This document shows, piece by piece, positions 1-64,000 of a stretch of DNA of 64,000 bases. Location: the NCBI RefSeq assembly GCF_921293095.1, contig NC_060251.1, forward strand, positions 93,606,566 through 93,670,565, in the 5' to 3' direction. Each line of letters starts with the position of its first letter. Position 1 is the stretch's first letter. The position numbers and the translations under genes were made by a program. Under the pieces are notes generated by a model. That model saw nothing but the letters and a program-made list of their open reading frames with translations, was not told the origin of the DNA and made no database searches. This DNA is from Ischnura elegans. Taxonomy: Eukaryota > Arthropoda > Insecta > Odonata > Coenagrionidae.

Positions 1-1000
1 AAGCCAGTAAAGCTCACAGATAAATATCAACTAGACAATTTAATCCTTATTTTCAATTTTTTGTAGTTATATTCTTGTATTGTTTGCACTATAAGTATGT
101 ACATGTTGTGCGAACATTAAATATAATTAATAAATAAATCTTCAGCTAACCATCACTCAATTTCTGCTCAATAGATTTCGTATCTTTCGTGAGGTACATA
201 TGAAATCAATATTTTTCATTAAATGAATGCAGGCATGAATGTGTAAATAGTAATAAATTCCATCATCAGCATAAAAATTTCATTTACAAAGAAATCTGTC
301 CACAGGTAATCTTAAATTTAATTCAATTTTCTTAATTTGTTTTTTGTAAAATTCTATTTGTTAAAATATTTTATTGAATATTTTTGACTCTGCAAAATTG
401 ATGTTTAACACCTGACCACTTTTGTATTAACTGTACCTCTCATCTTTTCTTATAATAAGCCTTGAAATAAATGTCCGTAAGGTAAATATGATTTTTATGA
501 ATGACCTAAACCTCCAGAGTTCATATTAAAATTAAAAATTTGCATTTTGTTACCGTTAAAAACACGAGTACCAAAGGAAGTCCACCAACTAGATTCATAT
601 GCATTTAACATGCGGTTTTTTTCCTCTCAGGGAAACGACTGGAGTCCAGGAAGCAGTTAAGATTGGCTTAGAATGACCGTGCACCTCGGACTGCTGATCT
701 ATATACCTCTTACCTTAAATAGGCTCCGTAGGGAACGGTTATCTCGTAGACGCTATTACGTGCCATTCCTATTATTACACCGCTGTTAGAGGTAAGATAA
801 AAAGTTTTTTTACGTCACATTAATCCACTGGATTCATTAAAAGGTCGAGGAAAATTATTCTACCATTTTCACGAAAGTTCCAAATTACGCTTTGAAGTAA
901 CTGAGTGCAATAATGCTTTTATTTTAACGAAAGATGCAGTTTGAAATCTTAAGTGCTCACCGACTGGCTATATTTCAGCTTCCTCGGCCGCCTTCATTTT
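1..1000. other. AT-rich sequence without recognised gene
   Basis: Unassigned AT-rich DNA. I see no exon-like ORF, tRNA or repeat end that can be matched elsewhere in the window. Confidence 0.5.
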
Positions 1001-1002
1001 TT

Positions 1003-1898
1003 TATTATTATTATTATATAGTACAAGTTACAAGTTGGCTATTTGCCAGGTGGTAACAGGTTATACAAAATAAAAAGAAAAACAAAAATATAGCAAATGA
1101 GAAATACATTACCAAAATGAAACTAGAAAGTATTAAAATTCAGTGATATTAATTTTCCAATATTAATCTCTACACCTCTTTTTGAAAATCCTTACGTTGT
1201 TAGGGTAGGGCTTAAACAGTTCTGCAGGGAGTCTATTCCATTCCCTAATCGTCCTGTTAAGGTACGAGAATTTCTTTACGTTAGTCCTTTGCGGCCGGCA
1301 TTTCATCTTGAATTGGTGATCATGCCTACCAATATAGCTGGGGTATTCAATCTTCCTCCGAAGTTCCCCCCATGCCTTTTCCCCTTTCAGTGTGCGGAAG
1401 AGTGCGCAAAGCCTATTTATTTTTCTTCTCCGTTCTAGTGTATTCCATCCAAGTTCTTTCAGCATTTTACCGACACTTTCGGTCTTTTTGTGTTTCCCCA
1501 TTACGTACCTTGCTGCCTTTCTTTGCACCTTCTCGATGGATTCTGTTTGTCCCTTTTCATACGGGTCCCACACTAGTGACGCGCACTCTAAAATCGGCCG
1601 GATTAATGTCTTATACGCCTTCTCCTTTGTAGTTCGATCACTTTCCTTAAGATTCCTCATCACCCAATGTAACATTTTGAACGCCTTTTTTGTTAATTGT
1701 TCGACATTTGCCTCCCACCCTAAATCTTTCATTAAATACACCCCTAAGTATTTACATCGGTCACTTTTTGGAATAACCGTCCCTGAATATAAATATTCTC
1801 TCCTAGGTCCATTTAGTTTCCTACTAAAAGTTATAAATTTACACTTTTTTACGTTTATGTCCATTCCATTTTTGACACCCAAACTGTCATTTTATTTA
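1003..1898 (-). mobile_element. LINE-C: 5'-truncated non-LTR retrotransposon copy
   Basis: On the minus strand a reverse-transcriptase C-terminal ORF is followed by a short 3' UTR and a terminal run of TAA/ATA triplets (1003-1018), the usual simple-repeat tail of many LINEs. The copy starts inside the RT region, so it is a dead-on-arrival 5' truncation. Its protein is clearly different from the LINE-A family that is common in this window. Confidence 0.8.
1163..1882 (-). pseudogene. LINE-C reverse transcriptase C-terminal fragment (239 codons)
   Basis: The open frame encodes the end of the RT palm/thumb and the C-terminal domain of a Jockey/CR1/L2-type non-LTR element. Visible landmarks are GMDINVKKCKFITFSRK (residues about 6-22), KYLGVYL (44-50), a PILECASLVWDP block (96-107) and the basic QRKAARYV block (120-127), the common 'HLEYAS.VW.P....I..IE..QR.A.R' signature of this group. 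The catalytic YADD region and endonuclease are missing, so it cannot be autonomous. The frame is closed upstream at a small duplication: an 18-bp unit occurs at 1880-1897 and again at 1908-1925. No ATG start is expected; the apparent start is only the edge of the frame. Confidence 0.85.
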
Positions 1899-4800
1899 TG
1901 TCATTTTCAAACTGTCATTTTATTTGATCTACTGTCCGTGGCAAAATTCTGCCTCTCCAGTATATCTCAATATATTTTTTAATTTACAGTCACTTTCAAA
2001 AGTTTCAGGATTATCTGCAACCTTCGTACGTTTGTTGCTTCTCGAAATGCTGTTATCAAATTAGGTGCTGAACGGCAATTTTGCAAAGTAGGAATAATTC
2101 GAAATTAATGTATCATAGCACTTCCATGGCGTTGCGGATGATGAAATAATGAAATGTAAGTTTACTACACTCATTGCTACGCGAGATACTTAAATCTTTC
2201 GCCCTTCCGAAACACAATGGATCTCAATCGCGTACTTACTTGCAAGCGACTACGTTCATTTTTACACTAATAAACCACTCATATACTTTGTCATTTTTTC
2301 CCATTAACCGAATTATAATCCGCTTACGATGAGGTAGGTTCACATCAAATCTCAACAACCAACGCAAAACAATAAACAACCCCGGTTCTAATATTGTCGC
2401 CTTCATTAATGCGTCACATCGGAGCGCTTTGTTTATTCTCGCAGTTAATTAGGAGTTCCAAAGGAAGTGTGAATATATCCCCTGTAGGCAATCGAACATA
2501 TATCGTAAAGCCGTGCTTTGATTGCAGATAAGCTTCTTAATAGCATTCTGAAGTTATTCTCGACTAAAGTATCTGAGCTATTATCGGCAACTTAAGTGCT
2601 AATGCTCGAGTAACCCGTAGATCTTTGTTTATTTATTTACATTTTTGTTTAGTTTTCACACGAATTGACTCCACTGACCTCATGTACAGAACATGTCTCA
2701 TTTTGGTCACGGGAACGACCTACCTTGCATTGATTGTATCATGACTCACCTGTCATCATGTAAACCTCACCTCGTTACCTAGCAACAGCTGAAAGGTATG
2801 AACACAATTGTAATTTCACAAACATTTCTTCAGAATGTGTCATCCTTCAAACCTTAAAATATCTACTTGAGACGCAGAAAATATTTTTTTTCATAGAATC
2901 GCAAAGAATATCAATAACTTACATTTCAAGATGGTACATCGCAATATGTCGCAGGAATGAATTCGCAAGAAACAAATTAAATCAACCTCATTTGGATGTG
3001 CATTTGTAATACTTTTCGAACATCTTCAGGGCCCACAAAATAACAACAAATTATCATCAAAGACGTTACATTACCTCGCCAATGTTAAGGTCGAAGAATA
3101 ATAGAGGCTGGTCCTCGAATCCTTCGAGTCGTCGAGGAGTAGTTTCGCAGTGTAAAATTCTGTGGAAATAAATTGATTGTTAGTAATCCCGTATTGACTT
3201 TTAGATTGGAGTAATCATTCACACCATCACTTAAACTACAATCACGAATCGATCAGACTTAATACCACTCGATTTTTACAAGTTTGTGGATACAGAGGCC
3301 ATAACAATCACTAGCAGACGAGGAAATAGAAACAATATTCACAAAAAATTCCGGACTCATCTCTTTGAGCATACAACAAGCAAAATTTAAAAACAAATAT
3401 ATTAAATATATCAATTACTTGAACTCATATTTCAAGGTCTGACTGACACAATTTTTCCGCAGAAACAGATCAGAACAAACAACAACAGAAATATGATTTC
3501 ATTTTAATTTGTCAACGGCTGGCGACCTATCACTCCACGTCACACGGCTTGCGCGTTAGTATATAGACGTTGATATTGAATGCATACAATAGGTAGTGCC
3601 TAAGTGAGAACTTCCATGAAACGTTATGAGAAAAACTAAGCATTCACCAGTGACCAAATATGAACACGATCAAAAGATAAAAATGTCGAATTAAGCACCA
3701 ATGAGAATATAACTTCGTCGCTTAAAATATATCTAGCATTATGATTTGTCATTAGAGTAATTTCGCGAGCTACGCCGTGGTGCGATTCCATTTTGATACC
3801 CAGATAATAGCAAAGGCTTTCAAAGATTACCTTCTGAGATCACAAAAGCAACATGAAAGAATCATAAATAATATCACATTACCATTCCAATTCTCCAGTC
3901 CAACGTTCGGACGAAGACCTCGAGGTTTCGAGGTAGTGACAGCCGAACTCTTTACAGTCGACGAAGAGTAATGCCATATTAATAGTAGAAATACTTTACG
4001 CGTAGCAAGAATCGGTCACTTCCCAATAATCTGACACTATCACTTCACTTAAGATCACTAATCGAAATACGATAAGTAATTAAAGCACTTACTATCTCTT
4101 AACCTTCACGCGATGATGAACTGGCCACTGTGATAACAAATGCTCACAAAAACGAGAACGACAATACGCCCGCCATCAAACAAAAGCACATCGGCACACG
4201 CACAACGATCTTCGAGAGCATTACGCCTCAGACTGACGCCTGTTTGAAAAATGGAGGCTAAAATATAACATCGTGGTTTCTATGCGTTGTTGTTTAGCCT
4301 CCTCTGCGGAGTTCCACCATTTCTCCTTCACCGTTCTTTTCCACAAGGAAATATCTATTTCCTTCGGGTTGGTAGGGAGGCTAGTCCTTCGAGCCAACTC
4401 TTAGTTCCCGACACAGCCATTTTTTTCTTCGAAGCACACCCGTCTACATTTCCAATGGTCTAGGCATAGAGTTTACTAGGGTCTAGGTCTGAAATGGAAA
4501 CGGATCATATTACGGGCAACAGGCATGCGAGGTGAGTCCGAAGGTTTCGTTTTACACCTCTGCTGCTAATGAAGGGCGATGTTTTTTTACCGAAATATTC
4601 ACCTAATGAACTTAATTTTTTTAAATATTTTACTCTAACAAGAGGGAATTGATTTTCAATAATATCATTGCACAAGCAGAACTACCTGTAGTAATTATTA
4701 TATTTCTTGTAGAGGTACTTACATTTATAGGCATAGAAACTCTGCAGGAAATACTTTCTTTTCCAAAATCCATTGTGACTCAGTTTATTCTGTGTTGCAC

Positions 4801-4928
4801 TATTTCATTGATGCCTACTTCTTCACTTAGCACCTTCTCGTGGAACAGACCATCGTAGAAAAATATTACACCTAAGCGCACCTAACTTGTAACATCATAT
4901 GTTAGGACTAATTGTTAGAAACACACTT
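1899..4928. other. Unassigned AT-rich DNA
   Basis: About 3 kb without a recognisable gene. Short ORFs at 3777-3971 and 4649-4858 show no motif I recognise and look like chance frames. The segment 2018-2210 is one half of a dispersed repeat pair (see its own entry). Confidence 0.5.
2018..2210 (+). repeat. Dispersed repeat pair R1, copy 1
   Basis: Resembles 7767-7945 along its length. Shared landmarks are an AACCTTC start, CTCGAAATGC, AATAATGAAAT followed by TAAG, and a GAGATACTTAAAT / AAGATACTGAAAT end. The copies are diverged with small indels and no ends could be fixed. Family unknown. Confidence 0.5.
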
Positions 4929-5092
4929 CATCTACACATACATACCACGCCGTAAGCCGTCGCAACAAGCGCATGGTGGTGGTTATTGGACACCAGGCGT
5001 TACCAAATAAAAAGGAAATACTCTCACGAAGTAAAGGAAATGCTACTCCGAGCATTTATTAAAGTCCCTTTTTGTTCGGGGGAAAAACGAAT

Positions 5093-5617
5093 GGGTGAAC
5101 CGGAGTTGGAACCCCTTATTCGACAATTGGCGGATTGGCGGCGGTTTCTGGAACTATTTTATGGATAGATTTCTTCTTTGTGAGTGGCTAATTTTAAAGC
5201 TACATATCCCGCGCGTTATGGTTACTTCATTATTTTTCAAAAAATCCCTCATTTATTATCGAAGTGACCCATTTATAAAACGTTCGAGCCTGATTTCGAT
5301 GGAATCTGTGGATTATAAGAAGAATATGGATGAATTTTTTTTGAAAGAGGTAAAATATTCTAGCGGATATTTCGCATTGTTGCCTGTATACGGTCAAAAG
5401 TATGTGTTAGATCGGTGTATAAATGAAGGTTTCATCGACCAAAATCGAAGTCAAATGATTTTTTTTTCTATAAAATTATAAATTTCTTATTAATTATTTC
5501 TTTGTGGTGTAAGTACAAATAAATTTATACATTTAAGTTGTATTTTTGCAGTAATTTTACATATTTTTCGAAAAATTTATCGTGCAACGACCAGGGGCTT
5601 ATTACTGCAGTCGCGCC
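5093..5617. mobile_element. Unclassified 525-bp insertion with 8-bp target-site duplication
   Basis: The insertion splits a LINE-A copy and is flanked by AAACGAAT at 5085-5092 and again at 5618-5625; uninterrupted LINE-A copies carry this octamer once. An 8-bp duplication is typical of hAT, P and Merlin DNA transposons. The termini (GGGTGAACC... and ...CAGTCGCGCC) do not form a convincing inverted repeat, and there is no poly-A or simple-repeat tail, so the superfamily is unresolved. Much of the insert is an open frame on the plus strand. Confidence 0.75.
5161..5481 (+). CDS. Unrecognised ORF inside the 525-bp insertion
   Basis: An open frame runs from the very first bases of the insertion (5095, GTG) to a TAA at 5479-5481, 128 codons; the first ATG is at 5161, giving 106 codons. 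The sequence is rich in hydrophobic and aromatic residues near the start and charged later (for example SVDYKKNMDEFFLKEVKYS). I recognise no domain. It may be chance, a transposase scrap or captured coding DNA. That the frame is open from the insertion boundary is the only hint that it is more than chance. Confidence 0.2.
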   Translation: MDRFLLCEWLILKLHIPRVMVTSLFFKKSLIYYRSDPFIKRSSLISMESVDYKKNMDEFFLKEVKYSSGYFALLPVYGQKYVLDRCINEGFIDQNRSQMIFFSIKL

Positions 5618-5797
5618 AAACGAATTCCAAAACCCATCCATTCGGCAAATTATATCTCATAATTTATCGTTTCTGTATGACCTGGAAACGCAGTTGGGCC
5701 CTGTGTCGCTCCGAAGGATGACTATTCTCAATGGTCCATGAAATCAAAGACTATCGCGAAGCCCTCGAGTCCCTAGAGGCTCCCAGTCCACTTGGGC

Positions 5798-6480
5798 ACA
5801 GATAAAGCGATAACAATTTAAGAATGATACAAAGCCGAAAGATAGCAGCACTTTGCCAACCAAAAGGGACGGTAATTTAAATAACTGCAAATAAACAATT
5901 TACGCAGTATCAATAAAAATACCATGACAAATGAAAAATCACGTGCGCCAACATTCTGCACTTTCACCTTAGAACTCATCGCAGAGAGAATACTATGCCA
6001 TACAGGACGGAAGTTCACGAAAATAATTAAATTATTGAATTTCGAAACCACTTTCAAGTCTTGATGCAGCTGCTTGGTGTTGTACCTCCTCATCAATGGC
6101 TAATTAACTGCTGCGTAAGATTAATTTTTTACTTATGTTGAAATGATAATGAACCCAAGTAATACATTGGTTTGAATTGGTTGTCATTCCATTGCCGACG
6201 AAATTCCTAGGATCATTTCTTTTTTTTTTTCATATTTCAAGGCCACACTCCTGCACGCCTGTGCGAACAATTCATCCCCCACGTGAGAGTCACTGCGATG
6301 TCCACCCGATGTAATTCTGTCCTCCTTCAAAGTCCTCAACCCCGCACCCAGTGGCGGCGCGTGCATATAAGCATGTTAGCAAGTGCACAACCAAAGTGAA
6401 TGAATTGTGAAAGATAACTATTCCTTTACAACGAGGATGATAAATATACTGCCTACTTATGGATGTGATATGAAGCTCCG
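5798..6480. other. Unassigned DNA
   Basis: No recognisable gene or repeat end. Short minus-strand frames at 5818-6096 and 6184-6366 have no visible motif. Confidence 0.45.
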
Positions 6481-6715
6481 AATGCTGCAGCTATCTCCTT
6501 GGCGAATTCACCGCTCTGCAAGTGTGCGATCCCGTGGCATCGCGCTGGGCGCAAATTCGGTCTTTGCGATCGCTTGAGGATGGTCGGCGAGACGAGGCCT
6601 CGCGAGGCCTTACCTCGCGAGATAAGCTGTTCAAATGGGTGCTGGGAACAGACTCAAAACTACGCGAGTGCGCACGCGCATGTTTGGTGAGTGACTCGCA
6701 GGTAGTGTAGCTGCC
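6481..6715 (+). other. GC/CpG-rich block with possible exon and splice donor
   Basis: A local rise in GC and CpG density in AT-rich surroundings. Two overlapping plus-strand frames of about 60 codons are open (from 6499 and 6522), and a consensus-like donor TTG|GTGAGT sits at 6686/6687. This could be a short exon or a GC-rich repeat remnant. No protein family is recognised, so it stays a hypothesis. Confidence 0.25.
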
Positions 6716-7007
6716 GTCTACACTACCTTCGCCCAGGATACTACCGTAAAAAAAAACAAGACACCCGAGTTTGAAGAGCTCTAACGTCCAAATGAGGCAA
6801 TCAATTTCAATGCAACAAAAAGCATATGAAAGGGAATTTATTTCTACGTTTCTACATTTCGGTGCACATACTTAGTAGAAGGTTTCCTCTATTATTCAGT
6901 CAGTTTGAATTGTGTTCTTTGTTTAAGCTCATATGTATAATAATTTTTGAAAGTGAAATATGTATGGATTAAAAAAAAAACTTTGGGCACTGACGGGTTA
7001 AATTCCA

Positions 7008-7488
7008 GCGTGGCGTTATAATCGCTGTTAGTGGCCGTACGGTCTGACTGGCTCCACGGCCACGACCACGACCAAGGGCACACGACCAGTTTTAGCATTG
7101 CGACAAATGGAACGACGCGCACTAGGCCAAGTGCGACTCGTTGGACCCGAGTCGTCCGACCAAAATTTTTGAATTTGGTCGTCCCCGACTCGCGGTCGTT
7201 GCGGCCAGAAATCACACATATTGTAATGGGGCGCCGCGCACTGACTCCGACTTCACTCCGACCCGTAAAAAATTTAAGATGGTAGCCCCAAAACTATACA
7301 ATAAGGGGTACCCATATATTCCATTATTATTTAAGTATGTCCTAATGTAATATATTTGAATGTTAATTAATGGAATAAATTTATATATTATTATATTATT
7401 AGTATTATTGTTATATTATTTTTTTGTTTTTCTGAGGTTTTGGGGGGGATCTATCCCCTTTATCCCCCATAGTTACGCCACTCTGTGG
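7008..7488. mobile_element. Possible MITE with CAG-GTGGCG-type ends
   Basis: The left end reads CAGCGTGGCGTTAT and the reverse complement of the right end reads CAGAGTGGCGTAAC, which resembles the hAT-MITE ends elsewhere in the window. A GC-rich interior (7020-7265) contains a small palindrome CGACCAAA...TTTGGTCG (7157-7181). The 8-bp flanks do not match, so the call is weak. Confidence 0.3.
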
Positions 7489-7766
7489 AAGCCATAGCTT
7501 AGTAGTGGGGTATCCAATCGTATCGTGACTAATGTCGTGAACTTATTCAAGTCTCTACATTAAGTTTGATTATTTGTGACCCGATTTGTTTTTTTCTGCG
7601 TTATTATTACTAAGGCGAATATTTTAAGTTTTGTTGAAAGACACATATCGTCGTGTATGACTTCGCTTCCGCCGTGCATGTGTCACAAAGTGCGCTAATA
7701 GTGATTTGTTTATTTTAAACCTCCTACGTATTGTTATCTTACTTATTTGAAACCTTATTTGTTGTG

Positions 7767-7945
7767 TAAACCTTCTAAGTATTGTTGTCACTACTCGAAA
7801 TGCAGTTAGTAGAATAGATGTCGTACAACAATTTCCGCGAGCCATCATACCACTTCGAATTACCAATGCTTGAATAATGAAATATAAGGTTAGTAAACTC
7901 TCTGCTACTAAAGATACTGAAATAATCCGCACATCAGAAACCCAG
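7767..7945 (+). repeat. Dispersed repeat pair R1, copy 2
   Basis: Diverged relative of 2018-2210, same orientation; see that entry for the shared landmarks. Confidence 0.5.
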
Positions 7946-10294
7946 TTATCGATGTAATGATTTTGACATAGGAAAAGATATATAACCTAATCGTGCCGAT
8001 GGGAAACCCTTCAGAGAGAATAAAAATATGGAAAATGGTGCAAACGCTTCGTAAAAATTTTCATTAAAACAAATCAGTCACATTTTGTGGCAAAAGTTCT
8101 GGTATATACTATTCTATTCATTGGCCTGGGAGATTTTTTTACGTCCTGGTTGTTCCCTTGAATTTCGTCATTCATCAGCTGTAGGGATATCGTGGTTTGG
8201 GCTCGTATCATTTCTTTGAATAATTCACTTCGCGTGCCTGCTACCTCTTTCCGAGAAATTATTGCAGCTATTCCGGCATCCCCATATCCGCCGCAGTGAT
8301 AGCAGTGGTGAACAGCCACTCCAAAAATATATGTATCACGTCTATTTATTTTACGCGCGCCGGCGCGTCCGGCGACCCTTTTAAATGTCTAAATCAGCTG
8401 CAGCGAGGTTAGAATGGGGGGCAATGATCTCCGTTGAGAAAAAAGCAGTGTCATGGTGTTCTAATGCTTTTTGAAGCAGGAACAGGGATAAATGATTCAA
8501 TAAATATTTATTAATGCTCCAGGGTAACCTGTAAAATCAAATAAAATAAATTACATATCGTGTTCTGCCCAAAAACGATTATAAAATTAATACATGCAAT
8601 ATCCAACGACTATAAAATTTATCACGATAGAGGTTTCAATGTTACTACAACTCTTCAAGATAATGATAATGTAGAGACATCCTAACAGGTTAAATTCATC
8701 ACCTAGAAGATTTTGTAGTACCATGGAAACCTAAGTCGTAATAAATTTTACAATCGTGGAAAGTTGCAAGTATTTATTACAATACGGAAAAATTATACAC
8801 CATCGTGTTAGAATATTCGGATTTCATTCAGAATTGATCAAATAACGCTTCAGCAAAATATTCATCATAGCATATCATAAAATCAATGATACAAAAGTAT
8901 TAATTTTAGGTTTTGAATAGATCATAACGACCACTTACAATAATAGTAATTTTGACAACAGCATAACGAAATATTCAATATCAATAATGCATGAAAATAT
9001 TAGTTTTAAGGTGTGAAGAAATAGTAACGAACACTGATGAGAATATAATGTTTTGACAGCACTGAGCAGGGATGGGAGAGGAATAAATGTGAAATGGTTG
9101 GTGTCAGCAAAAGGTTGAGTATTCTAGTTGATTCGAAAGGTCTCACTCGACTAGTTCTTTTACGCGACGCATAACTCGTTTAAAACTTAACCTAGCAGTT
9201 TTAAATTTCCAAGGTGTACAGGGTAGACCTTCGTCACCATTTTACTTTTCTTGGGCAGAGTAGGTAAAAATAAGGAAAAATGCAATCGGGGTCAATAAAA
9301 TGTACGCGATGAAATTCGTAATTAATTACAATTACAAAATACTCTTTGAAAAAGTGATCAGTAGGATAACGATTTCAAACACTTAATTTCGCTCCTGTGC
9401 ATGATTCAATCTCTGTCAACGGTTACTAAAACAGTGAGTGCTAACATGTAAACCAGAGTTATGAATTTAGATGCCATTGCATAAAATAAAAATTAAATTG
9501 TTTAAGTTAGGCACTGTAAACAAATGAATATGTTCTACCAAAAGGTTTACACCTGTGGATGAGGTTGATGCAGCTGGAACCGGCTTTCGATCGGTGAGAA
9601 CGGAATTCAAAATGTAACTTTTGATTACTAAAAATGTAACGATTACTCGCACGAGCTTTGAAAAAGGTGGTAGAAATTTCTTTTTTTTATCTATCGCTGT
9701 CAAGTAAAAATTAAGAAAGATGTAACAGTTAGCAGTAATTCAATTACATTTTCTTCGTAACTTCATATCACTGACCCCATGAAAACCCACCTATAACGAA
9801 GCATTATAATACTCATTTTTTTTCTGGTGGTCAGCATGCGAGGTAGAGAGCACTTATGCCAGAAATGAGATCTGAATGGAAGCCGATATTGTGTTAACTG
9901 AGGAAATGAGCGTATGCAATGCTGGTTACATCATATCACTGAAATGATTGTAAGCAAGGGAGGGAGGGGAAGGAAGGGAATAGGATTTGTAGATTGAATG
10001 AAAGGGTGTAGGCCGCATCGTGAATTTAAGACGGAAATTACCAAGATGTAATAGTCGGCAGTAATTCAATTACTTTTAGATCGTTGCATGAGATCGCTGA
10101 CATTAAGTAGTTAAGTATTCATCTTAGCTTTCTAACTGGAGGAAAACTTTTTATATTAAACATTCCGGCTAGTAGCTAATGTGAGGATCGTTCTGTAGGA
10201 ATGGGAAGAAAAGGCTGGTGTAGATTCCGATCCGGAATGTAGCGTTTTACGGGCCTGATGAAGCAACCCCATTGCAAATACATAGCCATAAAGC
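7946..10294. other. Unassigned AT-rich DNA
   Basis: No gene recognised. Minus-strand frames at 8074-8319 and 9467-9703 have no motif. A purine-rich run lies at about 9957-9985. Confidence 0.45.
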
Positions 10295-10939
10295 AATAGG
10301 GTAGTTTCCTTCATCAAAGAAAACGAAAGGCATTGATTGCTAATCGTTACCCACCATTAGGGTTTTCATAATATACAAATTATTTGGTTTTAGAAATCCC
10401 AGTTTAAACGAATGGCAATGGTCAATTTTTACCGCATTTGAAAAAAGGCCAGATTGGCACCCATGCGATGCCACTCCACGTGACGTCACAGGGACCTAGT
10501 TTCTACACGAGAGGATAGGAGTTTTACATCGTCTGAGATTACCAATGCATGCATGAGTCACAGAGCTCAGGGAAACATCTCTTAATAATCACTTATTAAA
10601 ATTGTCTAAGGTCGGAAAGTTTCCCTCGTTTGATAAGGTATTAATAATCCATATTTAAGCCAAGCGCTACGTGCTAGCAGTCTGCGTCGCATCAGCGCTC
10701 AAGCCTCGCCTCAAGGTCACCTCACAGGTCGGCAGCGGGAACCAGAAATACGTCACACGGACTTTTCCCATCATTCCTACTTAGCCGTCGCGTTTTCGCG
10801 CGCTTGAAAATTTTCACTTTTCGTTCAATCGTGAAAAATAGATATCGTCATTCGAAAATGTAAGAGCATGAAGTGCGTACTCTAGGAGTAATAATCTTTC
10901 GATTTAGGCAGTACAAAAACAATAGGAAACCACCCTATT
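10295..10939 (+). mobile_element. M element, copy 1 (non-autonomous, 645 bp)
   Basis: M is a family of about 650 bp with five copies here. The 5' end is AATAGGGTAGTTTCCT and the reverse complement of the 3' end is AATAGGGTGGTTTCCTATT, so the ends form short inverted repeats. There is no coding capacity. All copies keep a CACGTGACGTCA-type block (here 10478-10489) and a TTTTCGCGCGCTTGAAA block. The TSD length is undecided: in the one copy whose empty site can be inferred (23470-24100) the simplest reading is a 2-bp duplication. Superfamily not assigned. Confidence 0.8.
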
Positions 10940-11254
10940 GGGAGGGAGTTCCCGCGTAGATGGTACATTTCGGAGAGATTTTAAACTGGATGTAGCACAA
11001 GTATAACGATAACTGCAGAACTAATCTAAAACTCTAAAAAAAAATTTTACGTGGGCTTTTATTCATTATATCTTTCGGCACTCACTACGGCCTTGCCCAG
11101 TGAGAGAGGAATGATGATTACGGACGCCGTCTACCTTTCCGTCACTCCCATCACCTGTCGTCTCTCGCGGCTGCATATGCATACATACGTAACTCCTCTC
11201 CTCTTCGCTCACTCATCATAAAGAGTCGAGTGGTGCTCTGTAATTATTCCATGA

Positions 11255-11845
11255 AGCGTAATAACCTCGAACCTCTCGTGGGGAACACACATAAGGAATA
11301 TCTGAGGCATGGCCCTGAAGAAATTAGGATTCGTCAATCGTATTGTGGGAAGATTTTCGGATGAGAAAGTGAAAGAAAGGTGGTATTACGCACTCGTCCG
11401 TCCGCACCTTGAATATGCAGCGAGCGTATGGGATCCGGTGCAGAAAGACTCAATCCGCGAACTGAATAAAACACAAAGGAAGGCTGCGCGTTTCGTCAAA
11501 AACTGCTACGGGCGTACAGACAGCCGCTTGAGACTCGGAGGCTGCGCGCTAGGCATAAATTGCTTGAACAATTGAGAATGGATATCTTTAAGAGCGACAC
11601 GGAGAACATAATATTAGAGCCACACTATATTTCCAGGTCCGTTAGAAGCGATAAATTGAGACAGATTTTTTGCCGAACGGATAGATATGGGAATTCGTTT
11701 TTCCCCCGAACCATAAAGGACTTTAATAAATGCTAGTCCCAACTTCGTAGAGCACTTCCTATTTTATGCGTAGACGGCTGGTTTCCTAACACCCCGTGCC
11801 ACACGCCTTTTATGCGGCTTGCGGGGTATTATGTAGATGTAGATG
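11255..11845 (+). mobile_element. LINE-A copy with complete 3' end
   Basis: 5'-truncated non-LTR copy ending in the family tail (TATTATGTAGATGTAGATG). The 3' UTR has the family's two small stem-loops: the GGT..ACACC block and the GCCTTTTATGCGGC block. Coding remains lie at 11267-11720. A 34-bp internal deletion after GACAG (about 11523) relative to the copies at 50.7 and 60.4 kb shifts the frame. Confidence 0.85.
11267..11720 (+). pseudogene. LINE-A reverse transcriptase C-terminal fragment
   Basis: Codes for the C-terminal domain of a CR1/Jockey-type RT: GFVNRIVGRFSDEKVKER, then ALVRPHLEYAASVWDPVQKD, then the QRKAARFVK basic block. Upstream of the ATG at 11309 the same frame reads HIRNI, a stop, then GMALKKLGF, where relatives are expected to carry an uninterrupted HIRNICGKALK-like string, so the ATG is not a true start. 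The 34-bp deletion puts the remaining conserved part (LLEQLRMDIFKSDTENI and so on) in another frame. Endonuclease and catalytic RT motifs are absent. Confidence 0.8.
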
Positions 11846-13361
11846 AACTATATTCTCCTCACAACCACCCGTCGTCTCTAAGGGGGATTATTCCATTATG
11901 CGAAGTCCGAGGCAGCGACAAAGTTGAGCAACTCGTTAAGGGCAATATGCATTAGTCAATGGAAGGGATTCACGAATTTCCGGCGAGCATATTTTTTCCA
12001 TGATCATGTCGCCATTACGGCATGCAAGCGATCATCATTAAGGTTAACGACTTTCACTTTCTAAGCATGACCGCGGTCTTCATCCCGTAAGATTTAAGTG
12101 AACTGGCCTCAAATTGTGAAGGAAATACTCTCTCACACGTGTTATGTGTCATTTATTTAAGAGAGAAATTTTAAATGCAGTTGCAGTATTGCCGGTAGTA
12201 CCCCCTTCATGCCTTTTCTTTCTTATGTCCATATCACTCCATACAATTTCGTTATCACGTATAAGGTACTCATAGTTCACTTCAATAAACTAACTCAATA
12301 CTTAGAATTAAATAAGATTCCAATTTATAATTTTTATCATAGTTTTAGTTCCCTCCGTCTGATGAATTCTCTGACTTCTACGATAGAAACGCTGAAATTA
12401 TTTAAAAAATATTAAACACAAACTTCATCAATGGAAAATAATACGTGAAAACCATGCCGCTCCGTGCGTTTATTGCAGTTTATCAATCATTTGACTTGTT
12501 TTCAATATAAAAAAAAGCATTGCTAAAATATCTTCATGTATCTAGCAATGCATCTAATATTATAGCTAGGTGGGTTAAAAAAATGATAAATAAACATCTC
12601 TCTTTAGTTCAAAGTAAGATTTATCCAAGGGCGGATCCAGATTTTTCTTCTGGGATGGGGGGCACAAGGGTCTGACAGATAAACGGAATTCTCATATTTG
12701 AGATTAAAAACCACAGACAACAATTTCTGTACAAAATAATATATATAATGACCATATCTCAGACTCCCCAAAAATTAGTGATTGTAAGTATTTAAACGCT
12801 TTTTCAGGCATCATGGGAAAAATATCACGTCATAGTTCAAGGGCTCATAGGAACTACCATTATGGGTAAATGGGTTATTAATTCCTTCATTTACTCCTCT
12901 GGCAGTATTCATATTATTCCAGAAGGTGTGAAAATTTTTAAGGTTTTATCATGGTCTAATTGATTTCATCTAAAGCCGGCAGATAAGAAATCGAAAAAAA
13001 AACATTAACTCCTCTATACGTTATTAACGAATATCAACAGAAAGAAACTCCTTTCGGAGATAATCTTTTCTTCAGCCTTATGCTATTTGGTTATAATTTC
13101 ATTCATAGTAAAAAAACTGGTTTTCATTTTGATGGCAGAACTAACGACACCCAAAATAAGAATGATCACAGCTCTAAAAAAAGAATTATCACACTTAAAA
13201 CTTTTAAATAGCCCTCACAGCGGTATTAATTGATTCGAGATCCAAAAATGGATGACAGCTTGCTTTGTTTCGGGAAACTGATGGTAGAGTTGAACATCGG
13301 TGTGGGTAGACTTAAAGGCGTAGTTCCATAACGTTACTCAAGTCTTGATCCCGACTCAAAC
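11846..13361. other. Unassigned AT-rich DNA
   Basis: No gene recognised. AAGGGCGGATCCAGATTTTT with a G-run at about 12628-12665 looks like a common DNA-transposon end, but I found no partner end. Confidence 0.4.
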
Positions 13362-13409
13362 CATGACCACCTAGATACTCCACACTAGACAGGTATCTAG
13401 GTGGTCATG
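13362..13409. repeat. Perfect 17-bp inverted repeat (hairpin 1)
   Basis: CATGACCACCTAGATAC at 13362-13378 is repeated as an exact reverse complement at 13393-13409, separated by 14 bp. The flanks carry related CCGACTCAAAC / CTCAAACCCGACTC strings. Confidence 0.9.
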
Positions 13410-13814
13410 CTCAAACCCGACTCGGTTGCCACGTTGGTAATATGAGACCTCACTCGAGTCCAGCCCAGTGTAACTCCCGAACCCTGGTAATGCCAAGCGC
13501 TGTAGTCCTCAATGTCGCCCGGCGATGGTTTCAAACATAGATGGCAGCACCAAAACTCGCCCGTGTGCTCCTATTCATTTACCTTGTTAGGACTTAGCGT
13601 AAAAGGCTCTCAATATGAATTTATATCTTTAAAATATTGTCTTAAGCACTGAAACTTATTTTCACAATTAAAAATCTTGTTCTGTGAAATAAATGCGTGG
13701 AGAGCCATGAAATAAGCCCCCGAACATGACACTCTCTACCTCATTGCATTCCGTCCGCAAGGCTTCAAACAGATCAATCAACGGCGTCAATCAAGCACAA
13801 ACTCTACAGAATGG

Positions 13815-13900
13815 TCATGGTTAAATAAAAACACAGTACTATTCCACAACCGCAAAAATATAAGGTTGTGGAATAGTACTGTGTTTTTATTTAACCATGA
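13815..13900. repeat. Perfect 37-bp inverted repeat (hairpin 2)
   Basis: Bases 13815-13851 are an exact reverse complement of 13864-13900, with a 12-bp AT-rich loop. The arms begin TCATGGTTAAAT and close at CCACAACC. The 12-mer TCTACAGAATGG lies just before the left arm (13803-13814) and again at 13948-13959, so the hairpin plus 47 bp sits between direct repeats. No mismatch in 37 bp implies recent origin. Confidence 0.95.
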
Positions 13901-13959
13901 ATATCTCATCGTTCCACCAAGTAACGCCTAAATCTGTTGATTTTATTCTACAGAATGGG

Positions 13960-14553
13960 ATTATAGCTAATACTTATCGCAACAGCTTATCAGTGAAATT
14001 CAACTTCCTGAGTTATAAGCACGTAATTCCGATTCAAGGAGATATATCATGCTATGAAACGTTCCAAGACTAGAGGTGATAGTATTTTATCAACGTATTT
14101 TATAAAAGAGGTTCTAAACAACAAATTTAAATCCTTAAAATATCGAATCAAGCCCTGAATAGCATTTTTAACACACTTTATTTTTTTCCTGCGATAGAAA
14201 TGTGGAAAAACCTAAGTGTAGGCCCCCGAACTTCGCATTTAGTGTATCATTAAATATCATCTGCTAGGTCAAGAGTCAAAAAACTTCATCGAGAAAAATT
14301 TCCTCATACATCGCACTTGGTATCTATAGAAATTTGATCGTTCTTAAGTAGCTTCTATATTCGAAAGTCTGCTGAAAAAAGATCAATCCCGTACAATCAC
14401 CATAAAACTCCCTAGATGTTTCGGGCGAGCTACAGTGCTGCCATCTATGAGAATCATTTTTCGTCAGCGACAATAGCGACGACAGATGAAGCTTTAAGTG
14501 CCCAGTCCTGATTATTCTAAGTCCGTGCTCGAGTCCCAGCCAGGAGTGCTATG
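13960..14553. other. Unassigned AT-rich DNA
   Basis: No gene or repeat recognised. Confidence 0.4.
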
Positions 14554-14760
14554 GTGCCGGAACGCCGTTCCGGCATTGGTTAACAAAAAACACAATAGTT
14601 AAATAACACTTTTATCAATTTTATTGCTTAAAAATTTCTAATACATACATTCGTAACCATAACAAAAAATTTGTAATAAATGTAAATAATAACTTGCAAT
14701 AAAAAAACACACTTTAATATTTCACTTCTAAAGGGAGGTAAGGAAAGTGCGTTCCGGCAC
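14554..14760. mobile_element. Short MITE with 12-bp terminal inverted repeats
   Basis: GTGCCGGAACGC at 14554 is mirrored by GCGTTCCGGCAC ending at 14760. Near the left end a second palindrome GCCGGAACG-C-CGTTCCGGC partly overlaps the terminus. The AT-rich interior has no coding capacity. No clear TSD was seen; hAT-like is a guess from the end sequence. Confidence 0.6.
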
Positions 14761-15044
14761 GGCTAATTTTGCCATGACATCTCTGGTCCCAGCTCAAATT
14801 AAGTTGTCAAGTTTCAAGATACCGCCAACGACTCTCGTTTTGAAAATGAAATATCTCCCGTAAAAATATATTATATCTCTTTTGACATCGTATTCCGGCA
14901 ATGCTAGTTGTTGATGAGCAGGAGACCGTGAATGAAAATATATCAGGTGAATGCATTATTTTGTAAATTTTAACACAATCTAGCGCAAGTGGGTCGAGTT
15001 TGTGTCACCCTATTTTTATTACTCAATTAAAACTAGATACATAT

Positions 15045-15560
15045 TCATGTTCACCATTTTCCCATTCATTATCAGTGGTCAACAATCCTATTATTGGTTT
15101 GACGCGGCTGCTTACTCAATACCCATTTCAGCTAATCTTTTCATACCTACGTAGGTCTCATTCACAACCTTTTTTACGTGTTCCTCATATTTTATCGAGG
15201 TATTTTTCTTATTCCATTCTTGCCACCTATTTTCCTTTGGCAATCGCATTCGTCATGCTATCATGCCACAAGATATGGCCTAAACATTTGTTCCGTCTTC
15301 TTATCAAGGTTTTCACTAGGCATCTCTTGTCCCCTACTCTTCTTAGGACTTCGTCATTACTCACTCAGCCGATCCATTTGCTCCTCCAAAAGTAAGTTCT
15401 GATAAATTGTCTCGCCACTTCTATGCTCAAATTTCCCACCGTTTATAGATCTTTCCTTTGGTGGAATGATCCCTTTGCATGGGCTATTCTACTGATAATT
15501 TCCTTTCTTGCTTGCTTCTTCCATGGCTAGTTAATTTGCTAACCAAATAACAACAGTCAT
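15045..15560 (-). mobile_element. LINE-E relic (RT C-terminal region)
   Basis: Minus-strand translation across several frameshifts and stops gives EEVNDCCYLVSKLT, EEQMDRLSE, KYEEHVKKVVNETYVGMKRL and AAASNQ, matching in order the 'WIDR.SNEEVLRR.GE' and 'Y..QV..DV..K.YV.MKRLA..R.EWR.ASNQS' ends of a common LINE protein. Other pieces of this family occur at 18.1, 24.9, 41.4 and 54.8 kb. Clade (RTE, CR1 or Jockey-like) is not resolved. Confidence 0.65.
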
Positions 15561-15984
15561 TCACCTCCTCCAATATTTTTGCCCCTATTATAGTCTTGGA
15601 ATTATTCTTTTCTGTTTCGTATTAAAATTATTACTTTTCTTTTTGTAATTAAATATCAGAATCTGTCACTATCAGAACCCGTTTACTGCTCTCTGTATCC
15701 TAAATTTCTGTAAACTTCAACGAATTACCAAGCATATCACGATGGCCAGCGAGTTTTACTGCATGATTCCCCACATTTTCCTCAATTAATTTTCAACGCA
15801 TGTGCATTACTTTCTAGCAAATTTTTTTGCTGCCTTAATTATTTTATTTTAAGCGTCATAGTTTTTTAACTCTGTATAAAAATAACTAAAATTTGCATAT
15901 TTGGTGCAAAGTATAACGTGAATTCTGTTACTCTCGATCAGTAAGTAAGGTGATCAGTTTGCATTTTTTACTTTATAGTATCCT

Positions 15985-16640
15985 ACAAATTTAAGGTAGG
16001 TTTCCATGGAGTACTAAAGGAGTTATCTGGGAGCCTGCCTTTCCTTCTTCAACTCACCGCAAGGCCTACTCCCTTTTCATCTATCTAAAAATCTTATTCT
16101 CTTCCTTCCCTTCCTCGTTTACCGAACATTCTACCCCCTATCACCATTTTCAGCATCCCCTCCCCGCTAAGTACTCGCTCCATCCATACCTTCTGTCTCC
16201 CCCGTATCTCATCTAAAAGATGCCTCTCCTCACCCACCACGTCCAGCACTTCGTCGTTCCTCCTCCTCTCTGTCTATTTCACCTTCTCCATTCTTCTCCA
16301 TACCCACATATCGAATGCCTCCAATCTTCTCTCGTCCTCCTTCCTAAGTGTCCACGTTTCTGCACCGTAAAGCGCTACACTCCAATTCAGACTCTTCACT
16401 AACCTTTTCTTTAAAGTCTTACATAGCGGGCCTCTCATAGGCTCCTTCCTGTTCATGAACGCCTTCGTTGCTAATGCAATTCGCTTCCTGATGTCCTTGC
16501 TACTCTATCCATTTTCCTCTATGAGCTGCATAAATAGTTGAATCGCTCAACCTATTCAAGTTTTTCCCCACCCACCATTACCTTGAGTTTCACAATCCTC
16601 GCTCGCGATGCTTTACAAAACCGCATTGCAATTGCAAAAT
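15985..16640 (-). mobile_element. LINE-D relic (RT C-terminal region)
   Basis: Minus-strand fragments read AMRFCKASRARIVKLKVMVG, GEKLEQVERFNYL, KTLKKRLVKSLNWSVALYGA, ETWTLRKEDERRLEAF and DMWVWRRMEKVK, in the order expected for the end of a non-LTR RT. One stretch (16274-16456) is still open for 60 codons. Several stops and frameshifts elsewhere show it is dead. The same family is at 31.2-32.1 kb and 32.66 kb. Confidence 0.75.
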
Positions 16641-16710
16641 AAAACCAAAATAAACGTTGCAAAGTTTAACTTTTCCTCGCTTTTTGGAGAGTCAATCAAT
16701 CAAATGAGAG

Positions 16711-16725
16711 TGGTGGTGGTGGTGG
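16711..16725. repeat. (TGG)n microsatellite
   Basis: Five perfect trinucleotide units. Confidence 0.9.
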
Positions 16726-17264
16726 CTTCTCTCTCCTGAGGAAATTTATCTCACGGCAATTCATGCGAATTTCACCGCCGTTCACGCGGTAGCATTTAAA
16801 TATTACACATAATTTTTTACGTTTGAGTTAAAGGCAGATATTCCCATGGATATAATAGATGAAACTTGAAAATTTAAAGATAGCAGCGCAAGTTTCAAAG
16901 TCAAACGGGAGATGCATCATCAGAACAAACATAATACAGCCAGTTAAGAGCAACCTAATCCCGGTTCATAACAGCTTGTCTGAACTATAGAGTTGACGAC
17001 TTGAAAACAATAGCAACTGGTTCAAAGAAACTTAAATTGGCATTACTCAACATAGAATGGTCACTAGTTGAAAAAAGATAAAATGCCTCTTGGAAGTTGC
17101 CTGTAATAACAATAATATATACTGACAGCTATATGCTCTATTCAGAGTTTTTTTACCGATTTCAACACTGAGACACGGCCTGAGCTTTTATGGGTGGAAT
17201 ATTTCACTTCTGGGTCTGGATGATATTCAGACAAATCATGGCAAATTATGCTATTCCAAGTAAC

Positions 17265-18060
17265 GCCAATTTACACGAATTAGGCTGCGAGCCGCTCGAG
17301 ACAAGGAGGCTGCGCGCTATGCTCAGATACCTTGATTGATTGAGATTCTTTCAGAGCGACAGGGAGAGCATCATTTTATAACCCCACTTCATTTCCAGGA
17401 ACTTAAAATTTCCAGGTCCGACGGAAACTATGAATGGAGTGAGATATTTTGCACGAACGGATAGGCATGGGAATTCGTTCTTCCCTCGAACAATAGTTTA
17501 ATTTAATTAATAATAATGTGAACAATAATTTCATTTAATAGGGTAGTTTCCTTCATCAAGGAAAACGAAATGCATTGATTGCTATTCGTTAGCCACCATT
17601 AGTGTATTCTTAATATACAAATTAATTGATTTTAGAAATCCCAGTTTAAACGTATGGCAATGGTCAATTTTAACCGCATTTGAAAGAGGCCAGATTGGTG
17701 CCCATGCGATGCCACTCCACGTGACGTCACAGGGACCTTGTTTCTACACGAGAGGATAGGAGTTTTACATCGTCTGAGATTACCAATGCATGCATGAATC
17801 ACAGAGCTCAGGGTAACATCTCTTAATAATCACTTATTAAAACTGTCTAAGGTCGGAAAGTTTCCTTCGTTTGATGAGGTAGTAATAATCCAAATACAAG
17901 CCAAGCGCTACCTGCTAGCAGCCTGCGTCGTATCAGGGCGGAAATTAATGCAGGGCGGAACTACGACAAAGCATTTCATTTTTATTTGCAAGCGGCTCGT
18001 GTCCTATCAACCCCCGCCACACTCCCACTGAGGCGGCTTGTGGGATAGTCTATGTATGTA
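17265..18060 (+). mobile_element. LINE-A copy split by an M element
   Basis: The left part (17265-17500) carries the block from GAATTAGGCTG to CGAACAATAG. After an intervening stretch and the M element, 17937-18060 resumes with the TTAATGC...GGAACTACG block and ends with the family tail (GATAGTCTATGTATGTAGATG). LINE-A was therefore in place before the M insertion. Confidence 0.75.
17537..17936 (+). mobile_element. M element, copy 2 (3'-truncated)
   Basis: Starts with AATAGGGTAGTTTCCTTCAT and matches copy 1 closely to GCGTCGTATCAG, where it stops about 245 bp short of a full element and passes into LINE-A. It keeps the CACGTGACGTCA block (17719-17730). The missing 3' end points to a later deletion. 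Confidence 0.8.
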
Positions 18061-18129
18061 GATGGATAATCGAAGGTGCACATTAACCCGCGCTTCCCAT
18101 TATTCGTCTGTTAAAATGCCCAGATGTTC

Positions 18130-18355
18130 TAATCCAACGGACAGGGAACGGTATAATTGACAGTATGGGAAATCGAGGGTGGAGGCATTCAAAATGCGGT
18201 GCAACAGAAGAAAGATGAAATTAAATGGATCGATCGAAAGAGAAATTCAACGACAACAATAAAAAATTCTAGAGGAGGATGGGATAGCATAGTCGGCCAT
18301 CTCATGAAGCATGACTTACTGATGAAGACTCTCGCAGGGGGATTTTAAAGAGCAT
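18130..18355 (+). mobile_element. LINE-E relic
   Basis: The plus-strand frame reads KKDEIKWIDRKRNS, then GGWDSIVGHLMKHDLLMKTL, matching 'WIDR.RNEEVL' and 'R.W..I.GH.MRHD.L....' of LINE-E. Only about 60 codons are left. Confidence 0.6.
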
Positions 18356-18359
18356 TAAA

Positions 18360-18480
18360 GGGTATTAATTAATGATTAGCGGAACTCAGTTAGCGCACCT
18401 TCGTTAGGTATCCTAAGACAAGAAAAATACCCCCAAATTCTCATTGAGGTGGCTTGCAAGGTAGCATGTAGATGTAGAAG
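18360..18480 (+). mobile_element. LINE-A 3'-end fragment
   Basis: Starts with a TTAATTAATG..GCGGAACT block and ends with GGCTTGCAAGGTAGCATGTA plus the GATGTAG tail, the LINE-A 3' terminus without the coding part. Confidence 0.6.
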
Positions 18481-18970
18481 TTCTGTAAACGAGGCTGCAT
18501 GCGTCCTCTTTAAATTCCACCCGCACGCTCTCTCATCCCGTTTCAGTGCTTCTTTCCTCCCTCTTGTCCTATTCTCAGGAGGAGTTGTTAAGGAAGAAGA
18601 GGGTTGGAATTTCGGGTAAAAATATTCCGTCCACGAAACTATAAATTAGGTACAATATCGGAGAATACATTTGTCTAAGGCCCTTATACCCTACTTATCT
18701 CGTCCCTCACCATGTTTCCCTCTGCCCAGAGGCCAAAAACAAACGAATATTGGAAGCCGGAATGCGATCCTATCAACTCAGCACAATAAGCTAAATTTAT
18801 CCCTTTCCAGTCTCGGATCACAATACAATCCATAGTATTTAGTAGCGCATATTCATATTAAACTAATGAATATGAAATATTAATTTAGGAATTATAATAA
18901 TATTGAAAATCCTTGAGTTGCATCTGGTTGCACTTGCCATTTACGTAAGTTTACCTTTATCATTCCCGGC

Positions 18971-19142
18971 TTCGTTGGCGGTGGGGTAAAGTCCTCGTAT
19001 GTAAAAACCGAAGTGCACGGGTTCGATTACACCAATTCAGGTCATGGATATTGTGATCATTCTACGTTGTTCTTCGTTAACTTCCCCCGTTGTAAAGACC
19101 TTAAATGCGCTATTTATGGAGCGGTTGAGATAAATAAATAAA
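18971..19142 (+). mobile_element. SINE-1, copy A (tRNA-derived, TAAA tail)
   Basis: A head with GTTGGCGGTGGGGTAAAGTC and a B-box-like GGGTTCGATTAC, a body, then a GAGATAAATAAATAAATG tail. Three further copies (44.4, 45.8 and 46.8 kb) share this order: GGCGGTG...ACCGAAGGTCG.GGGTTCGA.TCC, a body, a GATAAATAAATA tail. Pol III promoter boxes and tail mark it as a tRNA-derived SINE. Confidence 0.75.
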
Positions 19143-19179
19143 TGCCCTTTGAGCCTTGCAATTTTTATTTTATTTCAGG

Positions 19180-19507
19180 ATGTCATGGTTTCATATTTCA
19201 TCAATATTGAGTTAATTTTTGCTAGTAACCCTATAACTGATTTTACCTATCTTAATTATGCTTTAAAATATTGGCAGCAGGACATCGACTTTGCCAAAGA
19301 TAGAGTTGCCTGCTGGCTGATGAGTGGCTGTCCGTTGAGGCTGAGAAGTAGAAATATCTCGGTAGGTGGGCGTCATTTCTTAAAGATTAAAAATACTATT
19401 TTAAAAATTATTTCTAATGCGGTGATAAGTAAGTTCATGCTTTTATTCTATAATTCCCAAACGTTGTGCACACACATTGAAGCTGACTTCTATAGCAGAG
19501 GTAATTA
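19180..19507 (+). CDS. Exon-like ORF resembling an insect chemoreceptor C-terminus
   Basis: A pyrimidine-rich tract ending ATTTCAG|GATG (about 19165-19179) is a good splice acceptor and opens a frame of about 109 codons closing in TAA. The translation has YALKYWQQDIDFAKDRVAC, then WLMSGCPLRLRSRNIS, then FLKIKNTILKIISNAVISKF. In insect odorant and gustatory receptors the last exons show a similar layout: an R-rich loop, '..S..PL.L....', 'F..I.K...SY..LL'. This is an impression from pattern, not a proven homology. A GTAGGT donor-like site lies at about 19361. It could be the last exon of a host gene or a decayed exon. Confidence 0.3.
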
Positions 19508-19509
19508 AC

Positions 19510-20400
19510 AACGTATGTAGAGCTTATTAGCAACTACTACACTTGATTCTTGCATTTGGCTCCTATCAATTCAACACAATTTATTGGCGCTGTATTATCC
19601 CTCTTTCTCCTTTAGTTTGAATCATAATCTATGCCATAATAGTAGTATCATTAAAATTAAAATAATCACAACACAATACAATTTTCGATATTTATCCCTT
19701 TATCTTCTCATTTTCTTTGATGCATAATCTATACCATAATAAAAGTGTAATTTAATATTAAAGTATACATAATAAAGTGTATAAGTTTTTCCGCGTTAAT
19801 AATCCTTAAAATTTCTCTTCAAAGTTTTCCTGCTGTGAGAATCTGGCACAGAACGTCGAATAAAACAGGAAGGCCAAGGGGGGGGGGATACGAGGAGAAT
19901 GATCATGGTGACAGAAAGGCTCGCATGTGATTAGAAATGGAGAGGTGGAGAAAGTAACGAAGAAAGAAGGAATAGCTATCACATTTTGCTTTAGTTAAAC
20001 CACTACGCTGGTGATTTGCGAAATGCACCATGCAAACCTATATTGACCGTAAGAATATTTCAAATTTAATAAAACGAGCGTGCTGCGCCCGCTCTTTTCA
20101 ATGCAGGTCCACAGAGGGATAGGCGCGTTTCTAATTTTATAATAAAAAAAGGCAGGGTCTTATGTACAAATTTAATTGGAATGTTCATGCACAAATTGAG
20201 GTCAGAGGACCTCTTTAAACACAGCATTGGAAGAAATTACACTATCCTCTGTTAAACGCACATAATGACTCATACTTACGTATCAACAGGAGACTTGAAT
20301 GTGGAATCAGCCGCATTTTGATAAAAGTTATTTAAATAATGCGATATATTGTTGCAAATGAACAAATGTATCAGTTTGTGCGCCGTTTACAAAAGGAATA
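19510..20400. other. Unassigned AT-rich DNA
   Basis: No gene recognised; a G homopolymer lies at about 19878-19887. Confidence 0.4.
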
Positions 20401-20407
20401 TTTATCG

Positions 20408-20424
20408 TTTTTTTTTGTTTTTTT

Positions 20425-20449
<25 letters not shown>
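20408..20449. repeat. T-rich low-complexity tract
   Basis: Runs of 6-9 T separated by single G bases. Confidence 0.9.
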
Positions 20450-20455
<6 letters not shown>

Positions 20456-20639
20456 AAAAACCAATTTTAGGAAACAATGGCAATATTTATGAAGTAAGAA
20501 ATGCCGTCGCATGTTCTCTGATAAATTCTGTGCATTTTGGTACCTCATTTGTAGAGTTTGGTTGCGTATAAGTTGAGAAAAAGGTACCTATACGGTAGAA
20601 ATAATATAGAAGATAGCATGAAAAATAGCTTCCAAGGAA

Positions 20640-20890
20640 TGGAGTGGGTTGGGAGCGCTTGTGTGGAGGGTGGTGTGGATCGTAGGCGAAGTTGAAAGAG
20701 GGAGGTTTCCGTGATGGGGGAGGGGGTGGGACTTTTTCGGGCTGTGGACTACTACAGGCAGGGTGGGTGAAGAGGGGAGGGGTGGTTGTTGTTCGCTCTT
20801 ATCTGGTGGAAGGGAAGCTTGCGTGTGGAGGGCGGGTGGCTCGCATGGGGCGAGGAAGGAGAAGTTAGGCCAAGGGGATACTGGGAACAG
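20640..20890 (+). other. G-rich strand-asymmetric block
   Basis: The plus strand is strongly G over C, with many GGG/GGGG runs (GTGATGGGGGAGGGGGTGGG at about 20712), enough closely spaced runs to fold G-quadruplexes in principle. No coding frame is recognised. Confidence 0.6.
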
Positions 20891-20919
20891 AGGCTACCCA
20901 CTTAGGAAAACCAAGAAAG

Positions 20920-21585
20920 AATAGGTTGGTTTCCTATTGTTTTTTTATTGCCTAAATCGAAAGATTATTACTCCTCGAGTACGCATTTCGCGCTCTTAGA
21001 TTTTCGAATGACGATATCTATTTTTCGCGATTAAACGAAAAGTGAAAATTTTCAAGCGCGCGAAAACGCGACGGCTAAGTAGAAATAATGGGAAAAGTCA
21101 GCGTGACGTATTTCTGGTTCCCGCTGCCGCCCTGTGAGGTGACCTTGAGGCGAGGCTTGAGCGCTGATACGACGCAGGCTGCTAGCAGGTAGCAGAGTAC
21201 CCTGCTAGCAGGTAGCGCTTGGCTTAAATATGGATTATTACTACCTTTACAAGCGAAGGAAACTTTCCCACCATGGGCAGTTTTAATAGGTGATTATTAG
21301 GCATGTTTCCCTGAGCTCTGTGCCTCATGCATGCATCGGTAATCTCAGACGATGTAAAACTCCTATCTACTCGTATATAAACTAGGTACCTGTGACTTCA
21401 CGTGGAGTGGGATCGCAGGGGCGCCAATTTGGCCTTTTTCAAATGAGATTAAAATTGACCATTGTCGTTCGTCTAAACTGGGAATTCTAAAACCAAATAA
21501 TTTATAAATTAGGAATACCCTAATGGTGGGTAACGAATATCAATCAATGCATTTCGTTTTCTTTGAGGAAGGAAACTACCCTATT
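20920..21585 (-). mobile_element. M element, copy 3 (full length, minus)
   Basis: About 666 bp. Minus orientation, with the 3' terminus AATAGGTTGGTTTCCTATTG at 20920 and the 5' terminus GGAAACTACCCTATT at 21585. The internal CTGCTAGCAGGTAGC unit is duplicated (about 21178-21220). The E-box/CRE block is slightly mutated to TGACTTCACGTGG. Confidence 0.8.
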
Positions 21586-21744
21586 AATTTAATATTCATA
21601 ATAGAATATAAATGTATCATTACCATACGATTACGTCCCTGAGAACACAAATTGTAACCAGTGATTTTGAAACCCAGAAAAAATACTAAAATTGAACGTT
21701 AATGAAATGGAAAACCTTGTTGTATTCCAGCAATTATTTTTTAA

Positions 21745-21786
21745 GGTACGACAAGTTTCGACGCAGCGGCGTCGTACTCACGTACC
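21745..21786 (-). ncRNA. Hammerhead-ribozyme-like motif (left arm)
   Basis: Read on the minus strand: GGTAC, G, TGAGTA, C, GACGC-CGCT-GCGTC (5-bp stem), GAAAC, TT, GTC, then GTACC. GGTAC and GTACC would pair as stem I, the GACGC/GCGTC hairpin as stem II, GAAA is the invariant core box, and GTC is a standard cleavage triplet after a minimal stem III. The CTGANGA box is degenerate. Likely an inactive relic. Confidence 0.5.
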
Positions 21787-21822
21787 TGAGAATGGCGCCG
21801 CTGTGTTGGAACTAGTCCTACC
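21782..21822 (+). ncRNA. Hammerhead-ribozyme-like motif (right arm)
   Basis: GTAC, CTGAGAA, T, GGCGCCGCTGTGTT, GGAAC, TA, GTC, CTACC. Same order as the left arm but more degenerate (the GAAAC box reads GGAAC). Confidence 0.4.
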
Positions 21823-22139
21823 AAAAATAAATTGGAGGAATACAACAAGGTTTTACATTTCATTAACGCTATGATGAACTTCCACAAACCTAAGCCTGAG
21901 AAGATATAAATAAATTAAAATTGAATCAACGCACTTTAAATTTACAGAATAGCAACCATATTATAAACCTCTTGATGCAACAATTTTTCCGTCAATACAT
22001 AGGAAAAAATCATTCTTAGTGTTTGAGGAGCTTGACGCCACTACCTGAACATATGGCGGTGAAATTCACAGGAAATGCTACGGGAAAAGAATGACCGGAT
22101 CGGCAATTGTTCCACGGATCTTTGCAAGAAGATTTCTGG

Positions 22140-22722
22140 GGGATCAAGGCAAGAAGAGTGCTGGATTCCCACCCAGTTGGTCCGGGTTTAAATCCCGGCG
22201 GTGGCAGAGATTTTTCAGAAACTCCGTGGTTGAGTGCCTTAAGAAGGACACTTCACCATCCGTCCGATGGGACATTAACCCGTGGTCCTACTTGGCACCC
22301 TTAGTCAGAAGTAGGCTAATATCGACGCCAGGTTTCTCTCCAACATTTCTTTCTTTACTCTTCCCTGATGGCGTTGATGGCCTCTGCTGTCGGTCGCTTC
22401 ATACAAATACACCAAGATTATTTTTTGGGTTTTCCTATCTTTGCGTTTTCCTGCAGTGGGTTTTTTCGCTGAAAGACACTACACCCTTATCGTTATGTTT
22501 TTTCCCACAAACAGAAATCTTTTTTCCACAAAATTTCCACATACAGTTGTTCATATTTTTGACATTTCACAAATATTGTATATTGTATATCCTTTATATT
22601 GTAAACGTTTGTCTACTATTTTTTAATATGTTTGCATTGACGCTATGGAGGGGTTAGGAGGAAGAGGGGACTTCTTAGTCTCAACCTCGCCCGAATAAAG
22701 GCATTTTATTATTATTATTATT
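22140..22722 (+). mobile_element. SINE-2 (tRNA-derived, long body, ATT tail)
   Basis: The head has CCACCCAGTTGGTCCGGG and a B-box-like GGGTTTAAATCCCGGCGG (22184-22201), typical of a tRNA-derived pol III promoter. A body of about 480 bp ends in CCGAATAAAGGCATTTTA and then an (ATT)n tail. Plus-strand frames such as 22091-22657 only read through it. Confidence 0.7.
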
Positions 22723-22979
22723 TTATACATATTTTCACAGCATTTTTGATGGTTTTATGCGAGGTACGGGTATCACCAAGTACTCTCGTCTTTTTACTCT
22801 GTGTTGAAAAATTTTCTGACACTCCGGCAAGTATTTAAAATTGCTGCTTTTTGTAGTGTAATAAACAAGTTTTTCGGCAGTCCAATAGTTTGAAGACCTT
22901 GATGGAGTGAATGAGGCACTACTCCTGTGGCGGAGAAAATGATAGGTATTATGTGTACTTTATCTGATTTCCACAATCT
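22709..22979 (-). mobile_element. LINE-G fragment (R2/R4/Dong-like RT C-terminus)
   Basis: A minus-strand LINE end with its (TAA)n tail in the same (TTA/TAA) run that ends SINE-2 on the plus strand, so the two retroposons are tail-to-tail. The 5' break abuts a (TTA)n(TCA)n microsatellite at 22980. Confidence 0.55.
22794..22976 (-). pseudogene. LINE-G RT C-terminal ORF (60 codons)
   Basis: Reads MWKSDKVHIIPIIFSATGVV, then LHQGLQTIGLPKNLFITLQK and AAILNTCRSVRKFF. The pattern 'W....V.IIP...SATG..P..L...L...GL..N....QKA.IL.TC..VR.FL' is the well-known C-terminal signature of R2/R4-type retrotransposon polyproteins. Only this end is present. Confidence 0.65.
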
Positions 22980-23020
22980 TTATTATTATTATTATTATTA
23001 TTATTATCATCATCATCATC
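22980..23020. repeat. (TTA)n(TCA)n compound microsatellite
   Basis: About nine ATT units followed by five ATC units. Confidence 0.95.
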
Positions 23021-23039
23021 TTATAATTTTACATTTATA

Positions 23040-24352
23040 ACTATCTTTTTGGTCAGTACTAATCAAAACTACGCAATTCAAAGCACTGTAGAGTCATTAT
23101 AACCATTATTGATAAAAAGTTGACTTTAAATTATCACAATAAAACCATACCTCGCTAAAACTGTAGCTACGTTTCATTTCGAGATGTTTGTAGGTAATCA
23201 TATCCAACCCTGAATTTTCCCATTTTTTCCTCAATTATTTCTCCCAATCCCATTTATTTATTCCTCAATCACAAAACATAATTCTTACAGCATGGTGACA
23301 TTTATGGAGCCCTGACTGATTATTCGTTTGAGGTCTTACCGAAATTTAATTAAACTTGGTCATAAATTGCTACTAGCGTAAATAAAGTGTTTTAAAGATG
23401 TAAAACGAAAAGAGGATGGCAGCCACAAGAGACTCACAGGCCGCGCGTAAGGCTTGAAGTGCTTGCACCATAGGGTAGTTTCCTTCATCAAAGAAAACGA
23501 AAGGCATTGATTGCGATTAGTTATCAACCATTAGTGTATTCATGATATACAAATTATTTGGTTTTAGAAATCCCAGTTTAGACGAATGGCAATGGTCAAT
23601 TTTAACCTCATTTGAAAAAGACCAGATTGGCGCCCATGATATGCCACTCCACGTGACGTCGCAGGGACATAGTTTCTATACGAGAAGATAGCAGTTTTAC
23701 ATCGGCTGAGATTACCAATGCATGCATGAGGCAAAGACTTCAGGGAAACATGCCTTAATAATCACCTATTAAAACTGCCCAAGGTCGGAAGGTTTCCTTC
23801 GTTTAATATGGTATTAATAATCCTTATTTAAGCCAAGCGCTACCTGCTAGCAGGGTACTCCGCTACCTCGCCCCAAGGTCACCTCACATGCGGCAGCGGG
23901 AGCCAGAACGACGTCACACGGAGTTTTCCTCGCATTCATACTTACCCATCGCCTTTTCGCGCGCTTGAAAATTTTCACTTTTCATTTAATCGCTAAAAAT
24001 AGATATCGTCATTTAAAAACCTAAAATCGTGAAATACGTACTCTCAGAGTAATAATCTTTCGATTTAGGCAATAAAAAAATAATAGGAAAACACCCTATT
24101 GAGAATGGATATCTTTCAGAGTGAAACGGAGAACATCATTTTAAAACCCCACTATATTTCCAGGTCCAACAGAAACGATGAATTAAGAGAGAGAGATATT
24201 CTGCCGAACGGGTAGGAATGGGAGTTCGTTTTTCTCCCAAAAATGAGGGACTCCAATAAAGTTGATGCGGAACTTCGCCAGATTATTTCCTTTTCATTCC
24301 CCGCTGCACGTCTATTGAGGTGGTTCGCCAGGTGGAATGTAGACATAGATTA
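23040..24352 (+). mobile_element. Chimeric repeat X, copy 1 (unknown 5' part plus LINE-A end), split by M copy 4
   Basis: 23040-23350 matches 26270-26570 (shared GTCATTATA, TTGACTTTAAATTA, ATTTCGAGATGTTTGTA and ATTCGTTTGAGGT landmarks). Both run straight into the LINE-A RT-end region (here 23355-23469: GCTACTAGCGT..., CAGGCCGCGCGTAAGGCTTG). The LINE-A part continues after the M element at 24101 (GAGAATGGATATCTTTCAG) to its tail at 24352. Confidence 0.7.
23470..24100 (+). mobile_element. M element, copy 4 (nested in LINE-A)
   Basis: Begins ATAGGGTAGTTTCCTTCATC and ends GGAAAACACCCTATT. It lies between LINE-A halves GCTTGCACC and TGAGAATGG. Comparison with the unbroken LINE-A string GCTTGAACAATTGAGAATGG suggests a 2-bp (AT) duplication or none. 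The CRE-like block reads CACGTGACGTCG here. Confidence 0.85.
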
Positions 24353-24929
24353 CTCCCTAATCCTTTCTAACCCAGAGCCACTTCAGGGAGAAATCAAATT
24401 TCAAGATTTTTCATTTTGAAAACTTGAAAATTTTCCATCAAATCATGTTTATCATGGTAGCTAAATATTTCATCGCTAAAATTTACACCACAAAATAATG
24501 TCTAGTTTTGATATTCCCCGAATAGGGCTGAAAATTTATACATTTTTGATATTGCTTAGAAGCAACACTGGGTTATTAAGGTTTAAGGCGGGCTAATTCC
24601 AATGTGACCAGAAGAGGTTCGTGTGTCTTCGAAAGTACGGATGGTATAAAAAAAATAAATAAAGTGTCTTCGTCCAACAGGAGTGAGGACTTCCAAGCAG
24701 GAAAATACGATTTGGACTTGGCTGGGTGGTGTGGGTCTTGGAGAGAAGAAGGCAATGCTTTTAAGTCGGGAATGCTCTTTTCTCGGGATGAGGTCGAGGT
24801 GGTTGACGGGAAGTACTAGGTGGAGTGAGATCCTTTCATTTCGGGGCTGGAGATGGGGAGGAAGGGGGCATTTCGAGGGGAGCGAGGCGCCAAACAGATA
24901 GTATTGATCACCATCATAAGTCAACAACC
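24353..24929. other. Unassigned DNA
   Basis: Several overlapping ORFs (24583-24957 minus, 24604-24901 plus) in a moderately GC-rich patch; none shows a recognised domain. Confidence 0.4.
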
Positions 24930-25150
24930 AATAGAAAGGTTTGTCGCAGCTCTCCATTCCTCTCTCCTATCCGCAAGCCTTTTCATAGCGACGCATTTCT
25001 TTAATTTTACATACTTTACAACCTGTACTGTGTAACTCATTCGGGAAAGTCCCATGCCCTTTTTCCCGTGCACCTATCCTTCTACAATTGTTTTCATCTG
25101 GGCATCATAACGTGGCCAACTAAGTTGTACCATCTCCTGGCGTGGTAGTA
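24930..25150 (-). mobile_element. LINE-E 3' relic
   Basis: Shares the CAACCAATAG..GGTTTGTCGCAGC, CTCTCCTATCCGCAAGCC and AACTCATTCGGGAAAGTCCC blocks with the LINE-E copies at 41.4 and 54.8 kb, which on the minus strand encode the G[KR]GRPR / YVAMKRLA..R.EWR.ASN C-terminus. Confidence 0.6.
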
Positions 25151-25459
25151 TTGATGAGAGTGAGATGAGAGTGAATTATCACCTCTGTTTTACTTTTAAA
25201 TCCTAAAATCTTCCCAAATCGGTGGAGGGCGGTTGATATGATCATCGTATATGATATTCAAAAGGAACTAAAAACATCAGGATTGGTACCAGGCACAGAT
25301 TTAATTATGCTATTTTACGTATTCTACGCCAGGATTTCAATTGATATGTACGCGAAAATATGTAAGATAGTAAATATTTAAATGAAATTATAGGCTTGGG
25401 GAGAAAGTTTCCGTTGACACATTTTATATTTTGAGAAAATACATAAAAATTGCTTACTT

Positions 25460-26014
25460 TTGCATCCATTTTTTCCTAGAATATCCATAAACGAAACCCC
25501 GTTTCGTCGCCGGCCGGTTCCCTCGATCCCCGTCCGCGCCGATAACGCCAGCCGTCTCCACCAGGGGACGTACGATCTAACACCCCCTCCTCATCTCCTC
25601 CCCGAGTGCGACCGACTACCGTGCAGGAAGGAAGCAGCCGACGTTTTGACGGCTTCACACCGCTTCTCTTGCAGTAGCAAGTGCATCGTGAAGTCTCCTT
25701 TCGCTCCTTTTATTTCGCAAAGAGCATCCGACGACGACGATGCTGCGGCTACTGTATCGGTCTTGTTTTCAACCCCCTACCCCCGCAGAACTCGTCGGGA
25801 GCTCGCAGAGTTTAGTCCCATCGCGATGGAGAGGAGATTTCAACCGATGCATATCCCTGTTTGGTGTCAGAGTGAAAAGCAATCGCCGGTCTTCGTCCCG
25901 AGATACGCCGGTTCTCACGAATCGATGCACGATAATTACTTCAAGACGACGTTTTCTAGAGGGGCAATGACCACAGAGCAGGGATTTTGGGAATTAACCA
26001 AGAAGTATTTATAA
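25460..26014 (+). CDS. Unrecognised 184-codon ORF in a CpG-rich block
   Basis: The GC/CpG-rich patch 25495-25960 carries the longest unassigned frame of the window. It opens at a TTG with no ATG near the start; the first in-frame ATG is only about 120 codons in (GCGATGGAGAGG, 25825). The translation is rich in R, P and S with a DDDD stretch and no recognised domain. GC-rich DNA yields long frames by chance, and a 60-codon frame is also open on the other strand. It may instead be a promoter/CpG island or 5' exon of a host gene. Confidence 0.2.
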   Translation: MHPFFPRISINETPFRRRPVPSIPVRADNASRLHQGTYDLTPPPHLLPECDRLPCRKEAADVLTASHRFSCSSKCIVKSPFAPFISQRASDDDDAAATVSVLFSTPYPRRTRRELAEFSPIAMERRFQPMHIPVWCQSEKQSPVFVPRYAGSHESMHDNYFKTTFSRGAMTTEQGFWELTKKYL

Positions 26015-26269
26015 AAATATTTACAGATGGAAACTTAACACCGGTTCATAGAAAAATGGCAATAATTATCCTTAAGGCGGATTTTACGTGAGATTCCAGT
26101 AAACGTTCATTAATACAAAAAATTTGCGCGGAAAAACATGAAATTTACGCGAAAATTAGCTTAGGGATCGGTCGAATACGAATAATCGGAAAAATTAGCG
26201 TGAAAACTTGGAACTCGCAGTCTCGTGATCATTTGTTTTCAACCAAGAATATTTCTTTGGCTTTCCTAT
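26015..26269. other. Unassigned AT-rich DNA
   Basis: No gene or repeat recognised. Confidence 0.4.
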
Positions 26270-26965
26270 CTTATGCTTGTAAATTTTTAAATATTGCTTT
26301 CATTGGTACCTACTTATCGAAACAGCCCAATTAAAAGCTCTATAGTGTCATTATATCCATTGCAAATTAAAAATTGACTTTAAATTACGTCAGTAAAATA
26401 CTAATGGCAACCATGCTAATGCTGTAAATGCGAATTATTTCGAGATGTTTGTAATTATTCCTATCCCTCATTGATCTCCTTGATTTCTCCCTCAAATAGA
26501 AAATATAACCTTAACATCTTGGCAATATTTGTCATGTCCTGAATTCCTATTCGTTTGAGGTTTTGCAGAAATATTATTTAACTTCGTAAAAAAAAGGCTA
26601 CGGGTGAATACAAAGCGTTACACAGTTGTCAAACGACTTATGCTGGGAGCGGCAAGAAACTCGGAGGCTGCGCGCTGGGCTTAGATTACTTGAGCGGTTT
26701 AGAATTGATATCCTACTGAGCGACACGGAGAACATCATATAGGAACCCAAACATACATACAGATCCGACAGAAACGATAAATTAAGAGAGATATTTTTCC
26801 GAACGGATGGGTATGGGAGTTAGTTTTCCCCGCGAATAGTAAAGGACTTAATAAATGCTAGTCGTAATTTTGTTCGAGACTTTGCTATTTAAATGTAAAA
26901 GGCTGGTGTCCTAACACCCCCTGCCACACGCCTCTTCAGACGGCTTGCAGAGTAGTATGTAGATG
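26270..26965 (+). mobile_element. Chimeric repeat X, copy 2 (unknown 5' part plus LINE-A end)
   Basis: Uninterrupted version of the structure at 23040. The unknown 5' part (26270-26570) is followed by the LINE-A coding end (GGCTACGGGTGAATAC, GGAGGCTGCGCGCTGGGC) and the 3' UTR with CCTAACACCCCCTGCCACAC and tail GTAGTATGTAGATG at about 26965. Confidence 0.7.
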
Positions 26966-27164
26966 AATATTTGTTGATGAAGAAAATTGCTCTTATAAAA
27001 ATTGTAGTGTAACTGAATTAATTTGGAATGGCAACGTCTAACCGATCGAGGGAAAAACATTGCATTTAATCTTTAGCGGATATTATGAATAGATTATTTT
27101 TTGCCTGATGTCGCAGCTATCTTGAGAGAGCCAATTATTATTGTAAAGACTATCACATGGATAG

Positions 27165-27335
27165 GATAAGGGAGAAAGATTGCGGAACCGATAGATTTAA
27201 GATGACTTTTTCCGAGTACAATATGGGACCATAATAATAATGACAGTGCATGTATAAGATAGTTTGTCTAATTATTATTAGTAAGGTAAGCTCTGCATGG
27301 GTATTTTATAGCTTATTATATTTCTTTAAATCCTA
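27165..27335 (+). mobile_element. LINE-B fragment
   Basis: GCGGAACCGATAGATTTAAG matches the LINE-B block seen (minus) at 33.2 and 52.15 kb and (plus) at 62.57 kb; the following TCTGCATGGG block is also shared. Confidence 0.5.
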
Positions 27336-27364
27336 ACATTCTGCATGATTATTTGGTATATTAA

Positions 27365-27650
27365 TACTCATGCATGAATCTCCGCTCAATACTACCACGA
27401 GCGTTTCTTTTTTTATGTGTTAACGGCTGGTGTCACAACACCCTCCGATATATGCCTATGAGGCGGGTTTCGGGGTGGTATGTAGTTATAGAAAAGTTAC
27501 ACTTCATAGTATTGCAATCCCAAGATTGGTATTCTGCTCTCCTCTATTTTACCCTATCCAATATTTTACCTCCCTGAGGCTTTTCTTCCCCTTATCCCTC
27601 GTGATTTTTCCTAGGCCGCTTGCGGGTTGGTACGTAGATGAAAACTCAAG
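27365..27650 (+). mobile_element. LINE-A 3'-end fragments (two tails)
   Basis: Tail 1: GGCTGGTGTCACAACACCCT, then GGCGGGTTTCGGGGTGGTAT and GTAGTTATAG (to about 27490). Tail 2: GGCCGCTTGCGGGTTGGTAC then GTAGATG (27613-27640). Between them is C/T-rich sequence that may be LINE-E debris. Not coding. Confidence 0.55.
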
Positions 27651-28243
27651 AGTAAATACAAAAAAGAGAGCAAATACAACTTGAATGTCTTCAAACGGAG
27701 CACCACCAATATGTACATCAAACCCATCAACTTAGAGGAGCTTGTGGTTAGACTTTACATCGTAAAGTAGGCTAAAACGTCGATAAGTAGTTTTTGTTGA
27801 AACTCTGCAATTTTTGCATCAACAGGATATCTCTCCTGATATGTTGCTATAGTGTGGAATCTTTAAGAGCAGCTTAATTCAGACGCTGGGTTTCTCTATG
27901 CCTTTTCTTCCCTCATGGTGCAAAGGACCTCAAGCTTTGGGTCGAAATCTCTTAAGAAAATTTTTAATGGAGAAAAAGTACCATATTGGTAGATGATATA
28001 TTTTTTATCCCATTGAATCACTCCAATAGCGTGTAAGGATTATCAGGGGGAGGGCGACGTCATTGCATTAGTCCTAACATACCTTGAGTGTCTCTATGTT
28101 AACATGGAATTGTGTCTCATGCTTTGCATATTATTAGCGAATGGCAACCATTGCTGTGACTTTGGGCGACAAGAAAAATCATTCGTGGGATGATCAGTGG
28201 CCTTTCATTGGTAACTAAAGTTAACAATATTTGAATATTTGAA
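27651..28243. other. Unassigned DNA
   Basis: No gene or repeat recognised. Confidence 0.4.
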
Positions 28244-28733
28244 CAGTAAAACTCGTTTATAAATATCACGCATGTAGCGAAATCCCGCCTATAACGAGGT
28301 GAGTTATCGGTCCCTTGGACTTTCCTGTGATCGCCAATGTTAATTTGCCTTCATGTAACCAGTTCGGATGATACGAAACCCCCGCTATTATGAACTATTC
28401 TTTAGGGAATTATTTCCCCTTTTATGAAGAAATTACCTCAATCTTCGCTACTTAACCGTTCCATACCTTACTATCAGTTGCTCTTACGTGTGGCCATCAC
28501 CACATGTCAACTGTTGATCTTAAAATCCTTCCCTTAGCAACGGTTTGATGGGAAGGGTGGGACGATGATTAAATGCTATGGATCTGTTGCTTAAATAAAG
28601 ACGATTTACGAAGTATAAGCCGGCAATCCTGTAATGTAAAGGGCAAAATCCTTTATTATGGATACAACGAAATCCCGTTTATGACAAAACAGGACGATGG
28701 TCCCCTGAAATTCGTTATAAGCGAGTTTCACTG
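28244..28733. mobile_element. pogo/Tigger-like MITE (490 bp)
   Basis: The left end CAGTAAAACTCGTTTATAA and the reverse complement of the right end CAGTGAAACTCGCTTATAAC form inverted repeats of the known pogo-type consensus (CAGT.AAAC.TCG.TATAA). The right flank is TA as expected; the left flank is AA. Sub-terminal GATTTCG/CCC motifs repeat inside. No transposase remains. Confidence 0.75.
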
Positions 28734-28817
28734 TATTTCAATTTGTTATCGGATTAATTTTTGTCGCGAGCTCATTAATGAGTAAATTAGCCACGCCGCA
28801 GTATACATATGATGGGT

Positions 28818-29265
28818 ATCTACATCTACATCTACATAATACCCCGCAAGCCGCCTAAAAGGCGTGTGGCAGGGGGTGTTAGGACACGAGCCGTTTACAG
28901 CTAAAAAAAAAAATTAAGTGCTCAAACGAAGTTGGGACTAGCGTTTATTAAAGTCCTTTATGGTTCGGGGGAAAAATGAATTCGCATATCTATCCGTTCG
29001 GCAAAACATCTCTCTTAATTTATCACTTCTATCGGACCTGGAAATATAGTGTGGCTCTAATATTATGTTCTCTGTGTCGCTCTTAAAGATATCCATTCTC
29101 AATTGTTCAAGCAATCTAAGCCTTGCGCGCAGCCTCCGAGTCTCCAACGGCTCCCAGCCTAATTCGCTTAACATCTGGGTAACACTGTCTATGCGTTTAC
29201 CGAATAGGGTGCTAACTACCCGACCGATTCTACTTTTATTCTCGCTTCCTCCAAATACCATATCA
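28818..29265 (-). mobile_element. LINE-A copy (minus)
   Basis: Tail of repeated CATCTA units at 28818, then the 3' UTR (AATACCCCGCAAGCCGCCTA) and RT C-terminal coding region up to about 29265, where it is 5'-truncated. Confidence 0.85.
28938..29261 (-). pseudogene. LINE-A RT C-terminal fragment (107 codons)
   Basis: The longest intact version of the extreme C-terminus in the window: DSVTQMLSELGWEPLETRRL, then LRLLEQLRMDIFKSDTENI, HYISRSDRSDKLREMFCRTD and SFFPRTIKDFNKR before the stop. This is the standard ending of CR1/Jockey-type proteins. The first 20 or so codons (MVFGGSENKSRIGRVVS) include non-family sequence. Confidence 0.8.
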
Positions 29266-29329
29266 CACCTGCATTCATATTGTAACTTTTTACCCGATGC
29301 GATGGCTGGATTTTACTAGTACGGTCATT

Positions 29330-29630
29330 TTCTTCTCTGTTCGCGGCGAGCGCGGGATCTGCCTATCCCGCGATGGTACCAACCCGGGCGCTGCGCCGTC
29401 GCCGTAGCTGCAGACAAGACGGGAAGTGGAAGGTCGTTAGGACAGGCCTCCACCCCTCCCTGCAGAGAGAGCCTACCCTCCCTCACCTCCCCCCTCTCTC
29501 GGCAGCCCCCGGAATTAATGGCTGCGCTGTCGCCTGATTGCGGCGAATGGAAGAAGCGTGCTCTGCAGAGAAGCCACTCAGCCACAACGGCGGCAAACGA
29601 CGACAAGGTGGTCGGGACAGATTACGCACC
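29330..29630. other. CpG-rich block, possible promoter or first exon
   Basis: Locally GC-rich, with clusters such as GCGGCGAGCGCGGGATC and CTGCGCCGTCGCCGTAG. On the plus strand an ATG in reasonable context (AATTAATGG, 29518) opens 83 codons (AALSPDCGEWKKRALQRS...). On the minus strand 93 codons are open. Neither product is recognised. Confidence 0.25.
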
Positions 29631-29807
29631 TACTCCTCTTCATTTTTTTCACCTCCCATTTTCGTGTTTTTTTTTCTTTTCCGTCTTTCATTCCTTAACC
29701 GTTCCCAACTCCAAAAGTTCTAGACCACCGATCTCCAATGATGGCAGAGTTCGATATTTTTCCGATTGAAACCTGCATCGATGACATTGGCCATAGACCA
29801 TTCCACG

Positions 29808-30104
29808 CAGTGGCGCAGCGAGGGGGATTAAACCCCAGAGCTCAGAGAAATTTTAAAGTTTAATCCATTTTACTTAATTGGATTGATATTACTAATAGAA
29901 TAGAATAGTGTGAGGATTAATAAAATACCCCTCAGAAAGCCGTAAAACTCACAATTTTGAATCGTTTATCTTAAAATTCCGCAATTTAATAATCTCGCAC
30001 CTAACGCTCATCCTGGTGAGTATTTCATACCACCACACACCCCGGTATTAGTTACACCTAAACCCACCCCACCCCCCCAGCCTTAATTCCTGGCTGCGCT
30101 CCTG
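29808..30104. mobile_element. hAT-MITE1, copy 1 (297 bp)
   Basis: Ends CAGTGGCGCAGCGAGG and, reverse-complemented, CAGGAGCGCAGCCAGG. The interior is near-identical to 31648-31949. 8-bp flanks ATTCCACG and ATGCCATG agree at 6 of 8 positions, fitting a decayed hAT duplication. Confidence 0.8.
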
Positions 30105-30542
30105 ATGCCATGAAGTCTGGTTTACCCATCGCTTCCCTTATTTCGTACATGGTCATGCCTTCAACATTTCCCACTTTTGTAACAGGACACTCTTTAATTC
30201 TAATATAATACTTAAATAATAAAAAAATACTTTATACTCAAAGAGAGCGAGCTAAATTTCACTTTTTCTCTTGTAAACCACTACGCCTTGCAAGAAATAC
30301 GGGTTAGTTATTATCAAAATTTTTAGTTTACTCACCAATTAATGGTTACCATTTGTTGATTAATATTGTGTTTGTGTCGTAAACTAGGAAAGACAAGGAA
30401 CAAGGAAAAACAAGGGTAGTGAACGAATATTTATTAAGATATTTCACCGATTAAGTAGGTTTGTTCGGAATATTTACGAAGTATTCTGGCAGTCTCCCCT
30501 CCCTTCACATCGACATCCCTCTATCCCCCATCCTATCTCTTT
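30105..30542. other. Unassigned AT-rich DNA
   Basis: No gene recognised. Confidence 0.4.
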
Positions 30543-31209
30543 AATAGGGTAGTTTCCTTCATCAAAGAAAACGAAAGGCATTGATTGTGATTCGTTACCC
30601 ACCATTAGTGTATTCATAATACACAAATTATTTGGTTTTAGATATACCGGTTTAGACGAATGGCAATGATCAATTTTATCCTCATTTGAAAAAGGCCAGA
30701 TTGGCGCCCATGCGATGCCACTCCACGTGACGTCACAGGGACCAAGTTTCTATACGAGTAGATAGGAGTTTTACATCGTCTGAGATTACCAATGCATGCA
30801 TGAGGCACAGAGCTCAGGGAAACATCTCTTAATAATCACTTATTAAAACTGTCTAAGGTCGGAAAGTTTTCTTCATTTGATAAGGTATTAATAATCTTTA
30901 TTTAAGCCAAGCGCTACCAGCTAGCTGGGTACTCTGCTACCTGCCAGCATCCTGCGTCGTATCAGCGCTCAAAGCCTCGCCCCAAGGTCACCTCACTTGC
31001 GGAAGCGGAAACCAGAACGACGTCACACGGAGTTTTCCCAGCATTCATACTTAGCCGTCGCGTTTTCGCGCGCTTGAAATTTTTCACTTTTCATTTAACC
31101 GCGAAAAATAGATATCGTCATTTAAAAATCTAAAAGCGTGAAACACGTACTCCAGGAGTAATAATCTTTCCATTTAGGCAATGAAAAAATAATAGGAAAC
31201 CACCCTATT
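30543..31209 (+). mobile_element. M element, copy 5 (full length)
   Basis: Full 667-bp copy from AATAGGGTAGTTTCCTTCAT to GGAAACCACCCTATT, with an intact CACGTGACGTCA block (30724-30735). It abuts LINE-D at 31211. Confidence 0.85.
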
Positions 31210-31210
31210 C

Positions 31211-32125
31211 AAAGTTTGGCCTACTCCCTTCCAATCTATCTAAATATCCTATCTTTTCCCTTCCTCTCCCTCGTTTACCCTACATTCTTACCTCTAACAC
31301 TATTTTCAACATCGCCGCTCAGCACTCGCCCCATCCATACCTTCTGTCTCCTCCGCATCTCATCTATAAGCTGCTTCTCCTCACGCCACGTCCAACATTT
31401 CGTCGTTCCTCCCCCTCTCTGTCCACTTCATCTTCTCCATTATTCTCCGCATCCATATCTCGAATGCCTCCAGTCTTTCCTCATCCACCTTCCTATGCTT
31501 CCGCACCGTAAAAGCTATTCTCAAGATCAGACTTATCACTAGCCTTTTCTTTAACATCTTACACAGGTAACGATCCTCTCCTTACTGCTATGCCTGTTTT
31601 CTTCGAATTTTCTGCCCAAATAGTTGAATTTCTCTATCTACGCTAGCCAGTGAAGCAGCGAGGGGGCGGTTTTAGGGATTAAACCCCCCCTAGAGCTCAG
31701 AGAAATATTTAAGTTTAATCCATTTTACTTAACTGAATTGATATTACTAATAGAACAGTGTAAGGATTAATAAAATATCCCTCAGAAAGCCGCAAAACTC
31801 ACCATTTTGAACCATTTATATTAAAATTCCGCAATTCATTAATCTCGCACCTACCGCTTATCCTGGTGGGTAATCTATACCACCACACATCCCGGTATTA
31901 GATGCACCTAAATCCCCCCCCCCAGCCTTAATTCCTGGTCGCGCCCCTGGCGCTAGCTATTTCCCTCCTACTTTTACCTTGAGTCTCATATTCAAAGCTC
32001 ACGATGGTTTGCAAAACCACATATCCATGGTCTTCTTGTGATTAATCTTCATACCATACTCCACACAACACTTGTCTAACGCATCCACCAGAGCCTGCAA
32101 CCCTCTCGCTGGCCACTCGCCTTTT
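31211..32125 (-). mobile_element. LINE-D relic, split by hAT-MITE1
   Basis: Minus-strand coding remains: RLEAFEIWMRRIMEKMKWTE, KKRLVISLILRIAF and, beyond the MITE, LQALVDALDKCCVEYGMKIN, HKKTMDMWFC and KVKVGGK. These align with 16.0-16.6 kb and extend further 5' into the region before the C-terminal domain. Many stops and frameshifts. Confidence 0.75.
31648..31949. mobile_element. hAT-MITE1, copy 2 (302 bp), nested in LINE-D
   Basis: Ends CAGTGAAGCAGCGAGGGG and, reverse-complemented, CAGGGGCGCGACCAGG. Flanked by ACGCTAGC (31640-31647) and GCGCTAGC (31950-31957), a 7/8 TSD. Confidence 0.9.
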
Positions 32126-32654
32126 TCTTTTAACTCTTACATTACGATCCTCTCACCAGCTCTTTACTGTTAATGAATGCATCGAGTCGATATTGACTTG
32201 TATAAATAATCTCGACCTTTATAAGAACCCTCGCAAACGGAAGAAGAAAAGGTACCATTTAAAATAATGACTTCTGAGCTCAACTTGAAGTGAATATATT
32301 TGTGTTCCACGCGTCAATATCTTCAGCAATACTCCGTCTTGGAGAGATCACATTTTGTATGTTACCAAACAAATTAATGCTTCTCTCCATCAATTGAAAT
32401 TCCATACAGGTCTGCCGCCAATCCAGGAACGAAGTCAACTTGTCACCTTATTGCTTTTTACGCACTTCGACTGCATATCCCATGAATCGCGTAAGTCCCA
32501 AAAATCCCACTTGGGGAACATTCGGCTATCTTGGAAGATCGGCTGCCATCTTGGATTTCGTACCACGCCTTTATGCGCTAGAAGCACCAGGCTATGAAGC
32601 ACATGTCCAGTACTAATTAAGACTGAAATTTTTCGGGCAGCGGAAGAAGGCGAT
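32126..32654. other. Unassigned DNA
   Basis: An 80-codon frame at 32355-32597 has no recognised motif. Confidence 0.4.
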
Positions 32655-32790
32655 AAAAGACAAGAAGCGTTCGAAACGTGGGTGAGGAGGAGGATGGAGA
32701 AAGTGAAGTGGACGCAGAGGAGGAGGAACGACGAAGTGCTAGACGTGGTGGGCGAGGAGAGGAAACTCCCAGAGATGATACGAAGCAGTT
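32655..32790 (+). mobile_element. LINE-D fragment (plus)
   Basis: Plus-strand frames read RQEAFETWVRRRMEKVKWTQ, then RRRNDEVLDVVGEERKLPEM, the LINE-D 'EAFE.W.WRRMEK..WT.R..NEEVL..VGEER.L...I' block. It runs into LINE-B at about 32795. Confidence 0.65.
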
Positions 32791-32794
32791 ACGG

Positions 32795-33235
32795 TTTAAA
32801 TCTACAGCTACGAGGTACCGTGCAAACTACCACCAGGGTGTGTGGCACGGGGTGATTCCACACCAGGCACGCAGCAGTCATCCTAGCCTTAATCAGAAAA
32901 GCGCCTGTTCGCCAGACACAGGCCAAACACTCTCGATAAATATACGCAGTCAGACCAGAAACTAGGAGAGTGCTTTGGACACGAACGTGCTACCATAAAA
33001 AAAACTAGACAAACGAAAAGTTATGGGTGCAAGTGATTCATGCACGATTCATGACATGCCAGCAAAATCCATGCAGATAGTTATTATTTACAAATACAAG
33101 ACGTTATTAACTATACGTGAGGAGCCTATTTTATCTATTCAAGTCAAACTATCCTAGAGCTAAATTATTGCAAGTATGGTCCCTAATTGTACGCGAAAAA
33201 ATGGCTTCTTAAATCTATCGGTTTTGCAGTATGAT
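32795..33235 (-). mobile_element. LINE-B 3' end (minus)
   Basis: Minus-strand copy: the ACCGATAGATTTAAGAAGCC block, a long AT-rich UTR, CTAGTTTCTGGTCTGA, TCTGATTAAGGCTAGGATGA, GGTGTGGAATCACCCCGTGC and the terminal GGTACCTCGTAGCTGTAGAT. The 3' end mirrors the LINE-A 3' end in layout. Confidence 0.7.
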
Positions 33236-34587
33236 GAGCCTAAAAATTACTTCTTTTCGGTATCAAAGTTGCCCTCAGCGGGAAAATTGTCTACTTATGT
33301 CAGGGTCTCAGATACGAATTATTTTCAAAATCAAACAATATTAACCATTGCCGCCCGAGCCCAAAATTTTTAATTTTGCTAAAAACCAGGATATTTTTGG
33401 AGACAAAGAGCTATGAAGAAGAAATTACTGTAATTAAGTCCGTTTCTAAAACGTGTATTGGTGATTGTAATTTTCAGAATTATATTTGCTAAGTTAAAAC
33501 TTTATGGAAGGAATTATATAGTTTTGCAATGGGTGAGAATGGTCAACAAATGTTGAGGGCAATCAACCCGCCTGACACTCAAATTATCTGGCTGGCAGTG
33601 GCAACAATTCATGTCTTGCCCTTTATAGCCGAGTTTGCGGTAAATTTATTAACTAAAAAAATATTTTGCTTTTTTGAAATTTCATTGATCTTTAAGTGGG
33701 AAATGATTCCCATTATGAAACCTAAACTAACGTTAATTTTTAAATTAATTTGTACGTGCAGATGTGCTCATAAAAATGTTTCAATGATTGGAATACTTAT
33801 CTCACTGTGTGATAAGAGATTACCGGTAGTTTCAGCGTATATTTAGTATCCTATAGTTAATTAGCGGCACAGAGGTGTTTTTAAGACGATGATGAATACG
33901 ACGATCGTTTTCCAAGCGAAGGTCTGGTCAAAATATTTGAATATATCGCATTTCAATTTGATATCGGATTATTTTTCGTCATCACAACTCCGTCTCTCCT
34001 TACGATTAATATCCTCTCTTCAAAAGATAGTAATTTTCTCGATTTATAACTTTTTTCAGCCAAGGATTCTCATCTTACCTGCGCCTTCCTTCTTAATATA
34101 TTCAAGGATCAGAGACTCTGAAAGAAGATAATTTTCCCAGACAGGGAAAATTTGATACCGAAAAAAGCCATTTTTCGGCCCACCATATCCTGCAGTTAGC
34201 TATTAGTACCTAATCTTAGGCATGTAATTATCACTAAAATAATAACTAAGCATTCTCAAAATATCTCGAATATCTGGCAAATAGCATTCTACTTGAAATT
34301 TCCGGAAAAGATTTCATCTCAATTTTTCCTTCAATCGGTTAGACTCCTCCATTCTGAATTCCTAATTAATTCAGTAACATTTCTATATTTAATATATAAT
34401 TTTTTAAATCTGACTTTTTTTAGATGGAGCGAAGCTAAGCGGGAAGGGATGTTTCAAAAGTGTAAGGTGGAAGAATTGTAGATTACAATTAGAGACGGGA
34501 GGATGAGAACAGGACGCTTAGACATCATGAACGAAAGTAGGCCTCGTTGTTAATAGAAGAGGGAAGTCCAATTAGGAAGGGAGAACC
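33236..34587. other. Unassigned AT-rich DNA with possible LINE-B remnant
   Basis: Short ORFs (33529-33846, 33889-34131) are hydrophobic, AT-driven and unrecognised. Around 34240-34330, CTTGAAATTTCCGGAAAAGA resembles 52262-52280 next to LINE-B, so more of that element may survive here. Confidence 0.4.
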
Positions 34588-34595
34588 GTCTAGGA

Positions 34596-34906
34596 CAGGG
34601 GTCACCAATTTACTAGGCCACGAGGGCCGCATTCCAAGTTCCGAATCGCCCCGTGGGCCGGATAGCAAATTTGCCGATGACTGAAGAATTCGATACCAAC
34701 GTCTACTGAAGTATCCGGTGGCGTATTTCTTATTTACGATCAGTTGAAGGCGACTTTGACGTGCAATACAGCGCTGCAATGCTCCTAGCGGGTCTCACAG
34801 AGTTAAATGCGCGAAAATCGCGTGCTACTTGAAACGAGTACGCGGACCGGATGAAAGCCCTCCGCGGGCCGGATCCAGCCCACGGGCCGTATTTTGGAGA
34901 CCCTTG
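34596..34906. mobile_element. hAT MITE with perfect 8-bp TSD (311 bp)
   Basis: GTCTAGGA occurs at 34588-34595 and 34907-34914. Ends CAGGGGTCACCAA and, reverse-complemented, CAAGGGTCTCCAAAA fit the hAT 'CAGGGGTC.CCAA' consensus. The GC-rich interior has GGGCCG clusters near both ends, common in this type. Confidence 0.95.
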
Positions 34907-34914
34907 GTCTAGGA

Positions 34915-35382
34915 CGATTCCCTACATGCTCCATGTAACTCCACCAAAACCACCTACCTACGGAACGAACAGAAGAGTAACATTGACGTTGGACATTTCA
35001 ACACTCTAAAATAAAATAAAGACACGTTCTACTTTCCACACTCATTTTAATATTCTGCACCGGTTTCGACGTGTTCTTCGTCATTTTCAAGCTAGACAGG
35101 CCACGAAAAGTGGTCGCAAAACATTTTTTTAAACTACGAAGTATTTTTATTCAGAAGTTATTATTTTGGCGAATATCATATTTAATGGTTGATGAACATT
35201 TAAAAAAAGAAACCATCATGACACAAAAATAATTTGGCAATGCAGCCATAGTTATACATACATGTATTCAAATGCTAAAATTCGTGTGCTCAAATTTTCG
35301 TACATAGATCGACAAATTTCGTTAGGAGTCATCCAGAGAGAAAAATAGCCACCAATGATTTTCGCTTGGAATGGCGGCATTA
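34915..35382. other. Unassigned DNA
   Basis: Holds only the weak motif at 35054-35094. Confidence 0.4.
35054..35094 (-). ncRNA. Hammerhead-like motif (weak)
   Basis: Minus strand: ATGACGA, A, GAACACGTC, GAAAC, CGGTGC. The stem is poor (two pairs) but the order of boxes and the spacer base match the other loci. Confidence 0.25.
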
Positions 35383-35616
35383 AGGCCGTTTCACACGGTA
35401 CACGGAATTGCGCAGGCTAGAGCTGCATTAATTTCTAAAATGGCGTGGAATTGCGCAAATGCATGAACGAAATTAGAACAGGGGCTATTTTGCCGTCTCG
35501 CATCCACGCATTCTCGCATGTGTTCTAGCAATTCACCGCTTTATACGACGCAATTTTGATTGCGCCTTCACACGTACGTCAGACTGCGCAATTCCGTGTA
35601 CCGTGTAAAACGGCCT
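35383..35616. mobile_element. PIF/Harbinger-like MITE (234 bp)
   Basis: 32-bp inverted repeats (35383-35414 and 35585-35616) match at 31 positions; they begin AGGCCGTTTYACACGGTACA. The 3-bp flanks are TTA on both sides (35380-35382, 35617-35619), the TWA duplication of the Harbinger superfamily. Non-coding interior. Confidence 0.9.
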
Positions 35617-36450
35617 TTAGACTGAGTGCTCTGTGGCGGAGGCTGTATCGTGCCTCACGGGGAAGGGGGAAGTTTTAATCCCAATGACGCACGAGGTGGA
35701 ATCGCGGAGGAAGAAATGCAACCGACCAAGAGGAGAGACCGGGTGGGCAGGGGGGGGGGGTGGAAAAGACCCCGAGGGTAAGGCCATGGACATCAGGGGA
35801 AGATAGGAAGAGGGGAGACTAAACTTCTGGACTATTTTTTGGTCAAACCCCACTCCTACGCTTCGAATGCAAAAATTACTCAACCCCATTTCACTAACCA
35901 AATGCAATGAAAAATACTGAATCCACAAATACCACAAAAGAGGACCCTCAAATGGCCTCAAAATACGTGTACACCCACCACACATTTAAATGGGTTTACT
36001 AAAGTCGCCACTCGCGTCGCTGACGAGCAAAGTGATCCGGTTTCACGGGGAAATATGGTATTATTACGGATATTAACCGAAATGTATGCACATGATGATA
36101 TGATCAATCAAATTTATTACTTTTAAATGCTATTGCAATGACAAACGTTATAATGCCAACGATTGGAAAGAATTGGATCGCATTGCACTCATCACCGTGC
36201 CGCGGACATTTTTGAAAACCGAATAAAATGCGACCGAAGTGGCAGCAGAAATCAGCCTTTTTGGGATGGAATTGGGCCTCCTCCATGCAGTCCCCTTGCC
36301 TGAATCACACGACCATTTTACCAATCTCTCAAGGTGATGGCTTCAGCGACATCTCTTGCGACAAAGGCATTTTAAGGATGATGTCTTCGAAATCTTTCTC
36401 AAAGCCAATGTCGTGGATGGGATCAACATGAAGACGAAAAATGAAGTATC
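35617..36450. other. Unassigned DNA
   Basis: A G-run lies at about 35750-35760. ORFs 35617-35985 (minus) and 36228-36431 (plus) are unrecognised. Confidence 0.4.
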
Positions 36451-36454
36451 TAGC

Positions 36455-36830
36455 TACGATAACTTCTAACCTATCGCGGGGAACACATATGCGAAATACT
36501 CGTGGCTTGATAAAATAGAATTGAAAGTTGCACGATTCGTCAAAAACTGCTACGGGCGTACAGAATTACGTTACGTATGGGCGTTACACAGATGTTAAGA
36601 TAACTAGGCTGGAAGCCTCTAGAGACTCGCAGGCGGCGCGCTAGGCTTAAATTCCTTGAGCAATTGAGAATGGATATCTGTAATAATGACTCGGAGAATA
36701 TCATATTAGAATACCACTATATTTTCAGGTCCGAGATAAACGATAAATTATTAGAGATATACTGCCGAACGGGTAGGTGTGAGATTTGGTTTTCGCCCGA
36801 ACGAAAAAATGCTAGGTGGAACTAAGTGAG
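36455..36830 (+). mobile_element. LINE-A copy lacking its 3' end
   Basis: The left part is rearranged (TATCGCGGGGAACACATATG, then a jump to GTCAAAAACTGCTACGGGCG). The rest follows the family through CAGATGTTAAGATAACTAGG and GGATATCTGTAATAATGACT to the CGCCCGAACGAAAAAATGCTA block. The tail is missing. Frameshifted throughout. Confidence 0.75.
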
Positions 36831-38354
36831 AGTATTTCAACTTATTATCGTCTCACCGTTGGTATAGTGCTAACTGAGCGTTTATGAAACTTTTGTCAAA
36901 TGTTTGTATGCGAAAAATTCTAATTATTCGGAGTGAGAGCCCACGGGTAAAAATTGTACGAAATGCCATCTCAACACAAATATTTTCTTGCAAACAAAAA
37001 CTTTATCCAAGCAGTTCATAATTTGCTTAACACTTTGACTCCTTCTGAGCCATATTTGGCTCATCAGAAGGTTCTCCGTCTTTTAATTTGCTCATTTTTG
37101 TGATTAAATTGTACATTTAATAAGTGTTAATATACAAACTATTAAATTATTGTTTTTCACTGGAATATTTTCATATTGCTTGAATGAAAAGGGCATCCTT
37201 AAAGATGTGATTGAATGAATTGCGCGTACGTTAAGAGTGAGCTTTTAAAAATGGGAATAATTGAATGCAACCTATCTGAGACGTAGTCATTTCTTTGAAT
37301 TTTTCCCCCGAATGATCGTAGTATCAGACACATTGATTTTTGTCCATTATTTAGATATTTTATGAGATAATCAACCGACAATTTTTTCAGTGCGTGAGAA
37401 TCTGAAGATTTACGTTAATGTGATGTTTTCTATTCATTATTACGCGCTCTTTAACTTTAAACCTTTTATAGCCTATAAGAATGCAATGTTTTATCTGGTG
37501 CATTCCATCTTTGAATGAGGTGAGTGATGTAACATTGAACTCAGGTTATTGCTGAGATAATTCAAGCCGGATTTATTAAGCTCCGAACTTCTTCATCGCC
37601 TCTCTTTTAAGATTTCCTCCGAGTCATAAAACCCGGGAACTTGATCAATGCCCTCCATTAAAACGTGTGCAGCAACGGATGTGCGCTCTCGGCCATTGCG
37701 CGGCCTTTTTTTTCCTTTGTAAAATTTTATTACGCACTCACCCATTTAAGTGATGCGCGGATATTCAGCTCGCGATGGTGCAAATCTCAAATCTTGCAGA
37801 CGCATTGATGGATCATCCGACATGATAGAAAAGTTACTTCCGTCCGGCAGATGAAGATTAGAAAAATTTCTAGTAAGTAAGGCAATTATCACTTGTCAGC
37901 GGCTTTTTTGACATGTAAAAATATATCATGCATTAAGATGCAATTCGAATCCTCAAAAAAATTAAATTAAAAAGTTACAACCGCTAAAAAATCAAAAAAC
38001 AAAGTTTACTTTCACAGTGACGCGTGTGTTTCTAAAAAATGATCGTGCCTCAATAAGAATGGTTTTTAATTAATGCAAGAAATAATAATAAAAAGACTTT
38101 GTTCTCTTATCCTATAAATTGGTGTATTGACTACTCTTAAATGGTGGGTACCGGGTACCTACTTCAATAATAAATGCTTCTTTGCCTGGAAAAGGTTACG
38201 TCGACGAGTTTTTTGATTCTGCATTAAAAATGTGTCGGAACATGGTATGTTATTTGTGTCAACCAAAAATTATATATATTCGACCATTGTAATTCATTCT
38301 TTGAAACAGAATTACCTCCAAGTTATTGGCAGATGAACGATAGGAAATTATAAA
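36831..38354. other. Unassigned AT-rich DNA
   Basis: No gene recognised. Contains the hairpin at 37042-37071. Confidence 0.4.
37042..37071. repeat. Short hairpin CTTCTGA..GCCA
   Basis: CTTCTGAGCCA-TATT-TGGCTCATCAGAAG folds with a 3-base bulge. A related, more degenerate string (TTCTGAGACACATGTGGCTC) occurs at 45174-45193 in similar AT-rich context. Confidence 0.55.
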
Positions 38355-38356
38355 TA

Positions 38357-39650
38357 CGAGGGTGCTTTGAAAAGTTCTCGGAATCACCACGAGTTATCAG
38401 CGCTAGCGAAACGAAATTTTCACGTGATAATCATAGGACTGTTCGCTGTGAACACATGCCACGTCAATGCTCGTGGGAAAGAACTGTGTCGGTGACGTGA
38501 CTTTTTTGTTGTTCCCGCATAGTGATTTGCGAAGATGGAAAAATCGAGATTCGTGCAGTGACAAAGTACTTCGTAAAGATAGATATGGAAGCAAAGGACA
38601 TTCATGCCGATTCCCAGGATATACTAGGGGACTCTGCTCCTTCATAGTCAACTGTTGCCAAGAGGACAAAAGAATTTAAAGTTGGTTGGGGGAGCTTAGA
38701 TGATGGTCCGCGCAAAGGTCGGCGAAGAAGTGTCACTACTCCAGAAATCATTGCAAAAGTACACAAAATGTTAATAAAGGATCGCCGATTGAAAGTGGGT
38801 GAAATTGCTCTTTCTTGCCAGATGTCATAAAAGGGTATATTATATTTTAACGGAAAAATTAGAAATGAAAAAATTAACTGCAAGATGAGTACTCTTGACG
38901 CTGGATCAAAAACGCATGAGAATGGACATATCGGAACAATGTTTGACCCGGTTAAGGGAAAACGAACAAGTTTTTTTGCACCAGTTTGTGACCAAAGATG
39001 AAACTTGGGTCCATTACTATTCCCCAGAGACAAAAACATAACCAAAGCTGTGGAAACATAATGATTATCCACCACCAAAGAAAGTAAAGACATTTCTTTC
39101 GACTGGAAAGGTCATGACATCAGTGTTCTGGGATGTGAAGGGGATTCTGTTTATAGATTGTCTCCCCACTAGGCAAACAATTACTAGAAGACACTATGCT
39201 AACCTCTTGGGCTAATTGCAACAAAATATACGCGAAATAAGGCCAGGTTTAGCAAGGATGAAAGTCATCTTTCATCAATACAATGCGCGCCTGCACATAT
39301 GTGCTGTCGCCATGGCAAAATAACACGAACGATGGTATTTATTGCTGCCACTTCCGCTTTATTCATCTGATGTGCCTCCGTCAGACTTCATCTCTTTCCA
39401 AAACTGAATTTTTTTGATGGTGGACTTGGTGGATAAAATGATTTACTTCAAATGAAGAACTGATTGCCGGAGTTGACAACTATTTCGCAGGCCTAGAGAA
39501 ATCTCATTTTCTAGATGGGATCAAGGCACTAGAATATCGATTGACCAAATGTAGTAATCTACAAGAAGACTACATTGAAAAATAAAAAAAGGTTCAGTGA
39601 TGTAAGAACATTTTTCTATTCCATTCCGAGAACTTTTCAAACCACCCTCG
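38357..39650 (+). mobile_element. mariner transposon, full length, inactive (1294 bp)
   Basis: 28-bp terminal inverted repeats start CGAGGGTGCTTTGAAAAG on the left; the reverse complement of the right end is the same but for one base. TA flanks both ends (38355-38356 and 39651-39652), the mariner target duplication. Length and TIR size are normal for the family. It encloses a broken transposase. Confidence 0.97.
38535..39585 (+). pseudogene. mariner transposase pseudogene
   Basis: A cut-and-paste DD34D transposase of about 345 residues is recognisable over its whole length but broken by a nonsense codon at codon 9 and many later stops and frameshifts. Recognisable pieces: the N-terminal HTH region (TVAKRTKEFKVGWGSLDDGP, RKGRRRSVTTPEIIAKVHKM), the first catalytic Asp in TKDETWVHYYSPETK, SVFWDVKGILFID, the block IFHQYNARLH where families have HQDNARPH (second catalytic Asp replaced by Tyr), and SSDVPPSDF with the third Asp kept. 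The end is LEDYIEK-like (QEDYIEK, stop). Confidence 0.93.
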
Positions 39651-39652
39651 TA

Positions 39653-39851
39653 GGACGTAAAAAAATTCTATGCTAAAAGTTTAAATTATGAATTAACCAT
39701 TTCAACCATGAATGAACCATTCCAAAATTAACTTACACTCTTCAAACTTAATTATAAAGGCACGTTGGACCGAATCAGGGACCAGTTCACGGAAGCAGTT
39801 TATACTCATTATAAAACGTTGCAACATTCGTATGTATTTTATGTAGCTATA
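39653..39851. other. Short unassigned spacer
   Basis: Spacer between mariner and hAT-MITE2. Confidence 0.4.
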
Positions 39852-39859
39852 CCTACAGC

Positions 39860-40122
39860 CAGAAGCGTAGCTAGGAATTTCGTTCGGGATGGGCCCAAAA
39901 CCGGGGGACCGGGGGAAAATATTTGGAAAACATTGTACTATTTAGAGGGTTTTTAACTAATTTTAGCAGTTCTCATAATCGAAAAAACTTCATTTTTCAC
40001 AGAAATCATTTAATGATTTTTCTACATTTTGTTTTCTTTTATGATGAAGCAAAGTAATTTTGTTTATATATTTCGGGAGGGCGGGTCCAGACCCCCCGGA
40101 CACCCACCTCGCTACGCCACTG
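39860..40122. mobile_element. hAT-MITE2, copy 1 (263 bp)
   Basis: Ends CAGAAGCGTAGCTAGG and, reverse-complemented, CAGTGGCGTAGCGAGG. Flanks CCTACAGC and CCCACTGC agree at 6 of 8. The interior shares TTTTTAACTAATTTTAGCA and polyG/polyC blocks with the interrupted copy at 51237-51735. Confidence 0.8.
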
Positions 40123-40249
40123 CCCACTGCCAGTTTTAACCGTTTTACGGTATTATCAGGTAACTCGATGCATAGGTGGTCGGGAATCCAAATGGCAATG
40201 GCAAACACAAAAAACTGTCAAAAAGCCATAACTTTGACCTTGTTTAGGA

Positions 40250-40345
40250 CATTACCTTTTTTGCCTACGACTGGTTCCCTGACACCCCCCGCCAAACGCA
40301 TATTGAGGTGGATTACGAGGAATTATATAAATGAGGTCTAATAAT
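40250..40345 (+). mobile_element. LINE-A 3'-terminal fragment
   Basis: GACTGGTTCCCTGACACCCC, CCGCCAAACGCATATTGAGG, then TGGATTACGAGGAATTATAT: the degenerate LINE-A 3' UTR and tail only. Confidence 0.55.
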
Positions 40346-40969
40346 GAAATCTAGCTTTTACGAAGTTTTATGCGGCTCCTATTTTGCCATCTTAGACAAT
40401 GCATTAAGCACATGTGTTATTTCAGCTGAGTAGTGTCACCAAATCAAACTGCCTTTTTCTGACGTCACCGGTATGCAAAATACTTCTGAATAGTTGAAAT
40501 TTAACTTAGTAAACTCTTATCTGTAATTCAACCGATTAGAATCCTGCAACCGTAAGAAAATGCATTCCCATTACGGTGTCGTAAAAAGAGGCAGATAGCT
40601 TCGTTGTCCATCCCCAAACTTCGGATCCCATATTACCTCTGCGATATAGATGCCTTAAGGTTTGAGTCACATCGGGGAAAGCGGCAGAAACTTTTTAAAT
40701 TGAATTTCCGAACATAAGAACAGCATGACTAGGGGAGGGCGGATATCGCACTCGACCAAGCACATAATAGTGGAGTTCCACCCTTGTCACTTCAAGGTGA
40801 AAATCCTTCCCAAATAGCAACACCGACGCGACGTCTCCTGTATGTCTACCTTGGAAAAAAATGGGATAGCGCAAAGAGGAAGAAGAATTTTACCCTATTC
40901 AGTTATGCCTCCAACAATACCTCTCCAAAGCATGAGAGTAAGATTTCATAAATATGCTAGAAAGTGTGA
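40346..40969. other. Unassigned DNA
   Basis: No gene or repeat recognised. Confidence 0.4.
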
Positions 40970-41365
40970 TTACAGATGGAGCAGCGGTTTGAGATTATGA
41001 TAGGAAAAAAAAGAAAAAGGTCATTGACGACTGACACAGATTACACGAGAAAAAGCTGCCGAAAGAGTGGACTTGATAAAGTTAGAAATGATACAATAAT
41101 GAAGGTGATGGAATTTGAAAAAAATATCTAGTCAACGAGATAGAAGGGAAGAGAGTACTCTGGTTTGGCCATGGTAATAGGATGCATGACACCAGACGGC
41201 CCGATCAAATATTGGATTGGAGACCTCCAGAAAACCTGAAAATCGAGATTGAATTGGAGAATGCAGGGAATATAGAGAGCAATGGAAGCAACAGCGAAGA
41301 GAGAAGATGAATGTCATGACAGAGAGAAATGGAAGCTGAGCACAGGAAAGCGACGGAAGACGTAA
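40970..41365 (+). mobile_element. LINE-F relic (RT C-terminal region)
   Basis: Plus-strand frames: KSCRKSGLDKVRNDTIMKVM, LAMVIGCMTPD, IKYWIGDLQKT, MQGI.RAMEATAKREDE and REKWKLSTGKRRK. This is the order of the 'RNE.I...M', 'WFGHV.RM', 'P.KILEW.PPG.RKRGRPR' and 'W...I..AM..R...E..W.DR..WR...GKRRK' ending of a common LINE protein. Stops and frameshifts throughout. Confidence 0.6.
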
Positions 41366-41404
41366 ACAACCTGCAGTCTATAAAAGCAGCGGTATCGATA
41401 TATC

Positions 41405-41700
41405 ATCATTATAAATCAACAATCCCAAGATTAGTTTGACGCAACTCTCCATTTCTCTCTCCTATCCGTATTCCATAGCGACGTTTTTCTTCTCTTTAAC
41501 AGGCCATCATGTCTCATAATGAGGCCAACTAAGTTTACCCGTATTCTCCTTAAGTTTTAGAATACTTCTCTTTTCTCCTCTCTTCTTAGCACTTACTCAT
41601 TATTTAACCGTTCTATCCATCTTAACTTTGAGTAATTCTTCGGTAGCACCAAATTTCGAATGCTTCCACTCCTGACTTATCAACGTCCATGCCACGTCAA
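41405..41700 (-). mobile_element. LINE-E relic
   Basis: Shares the CAACAATCCCAAGATTAGTT, CTCCTATCCG, AGGCCATCATGTCTCATAAT and GAATACTTCTCTTTTCTCC blocks with 54.76-55.56 kb (minus coding). Confidence 0.65.
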
Positions 41701-41734
41701 AGAAACAGCGAAAAAGGAGCGAAACAGTCTATAT

Positions 41735-42343
41735 ATTTGGTTTCAAGAGGAATCTGCAATATTTCAGGAGGTGGTAGGGGAAATAATTTTAAGAATTTTT
41801 TTGTGCTATAAACATGGGGTCGTAACCTTTTAATTACCGAGCTAAGGCAACACAAACATTTTTTTCAGCTACCATGAAAACGGTTTTTCTTGCGCATCCA
41901 CCCTTTTCGACGTTCTATTTAATACCGTGGTGTTTAATGACATAAAATAATTAAGGGTAGACAAAAATGTGCGATTTTAATGAAGTGAAACAATTAATCT
42001 TTGACCTTAATTTAACGACAGCTTTGGGCGAGTATCAATAATATGTTTACGCAATCTCATTCATTTTGAGATTGTTTCAGAAAATTATAATCGCACATTT
42101 TCGTCCAACCTTAATTATTAATGTTCTTAAAATCCAGAGTATAAAATAAAATGTCGAAAGGGGTGGATATCTAATAAAAAACCATTTGCATGGTAACTGT
42201 AAAGTGCATCTAAAAGAATGTTTGCGTTGCCATAGTTCAGTAACTAAGGAGTTACGAACCCACGTTTATAGGACAAGAAATGCTAAAAAATACCTCCCAT
42301 ACCATCTCCTGAAGTAATGCAGATTCCTCCTGAAACACCCTTT
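41735..42343. mobile_element. Foldback element with arms of about 280 bp
   Basis: The left arm (GTTTCAAGAGGAATCTGCAA...) is the diverged reverse complement of the right arm (...GCAGATTCCTCCTGAAACACC) almost to the centre near 42035. Shared landmarks include TTTTGTGCTATAAACATGGG, CGAGCTAAGGCAACACAAAC and AAAATGTGCGATT. The outer ends lie at TATA; a TA duplication (Tc1/mariner-type) is possible but not certain. No ORF. Confidence 0.75.
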
Positions 42344-42399
42344 ATACCAATATTTTATTGTTCTTATTTACAGGAATCTGCACCGGGAATTATTTTTTT

Positions 42400-43277
42400 G
42401 AGGTTGTGTTTGTAGATCGAATTGGAGGAGGGCTTTCTCAAGGTGCAATGCCGGCCGGCGGCGCGGGGAGACATCAACGCCAGAATGTGCCGGGAGGGGA
42501 GCTAAAAGGGGAGGGGCATGAGAGTGGATTGGGGGGCGGGGGAGAGAAGGGGAGGGACCGCGCCTTCTCCTTGAGTCTGGAGAGGGGAGGGCGGCAGAGA
42601 CACGTCTGGGAGCAGTTCACAGAAGCGGCAGACCCGTTTGACGGACTAAACGTCTATCGCGAAGCGAAGAAGCCACGCTTCTTACCCCGAGTGTGCCCAC
42701 AGAACTTATCTAAGGTTCGTCCGCGTTTGTGCCAGTATCTCAGCAATTCAGTTTTCATCTGAGGAATCTATACATCGATTATTTTCTCTCTCGTGAACTT
42801 TACCAGAAGTGTTATCACCGCGAATACTAACCATCTCGTTTCAATACGAGCCTAGTGGTCCAGTGCGTATGACCGGCGAATATATTTCTGGAAGTTTATT
42901 CCAGTTTAATATCCAAGCTAGCAATTCGGTTTTATCGCAGGTGAACGCATTGAAAGTGTTGTGAGTTTTACGTACCGTAGAGGGACCTGTCCCGCGTCGG
43001 ATCGCCGCCAGGTACGGCCGTAGTCGCCGGGGGAAGTCGGCGCCGGCTCCGGCCGCGTGTTCTTCCCGTGTCCCGGGCCATGGGTGTGCCGGCAACTTGA
43101 GTCCCTGCCCCGTGGCTCAATCGGCGGGGGCGACCCGGCGCTTTCGGTCCCCAGCGTCGTCAACCGTCCCTTCGGCATCCCTCTCCGCGTGAGTGTTCGA
43201 CGGTGACAGTGTCCACAACGCAGCATAGCGCCAAGTCTCGACCTACCGTCCAACGTCGCCTGCAGCCGTGGACCTTG
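42400..43277 (+). other. CpG-rich block ending in a strong splice donor: candidate 5' exon
   Basis: Nearly 0.9 kb that is GC/CpG-rich in two parts (42415-42710 and 42965-43277) with an AT-rich gap. It ends in TTG|GTAAGT, a near-consensus donor at 43277/43278, followed by ordinary AT-rich, intron-like DNA. A 134-codon plus-strand frame (42358-42762) is G/R-rich with no domain, and minus-strand frames are equally open, so a non-coding 5' UTR exon and promoter of a host gene on the plus strand is the best reading. Confidence 0.4.
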
Positions 43278-43930
43278 GTAAGTGCACCTTGTATATTTTT
43301 TTTCGCTTTAACTTATGGCCAACTGTAAAACCGTGAAAAAAACAATGGGACAATCTCCATATTAATCACTACAGACCGAAGCACGTTGCTTTCCATCTTA
43401 TGAACTCGGAAACCTACGCCAAGTCTCGTAATCTCCGCCATCAAGTTCCCACCAGCACCACTGTGCGACTGCCTAAATGGAAACGAAATATATTCCGTAG
43501 ACTAGGCTACCAATCTCCCCACTTCTCATGCATTATATGACCAAAATTGTTTGACTGCCTACCGTCATTCCCACGCATGCATGGAATAGATGGATTCCGA
43601 AGTCTAGTGTAATTACAATGGAATCCGGTGAGGTACATATTATAACTTGAACTTAATTACGCAGTGGAAAACTTAATGATGGTATTAGGATTATACCATC
43701 TACATTAATATCCGGTTTTCTCCGCGATTCTTGGCTTGTTAAGACGACTTAAGATATTACTAGATTCCTCCTCCTACCACTGATTTTTCCGTATCACCTT
43801 GTTTTTCTATTTTCTCATCGCCTCCCCAGTGTAATTATCTTTCCTACCCCTTTCTCAAGCCTGTCATATCCTACCCCACCTCTTCCTCAAATGGAAAAGG
43901 TAATGTTTTCATGTACTGTGATGCCTTGTA
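43278..43930. other. Intron-like AT-rich DNA
   Basis: No repeat recognised. Confidence 0.35.
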
Positions 43931-43963
43931 CCAGATGATGGCTCTGTCAGCCGAAACGCGTCT
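43931..43963 (+). ncRNA. Hammerhead-like motif
   Basis: CAGATGA (43932), T, GGCT-CTGTC-AGCC (perfect 4-bp stem), GAAAC (43953), GC, GTC. It differs from the CTGANGA box at one position and has the spacer T seen at other loci. Followed by TTTCGTATTGAAATAATTGT, an AT-rich tail. Confidence 0.45.
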
Positions 43964-44387
43964 TTCGTATTGAAATAATTGTGCATAACTGTAATTATAT
44001 TTTATTTTAATTTGTCGAATCTTCCACTTCATCACGTTTGAATGTGTTTCTTTGTATCTCTTGGTCAGTCCAAGCCAAAACTAATGAAGACATTTTTAAA
44101 GAACGGCTAAAGTCTTTGCCAGAGGATCAATTCAGTCGTCGACTTTAGTTTTGTCTGGAGAGTAAATTGTAACGTAATATTTTATTTTGCTATATCGTGG
44201 TGATGTTTAATATCTTTACTTTTAGCGAAAACTTTACTTCGCAGATGTAAATATTTGTATGTCACGGAAGAAGATATCAGTGTTAGGGATTCGAATAATT
44301 TCCCATGTAAATCATGCCCTTCGAACGTTGAGTTTAGAAGTAAATATTTATGTGTGTATTGGTTGATGAGTAAAATATTACTAATTT

Positions 44388-44575
44388 TGATGGCGGCAGG
44401 GTAAGTTCCCTGCGTGCCAAACCGAAGGTCGAGGGGTTCGAGTCATTCCTTCGTATGTTGCCGTTATCCCCAGTATGAGTGTGTTGTGATAGTCGAACGT
44501 TGTATTTTTTTGATTCTTTTACTGTAAATGCCTTAATGCGTTGTTTTAGAATGGTTGAGGACTGATAAATAAAAG
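44388..44575 (+). mobile_element. SINE-1, copy B
   Basis: TGGCGGCAGGGTAAGTTCC, ACCGAAGGTCGAGGGGTTCG (B box), a body, then GACTGATAAATAAAAG. Confidence 0.8.
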
Positions 44576-45726
44576 ATCTAATAACAATAAAAAAATAAGG
44601 TGAAAACTAGGGAGTTACATCGTTTGGACGTTGAGTTTAGAATTAAATAATTGTGTTTTTTTATTGATCAGCGACTTAACAGTATTCAATTTCGCCATAA
44701 TGGTAACGATTTCTGTTATAAATGTTTGTGTGCAGCAATTCAGTGTGGTAATTCAGCCGATTTCAGTCCTTTAAGTTTACCCTTCTACGCGAAATGATAG
44801 AACTTTGAAGTACCTTAAAGTGATAAATCGATAATTGAAGGAAGAGTTAAATACATTGTAATATTAGATAACTCGTTTTTAATGAGGGCGCATTTAATAT
44901 ACGATTAATTAAATAAAGGACGGAGTATCATTAAATGTCGTGGACAAATGACTCATATAACTACCCTTGCATACAACCCTCGCGTCGCGTTCAGTCGAAA
45001 TTCTATTCTTACACTTTTTCATAAGTGTATCGCACGATCATTTTTAAAGTGTTTATTTGTCTGATTTTTGAATAAGATAGTAATATTTTGCAAGCATTTT
45101 TATATTCAGTACTTCCCAATAGTAGTACCAAAGGTTACGGGAGAAGGTCATGAATTCCTTTACATTTTGAGTGATTCTGAGACACATGTGGCTCCCAAGA
45201 AAGTTCTATGCATTTTACTTTTATTATTTTTGCAATTAAATTATAAATATAGCAAGTTATAATATTGATGACACAATATACTAATTATTACATTATTATT
45301 TTTATTGTTCTATCGTTAGAAAACAGTTTGAACATAATTTAATAACTTAACACTAGTATATCTGTCTTCACTTTTATTTTCGATTCTTAATATTGAGGTA
45401 TTTGTAGCATTTTAGAACCTAAGGTTTTCACCGAAAAAATGTGTTCCATTTCATTGTCTGAGTTGTTTAAAATTGCTGGTTAATTTAACTCTTATAGATA
45501 CCTACAATGCTATACAATGCAATAACTTCACCTATTTCACTCGTCGAATGAAGTTGACGGAACTCGGCAATCCGCAGGCCGAGCACGGCCCTCTAAGAAA
45601 TGCCACGCCTTCGCCATAAATATATTAATTAATTTATCAATGTAGATTGTGAAAATTCTTCTTGGTTAGGTATACCGCTTTAATTATTTTTTTCGGATAA
45701 TATCCAATGCCTTATACTCTATCTAA
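44576..45726. other. Unassigned AT-rich DNA
   Basis: No gene. 45120-45260 weakly resembles 37030-37120. Confidence 0.4.
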
Positions 45727-45908
45727 ATAGTTATTTATTTATTTTCAATTTCCCCGTAAACAGCACATCGAGGCCTTCTACAACGGAGGAATTCACAAAA
45801 CGCGTAATTCCATGCCTTGGATAAGTACCACCTACCCGGGCGGGATTCGAACCCGCGACCTAAGGTTTGGCAGGCGAGAACTTCACTCCACCGCCACAAA
45901 GGCCTGCA
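45727..45908 (-). mobile_element. SINE-1, copy D (minus, best-preserved head)
   Basis: On the minus strand: GTGGCGGTGGAGTGAAGTTC, GCCTGCCAAACCTTAGGTCG, CGGGTTCGAATCCCGCCCGG (excellent B box), a body, then AAAATAAATAAATAAC. Confidence 0.85.
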
Positions 45909-46813
45909 AATTTAGATATTTCCCCTCATTTCAGGGATATAATTCTGCCTCTTAACTTTATTTTCGTTATGTATGAGTTTCTCTTATTTAGTATCTATCG
46001 CAAGTAGTGCAATATCCGATAGTAGGTACTTAATCCATGGCCAATAGAATAGCGTACCCGTCATTCATCCAGTATTATTCACTGTCAATATTACGTATAG
46101 AGTGAATGCTGTAAACTTCATCAATAGAGAAAACCACTAGCAATTTTTGAATGCAGGATTTTTTTTAATGTAGGAATTGGGATTCAAATTTATCCTGATG
46201 GTAACTGATGAACATTTCAGATCATTTTCTCCTTATTATGTAGTATTGGAATGATTATTTCCCTCCCTTAGCTCTTTCTTTTTTCGCATTCATAACCCAT
46301 CTTCTTCATAATTTTCATCAAAGCTAGAGTTTGGGGTGGTGATAAGGTATCCAATCCAAGAGTCTTTCAATTGCAATACTTATTTTAATCGCATTCATCA
46401 TGATCTGCTGGAATAGGCTGACTTCACAGCATAACCCTGGGAAATATGTGCTTGTAATAACGATATAACAAAAAATGACCAAAGATGTAATCGTATTTGA
46501 GTAATTCGAACACTTTTGCTTCGCTAATTCGCATCACTGGTCTTTGTCCCCGTAATTCTTTCAACTTAAATTACTCGGGTCATTCTTCAATTAGAGCTTT
46601 TCCCACCTGAAGTATTTCTCATGTGTTCCTCCGTATTGGAGCCTAATAGAGAAATAAAAGTAATCTGAAGCTCAACGGGAAATGTTATCTTTATAAATGA
46701 TGCTCCAACTGCTTCAGTGATCTTCTTTAGTGATTTCCGTCGTTAGCTTACGTGCTCTGCACGCCTCGCTGGCTTCAGTTATCTATCTACAGCGTATTAT
46801 CTCACCAATAAAT

Positions 46814-46990
46814 CCCGTTGGCGGTGATGTGATGTCCTCCAAGACTGCCTAACCGAAAACCGAAGGTCGCGGGTTCTACTCCCGCCAGGGTAGGTTGCCC
46901 CTTTCCAGGGTATGGCTGTTTGTGAACGTGCATTGTTGTTATTCGCTTGTTATCTCCGATGTTTTCGGGGTAGGGAAGATAAATAAATAT
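46814..46990 (+). mobile_element. SINE-1, copy C
   Basis: GTTGGCGGTGATGTGATGTC, CCGAAGGTCGCGGGTTCTAC, TCCCGCCAGGGTAGGTTGCC, then the GAAGATAAATAAATATAAAT tail. Confidence 0.85.
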
Positions 46991-49197
46991 AAATAATTTG
47001 AAACTCGATGAAAATCATTGAAACCTTTTGGGTATCTGTAACATTTTTCGTGCTCGGTAATTTTTTAAGCTGTGTTGGAATTTAAAAAGAGCTTTACTCA
47101 TTTATTCATTCATAGGAAATAAATCCTAAGATCGGTATATTTCAGCCTCACATTTCATGACGGAATTCTCATCGTTGGAGCCGTAGCGGAAAATGATTGC
47201 GTGAAACAGTCACTTTTTGGCGCTATCGCTCGGGAGAAAGGAAAAATGATCATATGATCAAGACTGTAGATTTTTAGCCATAACTATTAGATAAAAGGGA
47301 TAAATTCATAGCTAAGCTAAAACTTGATAAGGGCATTTTTTCTTAATTTCGCTAGGTTAAAGGAATTTTGGTTGCCGATTTCGTTTTACGTTTCACGATT
47401 TTCAACATGGTAGCACTTTTTGTATCTAAAGCTATCCAATTCCGTTCTGTTTATTTGTCTTCTACTCATAGACGCTCTAATTGTGCAATTTTCAGGCTGC
47501 AAATATTAGCACGTAGCGATTGGTAGCAGTTTAATGAGGGACTTCTCATTTTTGTATGCCTCAATACAAATGAACAAGAATGTTATATTATTATCATTTT
47601 GGCCGTATTAGTGAAAATTTTAAGATTCTGTGAGTGATTAAAACATATTTGCGCTTTTTTAGCCAAATAGGAGCGTAGTAAACCAAATAATAGTGGTGTG
47701 ATAATGAACTAACGAACTTTGATAAGCTCTTTGATGGAATCCAGAGAATTTATATTTGTCGTTATTACTGGTTGCGATTTATTAAGCTCTTCATCACAGT
47801 ATTTATTTGGTCACCTCGAAATTCACTTTATTTATTCACTAATTCTATTTATCTATTTACTAAATTAACTTCGGGCCGTACGTTTTCGCGAAACATAACC
47901 CAATTTTTATTTTAAATCCAACTCGATGATAAAAGTCTCTTGGGTCTGGCTGTAATGTGCATTGCGTGTTGTTTTCTATCCGAGGTACGTAGCAAAGTTG
48001 TGCTCTTATGATTTTTTGTAATATTTTTTGCGAATAAAGTACTGTTAGACACGAAGGTAGTTAGATAATGGAAAAGAGCGCAGTCAAATCACCTAGATTT
48101 GCTGTCTACGAAAGAATGATAGCGATAAATAATGGACCATTCTAAAAGAAATGAAATTTGTAAAAGAAAATATTCATTTGTCATACTTCTTTTCTACCTA
48201 AAACATTTTCATTTTTACAAACCACGTTTATTTTCCTCTCATTTAGTTTAAAACTTAGCTTTTGTTGACTTTTGGGTCGTTAACCAATATCCGAAATCCC
48301 AATTTAATAAAATAATTCGGTAGATGGTTGGGATAGATAAGTTAAGAAGAAAAGAAATGCCTTCTCCTTCAACTAAAAATATAATGACAAAAAAATGATA
48401 AAAAATAAAAAGTCGCCGCCCACTTTTCATGAGTTTGTGGCGTCATTTAAGTTCTGGTTCATTAAGTCGTTCAGATAGACCCAAATTTTGATGCAAAGAA
48501 TCGCTCATTAGAATATTTATAGCAACAAACCGCGTTAGATGCATGCGTGAGATCGAGAGGTAGCGGAGAAGCAGTGAGCAGCTCGACAAGACTCATTGAC
48601 GCAATCAACATTTCGCGGTAAATCCGTCGATATTTCGCCGCCAATAGCTCGAGAAGTAGGCGAAGGATCGGTAAGCGGTAAAAAAAATTCTTTATTTTTC
48701 AAATCCTATCGCAATCGACAACAGTAAAAAAATGGATGAGAGGCCGTTATGTTACATAACGGTTTTACCAATTAAGCTTAACCAATTAATATGAAGCTTA
48801 ACTATCAGTATCATTACTACCAGGTTATTAAAATTACTTTTCTCCTATATTGATCCTTCAATGCTTTCCAAATCAAAGTTATTTTGCTTTTATATTCCTG
48901 CATTTCTTTTATTGTTTCCTGTTATCACGTTTTCCTGCATAAAGATCAAATGTGTTGCTAAAAAATTGGTGAAAGTTCAATTGTATAGGAAATCATCATT
49001 TTGATGCGTCTTCTTTTTATCTTCTTCTTCGTCATCTTCCTTAAATCCTTCCCGTTTAAACTTTTTATCGTCCAAATAATGATTTTTTTTAAATCTCCGG
49101 TTGATCTTGAAATTAAAGCTGTTGTATAGGTGTGAAAAAAAAATTTCGTTTGAAATGTTTCCCACGTGTTATGAAAGAGATGGTTACGAGATGTTAT
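46991..49197. other. Unassigned AT-rich DNA, intron-like
   Basis: No repeat recognised. 48545-48668 is a locally CpG-richer stretch ending GATCG|GTAAGCGG, a possible donor at about 48669/48670, which could be a small exon; support is thin. Confidence 0.35.
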
Positions 49198-49345
49198 TTA
49201 ATCTATCCCTTCACAATCACATTTCTTGAATGCGAAAAAAATCCAGCCTTCTCGTTCTCCCCACGATACGTTGAGTGTTTATGGCTGAACCGGTCCAACC
49301 CATCACTTAGCTTTACCAGTGAGAAAAGATGCAATGGATGGGGAA
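49198..49345 (+). repeat. Dispersed repeat Y, copy 1
   Basis: Shares TTGAATG.GAAAAAA, ATCCAGC, GTGTTTATGGCTGAACCGGT and CCAACCCATCA with copy 2 at 50279-50425. Diverged, family unknown. Confidence 0.6.
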
Positions 49346-49639
49346 TGAGAGGATTTTACCTTGATCTGATATTAATATGATTTCCTCGAAAATTTTCAAA
49401 TCCTTCTCCTCTCGTCATGGTACACATACTTTTTTTCAACTACGCTTAGGCTTTACGGAATAATATTTCCGGGAAATACATTTTATAATCCACAAATTTT
49501 TATGGCTCTTTTGGTAATGATTGGTCAAGGTATATTCAAAACGTATGTAGGGATTACATGAAAAATGTGTAATATTTCGAGCCTAAACTGCGTTGAGATG
49601 TATATTAAATGCGAAGAGAAAAAATATCCGGTGCAGTGA

Positions 49640-49820
49640 ATTATGGAACCTAGGTATCGTAGTAGTCTGCGCAGTGGTCCGAGAAGCCAAATGTCCGCGG
49701 TTAGATTCCCGGTCTAGGGTATTTTTTTCAATGGGAATTCACAAATGGATAACAAATAATAATTTGGATTGTTGGACAAAAAATAGTTTGGATAATATAA
49801 ATGAAATCATAGTGCCTTCC
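49640..49820 (+). mobile_element. tRNA-like SINE remnant
   Basis: GTCTGCGCAGTGGTCCGAGA resembles an A-box region and GCGGTTAGATTCCCGGTC a B box. An AT-rich body follows. Family not matched to SINE-1 or SINE-2. Confidence 0.45.
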
Positions 49821-50112
49821 TAAAAAAGGTAAAAATATTATCTAAGCACCTTACCGTAGTACTCATGACTTGCATAAGATTTTTCAAAACCCATTCTATG
49901 AACTCACTCCCAGTGTAGAAATTAACGACTCAGAAAATGGAGAGCCAGTTTTCGACTTTTTTCACTAGCCGCTTTGAGACTCAAATGAAAAAAAATCAAA
50001 AAATGCGGGCTCCTACTACATGTTTACATGTGTAAATAATTGATTCCACGTTGAAGATTGATATAATTTTAAGGAATTGGTCCAATCCTTGCCATTACTC
50101 CTCCATCTAAAT

Positions 50113-50270
50113 CGGTGCTGTAGTTGGGAAAAAAATTTAGGCGATACTCACCAAAAATTCCAACAGCTGAACATCTATTATACATCCTGCCGCGAAGGTA
50201 TTTTAACCAGTACGCTTATAACGAGCTTGGATTTTAGGGGGTACGCCGTACCGACCCAACTACAGCACTG
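50113..50270. mobile_element. hAT MITE with perfect 8-bp TSD (158 bp), inside repeat Y
   Basis: Ends CGGTGCTGTAGTTGGG and, reverse-complemented, CAGTGCTGTAGTTGGG. Flanked by ATCTAAAT at 50105-50112 and 50271-50278. Confidence 0.93.
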
Positions 50271-50278
50271 ATCTAAAT

Positions 50279-50425
50279 GCTTTCCTTCGTGGGGGAGAGT
50301 CCCTTCAAAGAGTCGCTCCACAACCGCTCTTGTTGAATGGAAAAAATATCCAGCATCCTCGCACTTAGAGTGGAATGTTTACGGGTGAACCGGTCCAGCC
50401 AATCATCTTGCAGAAACGGACGAGG
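50279..50425 (+). repeat. Dispersed repeat Y, copy 2
   Basis: GCTTTCCTTCGTGGGGGAGA, GTCCCTTCAAAGAGTCGCTC, then TTGTTGAATGG, ATATCCAGC and GGGTGAACCGGTCC. Its first part is repeated almost unchanged at 51523-51597. Confidence 0.7.
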
Positions 50426-50514
50426 AAAAGAAGGCGAAGGAATTGCATTTGGCAAAATAAAACGAGTAGAGTGGCTCGAATGAGTGCAAGGGTCACGCCC
50501 CTTTGTAGTGTCCA

Positions 50515-51082
50515 CTAGAAGAAATTAGGATTCGTCAAGCGTATTGTGGGAAGATTTTCGGACGAGAAAGTAAAAGAAAGGTGCTATTTCGCTCTCGTCC
50601 GACCGCACCTTGAATATGCAGCGAGTGTATGGGATCCAGTGCAGAAAGACTTAATCCGCGAGCTGAATAAGATACAAAGGAAGGCTGCGCGTTTCGTCAA
50701 AAACCGCTACGGGCGTACTGACAGTGTTACCCAGATGTTAAGCGAATTAGGCTGGGAGCCGTTGGAGACTCGGAGGCTGCGCGCTAGGCTTAGATTGCTT
50801 GAACAATTAAGAATGGATATATTTAAGAGCGACACAGAGAACATAATCTTAGAGCCACACTATATTTCCAGGTCCGACAGAAGTTTTTAGCCGAACGGAT
50901 AGATATGGGAATTCGTTTTTCCCCCGAACAATAAAGGACTTTAATAAACGCTTGTCCCAACCTCGTTAGAGCACTTCTTTTTTTTTCTTCTTTTTTTTTA
51001 ATAGCTGTAAACGGCTGGTGTCCTAACACCCCCTGCCACACGCCTTTTAGGCGGCTTGCGGGGTATTATGTAGATGTAGATG
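50515..51082 (+). mobile_element. LINE-A copy, best-preserved in the window
   Basis: From GAAGAAATTAGGATTCGTCA to the tail GTAGATGTAGATGTAG, with a complete 3' UTR (GGCTGGTGTCCTAACACCCC, CTGCCACACGCCTTTTAGGC, GGCTTGCGGGGTATTATGTA) and an internal T-rich run. Confidence 0.88.
50546..50890 (+). pseudogene. LINE-A RT C-terminal fragment (114 codons)
   Basis: Reads RFSDEKVKERCYFALVRPHL, then EYAASVWDPVQKDLIRELNK, IQRKAARFVKNRYGRTDSVT and QMLSELGWEPLETRRLRARL, and on to FKSDTENIILEPHYISRSDR. It then stops because about 25 bp are missing compared with 28.9 kb (SDRS|DKLRE). No endonuclease or RT catalytic core. Confidence 0.85.
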
Positions 51083-51391
51083 TAGTCCCTCCCCTCATCC
51101 ATGAACGTTTTCAACCCTAACTCGGCTGCAGCTGGGGCCTGTGGAGTATTCCGTGTGCTCATCTACATCTACGAAATAGCGTGCAAGCCACCACCAAGGT
51201 GTGTAGCGGTGGGTGATTCCACGCCAGGAAATCAATCAGTGGGGTAAAAAGGAATTTCATTCGGGGAGGTCCAAAACCAGGGGGGGGGGGGGAAATTAAA
51301 AAAAAACAGAGCACCAAGTAGAGGGTTTTAAACTAATTTCAACACTTTTCACTATCGAAAAAACTTTATTTTTCAAATAAATCTTTTGTAA

Positions 51392-51626
51392 CTTTGAACG
51401 TAGGTTTTCGCAGCGAGAGGCATCGTTGCTAACGGCTTCCGGGTGCAGCTGCGTGTTGCCCTTTGTCGTGCAAGCTTTCGCGACCGTTGCAGGACGCATC
51501 ATCAGGCCCAACTACAGCACTAATCTAAATGCTTTCCTTCGTGGGGGAGAGTCCCTTCAACGAGTCGCTTCACAACCGCTCTTGTTGAATGGAAAACGTA
51601 GTTGAAACGTAGTTGATTTATTAGCC
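51392..51626 (-). mobile_element. 235-bp insertion with 11-bp TSD carrying a copied upstream segment
   Basis: ATCTTTTGTAA flanks it at 51381-51391 and 51627-51637. Left to right it holds 51392-51464 (unknown), a hammerhead-like motif (minus), a solo hAT end CCCAACTACAGCACTA plus the octamer ATCTAAAT (51507-51530), repeat-Y sequence to about 51597, and a doubled GTTGAAACGTA unit. An 11-bp duplication suits retroposition rather than hAT. The 90-bp block matches 50255-50345 with only a few differences. Confidence 0.8.
51465..51506 (-). ncRNA. Hammerhead-like motif with intact CTGATGA and GAAA boxes
   Basis: Minus strand: CTGATGA, T, GCGTCC-TGCAAC-GGTCGC (5 of 6 pairs), GAAA, GCTTGCACGAC. Both core boxes are perfect. 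Loop TGCAAC is identical to the 57.4-kb motif. Confidence 0.5.
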
Positions 51627-52180
51627 ATCTTTTGTAAATTCATGATTTTTCAAATGTTTTCTTTCCTTTCATGAATCAAAATGAATGTGTTTTTATTTTG
51701 CGGGGGAGATCCGGACCCCCCTCGCTACGGCACTGAAACCAGTACTCTTCTTAGCCTTAATCAGAAACGCGCTCGCTTACTGGACACAGGCCACACACAC
51801 ACACACAGTTTAACAACACGCAGACAGACCAGAAACTAGGAGAGTGCTAAAGGCGAAACATGCTACCATGAAAATAAAATTACTAGTTAGTAATTTAAAA
51901 ACGAAATGTTGGCGTAGTAAGTGATTCATGGCTAATGTTTGAGTTATACCACGAGTTAAAACATGATGGATGCGGTCTAACATAGGTACCAAAAAGTTCA
52001 TGCAGTTAGTAATGAATTCAATACAAATGTAATAAATTATGAACTACACATGCAGAGCCTATTTGAACAAGACCGAGTAAAGCTATCCTAGGGCTAAAAT
52101 TTCTGAAGTTTTTCTCAAGTCCCTAATTGCAAGAGGAAAAGACTGCATCTTAAATCTATCGGTTCTGCAGATATTTCCCC

Positions 52181-53453
52181 TATCTTTTCCCTGTGATTGT
52201 TTCAAACATTATTATTAGACCGTCGCAAAATAGCATGAGTATCAGGCAAAAAGTATGCCACTTAAAATTTCCGCAAAAGAATTAATTCAAAATTTTCCTT
52301 TTGATCTGCAACTTGATGGTGTTGGTTTGAACATTGAGAGATCGGTCACCAAGCTTTAACCCAGGGTTCTCGATAAAATCGAGAATTTTCAGTTCAATAC
52401 ATTTTCACTTCGGTTATTTCGTACATAAAAGTTTTTTTTACAATGAGGTCACATGAGTGCATACAGAGTAAGTTAACGGTTTTTCCGACTCGATAGAATG
52501 ATGGGAGATCTGTTGCTTTCCCGACGAATAGACTGAATACGATTATCTTGGGTTTGATTGAGCCGGGTGAGATTGTCCATTTTCTCCTCAGTTTCGACGC
52601 CCGAAATTTCCGTTTGATTTAACTTTTGTCTGATTCAACACATTAGGAGTAGTATTATATTTGACTTTCGTGTTCATACCTTGCTTAACAAAAAATTTAT
52701 TAGCGACTAAAGCGAATCCAAGGAGATTGGTATCGATGTAAGTATCACATGAATCGATCGGGTGGAATGGTTATCATTTGAAAAGTTTTCCTTTTTGATA
52801 ATAGTATTACCCTGAAAATTTCATTCATACAACTTGAATGGTTGCCAATTTATTCAAGATTGTGTGCTCCACAAAATAATGGCGACAATGATTTTTCATT
52901 GGCAGGATATTTTTCAGAATTTTATAATGAATTAGACAAGAGGCTTACGGGAAAATCAGGGTAGATCGCGAGGGTACGAGGTACCCTCAACGGTTTTTCC
53001 AGAAGATTCCAAATATTCATACCCCTAAGACTCAAGGCCGAAATCCGAAATTGAATCGTCATCTCAACAATGGAAAATCGAAAATCGTCATCAAGAAGTG
53101 ATGTTTGTGTCATGACCGTGGCCTGTATTTATACTTATTTTGCATTTGTGGTCTCTTTTCATTAATATGCGCCCACTTTCGTCCTCCAATGACTCAATCG
53201 TTCACAGCACTGGCGCCCAAGGGTTGCTCAGCGCGCACCTGGTGTCTCTATTAAAATTCCGGCTTTCCAATCGGCTTAAATTGCCACTGATGATATTTCG
53301 GTCCCAATAATTGGATGTAAATACATCAATCATTTTCATTTATTCATAAATCATCCACATTTTCTACATGCCTCCCAATTCTCGGCAATGGCCGACTTGG
53401 TCGGTTGGGCTAGTCGCAAGTAGCAACGATGCTCCTTGAGTTGCGTTTCTATG
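52181..53453. other. Unassigned AT-rich DNA
   Basis: No gene recognised. The first 100 bp may still belong to LINE-B. Confidence 0.4.
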
Positions 53454-53461
53454 GTGAGGCC

Positions 53462-53771
53462 CAGGGGCGCAGCTAGGAATTATTGCTAGGGGGGGGGGTT
53501 TCAGGAGCAACTTATACTGGAGTGCTTGGGGTATTGCATACCAGCCAAGGTAAGCGGGAGGTGCGGAGGCCTTCCGCCGGAAAAAAATTAAGATAAATGG
53601 TTCACAATGGTGATTTTTTTTTAAAGATTGGCCTTCTGAGGGATATTTTATTAATCCTCACACTATTCCTTAAGTAATATTAATCCAATTAAGTAAAATA
53701 GATTTAACTTGAAATTTCTGTGAGCTCTGGGGGGGGGGGGTTTATCCCCCAAGCTCCTCGCTGCGCCACTG
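53462..53771. mobile_element. hAT-MITE1, copy 3 (310 bp, opposite orientation)
   Basis: Ends CAGGGGCGCAGCTAGG and, reverse-complemented, CAGTGGCGCAGCGAGG. Flanks GTGAGGCC and GTGAGGTC, a 7/8 TSD. The interior near 53640-53740 is the reverse complement of copies 1 and 2. Confidence 0.92.
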
Positions 53772-53928
53772 GTGAGGTCAGTCTCCCCGATATACACCTT
53801 TCCGCTACCCCGTGGCACACGGTAGACTCCTGTTGTCTTGAGCCCGATTGGGTTCTTTGCTCATGCGTGGAAGTTTCGAATTTTGGGGAAAAGTTTGTGG
53901 ATTGTTACGAACATATATCCCTCTTATT

Positions 53929-54160
53929 CATGGGCGTACTCAGGATGGAAACTAGGGGGGAGGGGGCAAGCCATGGTTGTTCAAGTTGTAGGTAAGATTT
54001 TAGCATGGAAGAGGTGAATGAAATCAACATTTTAAGGAAACTGTAACAGCTCTTTATTAGCTTTTAAAATTGTTTACTTGAAAAAATATTATTTTCCTTA
54101 AAGACATTTGCGATTTTTGCTTCTAGGGGGGACAGCTGCCCCTCGCTGGCTACGCCCATG
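53929..54160. mobile_element. hAT-MITE3 (232 bp)
   Basis: Ends CATGGGCGTACTCAGG and, reverse-complemented, CATGGGCGTAGCCAGC. Flanks CTCTTATT and CTCTTATA, a 7/8 TSD. AT-rich interior. Confidence 0.85.
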
Positions 54161-54354
54161 CTCTTATACGATCATATATGCCTCGCAAGGACTATCGTGA
54201 TTTTTACGAAGGTGGTGGACATCTTTTGGCAGGATACGCTTTGGCCAACGGCTTCTCCCTATCGTTTCATAACGATCTCAGTTTTTTTCATTCAGGTGAC
54301 GCCACCAGGTGGAAACCCTGTGCTTAGCGGTGATGAAAATTGATTCTAGACTGA

Positions 54355-54660
54355 GGTCCCTTGTCTCGGTTTTCCCCCGTGCGTCCAGAGCACGGTATCG
54401 ACGCGTTCTGTTAGTGCGGTCGATAAACAAGTGAAAAGCAGGGAAACACGAAACCGTGTTCTGAGCAAAATGGTGCCCACGCTCTGACTTAAAGCGTTAG
54501 TGCATTTAGAAAGCGCGTAAATTTGATATTGGTGACTCGAACAATGCGTTTTGAAAATATGTATCGCCGATATCTAGTGCATTGAGGAAGTAAAAGTGAA
54601 AATTGCGTTTTGAACTGGGAGAGTAGGAGGAATACGAATCTCTTCATTCAGAAAGTGAGT
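54355..54660 (+). other. CpG-richer block with possible donor
   Basis: More CpG than its surroundings (GTATCGACGCGTTCTGTTAG), ending in AGAAA|GTGAGT at about 54653. Could be a non-coding exon; not supported otherwise. Confidence 0.2.
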
Positions 54661-54934
54661 TGTCATTCGTTTTTACCTAATTCATGGTAACAATCATTCA
54701 AATGAAAACTGTTTGATCAATGTATAATTTCTCTGCGAACTTCATTATTTTTCAACAATCATAAGCTTGGTTTGACGCAGCTCTCCATTCCGTTCTCCTA
54801 TCCGCTTGCTTTTTCATGCCGACTTATTTCTTGTATTTTACGCCTGACCAGTATAACTCATTTGGGGCCGTCCCTTGCCCTTCTTTCCCGTCCACCTGTC
54901 CTTCGATGACTGTTTTCATCATGCCACATGCAGT

Positions 54935-55380
54935 ATGCAAAGAGTGTTTATGATGAGGAAGAGTATTTATACAGTCGATGGTACTTGGTCACAAAATTTA
55001 TAAAAGAGGCCATTTCAAGCATCAGTTTAAATCATTGGTAATTTATTTAAAAAAATATAAGTTTGAATACTTTACCTCCATCACTAGTAATTTACTTAAA
55101 AAAATATACGTTTGAATACTTTACCTGCATTACTAATAGTATTATACACTTTGGTATACCTATGTGTGTGGGCAGGAAAATTTCCCAACTTTGGTCAAAA
55201 ACTTGGCATTCATTTCCTGGAACGTGCATAGGTCACAAGGTTTGGGAAATTTTAACTGAATCGGAGAGGAATGGTTTTAAAATTTTACTTTGCGTTGAGT
55301 TCGCGTGGAATAATTTCATTTTTAATGAAATTTCGACATGGATTGGCAAATATTTTTCTACCTCTCCACTTTGAGAGGGG
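54935..55380. other. Insertion within LINE-E, unclassified
   Basis: AT-rich, with a 103-codon chance-like frame (55063-55374) and an imperfect 49-bp tandem duplication. No clear terminal repeats or TSD were found. Confidence 0.5.
55039..55137. repeat. Tandem duplication of a 49-bp unit
   Basis: TAATTTATTTAAAAAAATAT and TAATTTACTTAAAAAAATAT start the two units (55039, 55088); each ends GAATACTTTACCTSCAT. Confidence 0.9.
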
Positions 55381-55570
55381 TATTATGTGGCTAAGTCTGC
55401 TTCTTATGTTTTTTAGATGACTTCTCTTTTCTCCCACTCTTCTTAGGACTTCCTCGTTACTTACTCGGTCGATCCATTTTATCATCATCATTCTTCGGTA
55501 CCATCTCATTTCGAATGCGTACACTATTGTCTTTCGTGTATCTTTCAACGTCCTAGCTTGGATCGCACGG

Positions 55571-57181
55571 AGAAACATGCCCCTTATGTATAATCTGATG
55601 AATTATTGCCGCCATGCCTGTGCTTTCTGTCCAGTCATGAAATAGGTCATTATATTCATTGTTAGTAAGGTTTTCATCAACCCCTAAAGAAACTTGTGTG
55701 TGTTGAAGTATTGAATTATTTTTTATTTAAATATTTTACTGTTTGTTCTGAGGTGTTTCGGGGAATGAAGAAATTAATTATTTTTTACCTGAATGAATCA
55801 TTAATGGTTGTACTGTTCTGTCAATGTTCGTCATTTTTAATAGAATTGTACTGACGAGAATATTTTTTCACATTAGAGTAGGGAGATTGTTTTTCCAGCA
55901 CCCGGTTGCGAGCTAAGTTTGTACTGAAGTGGTGGAGGATAATCCAGCGGCATTACAAACCGTTTATAAATGGTGTTAAAATACTAGTACGTGGAGGTTA
56001 ACATGTTATTTTCAGAGTGAGCACATGTGTTATGTAGATATGCTTCTACATAAGTTGCAATGGTCCAGTGGCAGATACTTGATATGGATATTTTGCTTCA
56101 AGAAGATGTATTTACTCTTCAGTCATGTTTCAGAGTTTGCATCGCTCGTTTATTTTTTATCATATCGTTTCATCGACTGATTTATATTGTAAACCTCTCT
56201 GAAGAAGTAAGCCAAAGTGACAGAATTGATCTGTGGCTGTTACCTCCATTTCCTACTGTGATAATTACAATCGCTTTGTATATATGGCATGCCTTTAATT
56301 ATTAATCCATTTTTGAAACCTTATTGTTTATTATAATAATTAGTCGTTTATTGGCATTGGTTTATTTTTTCTGGAAATCCATTGAAACTATGTATCCTAC
56401 AAGAAAAATCTGTGGTGAGGATAACTTCCAAGAAATCAAGGCTGCTTTTTTTATAAAATGAATGCAGTATTTACTACAACAAATACTTCTACAATGCAGT
56501 TTTCTAATGAATCAAGTGGAAATACGATTACTAAAAAAAAAACTTCATACAATATTATTAAGTAAATGGTGGAAGTTGATAGTTTTTTATCAAATCTTTC
56601 GATTGCCAAAAGCTAGTTCCCCTCGGTATAATGGTAAATAGGTTAGTTTACTCTGAATAGATATTTATAATTTGTATTAATTAACGATAGCTTTATCAAC
56701 CACATTCTATGGCAAATATCACCATTATATTTTTCTCTCCACTCGTCAAATGCGCGACCAACGGTTAGAAAGTATTAACAGCCAGCGAAATTTCCCTTGC
56801 AAACGCCACGTCTTACTTAGCGATGCAGTGGTCCAAAATTTTCTATTCTCCCGTTGGAATCATACAGAGACCGACGTAAAGAGGAATACAAGTAAAAAGT
56901 CATCTCTTTTACGATTAGAGATGACCTTTTTCGATGAAACTGTGTGGTACTCCGTATCGGGGGCAGTTCTCCAATGGTTGCCATGAATTCCATCACAGTG
57001 GTTTGTGCAGAGAAAAGCAAATGCAGGCAAAGCTTTCCAAGTCTTGAGTATCCTAGAGCACCCGGCAACAGGGAAAACTCGCGGCCAATCGGAGCTCATA
57101 ACTCAAAGGTACTGTAGTTTAAAATGGTGACCTACGCATCGCTGGTGATGTTGATGGAGACTATCGCGGGGTGGTGCAGCT
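55571..57181. other. Unassigned AT-rich DNA
   Basis: No gene recognised. ORFs at 56060-56305, 56750-56986 and 56817-57099 have no motif. Confidence 0.4.
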
Positions 57182-57260
57182 TGCGTAGCAAGGTTTTTCG
57201 GGTTGACCTCCGCGTCGTTTCATCTTCATGACGACAGTTTCGCCGGCGTTGCAGCTAGCG

Positions 57261-57478
57261 TCTTCATACGAGAGGCTATCGAAATAGCGAAAACATCCAC
57301 TTTCAACAGGGAGGACAGCCATTCGCTCTCAAACACCTGGAAGAGACTCTTACCCAAACGGACCGATCAGAACGCACCTAGCCCAAACCAAGGCCTATAT
57401 AAGACGGGCAAAAAACCTGCATCAAACACTTCGTATCTGAAGACGCTAGCTGCAACCCCGGCGAAACTGTCGTCATGA
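57261..57478 (+). pseudogene. Penelope-type polyprotein C-terminus fragment
   Basis: The frame VFIREAIEIAKTSTFNREDS, then HSLSNTWKRLLPKRTDQ, follows the pattern '.REAIEI.K....FNRED...LS..W..LL' at the end of many GIY-YIG-bearing Penelope-like polyproteins. RT and most of the nuclease domain are absent. The frame runs on through the hammerhead-like region to TGA at 57476-57478. Confidence 0.5.
57437..57471 (+). ncRNA. Hammerhead-like motif (right arm; mirrored in left arm)
   Basis: CTGAAGA (57437-57443), C, GCTAGC-TGCAAC-CCCGGC, GAAAC (57463-57467), T, GTC. The stem has mismatches; the mirrored left-arm copy has one fewer (GCTAGC/GCCGGC). Behind the motif lies GTCATGAAGATGAAACGACG. Confidence 0.5.
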
Positions 57479-57521
57479 AGATGAAACGACGCGGAGGTCA
57501 ACCCGAAAACCTTGCTACGCA

Positions 57522-58039
57522 CATCGTTGATGATTTTGGTTCCTACTGGAATCAACTATCTTGGGTCAAAATTTCGTGACATAATTTTTCTCCAGCCTGT
57601 ACGTTAATCCGATAGCTTTTGTATCATATGTAGCGTATTTACTGCGTATTGCATGTAAGTGGGATTACCCTGCAAATTACCTCTGTAGGTGGTAATATGT
57701 AAATGTAGAAGTAATCGGTAGCACCGATTGAAAACGCGGCAGACTTCTCCGGATATTTCCGCTCCGTGCCAACCTCTAGTCCCACCAAAAACAAGATATC
57801 GATAGCTAACTTCTATCAACACGTATCTCAAAAAAGGCAACTTTCCAGGAGGGGGAAAAAGCTGTTATATTTTTAACTTGTACACTTAAATTAAAAAACA
57901 CGTTCATGAAACTAAAAAAGAAGCATTCATTTGCAAAAAAGAATCGTGTTTTGCTTCTATTTTGTTTTTTAATGTTATTACACTCATTTTAAGATACTTG
58001 TCTCAAACCGGACAAATTTTGAGATACGTGTTGTCACAT
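57522..58039. other. Unassigned DNA
   Basis: ATTACCTCTGTAGGTGGTAA then TATGTAAATGTAG (57677-57710) resembles a worn LINE-A/B tail; otherwise nothing is recognised. Confidence 0.35.
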
Positions 58040-58450
58040 TTAGTCATCGATATGGGGGTCGGTTTCCTTTTCCCAGTAAACCCTCTGACGCACGCGGCCG
58101 CTGGTTTACCGAACGCTTCGACACATCCCTTCGTCCGAACACCTCGAAGGCGCGCTGATAAAGCAATTCTCTCCCCCGCTGGGACTCCAATCGCTCTAAG
58201 GGCCAGTATCGCGGACTAGATATCGCCTTCCCCCGGCAAGTTCTCAACAAGTTGACCGGCAAGCCGTCCCCGGCAGTGGCCTCGGTGAGAAAAAATATCT
58301 CCTAGCTCGAGTCAAACACGACCATTTCTGTACGCGATTAGACTATTTTATCTTTCCGCAAGCGGTGCGAAGGCTGTCCGGAGATATTCCGCTCTCGAAC
58401 TTCCCGCTATACCCGCTACGGAACGACAAAAGTCTCGCGTACGAATGTGT
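58040..58450. other. CpG-rich block
   Basis: GC/CpG-rich (ACGCACGCGGCCGCTGG at about 58090) with short frames on both strands (85 and 72 codons) and no recognised product. Possible promoter or exon. Confidence 0.25.
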
Positions 58451-59669
58451 TGACAGCAAAAATATTTAAATTATGAGTCCCTTTATCGAGAGATGATAAA
58501 AAAAACATGCCTGTAAGAAGGTGAGCCGATTAGAAAAGTATGATTAGTGTGCTCATTACTGTTTTGTCTCATCCATAAGAATATTTTTCCAAAGTGCATT
58601 TCACATAAATTTCGCTAATCGTAGACCCTTCACACAAAATTACACGAATTTTCCTCCAAAGAGTGAAAAATTTTTCGTTTATAATTAGTTACAAAATTTT
58701 ATTATTCTGAGCACATATCATATTTGAAATTATTCTTGTGGAAACCAAAAATTTCAATTAACCCGCTTTAAAAATTTCAATCAACTCAGAAACTTCTTAA
58801 GGGAAAAAAGGAAAATTTCTATCGAAATAATTAACCTCCTCAAATTACGATTTAAACTCCAAAAATCAATGGTGAACGCGTACTATATAGAGAAAAAATA
58901 TGAGGGAATAAGAGCATTCTTCTCGTGATATTTTTTCTATCGCTTTTAGGGAATAATTAATAATTACGCTAGTTCGACACCAAAAAATATATTAATGAAT
59001 GTTTGGATTATTCTTCCTACGATCTTCCACACTTGTTTTCGACTGTTCATTAATCTCTCGTATTTTCATTTCATTAAAAACTCTCTTCCTGGTAATTCAT
59101 ATCGTTCACAATCGAAGGGACCTAAAAGCCACATTCTCACCTAATATCATTTCAATTTGAATTAAGTCTTAGGCATAAATGTACAATGAAATCTATGCAT
59201 ACTTACATTGGATTCTAATCAAACATTTGATCAGTCATTAGAAACATTCATAACAAGTGTTTCTTTGTGTGGAGAAAACTCCTCATCTTGGTATGATATT
59301 GTCTGCCTCACTCCTTCCACCGATAGCCTGCATTACAACCTACACTTGTTTTCGAAGCGAATTCGCCATGAAGGTTAGCGTCAAGGACTGGATGAAAGTG
59401 GAGAAAATGACGCTGTTACTTGGTGTTAAGTGGAGGAAATCAAACCTTTCTGGTCAAAGGGGGACTTTTTCGATTCGGGGTGCATCGTAGTTGCGTTTCT
59501 TAGGATTGTTGCTGCTCTACCTTAATTGCTGCTCAGCCAACTGGGATCGGTGAAAGGCAACAATTGAGCTAGGATTTTTTTACCCTAAGCCTAGTGGATG
59601 TGTTGCCGTAAACACTTCAGTCAGTAAAAGAATCTATCGATATAAATGAAGTGCGTTATCTGATGTTAC
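58451..59669. other. Unassigned AT-rich DNA
   Basis: No gene or repeat recognised. Confidence 0.4.
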
Positions 59670-59925
59670 AGACGATGATATGGACATCTCAACTATAGAT
59701 TATTTAAGTTACGGGATAAATTGACTAGGGCGTTGTAGAGTACAGCTAATATGTAAATATTAGTATCTCTTTGGATAATCGGATTACAACGCTGCCAAAA
59801 AGGAATCTCTACGACGTCCTAGTCAATATATCACGCACTTTACAAAAATTATAAAAGCCTTTATTTCTGCTGTAGTCGTATGTTTGAAACTTAAATAATC
59901 TACAGTTGAGATGCACTATCTTTAT
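59670..59925. repeat. Asymmetric foldback (inverted repeat)
   Basis: Two pairs of inverted blocks: 59714-59738 (GATAAATTGACTAGGGCGTT...) with 59809-59835, and 59677-59707 (...CATCTCAACTATAGATTATT...) with 59891-59922. The right arm has about 55 extra bases between its blocks. Confidence 0.75.
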
Positions 59926-59934
59926 CTTACTTAT

Positions 59935-60170
59935 CGCGATCGGGACCAGTGGTCGGCGCGGCATTTCTTCTCTTCTTCTGTCTACACACTTCCTTCCAAT
60001 CATCCCGGGCTTACGTTCGGTGAACATTTACCATTATGTTATCCATCCACCTTCTCTTCCGTATTCTTCTTGGTTCTTCTTCCTTCCGGGACCGTATAAT
60101 AATTTGCTTATTTAGGATATCGTTCGTCATTCATCCGTTCCGCATGTCCTGTCTAATCCAATCTCCTGAT
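59935..60170 (-). mobile_element. LINE-F-like relic
   Basis: Minus-strand pieces DWIRQDMRNG, NDILNKQII, EEEPRRIRKRRWMDNIMVNV and ARDDWKEVCRQKKRRN fit the 'R.PR.RWMD.V..D......DW...A.DR..WR' end of LINE proteins. Confidence 0.5.
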
Positions 60171-60404
60171 TTTTAATAATCCCACTATCGCACTCACACA
60201 TCAATTGAGACAAGTTGCTAGAATGCCCGTTTTGAATACAATTTAATAAATATTTTCCGAGTAAAAAAATAAAAATTTTGCTTCTCTCGATCACCTTACC
60301 CATGTGTACTGTTTTCGTTGCAACAGGAATAAAAACAAAAAAACTCGGAAATAAACTATGAATGTGGTGTTGCGGTTATATTTTCTAAGTTCCTATTGTT
60401 TAAA
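60171..60404. other. Unassigned DNA
   Basis: Short spacer, nothing recognised. Confidence 0.35.
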
Positions 60405-60810
60405 AAAACCGCTTCCTATAAAACCGCTACGTGCGTACAGACAGCGTTACCCAGATGTTAAGCGAATTAAGCTGGGACGCACTGGAGACTGGGAGGCTGC
60501 GCGCTAGGCTTAGATTGCTTGAATAATTAAGAATGGATATCTTTAAGAGCGACACGGAGAACATAATATTAGAGCCACACTATATTTCCAGATCCGATAG
60601 AAGCGATAAATTGAGAGAGTTGTTTTGCCGAACGGATAGATATGGGAATTCGTTTTTCTCCCGAACCATAAAGTACTTTAATAAACGCTAGTCCCAACTT
60701 CGTTAGATAACTTCATTTTTTATGTGTATATGGCTGGTGTCCTAACACCCCCTGCCACACGCCTTTTAGGCGGCTTGCGGGGTAGTATGTAAAAGTATAT
60801 GTAGATTTAG
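60405..60810 (+). mobile_element. LINE-A copy
   Basis: Starts CTATAAAACCGCTACGTGCG, continues through ACCCAGATGTTAAGCGAATT and the C-terminal region to GGCTGGTGTCCTAACACCCC and the tail GTAGTATGTAAAAGTATATG. Strongly 5'-truncated; a TAA follows the LLE codons. Confidence 0.85.
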
Positions 60811-61080
60811 TAATTTGTTGTAAAAACTCGAGTACTTGCAATATATGTGTCGATATAAGTCACCCCTACCTTATCCACGCTATTTATCTCTTCACACGAA
60901 CTGTCCTGACGCATGACCATCCACTCTTCACTATGATCCCCCTGCCACTATCCGCTCCAACCTAAGCTTCATCTCATGGAATCCCCTCCCCATTTGACAT
61001 CCCGCTTTGTAGTATAGTTGAATTTGTCATTTAAGCTGAAATTTCCGAAATTATTTGCTTTACAATCAATATTAGCTACT
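60811..61080. other. Unassigned DNA
   Basis: Nothing recognised. Confidence 0.35.
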
Positions 61081-61440
61081 GCCACCTCTTTAGGAATGGA
61101 TGGATAAATACTATGCAGATGGTAAAGACAATGCATGTTTCATCGGATTTGATGGGATAGCTATTAAATAGCACCTGATACCCGCACCTGTAGTATTTGC
61201 CTTCCATTTATCATTTACTTTTGTCACCTCCTTAGAAATAGATAGAAAAATACTGTACAGGTCGTGTACAAAGCATGGATCCTCGGCCATGTCGGAGTAG
61301 CTATCCAACAGCACCTGATGCCCGCACCTCTAGTATTTGTTTTCCAATTGATATTTCCTTTTGTCACCCCTTTTGGAATAGATAGATAAATACTATGCAG
61401 TTCTTAAACAAGGCTATTTAACAGCACCTGATGCCTATTT
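61081..61440. repeat. Tandem repeat, period about 140 bp, about 2.6 units
   Basis: Unit starts at about 61081, 61223 and 61363 (GYCACCYCYTTWGGAAT-like). Internal landmarks repeat: AATACTRTGCAG, TAGCACCTGATRCCCGCACC and CTAGTATTTG. Units are diverged, so the array is old or degenerating. Confidence 0.85.
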
Positions 61441-62559
61441 CCTCGCACTACTAATGGATATTTCATGCTGTTAATTTTCTCGATAGGAATGCCATTAGAT
61501 CTGTAGTCCCTCCTAATTACAAATGTGGATGGATTATCCTTAAGTGGAATTGGAGGCTCGAGTCGGGGAGAAGACAACAAAAAGTGAAGTGATCTCCTTC
61601 GCTTTTTCTTCGCCTTTAGAGTGGCTATTTTTGCTTTTTTCTTCGCATCATAATGATGGTTAGATTTGTACATAAAAAGGAATGCTAGAAATGCAGTCGT
61701 CGTAATCGAACGTGAGAAATTAGGATCCTTCGGAAAGGGGCCACTTACATGCGGGCTTGGGGCAATCACCCTTGGCTTGCTGCGAGGTCGTACGAGGCCA
61801 CTTCTCACCTCCTTAGCCCTTCATTGTGACCGATTGGAACTTGAAAGTGTGCTTATCTCTGTAAGGAATGCGAAATAACAATTACGAATGCATTTATAAC
61901 GTTAAACTTTTTAATAACGTCAACTTAACTCATGAATTCATCCTCAAAACTTTAATGGGGGGACACAGCAGGTTTAAAAGTCCACAAAAAATTGTCCACT
62001 TTGGATTTTATTGATAGTTGAAAAAATTAATACGATTCTGGTGCAGATGGGCCTATATACACTTCAATTCTCGTATTGGTCGCTGGTGGTCCTTTGTTAA
62101 TCGATTGCATTTAGTCGACACAGAAATCAATACGATGAAATGATGACTATTGCGTGTTGTGTACATGATAAGCTGAATTTTGTAGATTAACTCCACATCA
62201 TCACGCACACGACGACTTTAAGGCACAAATGTTACAGTAATGATTCCTCAACAAAATCTTTCAGGGTCAGTAAATTTAATATAATAGACGTCGATTATCA
62301 AATCCCTCATTTTATAAATTAAAGCTTGCAAAAATTATTGTGAAAGATCACTCATTGAATGTTTGCTAATTAACGGAATGAGAATCATCATCAGGTTGTC
62401 CACGATGCAAAAAGTAAAGAAATCGGTGTGACCCATAGGTACCTGACCTTTTGGCCCCGCGAGTACACTGTATCGAGTTATGTCCTCACTTCACAAGGTT
62501 ATGTCCAAAAAATCCAAAAATAGAAACGATTACTTTTATCAGATTATGGTAATTGACTG
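61441..62559. other. Unassigned DNA
   Basis: A 134-codon minus frame (61404-61808) is K/R/S-rich and unrecognised. It begins within the tandem array, so it is probably chance. Confidence 0.35.
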
Positions 62560-62990
62560 CAGAAGCAGTAGATTTAAGATGCCGTTTTTTCCGCGGACAT
62601 TAAGGAACAATAATGCTTGCGATAGTTTATCTCTGAGATAGCTTGACTCGGAATCGGTGAAATAGGCTCTGCAAATATACTTAATAACATATTATACTTG
62701 ACAATACTAACCATCTGCATTTTTTTACATGTTATAACTCACGCATGGATCACTTACTGCGCTTAGTTTTCGTTTTTTCTCTTATTAACTAGCAATTTTA
62801 TTGGCATTATAGTATGTCATTTTCCTTAGCACTCTCCTAGTTTCTGGTCTGGTCTCTCTTCGCCGAACGAGTGCGTTTCTGATTAAGGCTAGCATAAGTG
62901 CTGTTTGCCTGGTGTAGAATCACCCTATGCCACACACCCTGGTGTTGGCCTGCAGGGTACCTCGTAGCTGCATATGAATATCTTATGTGC
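62560..62990 (+). mobile_element. LINE-B 3' end (plus)
   Basis: AGCAGTAGATTTAAGATGCC, the AT-rich UTR, CTCCTAGTTTCTGGTCTGGT, TTTCTGATTAAGGCTAGCAT, GGTGTAGAATCACCCTATGC, then GGGTACCTCGTAGCTGCATA. Same order as the minus copies at 32.8 and 51.2 kb. Confidence 0.7.
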
Positions 62991-63032
62991 TGTCGGTGAG
63001 TTGAATATCCATCGGGAGTACCCACAGGGAAA

Positions 63033-63275
63033 ATCTACATGTACATGCTATCCTGCAAGCCGCCGGAATAGGCATATGGCGGTGAGTGCTATGAAACCAG
63101 TCGTTAAATAAGGAAAGGAAATCTGAATAAAAATGAATATGCCTCAGATAAATTACGCCCAGCATTTATTAAAGTCCTTTACAGCTCGGGGAAAAAAAAC
63201 GAATTCCCATATATATCCGCTGGGCAAAATATCTCCTTTATTTATCGTCTCTGTCGGACCTGGAAATGTAGTGGG
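63033..63275 (-). mobile_element. LINE-A copy (minus)
   Basis: CATGTACATGCTATCCTGCA, a worn 3' UTR, the AGCATTTATTAAAGTCCTTT block, ACGAATTCCCATATATATCC and GTCGGACCTGGAAATGTAGT. The 5' truncation is near 63275. Confidence 0.75.
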
Positions 63276-63423
63276 GTCAATAACCCATATGATGAAACAA
63301 ATTCATCCAACTCTTCAAATTATATATATGATAATGTTTTGCTTACCTGCGTGAAACCTTTCCATTTTGGAAAGTTAAAGAATAAACTATATGAGGTTGA
63401 CTAATATATTTGAGGAAAGCATT

Positions 63424-63494
63424 ACCCGGGTTTCATACCATGCGATGTAAATATGATGTCACCAGACGATGTGACTACGTTATGAAACCCGGGT
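63424..63494. repeat. 14-bp inverted repeat around 43 bp
   Basis: ACCCGGGTTTCATA (63424-63437) and TATGAAACCCGGGT (63481-63494) are exact inverses. Possibly a tiny MITE; no TSD is evident. Confidence 0.75.
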
Positions 63495-63900
63495 CGTGCT
63501 TTTCAAAATAAATGTATGGGTGAGCCTAATAAAGTTCATTCTTTCGTTTTCCATATCTTCAAAGCATTTGTAATCCGTCTCCACTTAACCCTACTCGGCG
63601 CTCTCTTAACGAATTTGGGATGGTTTTCTCGTCTACAGTGTAGGGAAAGAATATCGGGAGATAACAGTACGAGATGATGGACTTACAAGGGAGGGAGGGA
63701 GGGCTTGGTCTCGCCATCCTCTCCTTCGGTTTGTGTTCGTTTGTGTGTGTGTTTGGAGATGGTGCGATTGTGTCGGACGCTGAGGGGTTTTCTGGATGTG
63801 CCGCGGACGCGAAAGATTAAAAAAGGGAAAAAAATTGGTCCGCTCTATTGCTCGTCATAAAACGTTATTGCACCCTCGCAGCAACCCTTCCTCATCGGAG
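63495..63900. other. Unassigned DNA upstream of a possible promoter
   Basis: GC rises after 63640; a GTGTGTGTGTGTT run lies at about 63741. No gene recognised. Confidence 0.35.
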
Positions 63901-63924
63901 AGTGGCATGAGGGAGCGGAAGGAG

Positions 63925-63960
63925 TATAAATGGCATTGCAGAGACACGGGAGGAAGGTAT
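63925..63960 (+). promoter_or_regulatory. Possible TATA-box core promoter
   Basis: GAGTATAAATGGC has a good TATA box (TATAAAT, 63925-63931). About 30 bp downstream GGTATTCGTTGG could serve as an initiator, though it is not a consensus TCAGT. The window ends 40 bp later, so no transcript can be judged. Confidence 0.3.
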
Positions 63961-64000
63961 TCGTTGGGATCTGCGGTCGGGAAACGATGGAAGGTTAGAT

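Follow-up and report, generated by a model that had tools for sequence, protein, structure and literature searches.

Known minimal hammerheads and a related motif in Ischnura elegans

The motif analysed here is reminiscent of two described ribozymes, the minimal hammerheads of Penelope-like elements (PLEs) and the full-size plus-strand hammerhead of Chrysanthemum chlorotic mottle viroid (CChMVd). PLEs are known carriers of minimal hammerheads, which are of type I in the studies of Cervera and de la Pena 2014 and of Lunse, Weinberg and Breaker 2017 (both via PMC7761336, PMC6155905). As described (PMC7761336, PMC6155905, PMC6466107, PMC11167929), they occupy a pseudo-LTR position at the ORF start, have a stem III that is absent or very short and palindromic, adopt a dimer architecture, and are dispersed as thousands of copies in animal genomes, all of which are points of likeness to the motif reported here, the dimer architecture being a probable one. 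Two differences emerge from a comparison with the published hammerheads by description only: a base at position 10 is found here wherever the motif is clearly read, and variants at position 4 and U3-A8 cores, frequent here, go unmentioned for PLEs in the descriptions compared. The role of PLE hammerheads has been termed a mystery (PMC7761336).

The CChMVd hammerhead has its extra A10 in the equivalent position, preceded by A9 and followed by G10.1 (De la Pena and Flores 2001, via PMC3705267), and U at position 10 is reported to be faster than the native A (PMC3705267). The viroid differs in host and function and in having A rather than U or C at this position. The core variants of Perreault et al. 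2011 (PMC3088659) include the change of C3-G8 to U3-A8, which is known as compensatory, and other rare natural core changes, but the insertions named there lie elsewhere (A6a, U13a, 2a/2b); most of the matches rejected in that study were mutated hammerheads from repeated elements. On these sources, both the hammerheads of PLEs and an extra base at this spot in a plant viroid are already known.

The initial annotation of the window, a 64,000-nucleotide stretch of the I. elegans genome, suggested that five loci sharing an extra base before stem II could mark an undescribed variant. The offset is real, but the insertion has its precedent in CChMVd and the loci are ends of known hammerhead carriers. 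From their sequences, we consider them to be, with a probability of roughly 0.92, terminal (pseudo-LTR) remnants of several PLE families that carry minimal type I hammerheads, in which stem III is self-complementary and an extra base occupies position 10.

Hammerhead cores in the window

All five cores show the annotated order of box, one base, stem II, and GAAA. A covariance model, R1, made solely from copies in the host genome outside the window, ranks exactly these five loci at the top (E 4.6e-8 to 2.7e-5); since R1 holds relatives found via the five loci, its E-values express family membership, not independent discovery. The best match is the hammerhead in the right arm of the 21.7-kb PLE relic (21744..21787, minus strand; 36.8 bits, E 4.6e-8), which reads GTAC / GTGAGTA / c / GACGC-cgct-GCGTC / GAA / ACTTGT / C / GTAC. 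A better copy of its family (L101) has CTGAGTA as the box, t as the single base, and ACTAGT as stem III, with the flanking GTAC, stem II, loop, GAA, and C unchanged. The left arm carries an inverted hammerhead (21780..21823, plus strand; 16.0 bits, E 0.046), also with a single base (t) ahead of stem II. The whole palindromic relic (21697..21868) is 82% self-complementary (self-match of 21697-21868 versus 21868-21697), has 85 genome matches, a count that includes itself and both arms, and is read as two inverted PLE ends.

The hammerhead of the 35.09-kb relic (35053..35096, minus strand; 28.9 bits, E 8.8e-6), which has family copies, reads TTGAAAA (U3, A8) / t / GACG-aagaaca-CGTC / GAA / ACCGGT and is without the base at position 17 that better copies have. 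Its stem, initially thought to comprise only about two pairs, is the 4-bp helix GACG/CGTC, extended to 5 bp in better copies. The 43.93-kb relic, likewise with family copies, has its hammerhead at 43926..43972 (plus strand; 30.1 bits, E 3.8e-6), reading CAGATGA (U4A) / t / GGCT-ctgtc-AGCC / GAA / ACGCGT / C.

At 51.5 kb, the hammerhead (51466..51511, minus strand; 28.5 bits, E 1.1e-5) reads CTGATGA / t / GCGTCC-tgcaac-GGTCGC / GAA / AGCT / T. As seen from genome matches, it belongs to the 3' end of a PLE copy (51390..51511, minus strand) comprising the hammerhead and roughly 36 codons from the ORF start, and this copy is broken off just upstream of the hammerhead. With the locus as query, the match starts at query position 134 or 136, which is the hammerhead, in 39 of 39 non-self scored places, the extent on the opposite side being bounded by where the query stops, and likeness among the 41 copies of the family ends 108 nt past A9. 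The hammerhead of the 57.4-kb relic (57431..57477, plus strand; 27.2 bits, E 2.7e-5) reads CTGAAGA / c / GCTAGC-tgcaac-CCCGGC / GAA / ACTGT / C and has an inverted twin (57227..57273, minus strand; 16.1 bits, E 0.045), the pair being carried by an inverted repeat (57182-57271 / 57431-57521, 96%). The loop TGCAAC is indeed common to the 51.5- and 57.4-kb loci, but, contrary to the annotation, these are not unrelated: the endonucleases of their PLE families are homologous.

Absent from the initial list is a further degenerate hammerhead (63457..63501, plus strand; 16.5 bits, E 0.033) that reads CAGACGA / t / GTGAC-tac-GTTAT / GAA / ACCCGGGT / C and overlaps an inverted repeat (63368-63437 / 63481-63553). 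It ranks directly after the five loci in R1, followed by the 57.4-kb twin, the 21.7-kb left arm, and a truncated match at 40143-40165 (minus strand; E 0.12). By comparison, the Rfam hammerhead models give no match above the gathering threshold in the window and none at E <=10 in 20000-58500, and RF00163 has 0 matches in this genome and likewise 0 in its 14 control genomes. Because the Rfam models miss these loci, this type of hammerhead may be undercounted.

Taken alone, the statistics within the window are modest, and the genome comparison decides. A strict scan (box and stem with <=1 mismatch each, GAAAC; 40 shuffles) finds five sites at gap 1, that is, with one base before stem II, against 0.57 on average in the shuffles (at most 2 in 40), and 1 versus 0.62, 1 versus 0.75, and 0 versus 0.80 at gaps 0, 2, and 3. 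The gap-1 sites are the annotated 43.93- and 57.44-kb loci, 57267(-), 63463(+), and 59286(-), the last probably due to chance. Plain GAAA with loose settings gives 53 sites versus 30.9 (max 42) at gap 1, and gap 3 is also above the shuffles (50 versus 32.1, max 47). That five unrelated loci resemble one another by accident would agree with the scan allowing <=2 box mismatches, in which 10 gap-1 sites in the window versus 5.47 shuffled (max 11) are not significant; we give this reading practically no weight, as it is refuted by genome-wide counts against controls and every one of the five loci has family copies.

The base at position 10 and the variant cores

A pattern indifferent to the stem has 3492 matches in the I. 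elegans genome and 9 with the reversed control. Among the 100 strings listed, the best pairing falls at gap 1 in 52 and at gap 0 in none; in the other 48, the best register corresponds to gap 1 when counted from a box lying three bases further upstream, and this upstream box is present in 10 of 10 loci examined (L018, L020, L107, L109, L112, L113, L116-L118, and L121). One family's exact string with base 10 occurs in 746 copies, whereas the same string with the base deleted occurs in 0.

Compensatory stem changes are visible in 18 representatives, chosen for clear fit and compared with shuffles that ignore relatedness: at gap 1, paired cells amount to 84.0% versus 65.8% shuffled, covariation to 0.566 versus 0.211, and doubly changed cells to 30 versus 10.9, with 0 of 500 shuffles as high in each case. 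Pairs changed on both sides are not extreme (6 versus 4.6 shuffled, 34/500). Stem II is paired in 91.7% and stem I in 76.4% of cells, stem I being weak when re-dealt alone (51/72 cells, 146/5000 as high). Stem II does not follow A9 directly, as the hammerhead rule without base 10 has it: in that gap-0 register, the 18 representatives pair in 27.8% of cells versus 28.5% shuffled, and the first pair forms in 0 of 18. The extra base persists when better copies are used and the stems change compensatorily, so that neither outcome named in the initial annotation as refuting is seen. The genome counts together with the unpaired gap-0 stem rule out an alignment artefact as well as chance. The extra base is genuine and recurs wherever the motif is clearly readable in this genome.

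Among viral contigs, a first search gave 17 matches, in which helices at gap 0 or 1 did not exceed 3 bp, and a second gave 6, two related contigs having 4 bp at gap 1; these are taken as chance or coding matches.

The general core (C3 U4 G5 A6 N7 G8 A9 / G12 A13 A14, A15.1, U16.1, H17) is present in the window copies at 51.5 and 57.44 kb and absent from those at 21.74, 35.09, and 43.93 kb. At the family level, the 51.5, 57.4, and GTCGC families keep C3-A6, G8, A9, G12-A14, and H17. The 43.93 family departs from the general core in having A at position 4 (14 of 14 sites), and the 35.09 family in having U3-A8 in place of C3-G8 (12 of 13 clear copies). Another family has A at position 4 in 886 exact copies, and a full-length element (L169) has C there. 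Such position-4 variants should impair cleavage, and the spread of these copies may therefore not need it. Stem III is a perfect palindrome in ACCGGT, ACGCGT, AGCT, ACTAGT, and ACCCGGGT, and imperfect in ACTGT, with a central mismatch, and in the 21.74-kb copy. Cofolding of 8 representatives gave stem II in each strand and a shared palindromic stem III in 2 (L021 and L102); in the other 6, monomer or dimer folding produced other structures and missed the hammerhead.

These variants bear on whether the hammerheads are dead, the descendants of active PLE ancestors inactivated by base 10 and other changes and kept as an ORF-start region that a PLE protein may bind. The commonness of position-4 variants favours this, as do reports on the Anolis PLE (PAc), where mutating the hammerhead left in vitro insertion unaffected and RNA ends were not observed at this site (PMC11167929). 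The frequent C at position 10 of the present motif counts against our main explanation, since in the viroid hammerhead this base was harmful (PMC3705267). Conversely, the Anolis hammerhead does cleave in the presence of the PLE protein (PMC11167929), U10 speeds the viroid hammerhead 3-4-fold (PMC3705267), and three families retain the conserved core positions. We regard inactivation as unlikely.

Penelope-like elements flanked by the motif

No PLE ORF is recognised within the window. Elsewhere in the genome, two full-length elements (L169 and L170) have a hammerhead at each end of an 837-codon ORF, in direct orientation and 2.62 kb apart, and the first Met of the ORF sits within the hammerhead core. 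The L169 ORF contains a reverse transcriptase domain (RVT_1, E 2.5e-12). GIY-YIG motif residues are invariant across five endonuclease fragments from three families, the Pfam GIY-YIG model matching only below its cut-off. The 51.5, 57.4, and GTCGC families are those in which the motif demonstrably flanks an RT and GIY-YIG ORF; this is not shown for the 21.7, 35.09, 43.93, and 63.46 families. L168 was rejected as a full-length PLE: its longest open frame between two hammerheads has only 157 codons, and on visual inspection it looks like two distinct insertions.

The shared offset, supported by the genome counts and the pairing, is also seen in 20 PLE copies picked by reverse transcriptase homology, not by hammerhead. 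A sense hammerhead is present at the same place in 12 of them (six distinct sequences), all with base 10 and with an exact helix of 4-7 bp at gap 1, against 0 bp at gap 0. Three copies have a hammerhead on the opposite strand only, and five have none, looser box included. The looser box gives odd matches in these five copies, such as 4 bp at gap 0 in L178 antisense and 8 bp at gap 2 in L181. The 20 regions include inverted PLE copies, so their antisense strand does not serve as a clean control. Left uncounted, on account of their place and tail, were CAGAAGA at 588 (3 bp at gap 0; three related copies, L174, L175, and L182), TTGAGAA at 590 (4 bp at gap 1; three related copies, L184-L186), and candidates with 1-3 bp (TTGAGAA at 596 in L174, L175, L182, and L187; L188 at 35; L191 at 580).

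That the motif is a mere DNA hairpin, or the terminal inverted repeat of palindromic MITE-like elements kept for DNA reasons, is suggested by the frequency of inverted pairs, neighbours within 5 kb being in '-+' order in 25/25, 20/20, and 24/26 cases among the matches listed, and by the good amplification of core-damaged families. Such outward-facing pairs are accounted for by PLE insertion, which often leaves inverted ends. Most of the core is kept between families while the stems change compensatorily, G-U pairs occur in the stems, and C3-G8 covaries to U3-A8. We consider a MITE-only origin very improbable, and reject it because the motif flanks PLE ORFs, with RT/GIY-YIG, in direct orientation.

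In the 51.5 family, A9-U10-G10.1 is an AUG, preceded by A6-U7-G8, and in full-length relatives it is the codon for the second Met in the PLE ORF. The notion that base 10 is retained solely to provide the T in a start codon was rejected as a general cause, because C is common there (28 of 34 sites in the 57.4 family and all 12 sense hammerheads of the RT-chosen PLEs) and the A9 frame of a GTCGC-family member (L021) closes after 10 codons.

On our preferred explanation of PLE remnants, a PLE transcript would carry hammerheads at both ends, as the direct pairs in the DNA suggest, and the short stems I and II would form in each copy, consistent with the pairing and covariation. Stem III, too short alone, would form between two copies through its palindrome, by analogy with published PLE hammerheads, and the RNA would be cut after position 17. 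Base 10 is presumably bulged out and tolerated and, when it is U, may make cleavage faster, as it does in CChMVd. In the 51.5 family, the AUG would double as the start of the RT-endonuclease ORF.

The sites are thus the decayed ends of old PLEs, and the observation is real and mostly explained. A bolder proposal, which we put forward tentatively and at somewhat below even odds, is that base 10, seen in all clearly read families of this genome regardless of stem sequence and being U in some and C in others, may be an invariant hallmark of PLE hammerheads as a class rather than a sporadic insertion, that the overlap of core and AUG might make the RNA either ribozyme or messenger, and that the CAGANGA (U4A) families, with nearly 900 exact copies, could represent a further core variant. 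Since A9-U10-G10.1 overlaps the core in some families, ribozyme folding and translation start would then compete. Should base 10 prove general among PLE hammerheads, what was a viroid exception in 2001 would turn into the norm for a highly abundant population of ribozymes, and a core that overlaps the ORF start would amount to a switch, open to testing, from cleavage to translation or back, with a bearing on the role of PLE hammerheads.

Hammerhead cores in the window

The five hammerhead-like cores with one extra base before stem II that the initial annotation described are present in the window, each composed of a box, a single base 10 (the lower-case letter after the box), stem II and GAA. 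They read GTGAGTA c GACGC cgct GCGTC GAA at 21781 (minus strand, 21.7-kb locus), TTGAAAA t GACG aagaaca CGTC GAA at 35090 (minus, 35.09-kb locus), CAGATGA t GGCT ctgtc AGCC GAA at 43932 (plus, 43.93-kb locus), CTGATGA t GCGTCC tgcaac GGTCGC GAA at 51505 (minus, 51.5-kb locus) and CTGAAGA c GCTAGC tgcaac CCCGGC GAA at 57437 (plus, 57.4-kb locus). Three additional hammerheads are observed: one at 57267 (minus), the inverted twin of 57437; one in the 21.7-kb palindrome, whose left arm carries it on the plus strand as part of the same relic as 21781(-); and, beyond those five loci, one at 63463 (plus). A weak partial match to the hammerhead covariance model lies at 40143-40165 (14.6 bits, E 0.12).

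When the window was compared with shuffles, strict settings alone favoured one base between the box and stem II (gap 1) over the other spacings (gaps 0, 2 and 3); under the loosest settings, gap 3 also exceeded the shuffles. In a stem-free test of sites with at most one box mismatch and a palindromic tail of at least 6 (n = 5), pairing of at least 2 bp is found at gap 1 in all five and at gap 0 in none; among these sites, 55748 has its longer pairing at gap 2, 35084 overlaps the 35.09 locus as a false register of it, and 63465(-) sits across from 63463(+) on the other strand.

Direct repeats of 90 nt at 50255-50344 and 51507-51596 enclose one copy of a repeated fragment, and the second of these repeats adjoins the 51.5 hammerhead. 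The fragments of this kind, at 11317-11845, 28820-29189, 50518-51085 and 60420-60804, presumably represent the end of a non-LTR retrotransposon ORF; a Pfam search of three of their ORFs gave no match. A second repeat family (10289-10939, 17530-17939, 20919-21591, 23470-24100 and 30541-31210) reaches ~670 bp, is 83-89% alike and occupies both strands.

Base 10 in genome copies

Relatives of all five window loci searched were found in the 1.72-Gb host genome, in which the window lies on C6. Counted as lower bounds, with the window's own copy and each arm of an inverted pair included, there are at least 122 matches for the 57.4-kb locus, 57 for 51.5, 85 for 21.7, 43 for 43.93 and 64 for 35.09. 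The extra base persists when better copies of these families, and of a further GTCGC family, are read. In the 57.4 family, a hammerhead lies upstream in 36 of 38 GAAACTGTCG sites (two being the window's own), with unrelated sequence in its place at L031 plus and L047 plus. A search by box and GAAAGCTT gave 39 sites for the 51.5 family, one of them the window's, and every one is at gap 1. A helix of at least 3 bp is formed at gap 1 in 13 of 28 sites of the 35.09 family, at gap 2 in one and at gap 0 in none, eight of the 28 coming from one tandem array, L145; in the 43.93 family, such a helix occurs in 6 of 14 sites, always at gap 1. The old 21.7 family has gap 1 in 5 of 15, gap 3 in two and gap 0 in none. 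An exact string of the GTCGC family occurs 746 times with T10 and never with T10 deleted. The L145 array (C2:28324370-28324760) consists of ~48-bp units from part of a 35.09-type end, GAAACCGGT included.

The identity of base 10 goes by family: with search patterns that fix gap 1, and among the sites that have it, all 41 of the 51.5 family carry T, and the 34 of the 57.4 family carry C (28), T (three), A (two) or G (one). A separate hammerhead family, CAGATGATGATACGCTGTATCGAAACCGGTC, has core U4 replaced by A (886 exact copies vs 32 with U4), an amplified core variant for which poor cleavage is expected.

A stem-indifferent pattern gave 3492 genome matches vs 9 for its reversed control. With the box correctly placed, all of the matches listed (100 strings) are consistent with a single base ahead of stem II: 52 as they stand and 48 when the box is moved upstream by three bases, a placement confirmed in 10 of 10 fetched loci of that kind. 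In fetched places with flanks, 28 of 29 arms form a helix of at least 3 bp at gap 1, L115 minus being the sole exception.

Compensatory stem changes are present in genome copies at gap 1. In 18 aligned representatives, chosen for clear fit and compared with 500 shuffles, 84.0% of stem I and II cells are paired (65.8% shuffled), 30 cells are changed on both sides (10.9 shuffled) and covariation is 0.566 (0.211 shuffled), values that no shuffle reaches. Six pairs are changed on both sides, a number matched or exceeded by 34 of 500 shuffles, and stem I taken alone pairs more weakly. Sliding the stem partners drops pairing to 22-49%, and stem II at gap 0 is 27.8% paired vs 28.5% shuffled, its first pair forming in 0 of 18.

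Penelope-like elements as carriers

In each of the fetched loci L169 and L170, an 837-codon ORF is flanked by two hammerheads in direct orientation at a spacing of 2.62 kb, with CCGATGA in L169 and CTGATGA at both ends of L170. The first Met lies inside the hammerhead core, CNGAUGAUG, where a pair of AUGs, A6-U7-G8 and A9-U10-G10.1, share the reading frame; since the frame also stays open for some distance upstream, the core is a probable rather than a certain site of the start codon. The L169 ORF matches Pfam RVT_1 above the cut-off (E 2.5e-12). The Pfam GIY-YIG match of L021 stays below cut-off (0.003), but five endonuclease fragments from three families all keep the residues G-x-Y, Y-x-G-Q, R, R and EH unchanged. 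At C19:59911524-59924634, six Penelope-like element (PLE) copies with 868-codon open frames are clustered, mostly at intervals of ~2.53 kb, the first four sharing one strand and the last two lying on the other; the L171 hammerhead of this cluster reads CTGAAGA c GGAAGC aggatg GCTTCC GAAAC.

A sample of 20 of 151 reverse transcriptase matches, mostly with long open frames, avoids picking by hammerhead fit. Twelve have a sense-strand hammerhead, always in the same position close to where the ORF starts; each forms 4-7 exact pairs at gap 1 and none at gap 0, and the twelve comprise six distinct sequences. In three copies a hammerhead occurs on the opposite strand only, and in five no hammerhead was seen. 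TTGATAA in four of the twelve, a swap that the search pattern asked for, is a second U3-A8 case, a covariation known in hammerheads (PMC3088659).

In the 51.5 family, the frame of A9 stays open over 35 codons at 33 of the 41 sites. Likeness among the 41 copies ends at 108 nt beyond A9, where the majority share drops from 0.72 to 0.43, following an earlier step at 78 nt. This end is close to the start of reverse transcription described for Anolis PAc, 111-118 nt into the ORF (PMC11167929).

Comparable motifs of the form CTGANGA-N-stem-CGAAAC are probably widespread in the genomes of other animals. Minimal hammerheads are known in PLEs and number thousands in animal genomes (PMC7761336, PMC6155905). 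An extra nucleotide 10 is known from the CChMVd hammerhead; U at this place makes it 3-4-fold faster, and both C and G are detrimental (PMC3705267). PLE pseudo-LTRs are described as inverted, mostly head-to-head, with an optional tail, and can contain the first ORF codons (PMC3846280); hammerhead pairs face outward because of this inverted arrangement. The 21.7, 35.09 and 43.93 families, to which no PLE ORF could be tied, are probably of PLE origin as well, judging by the common hammerhead type and, in the 21.7 and 35.09 families, by inverted pairs.
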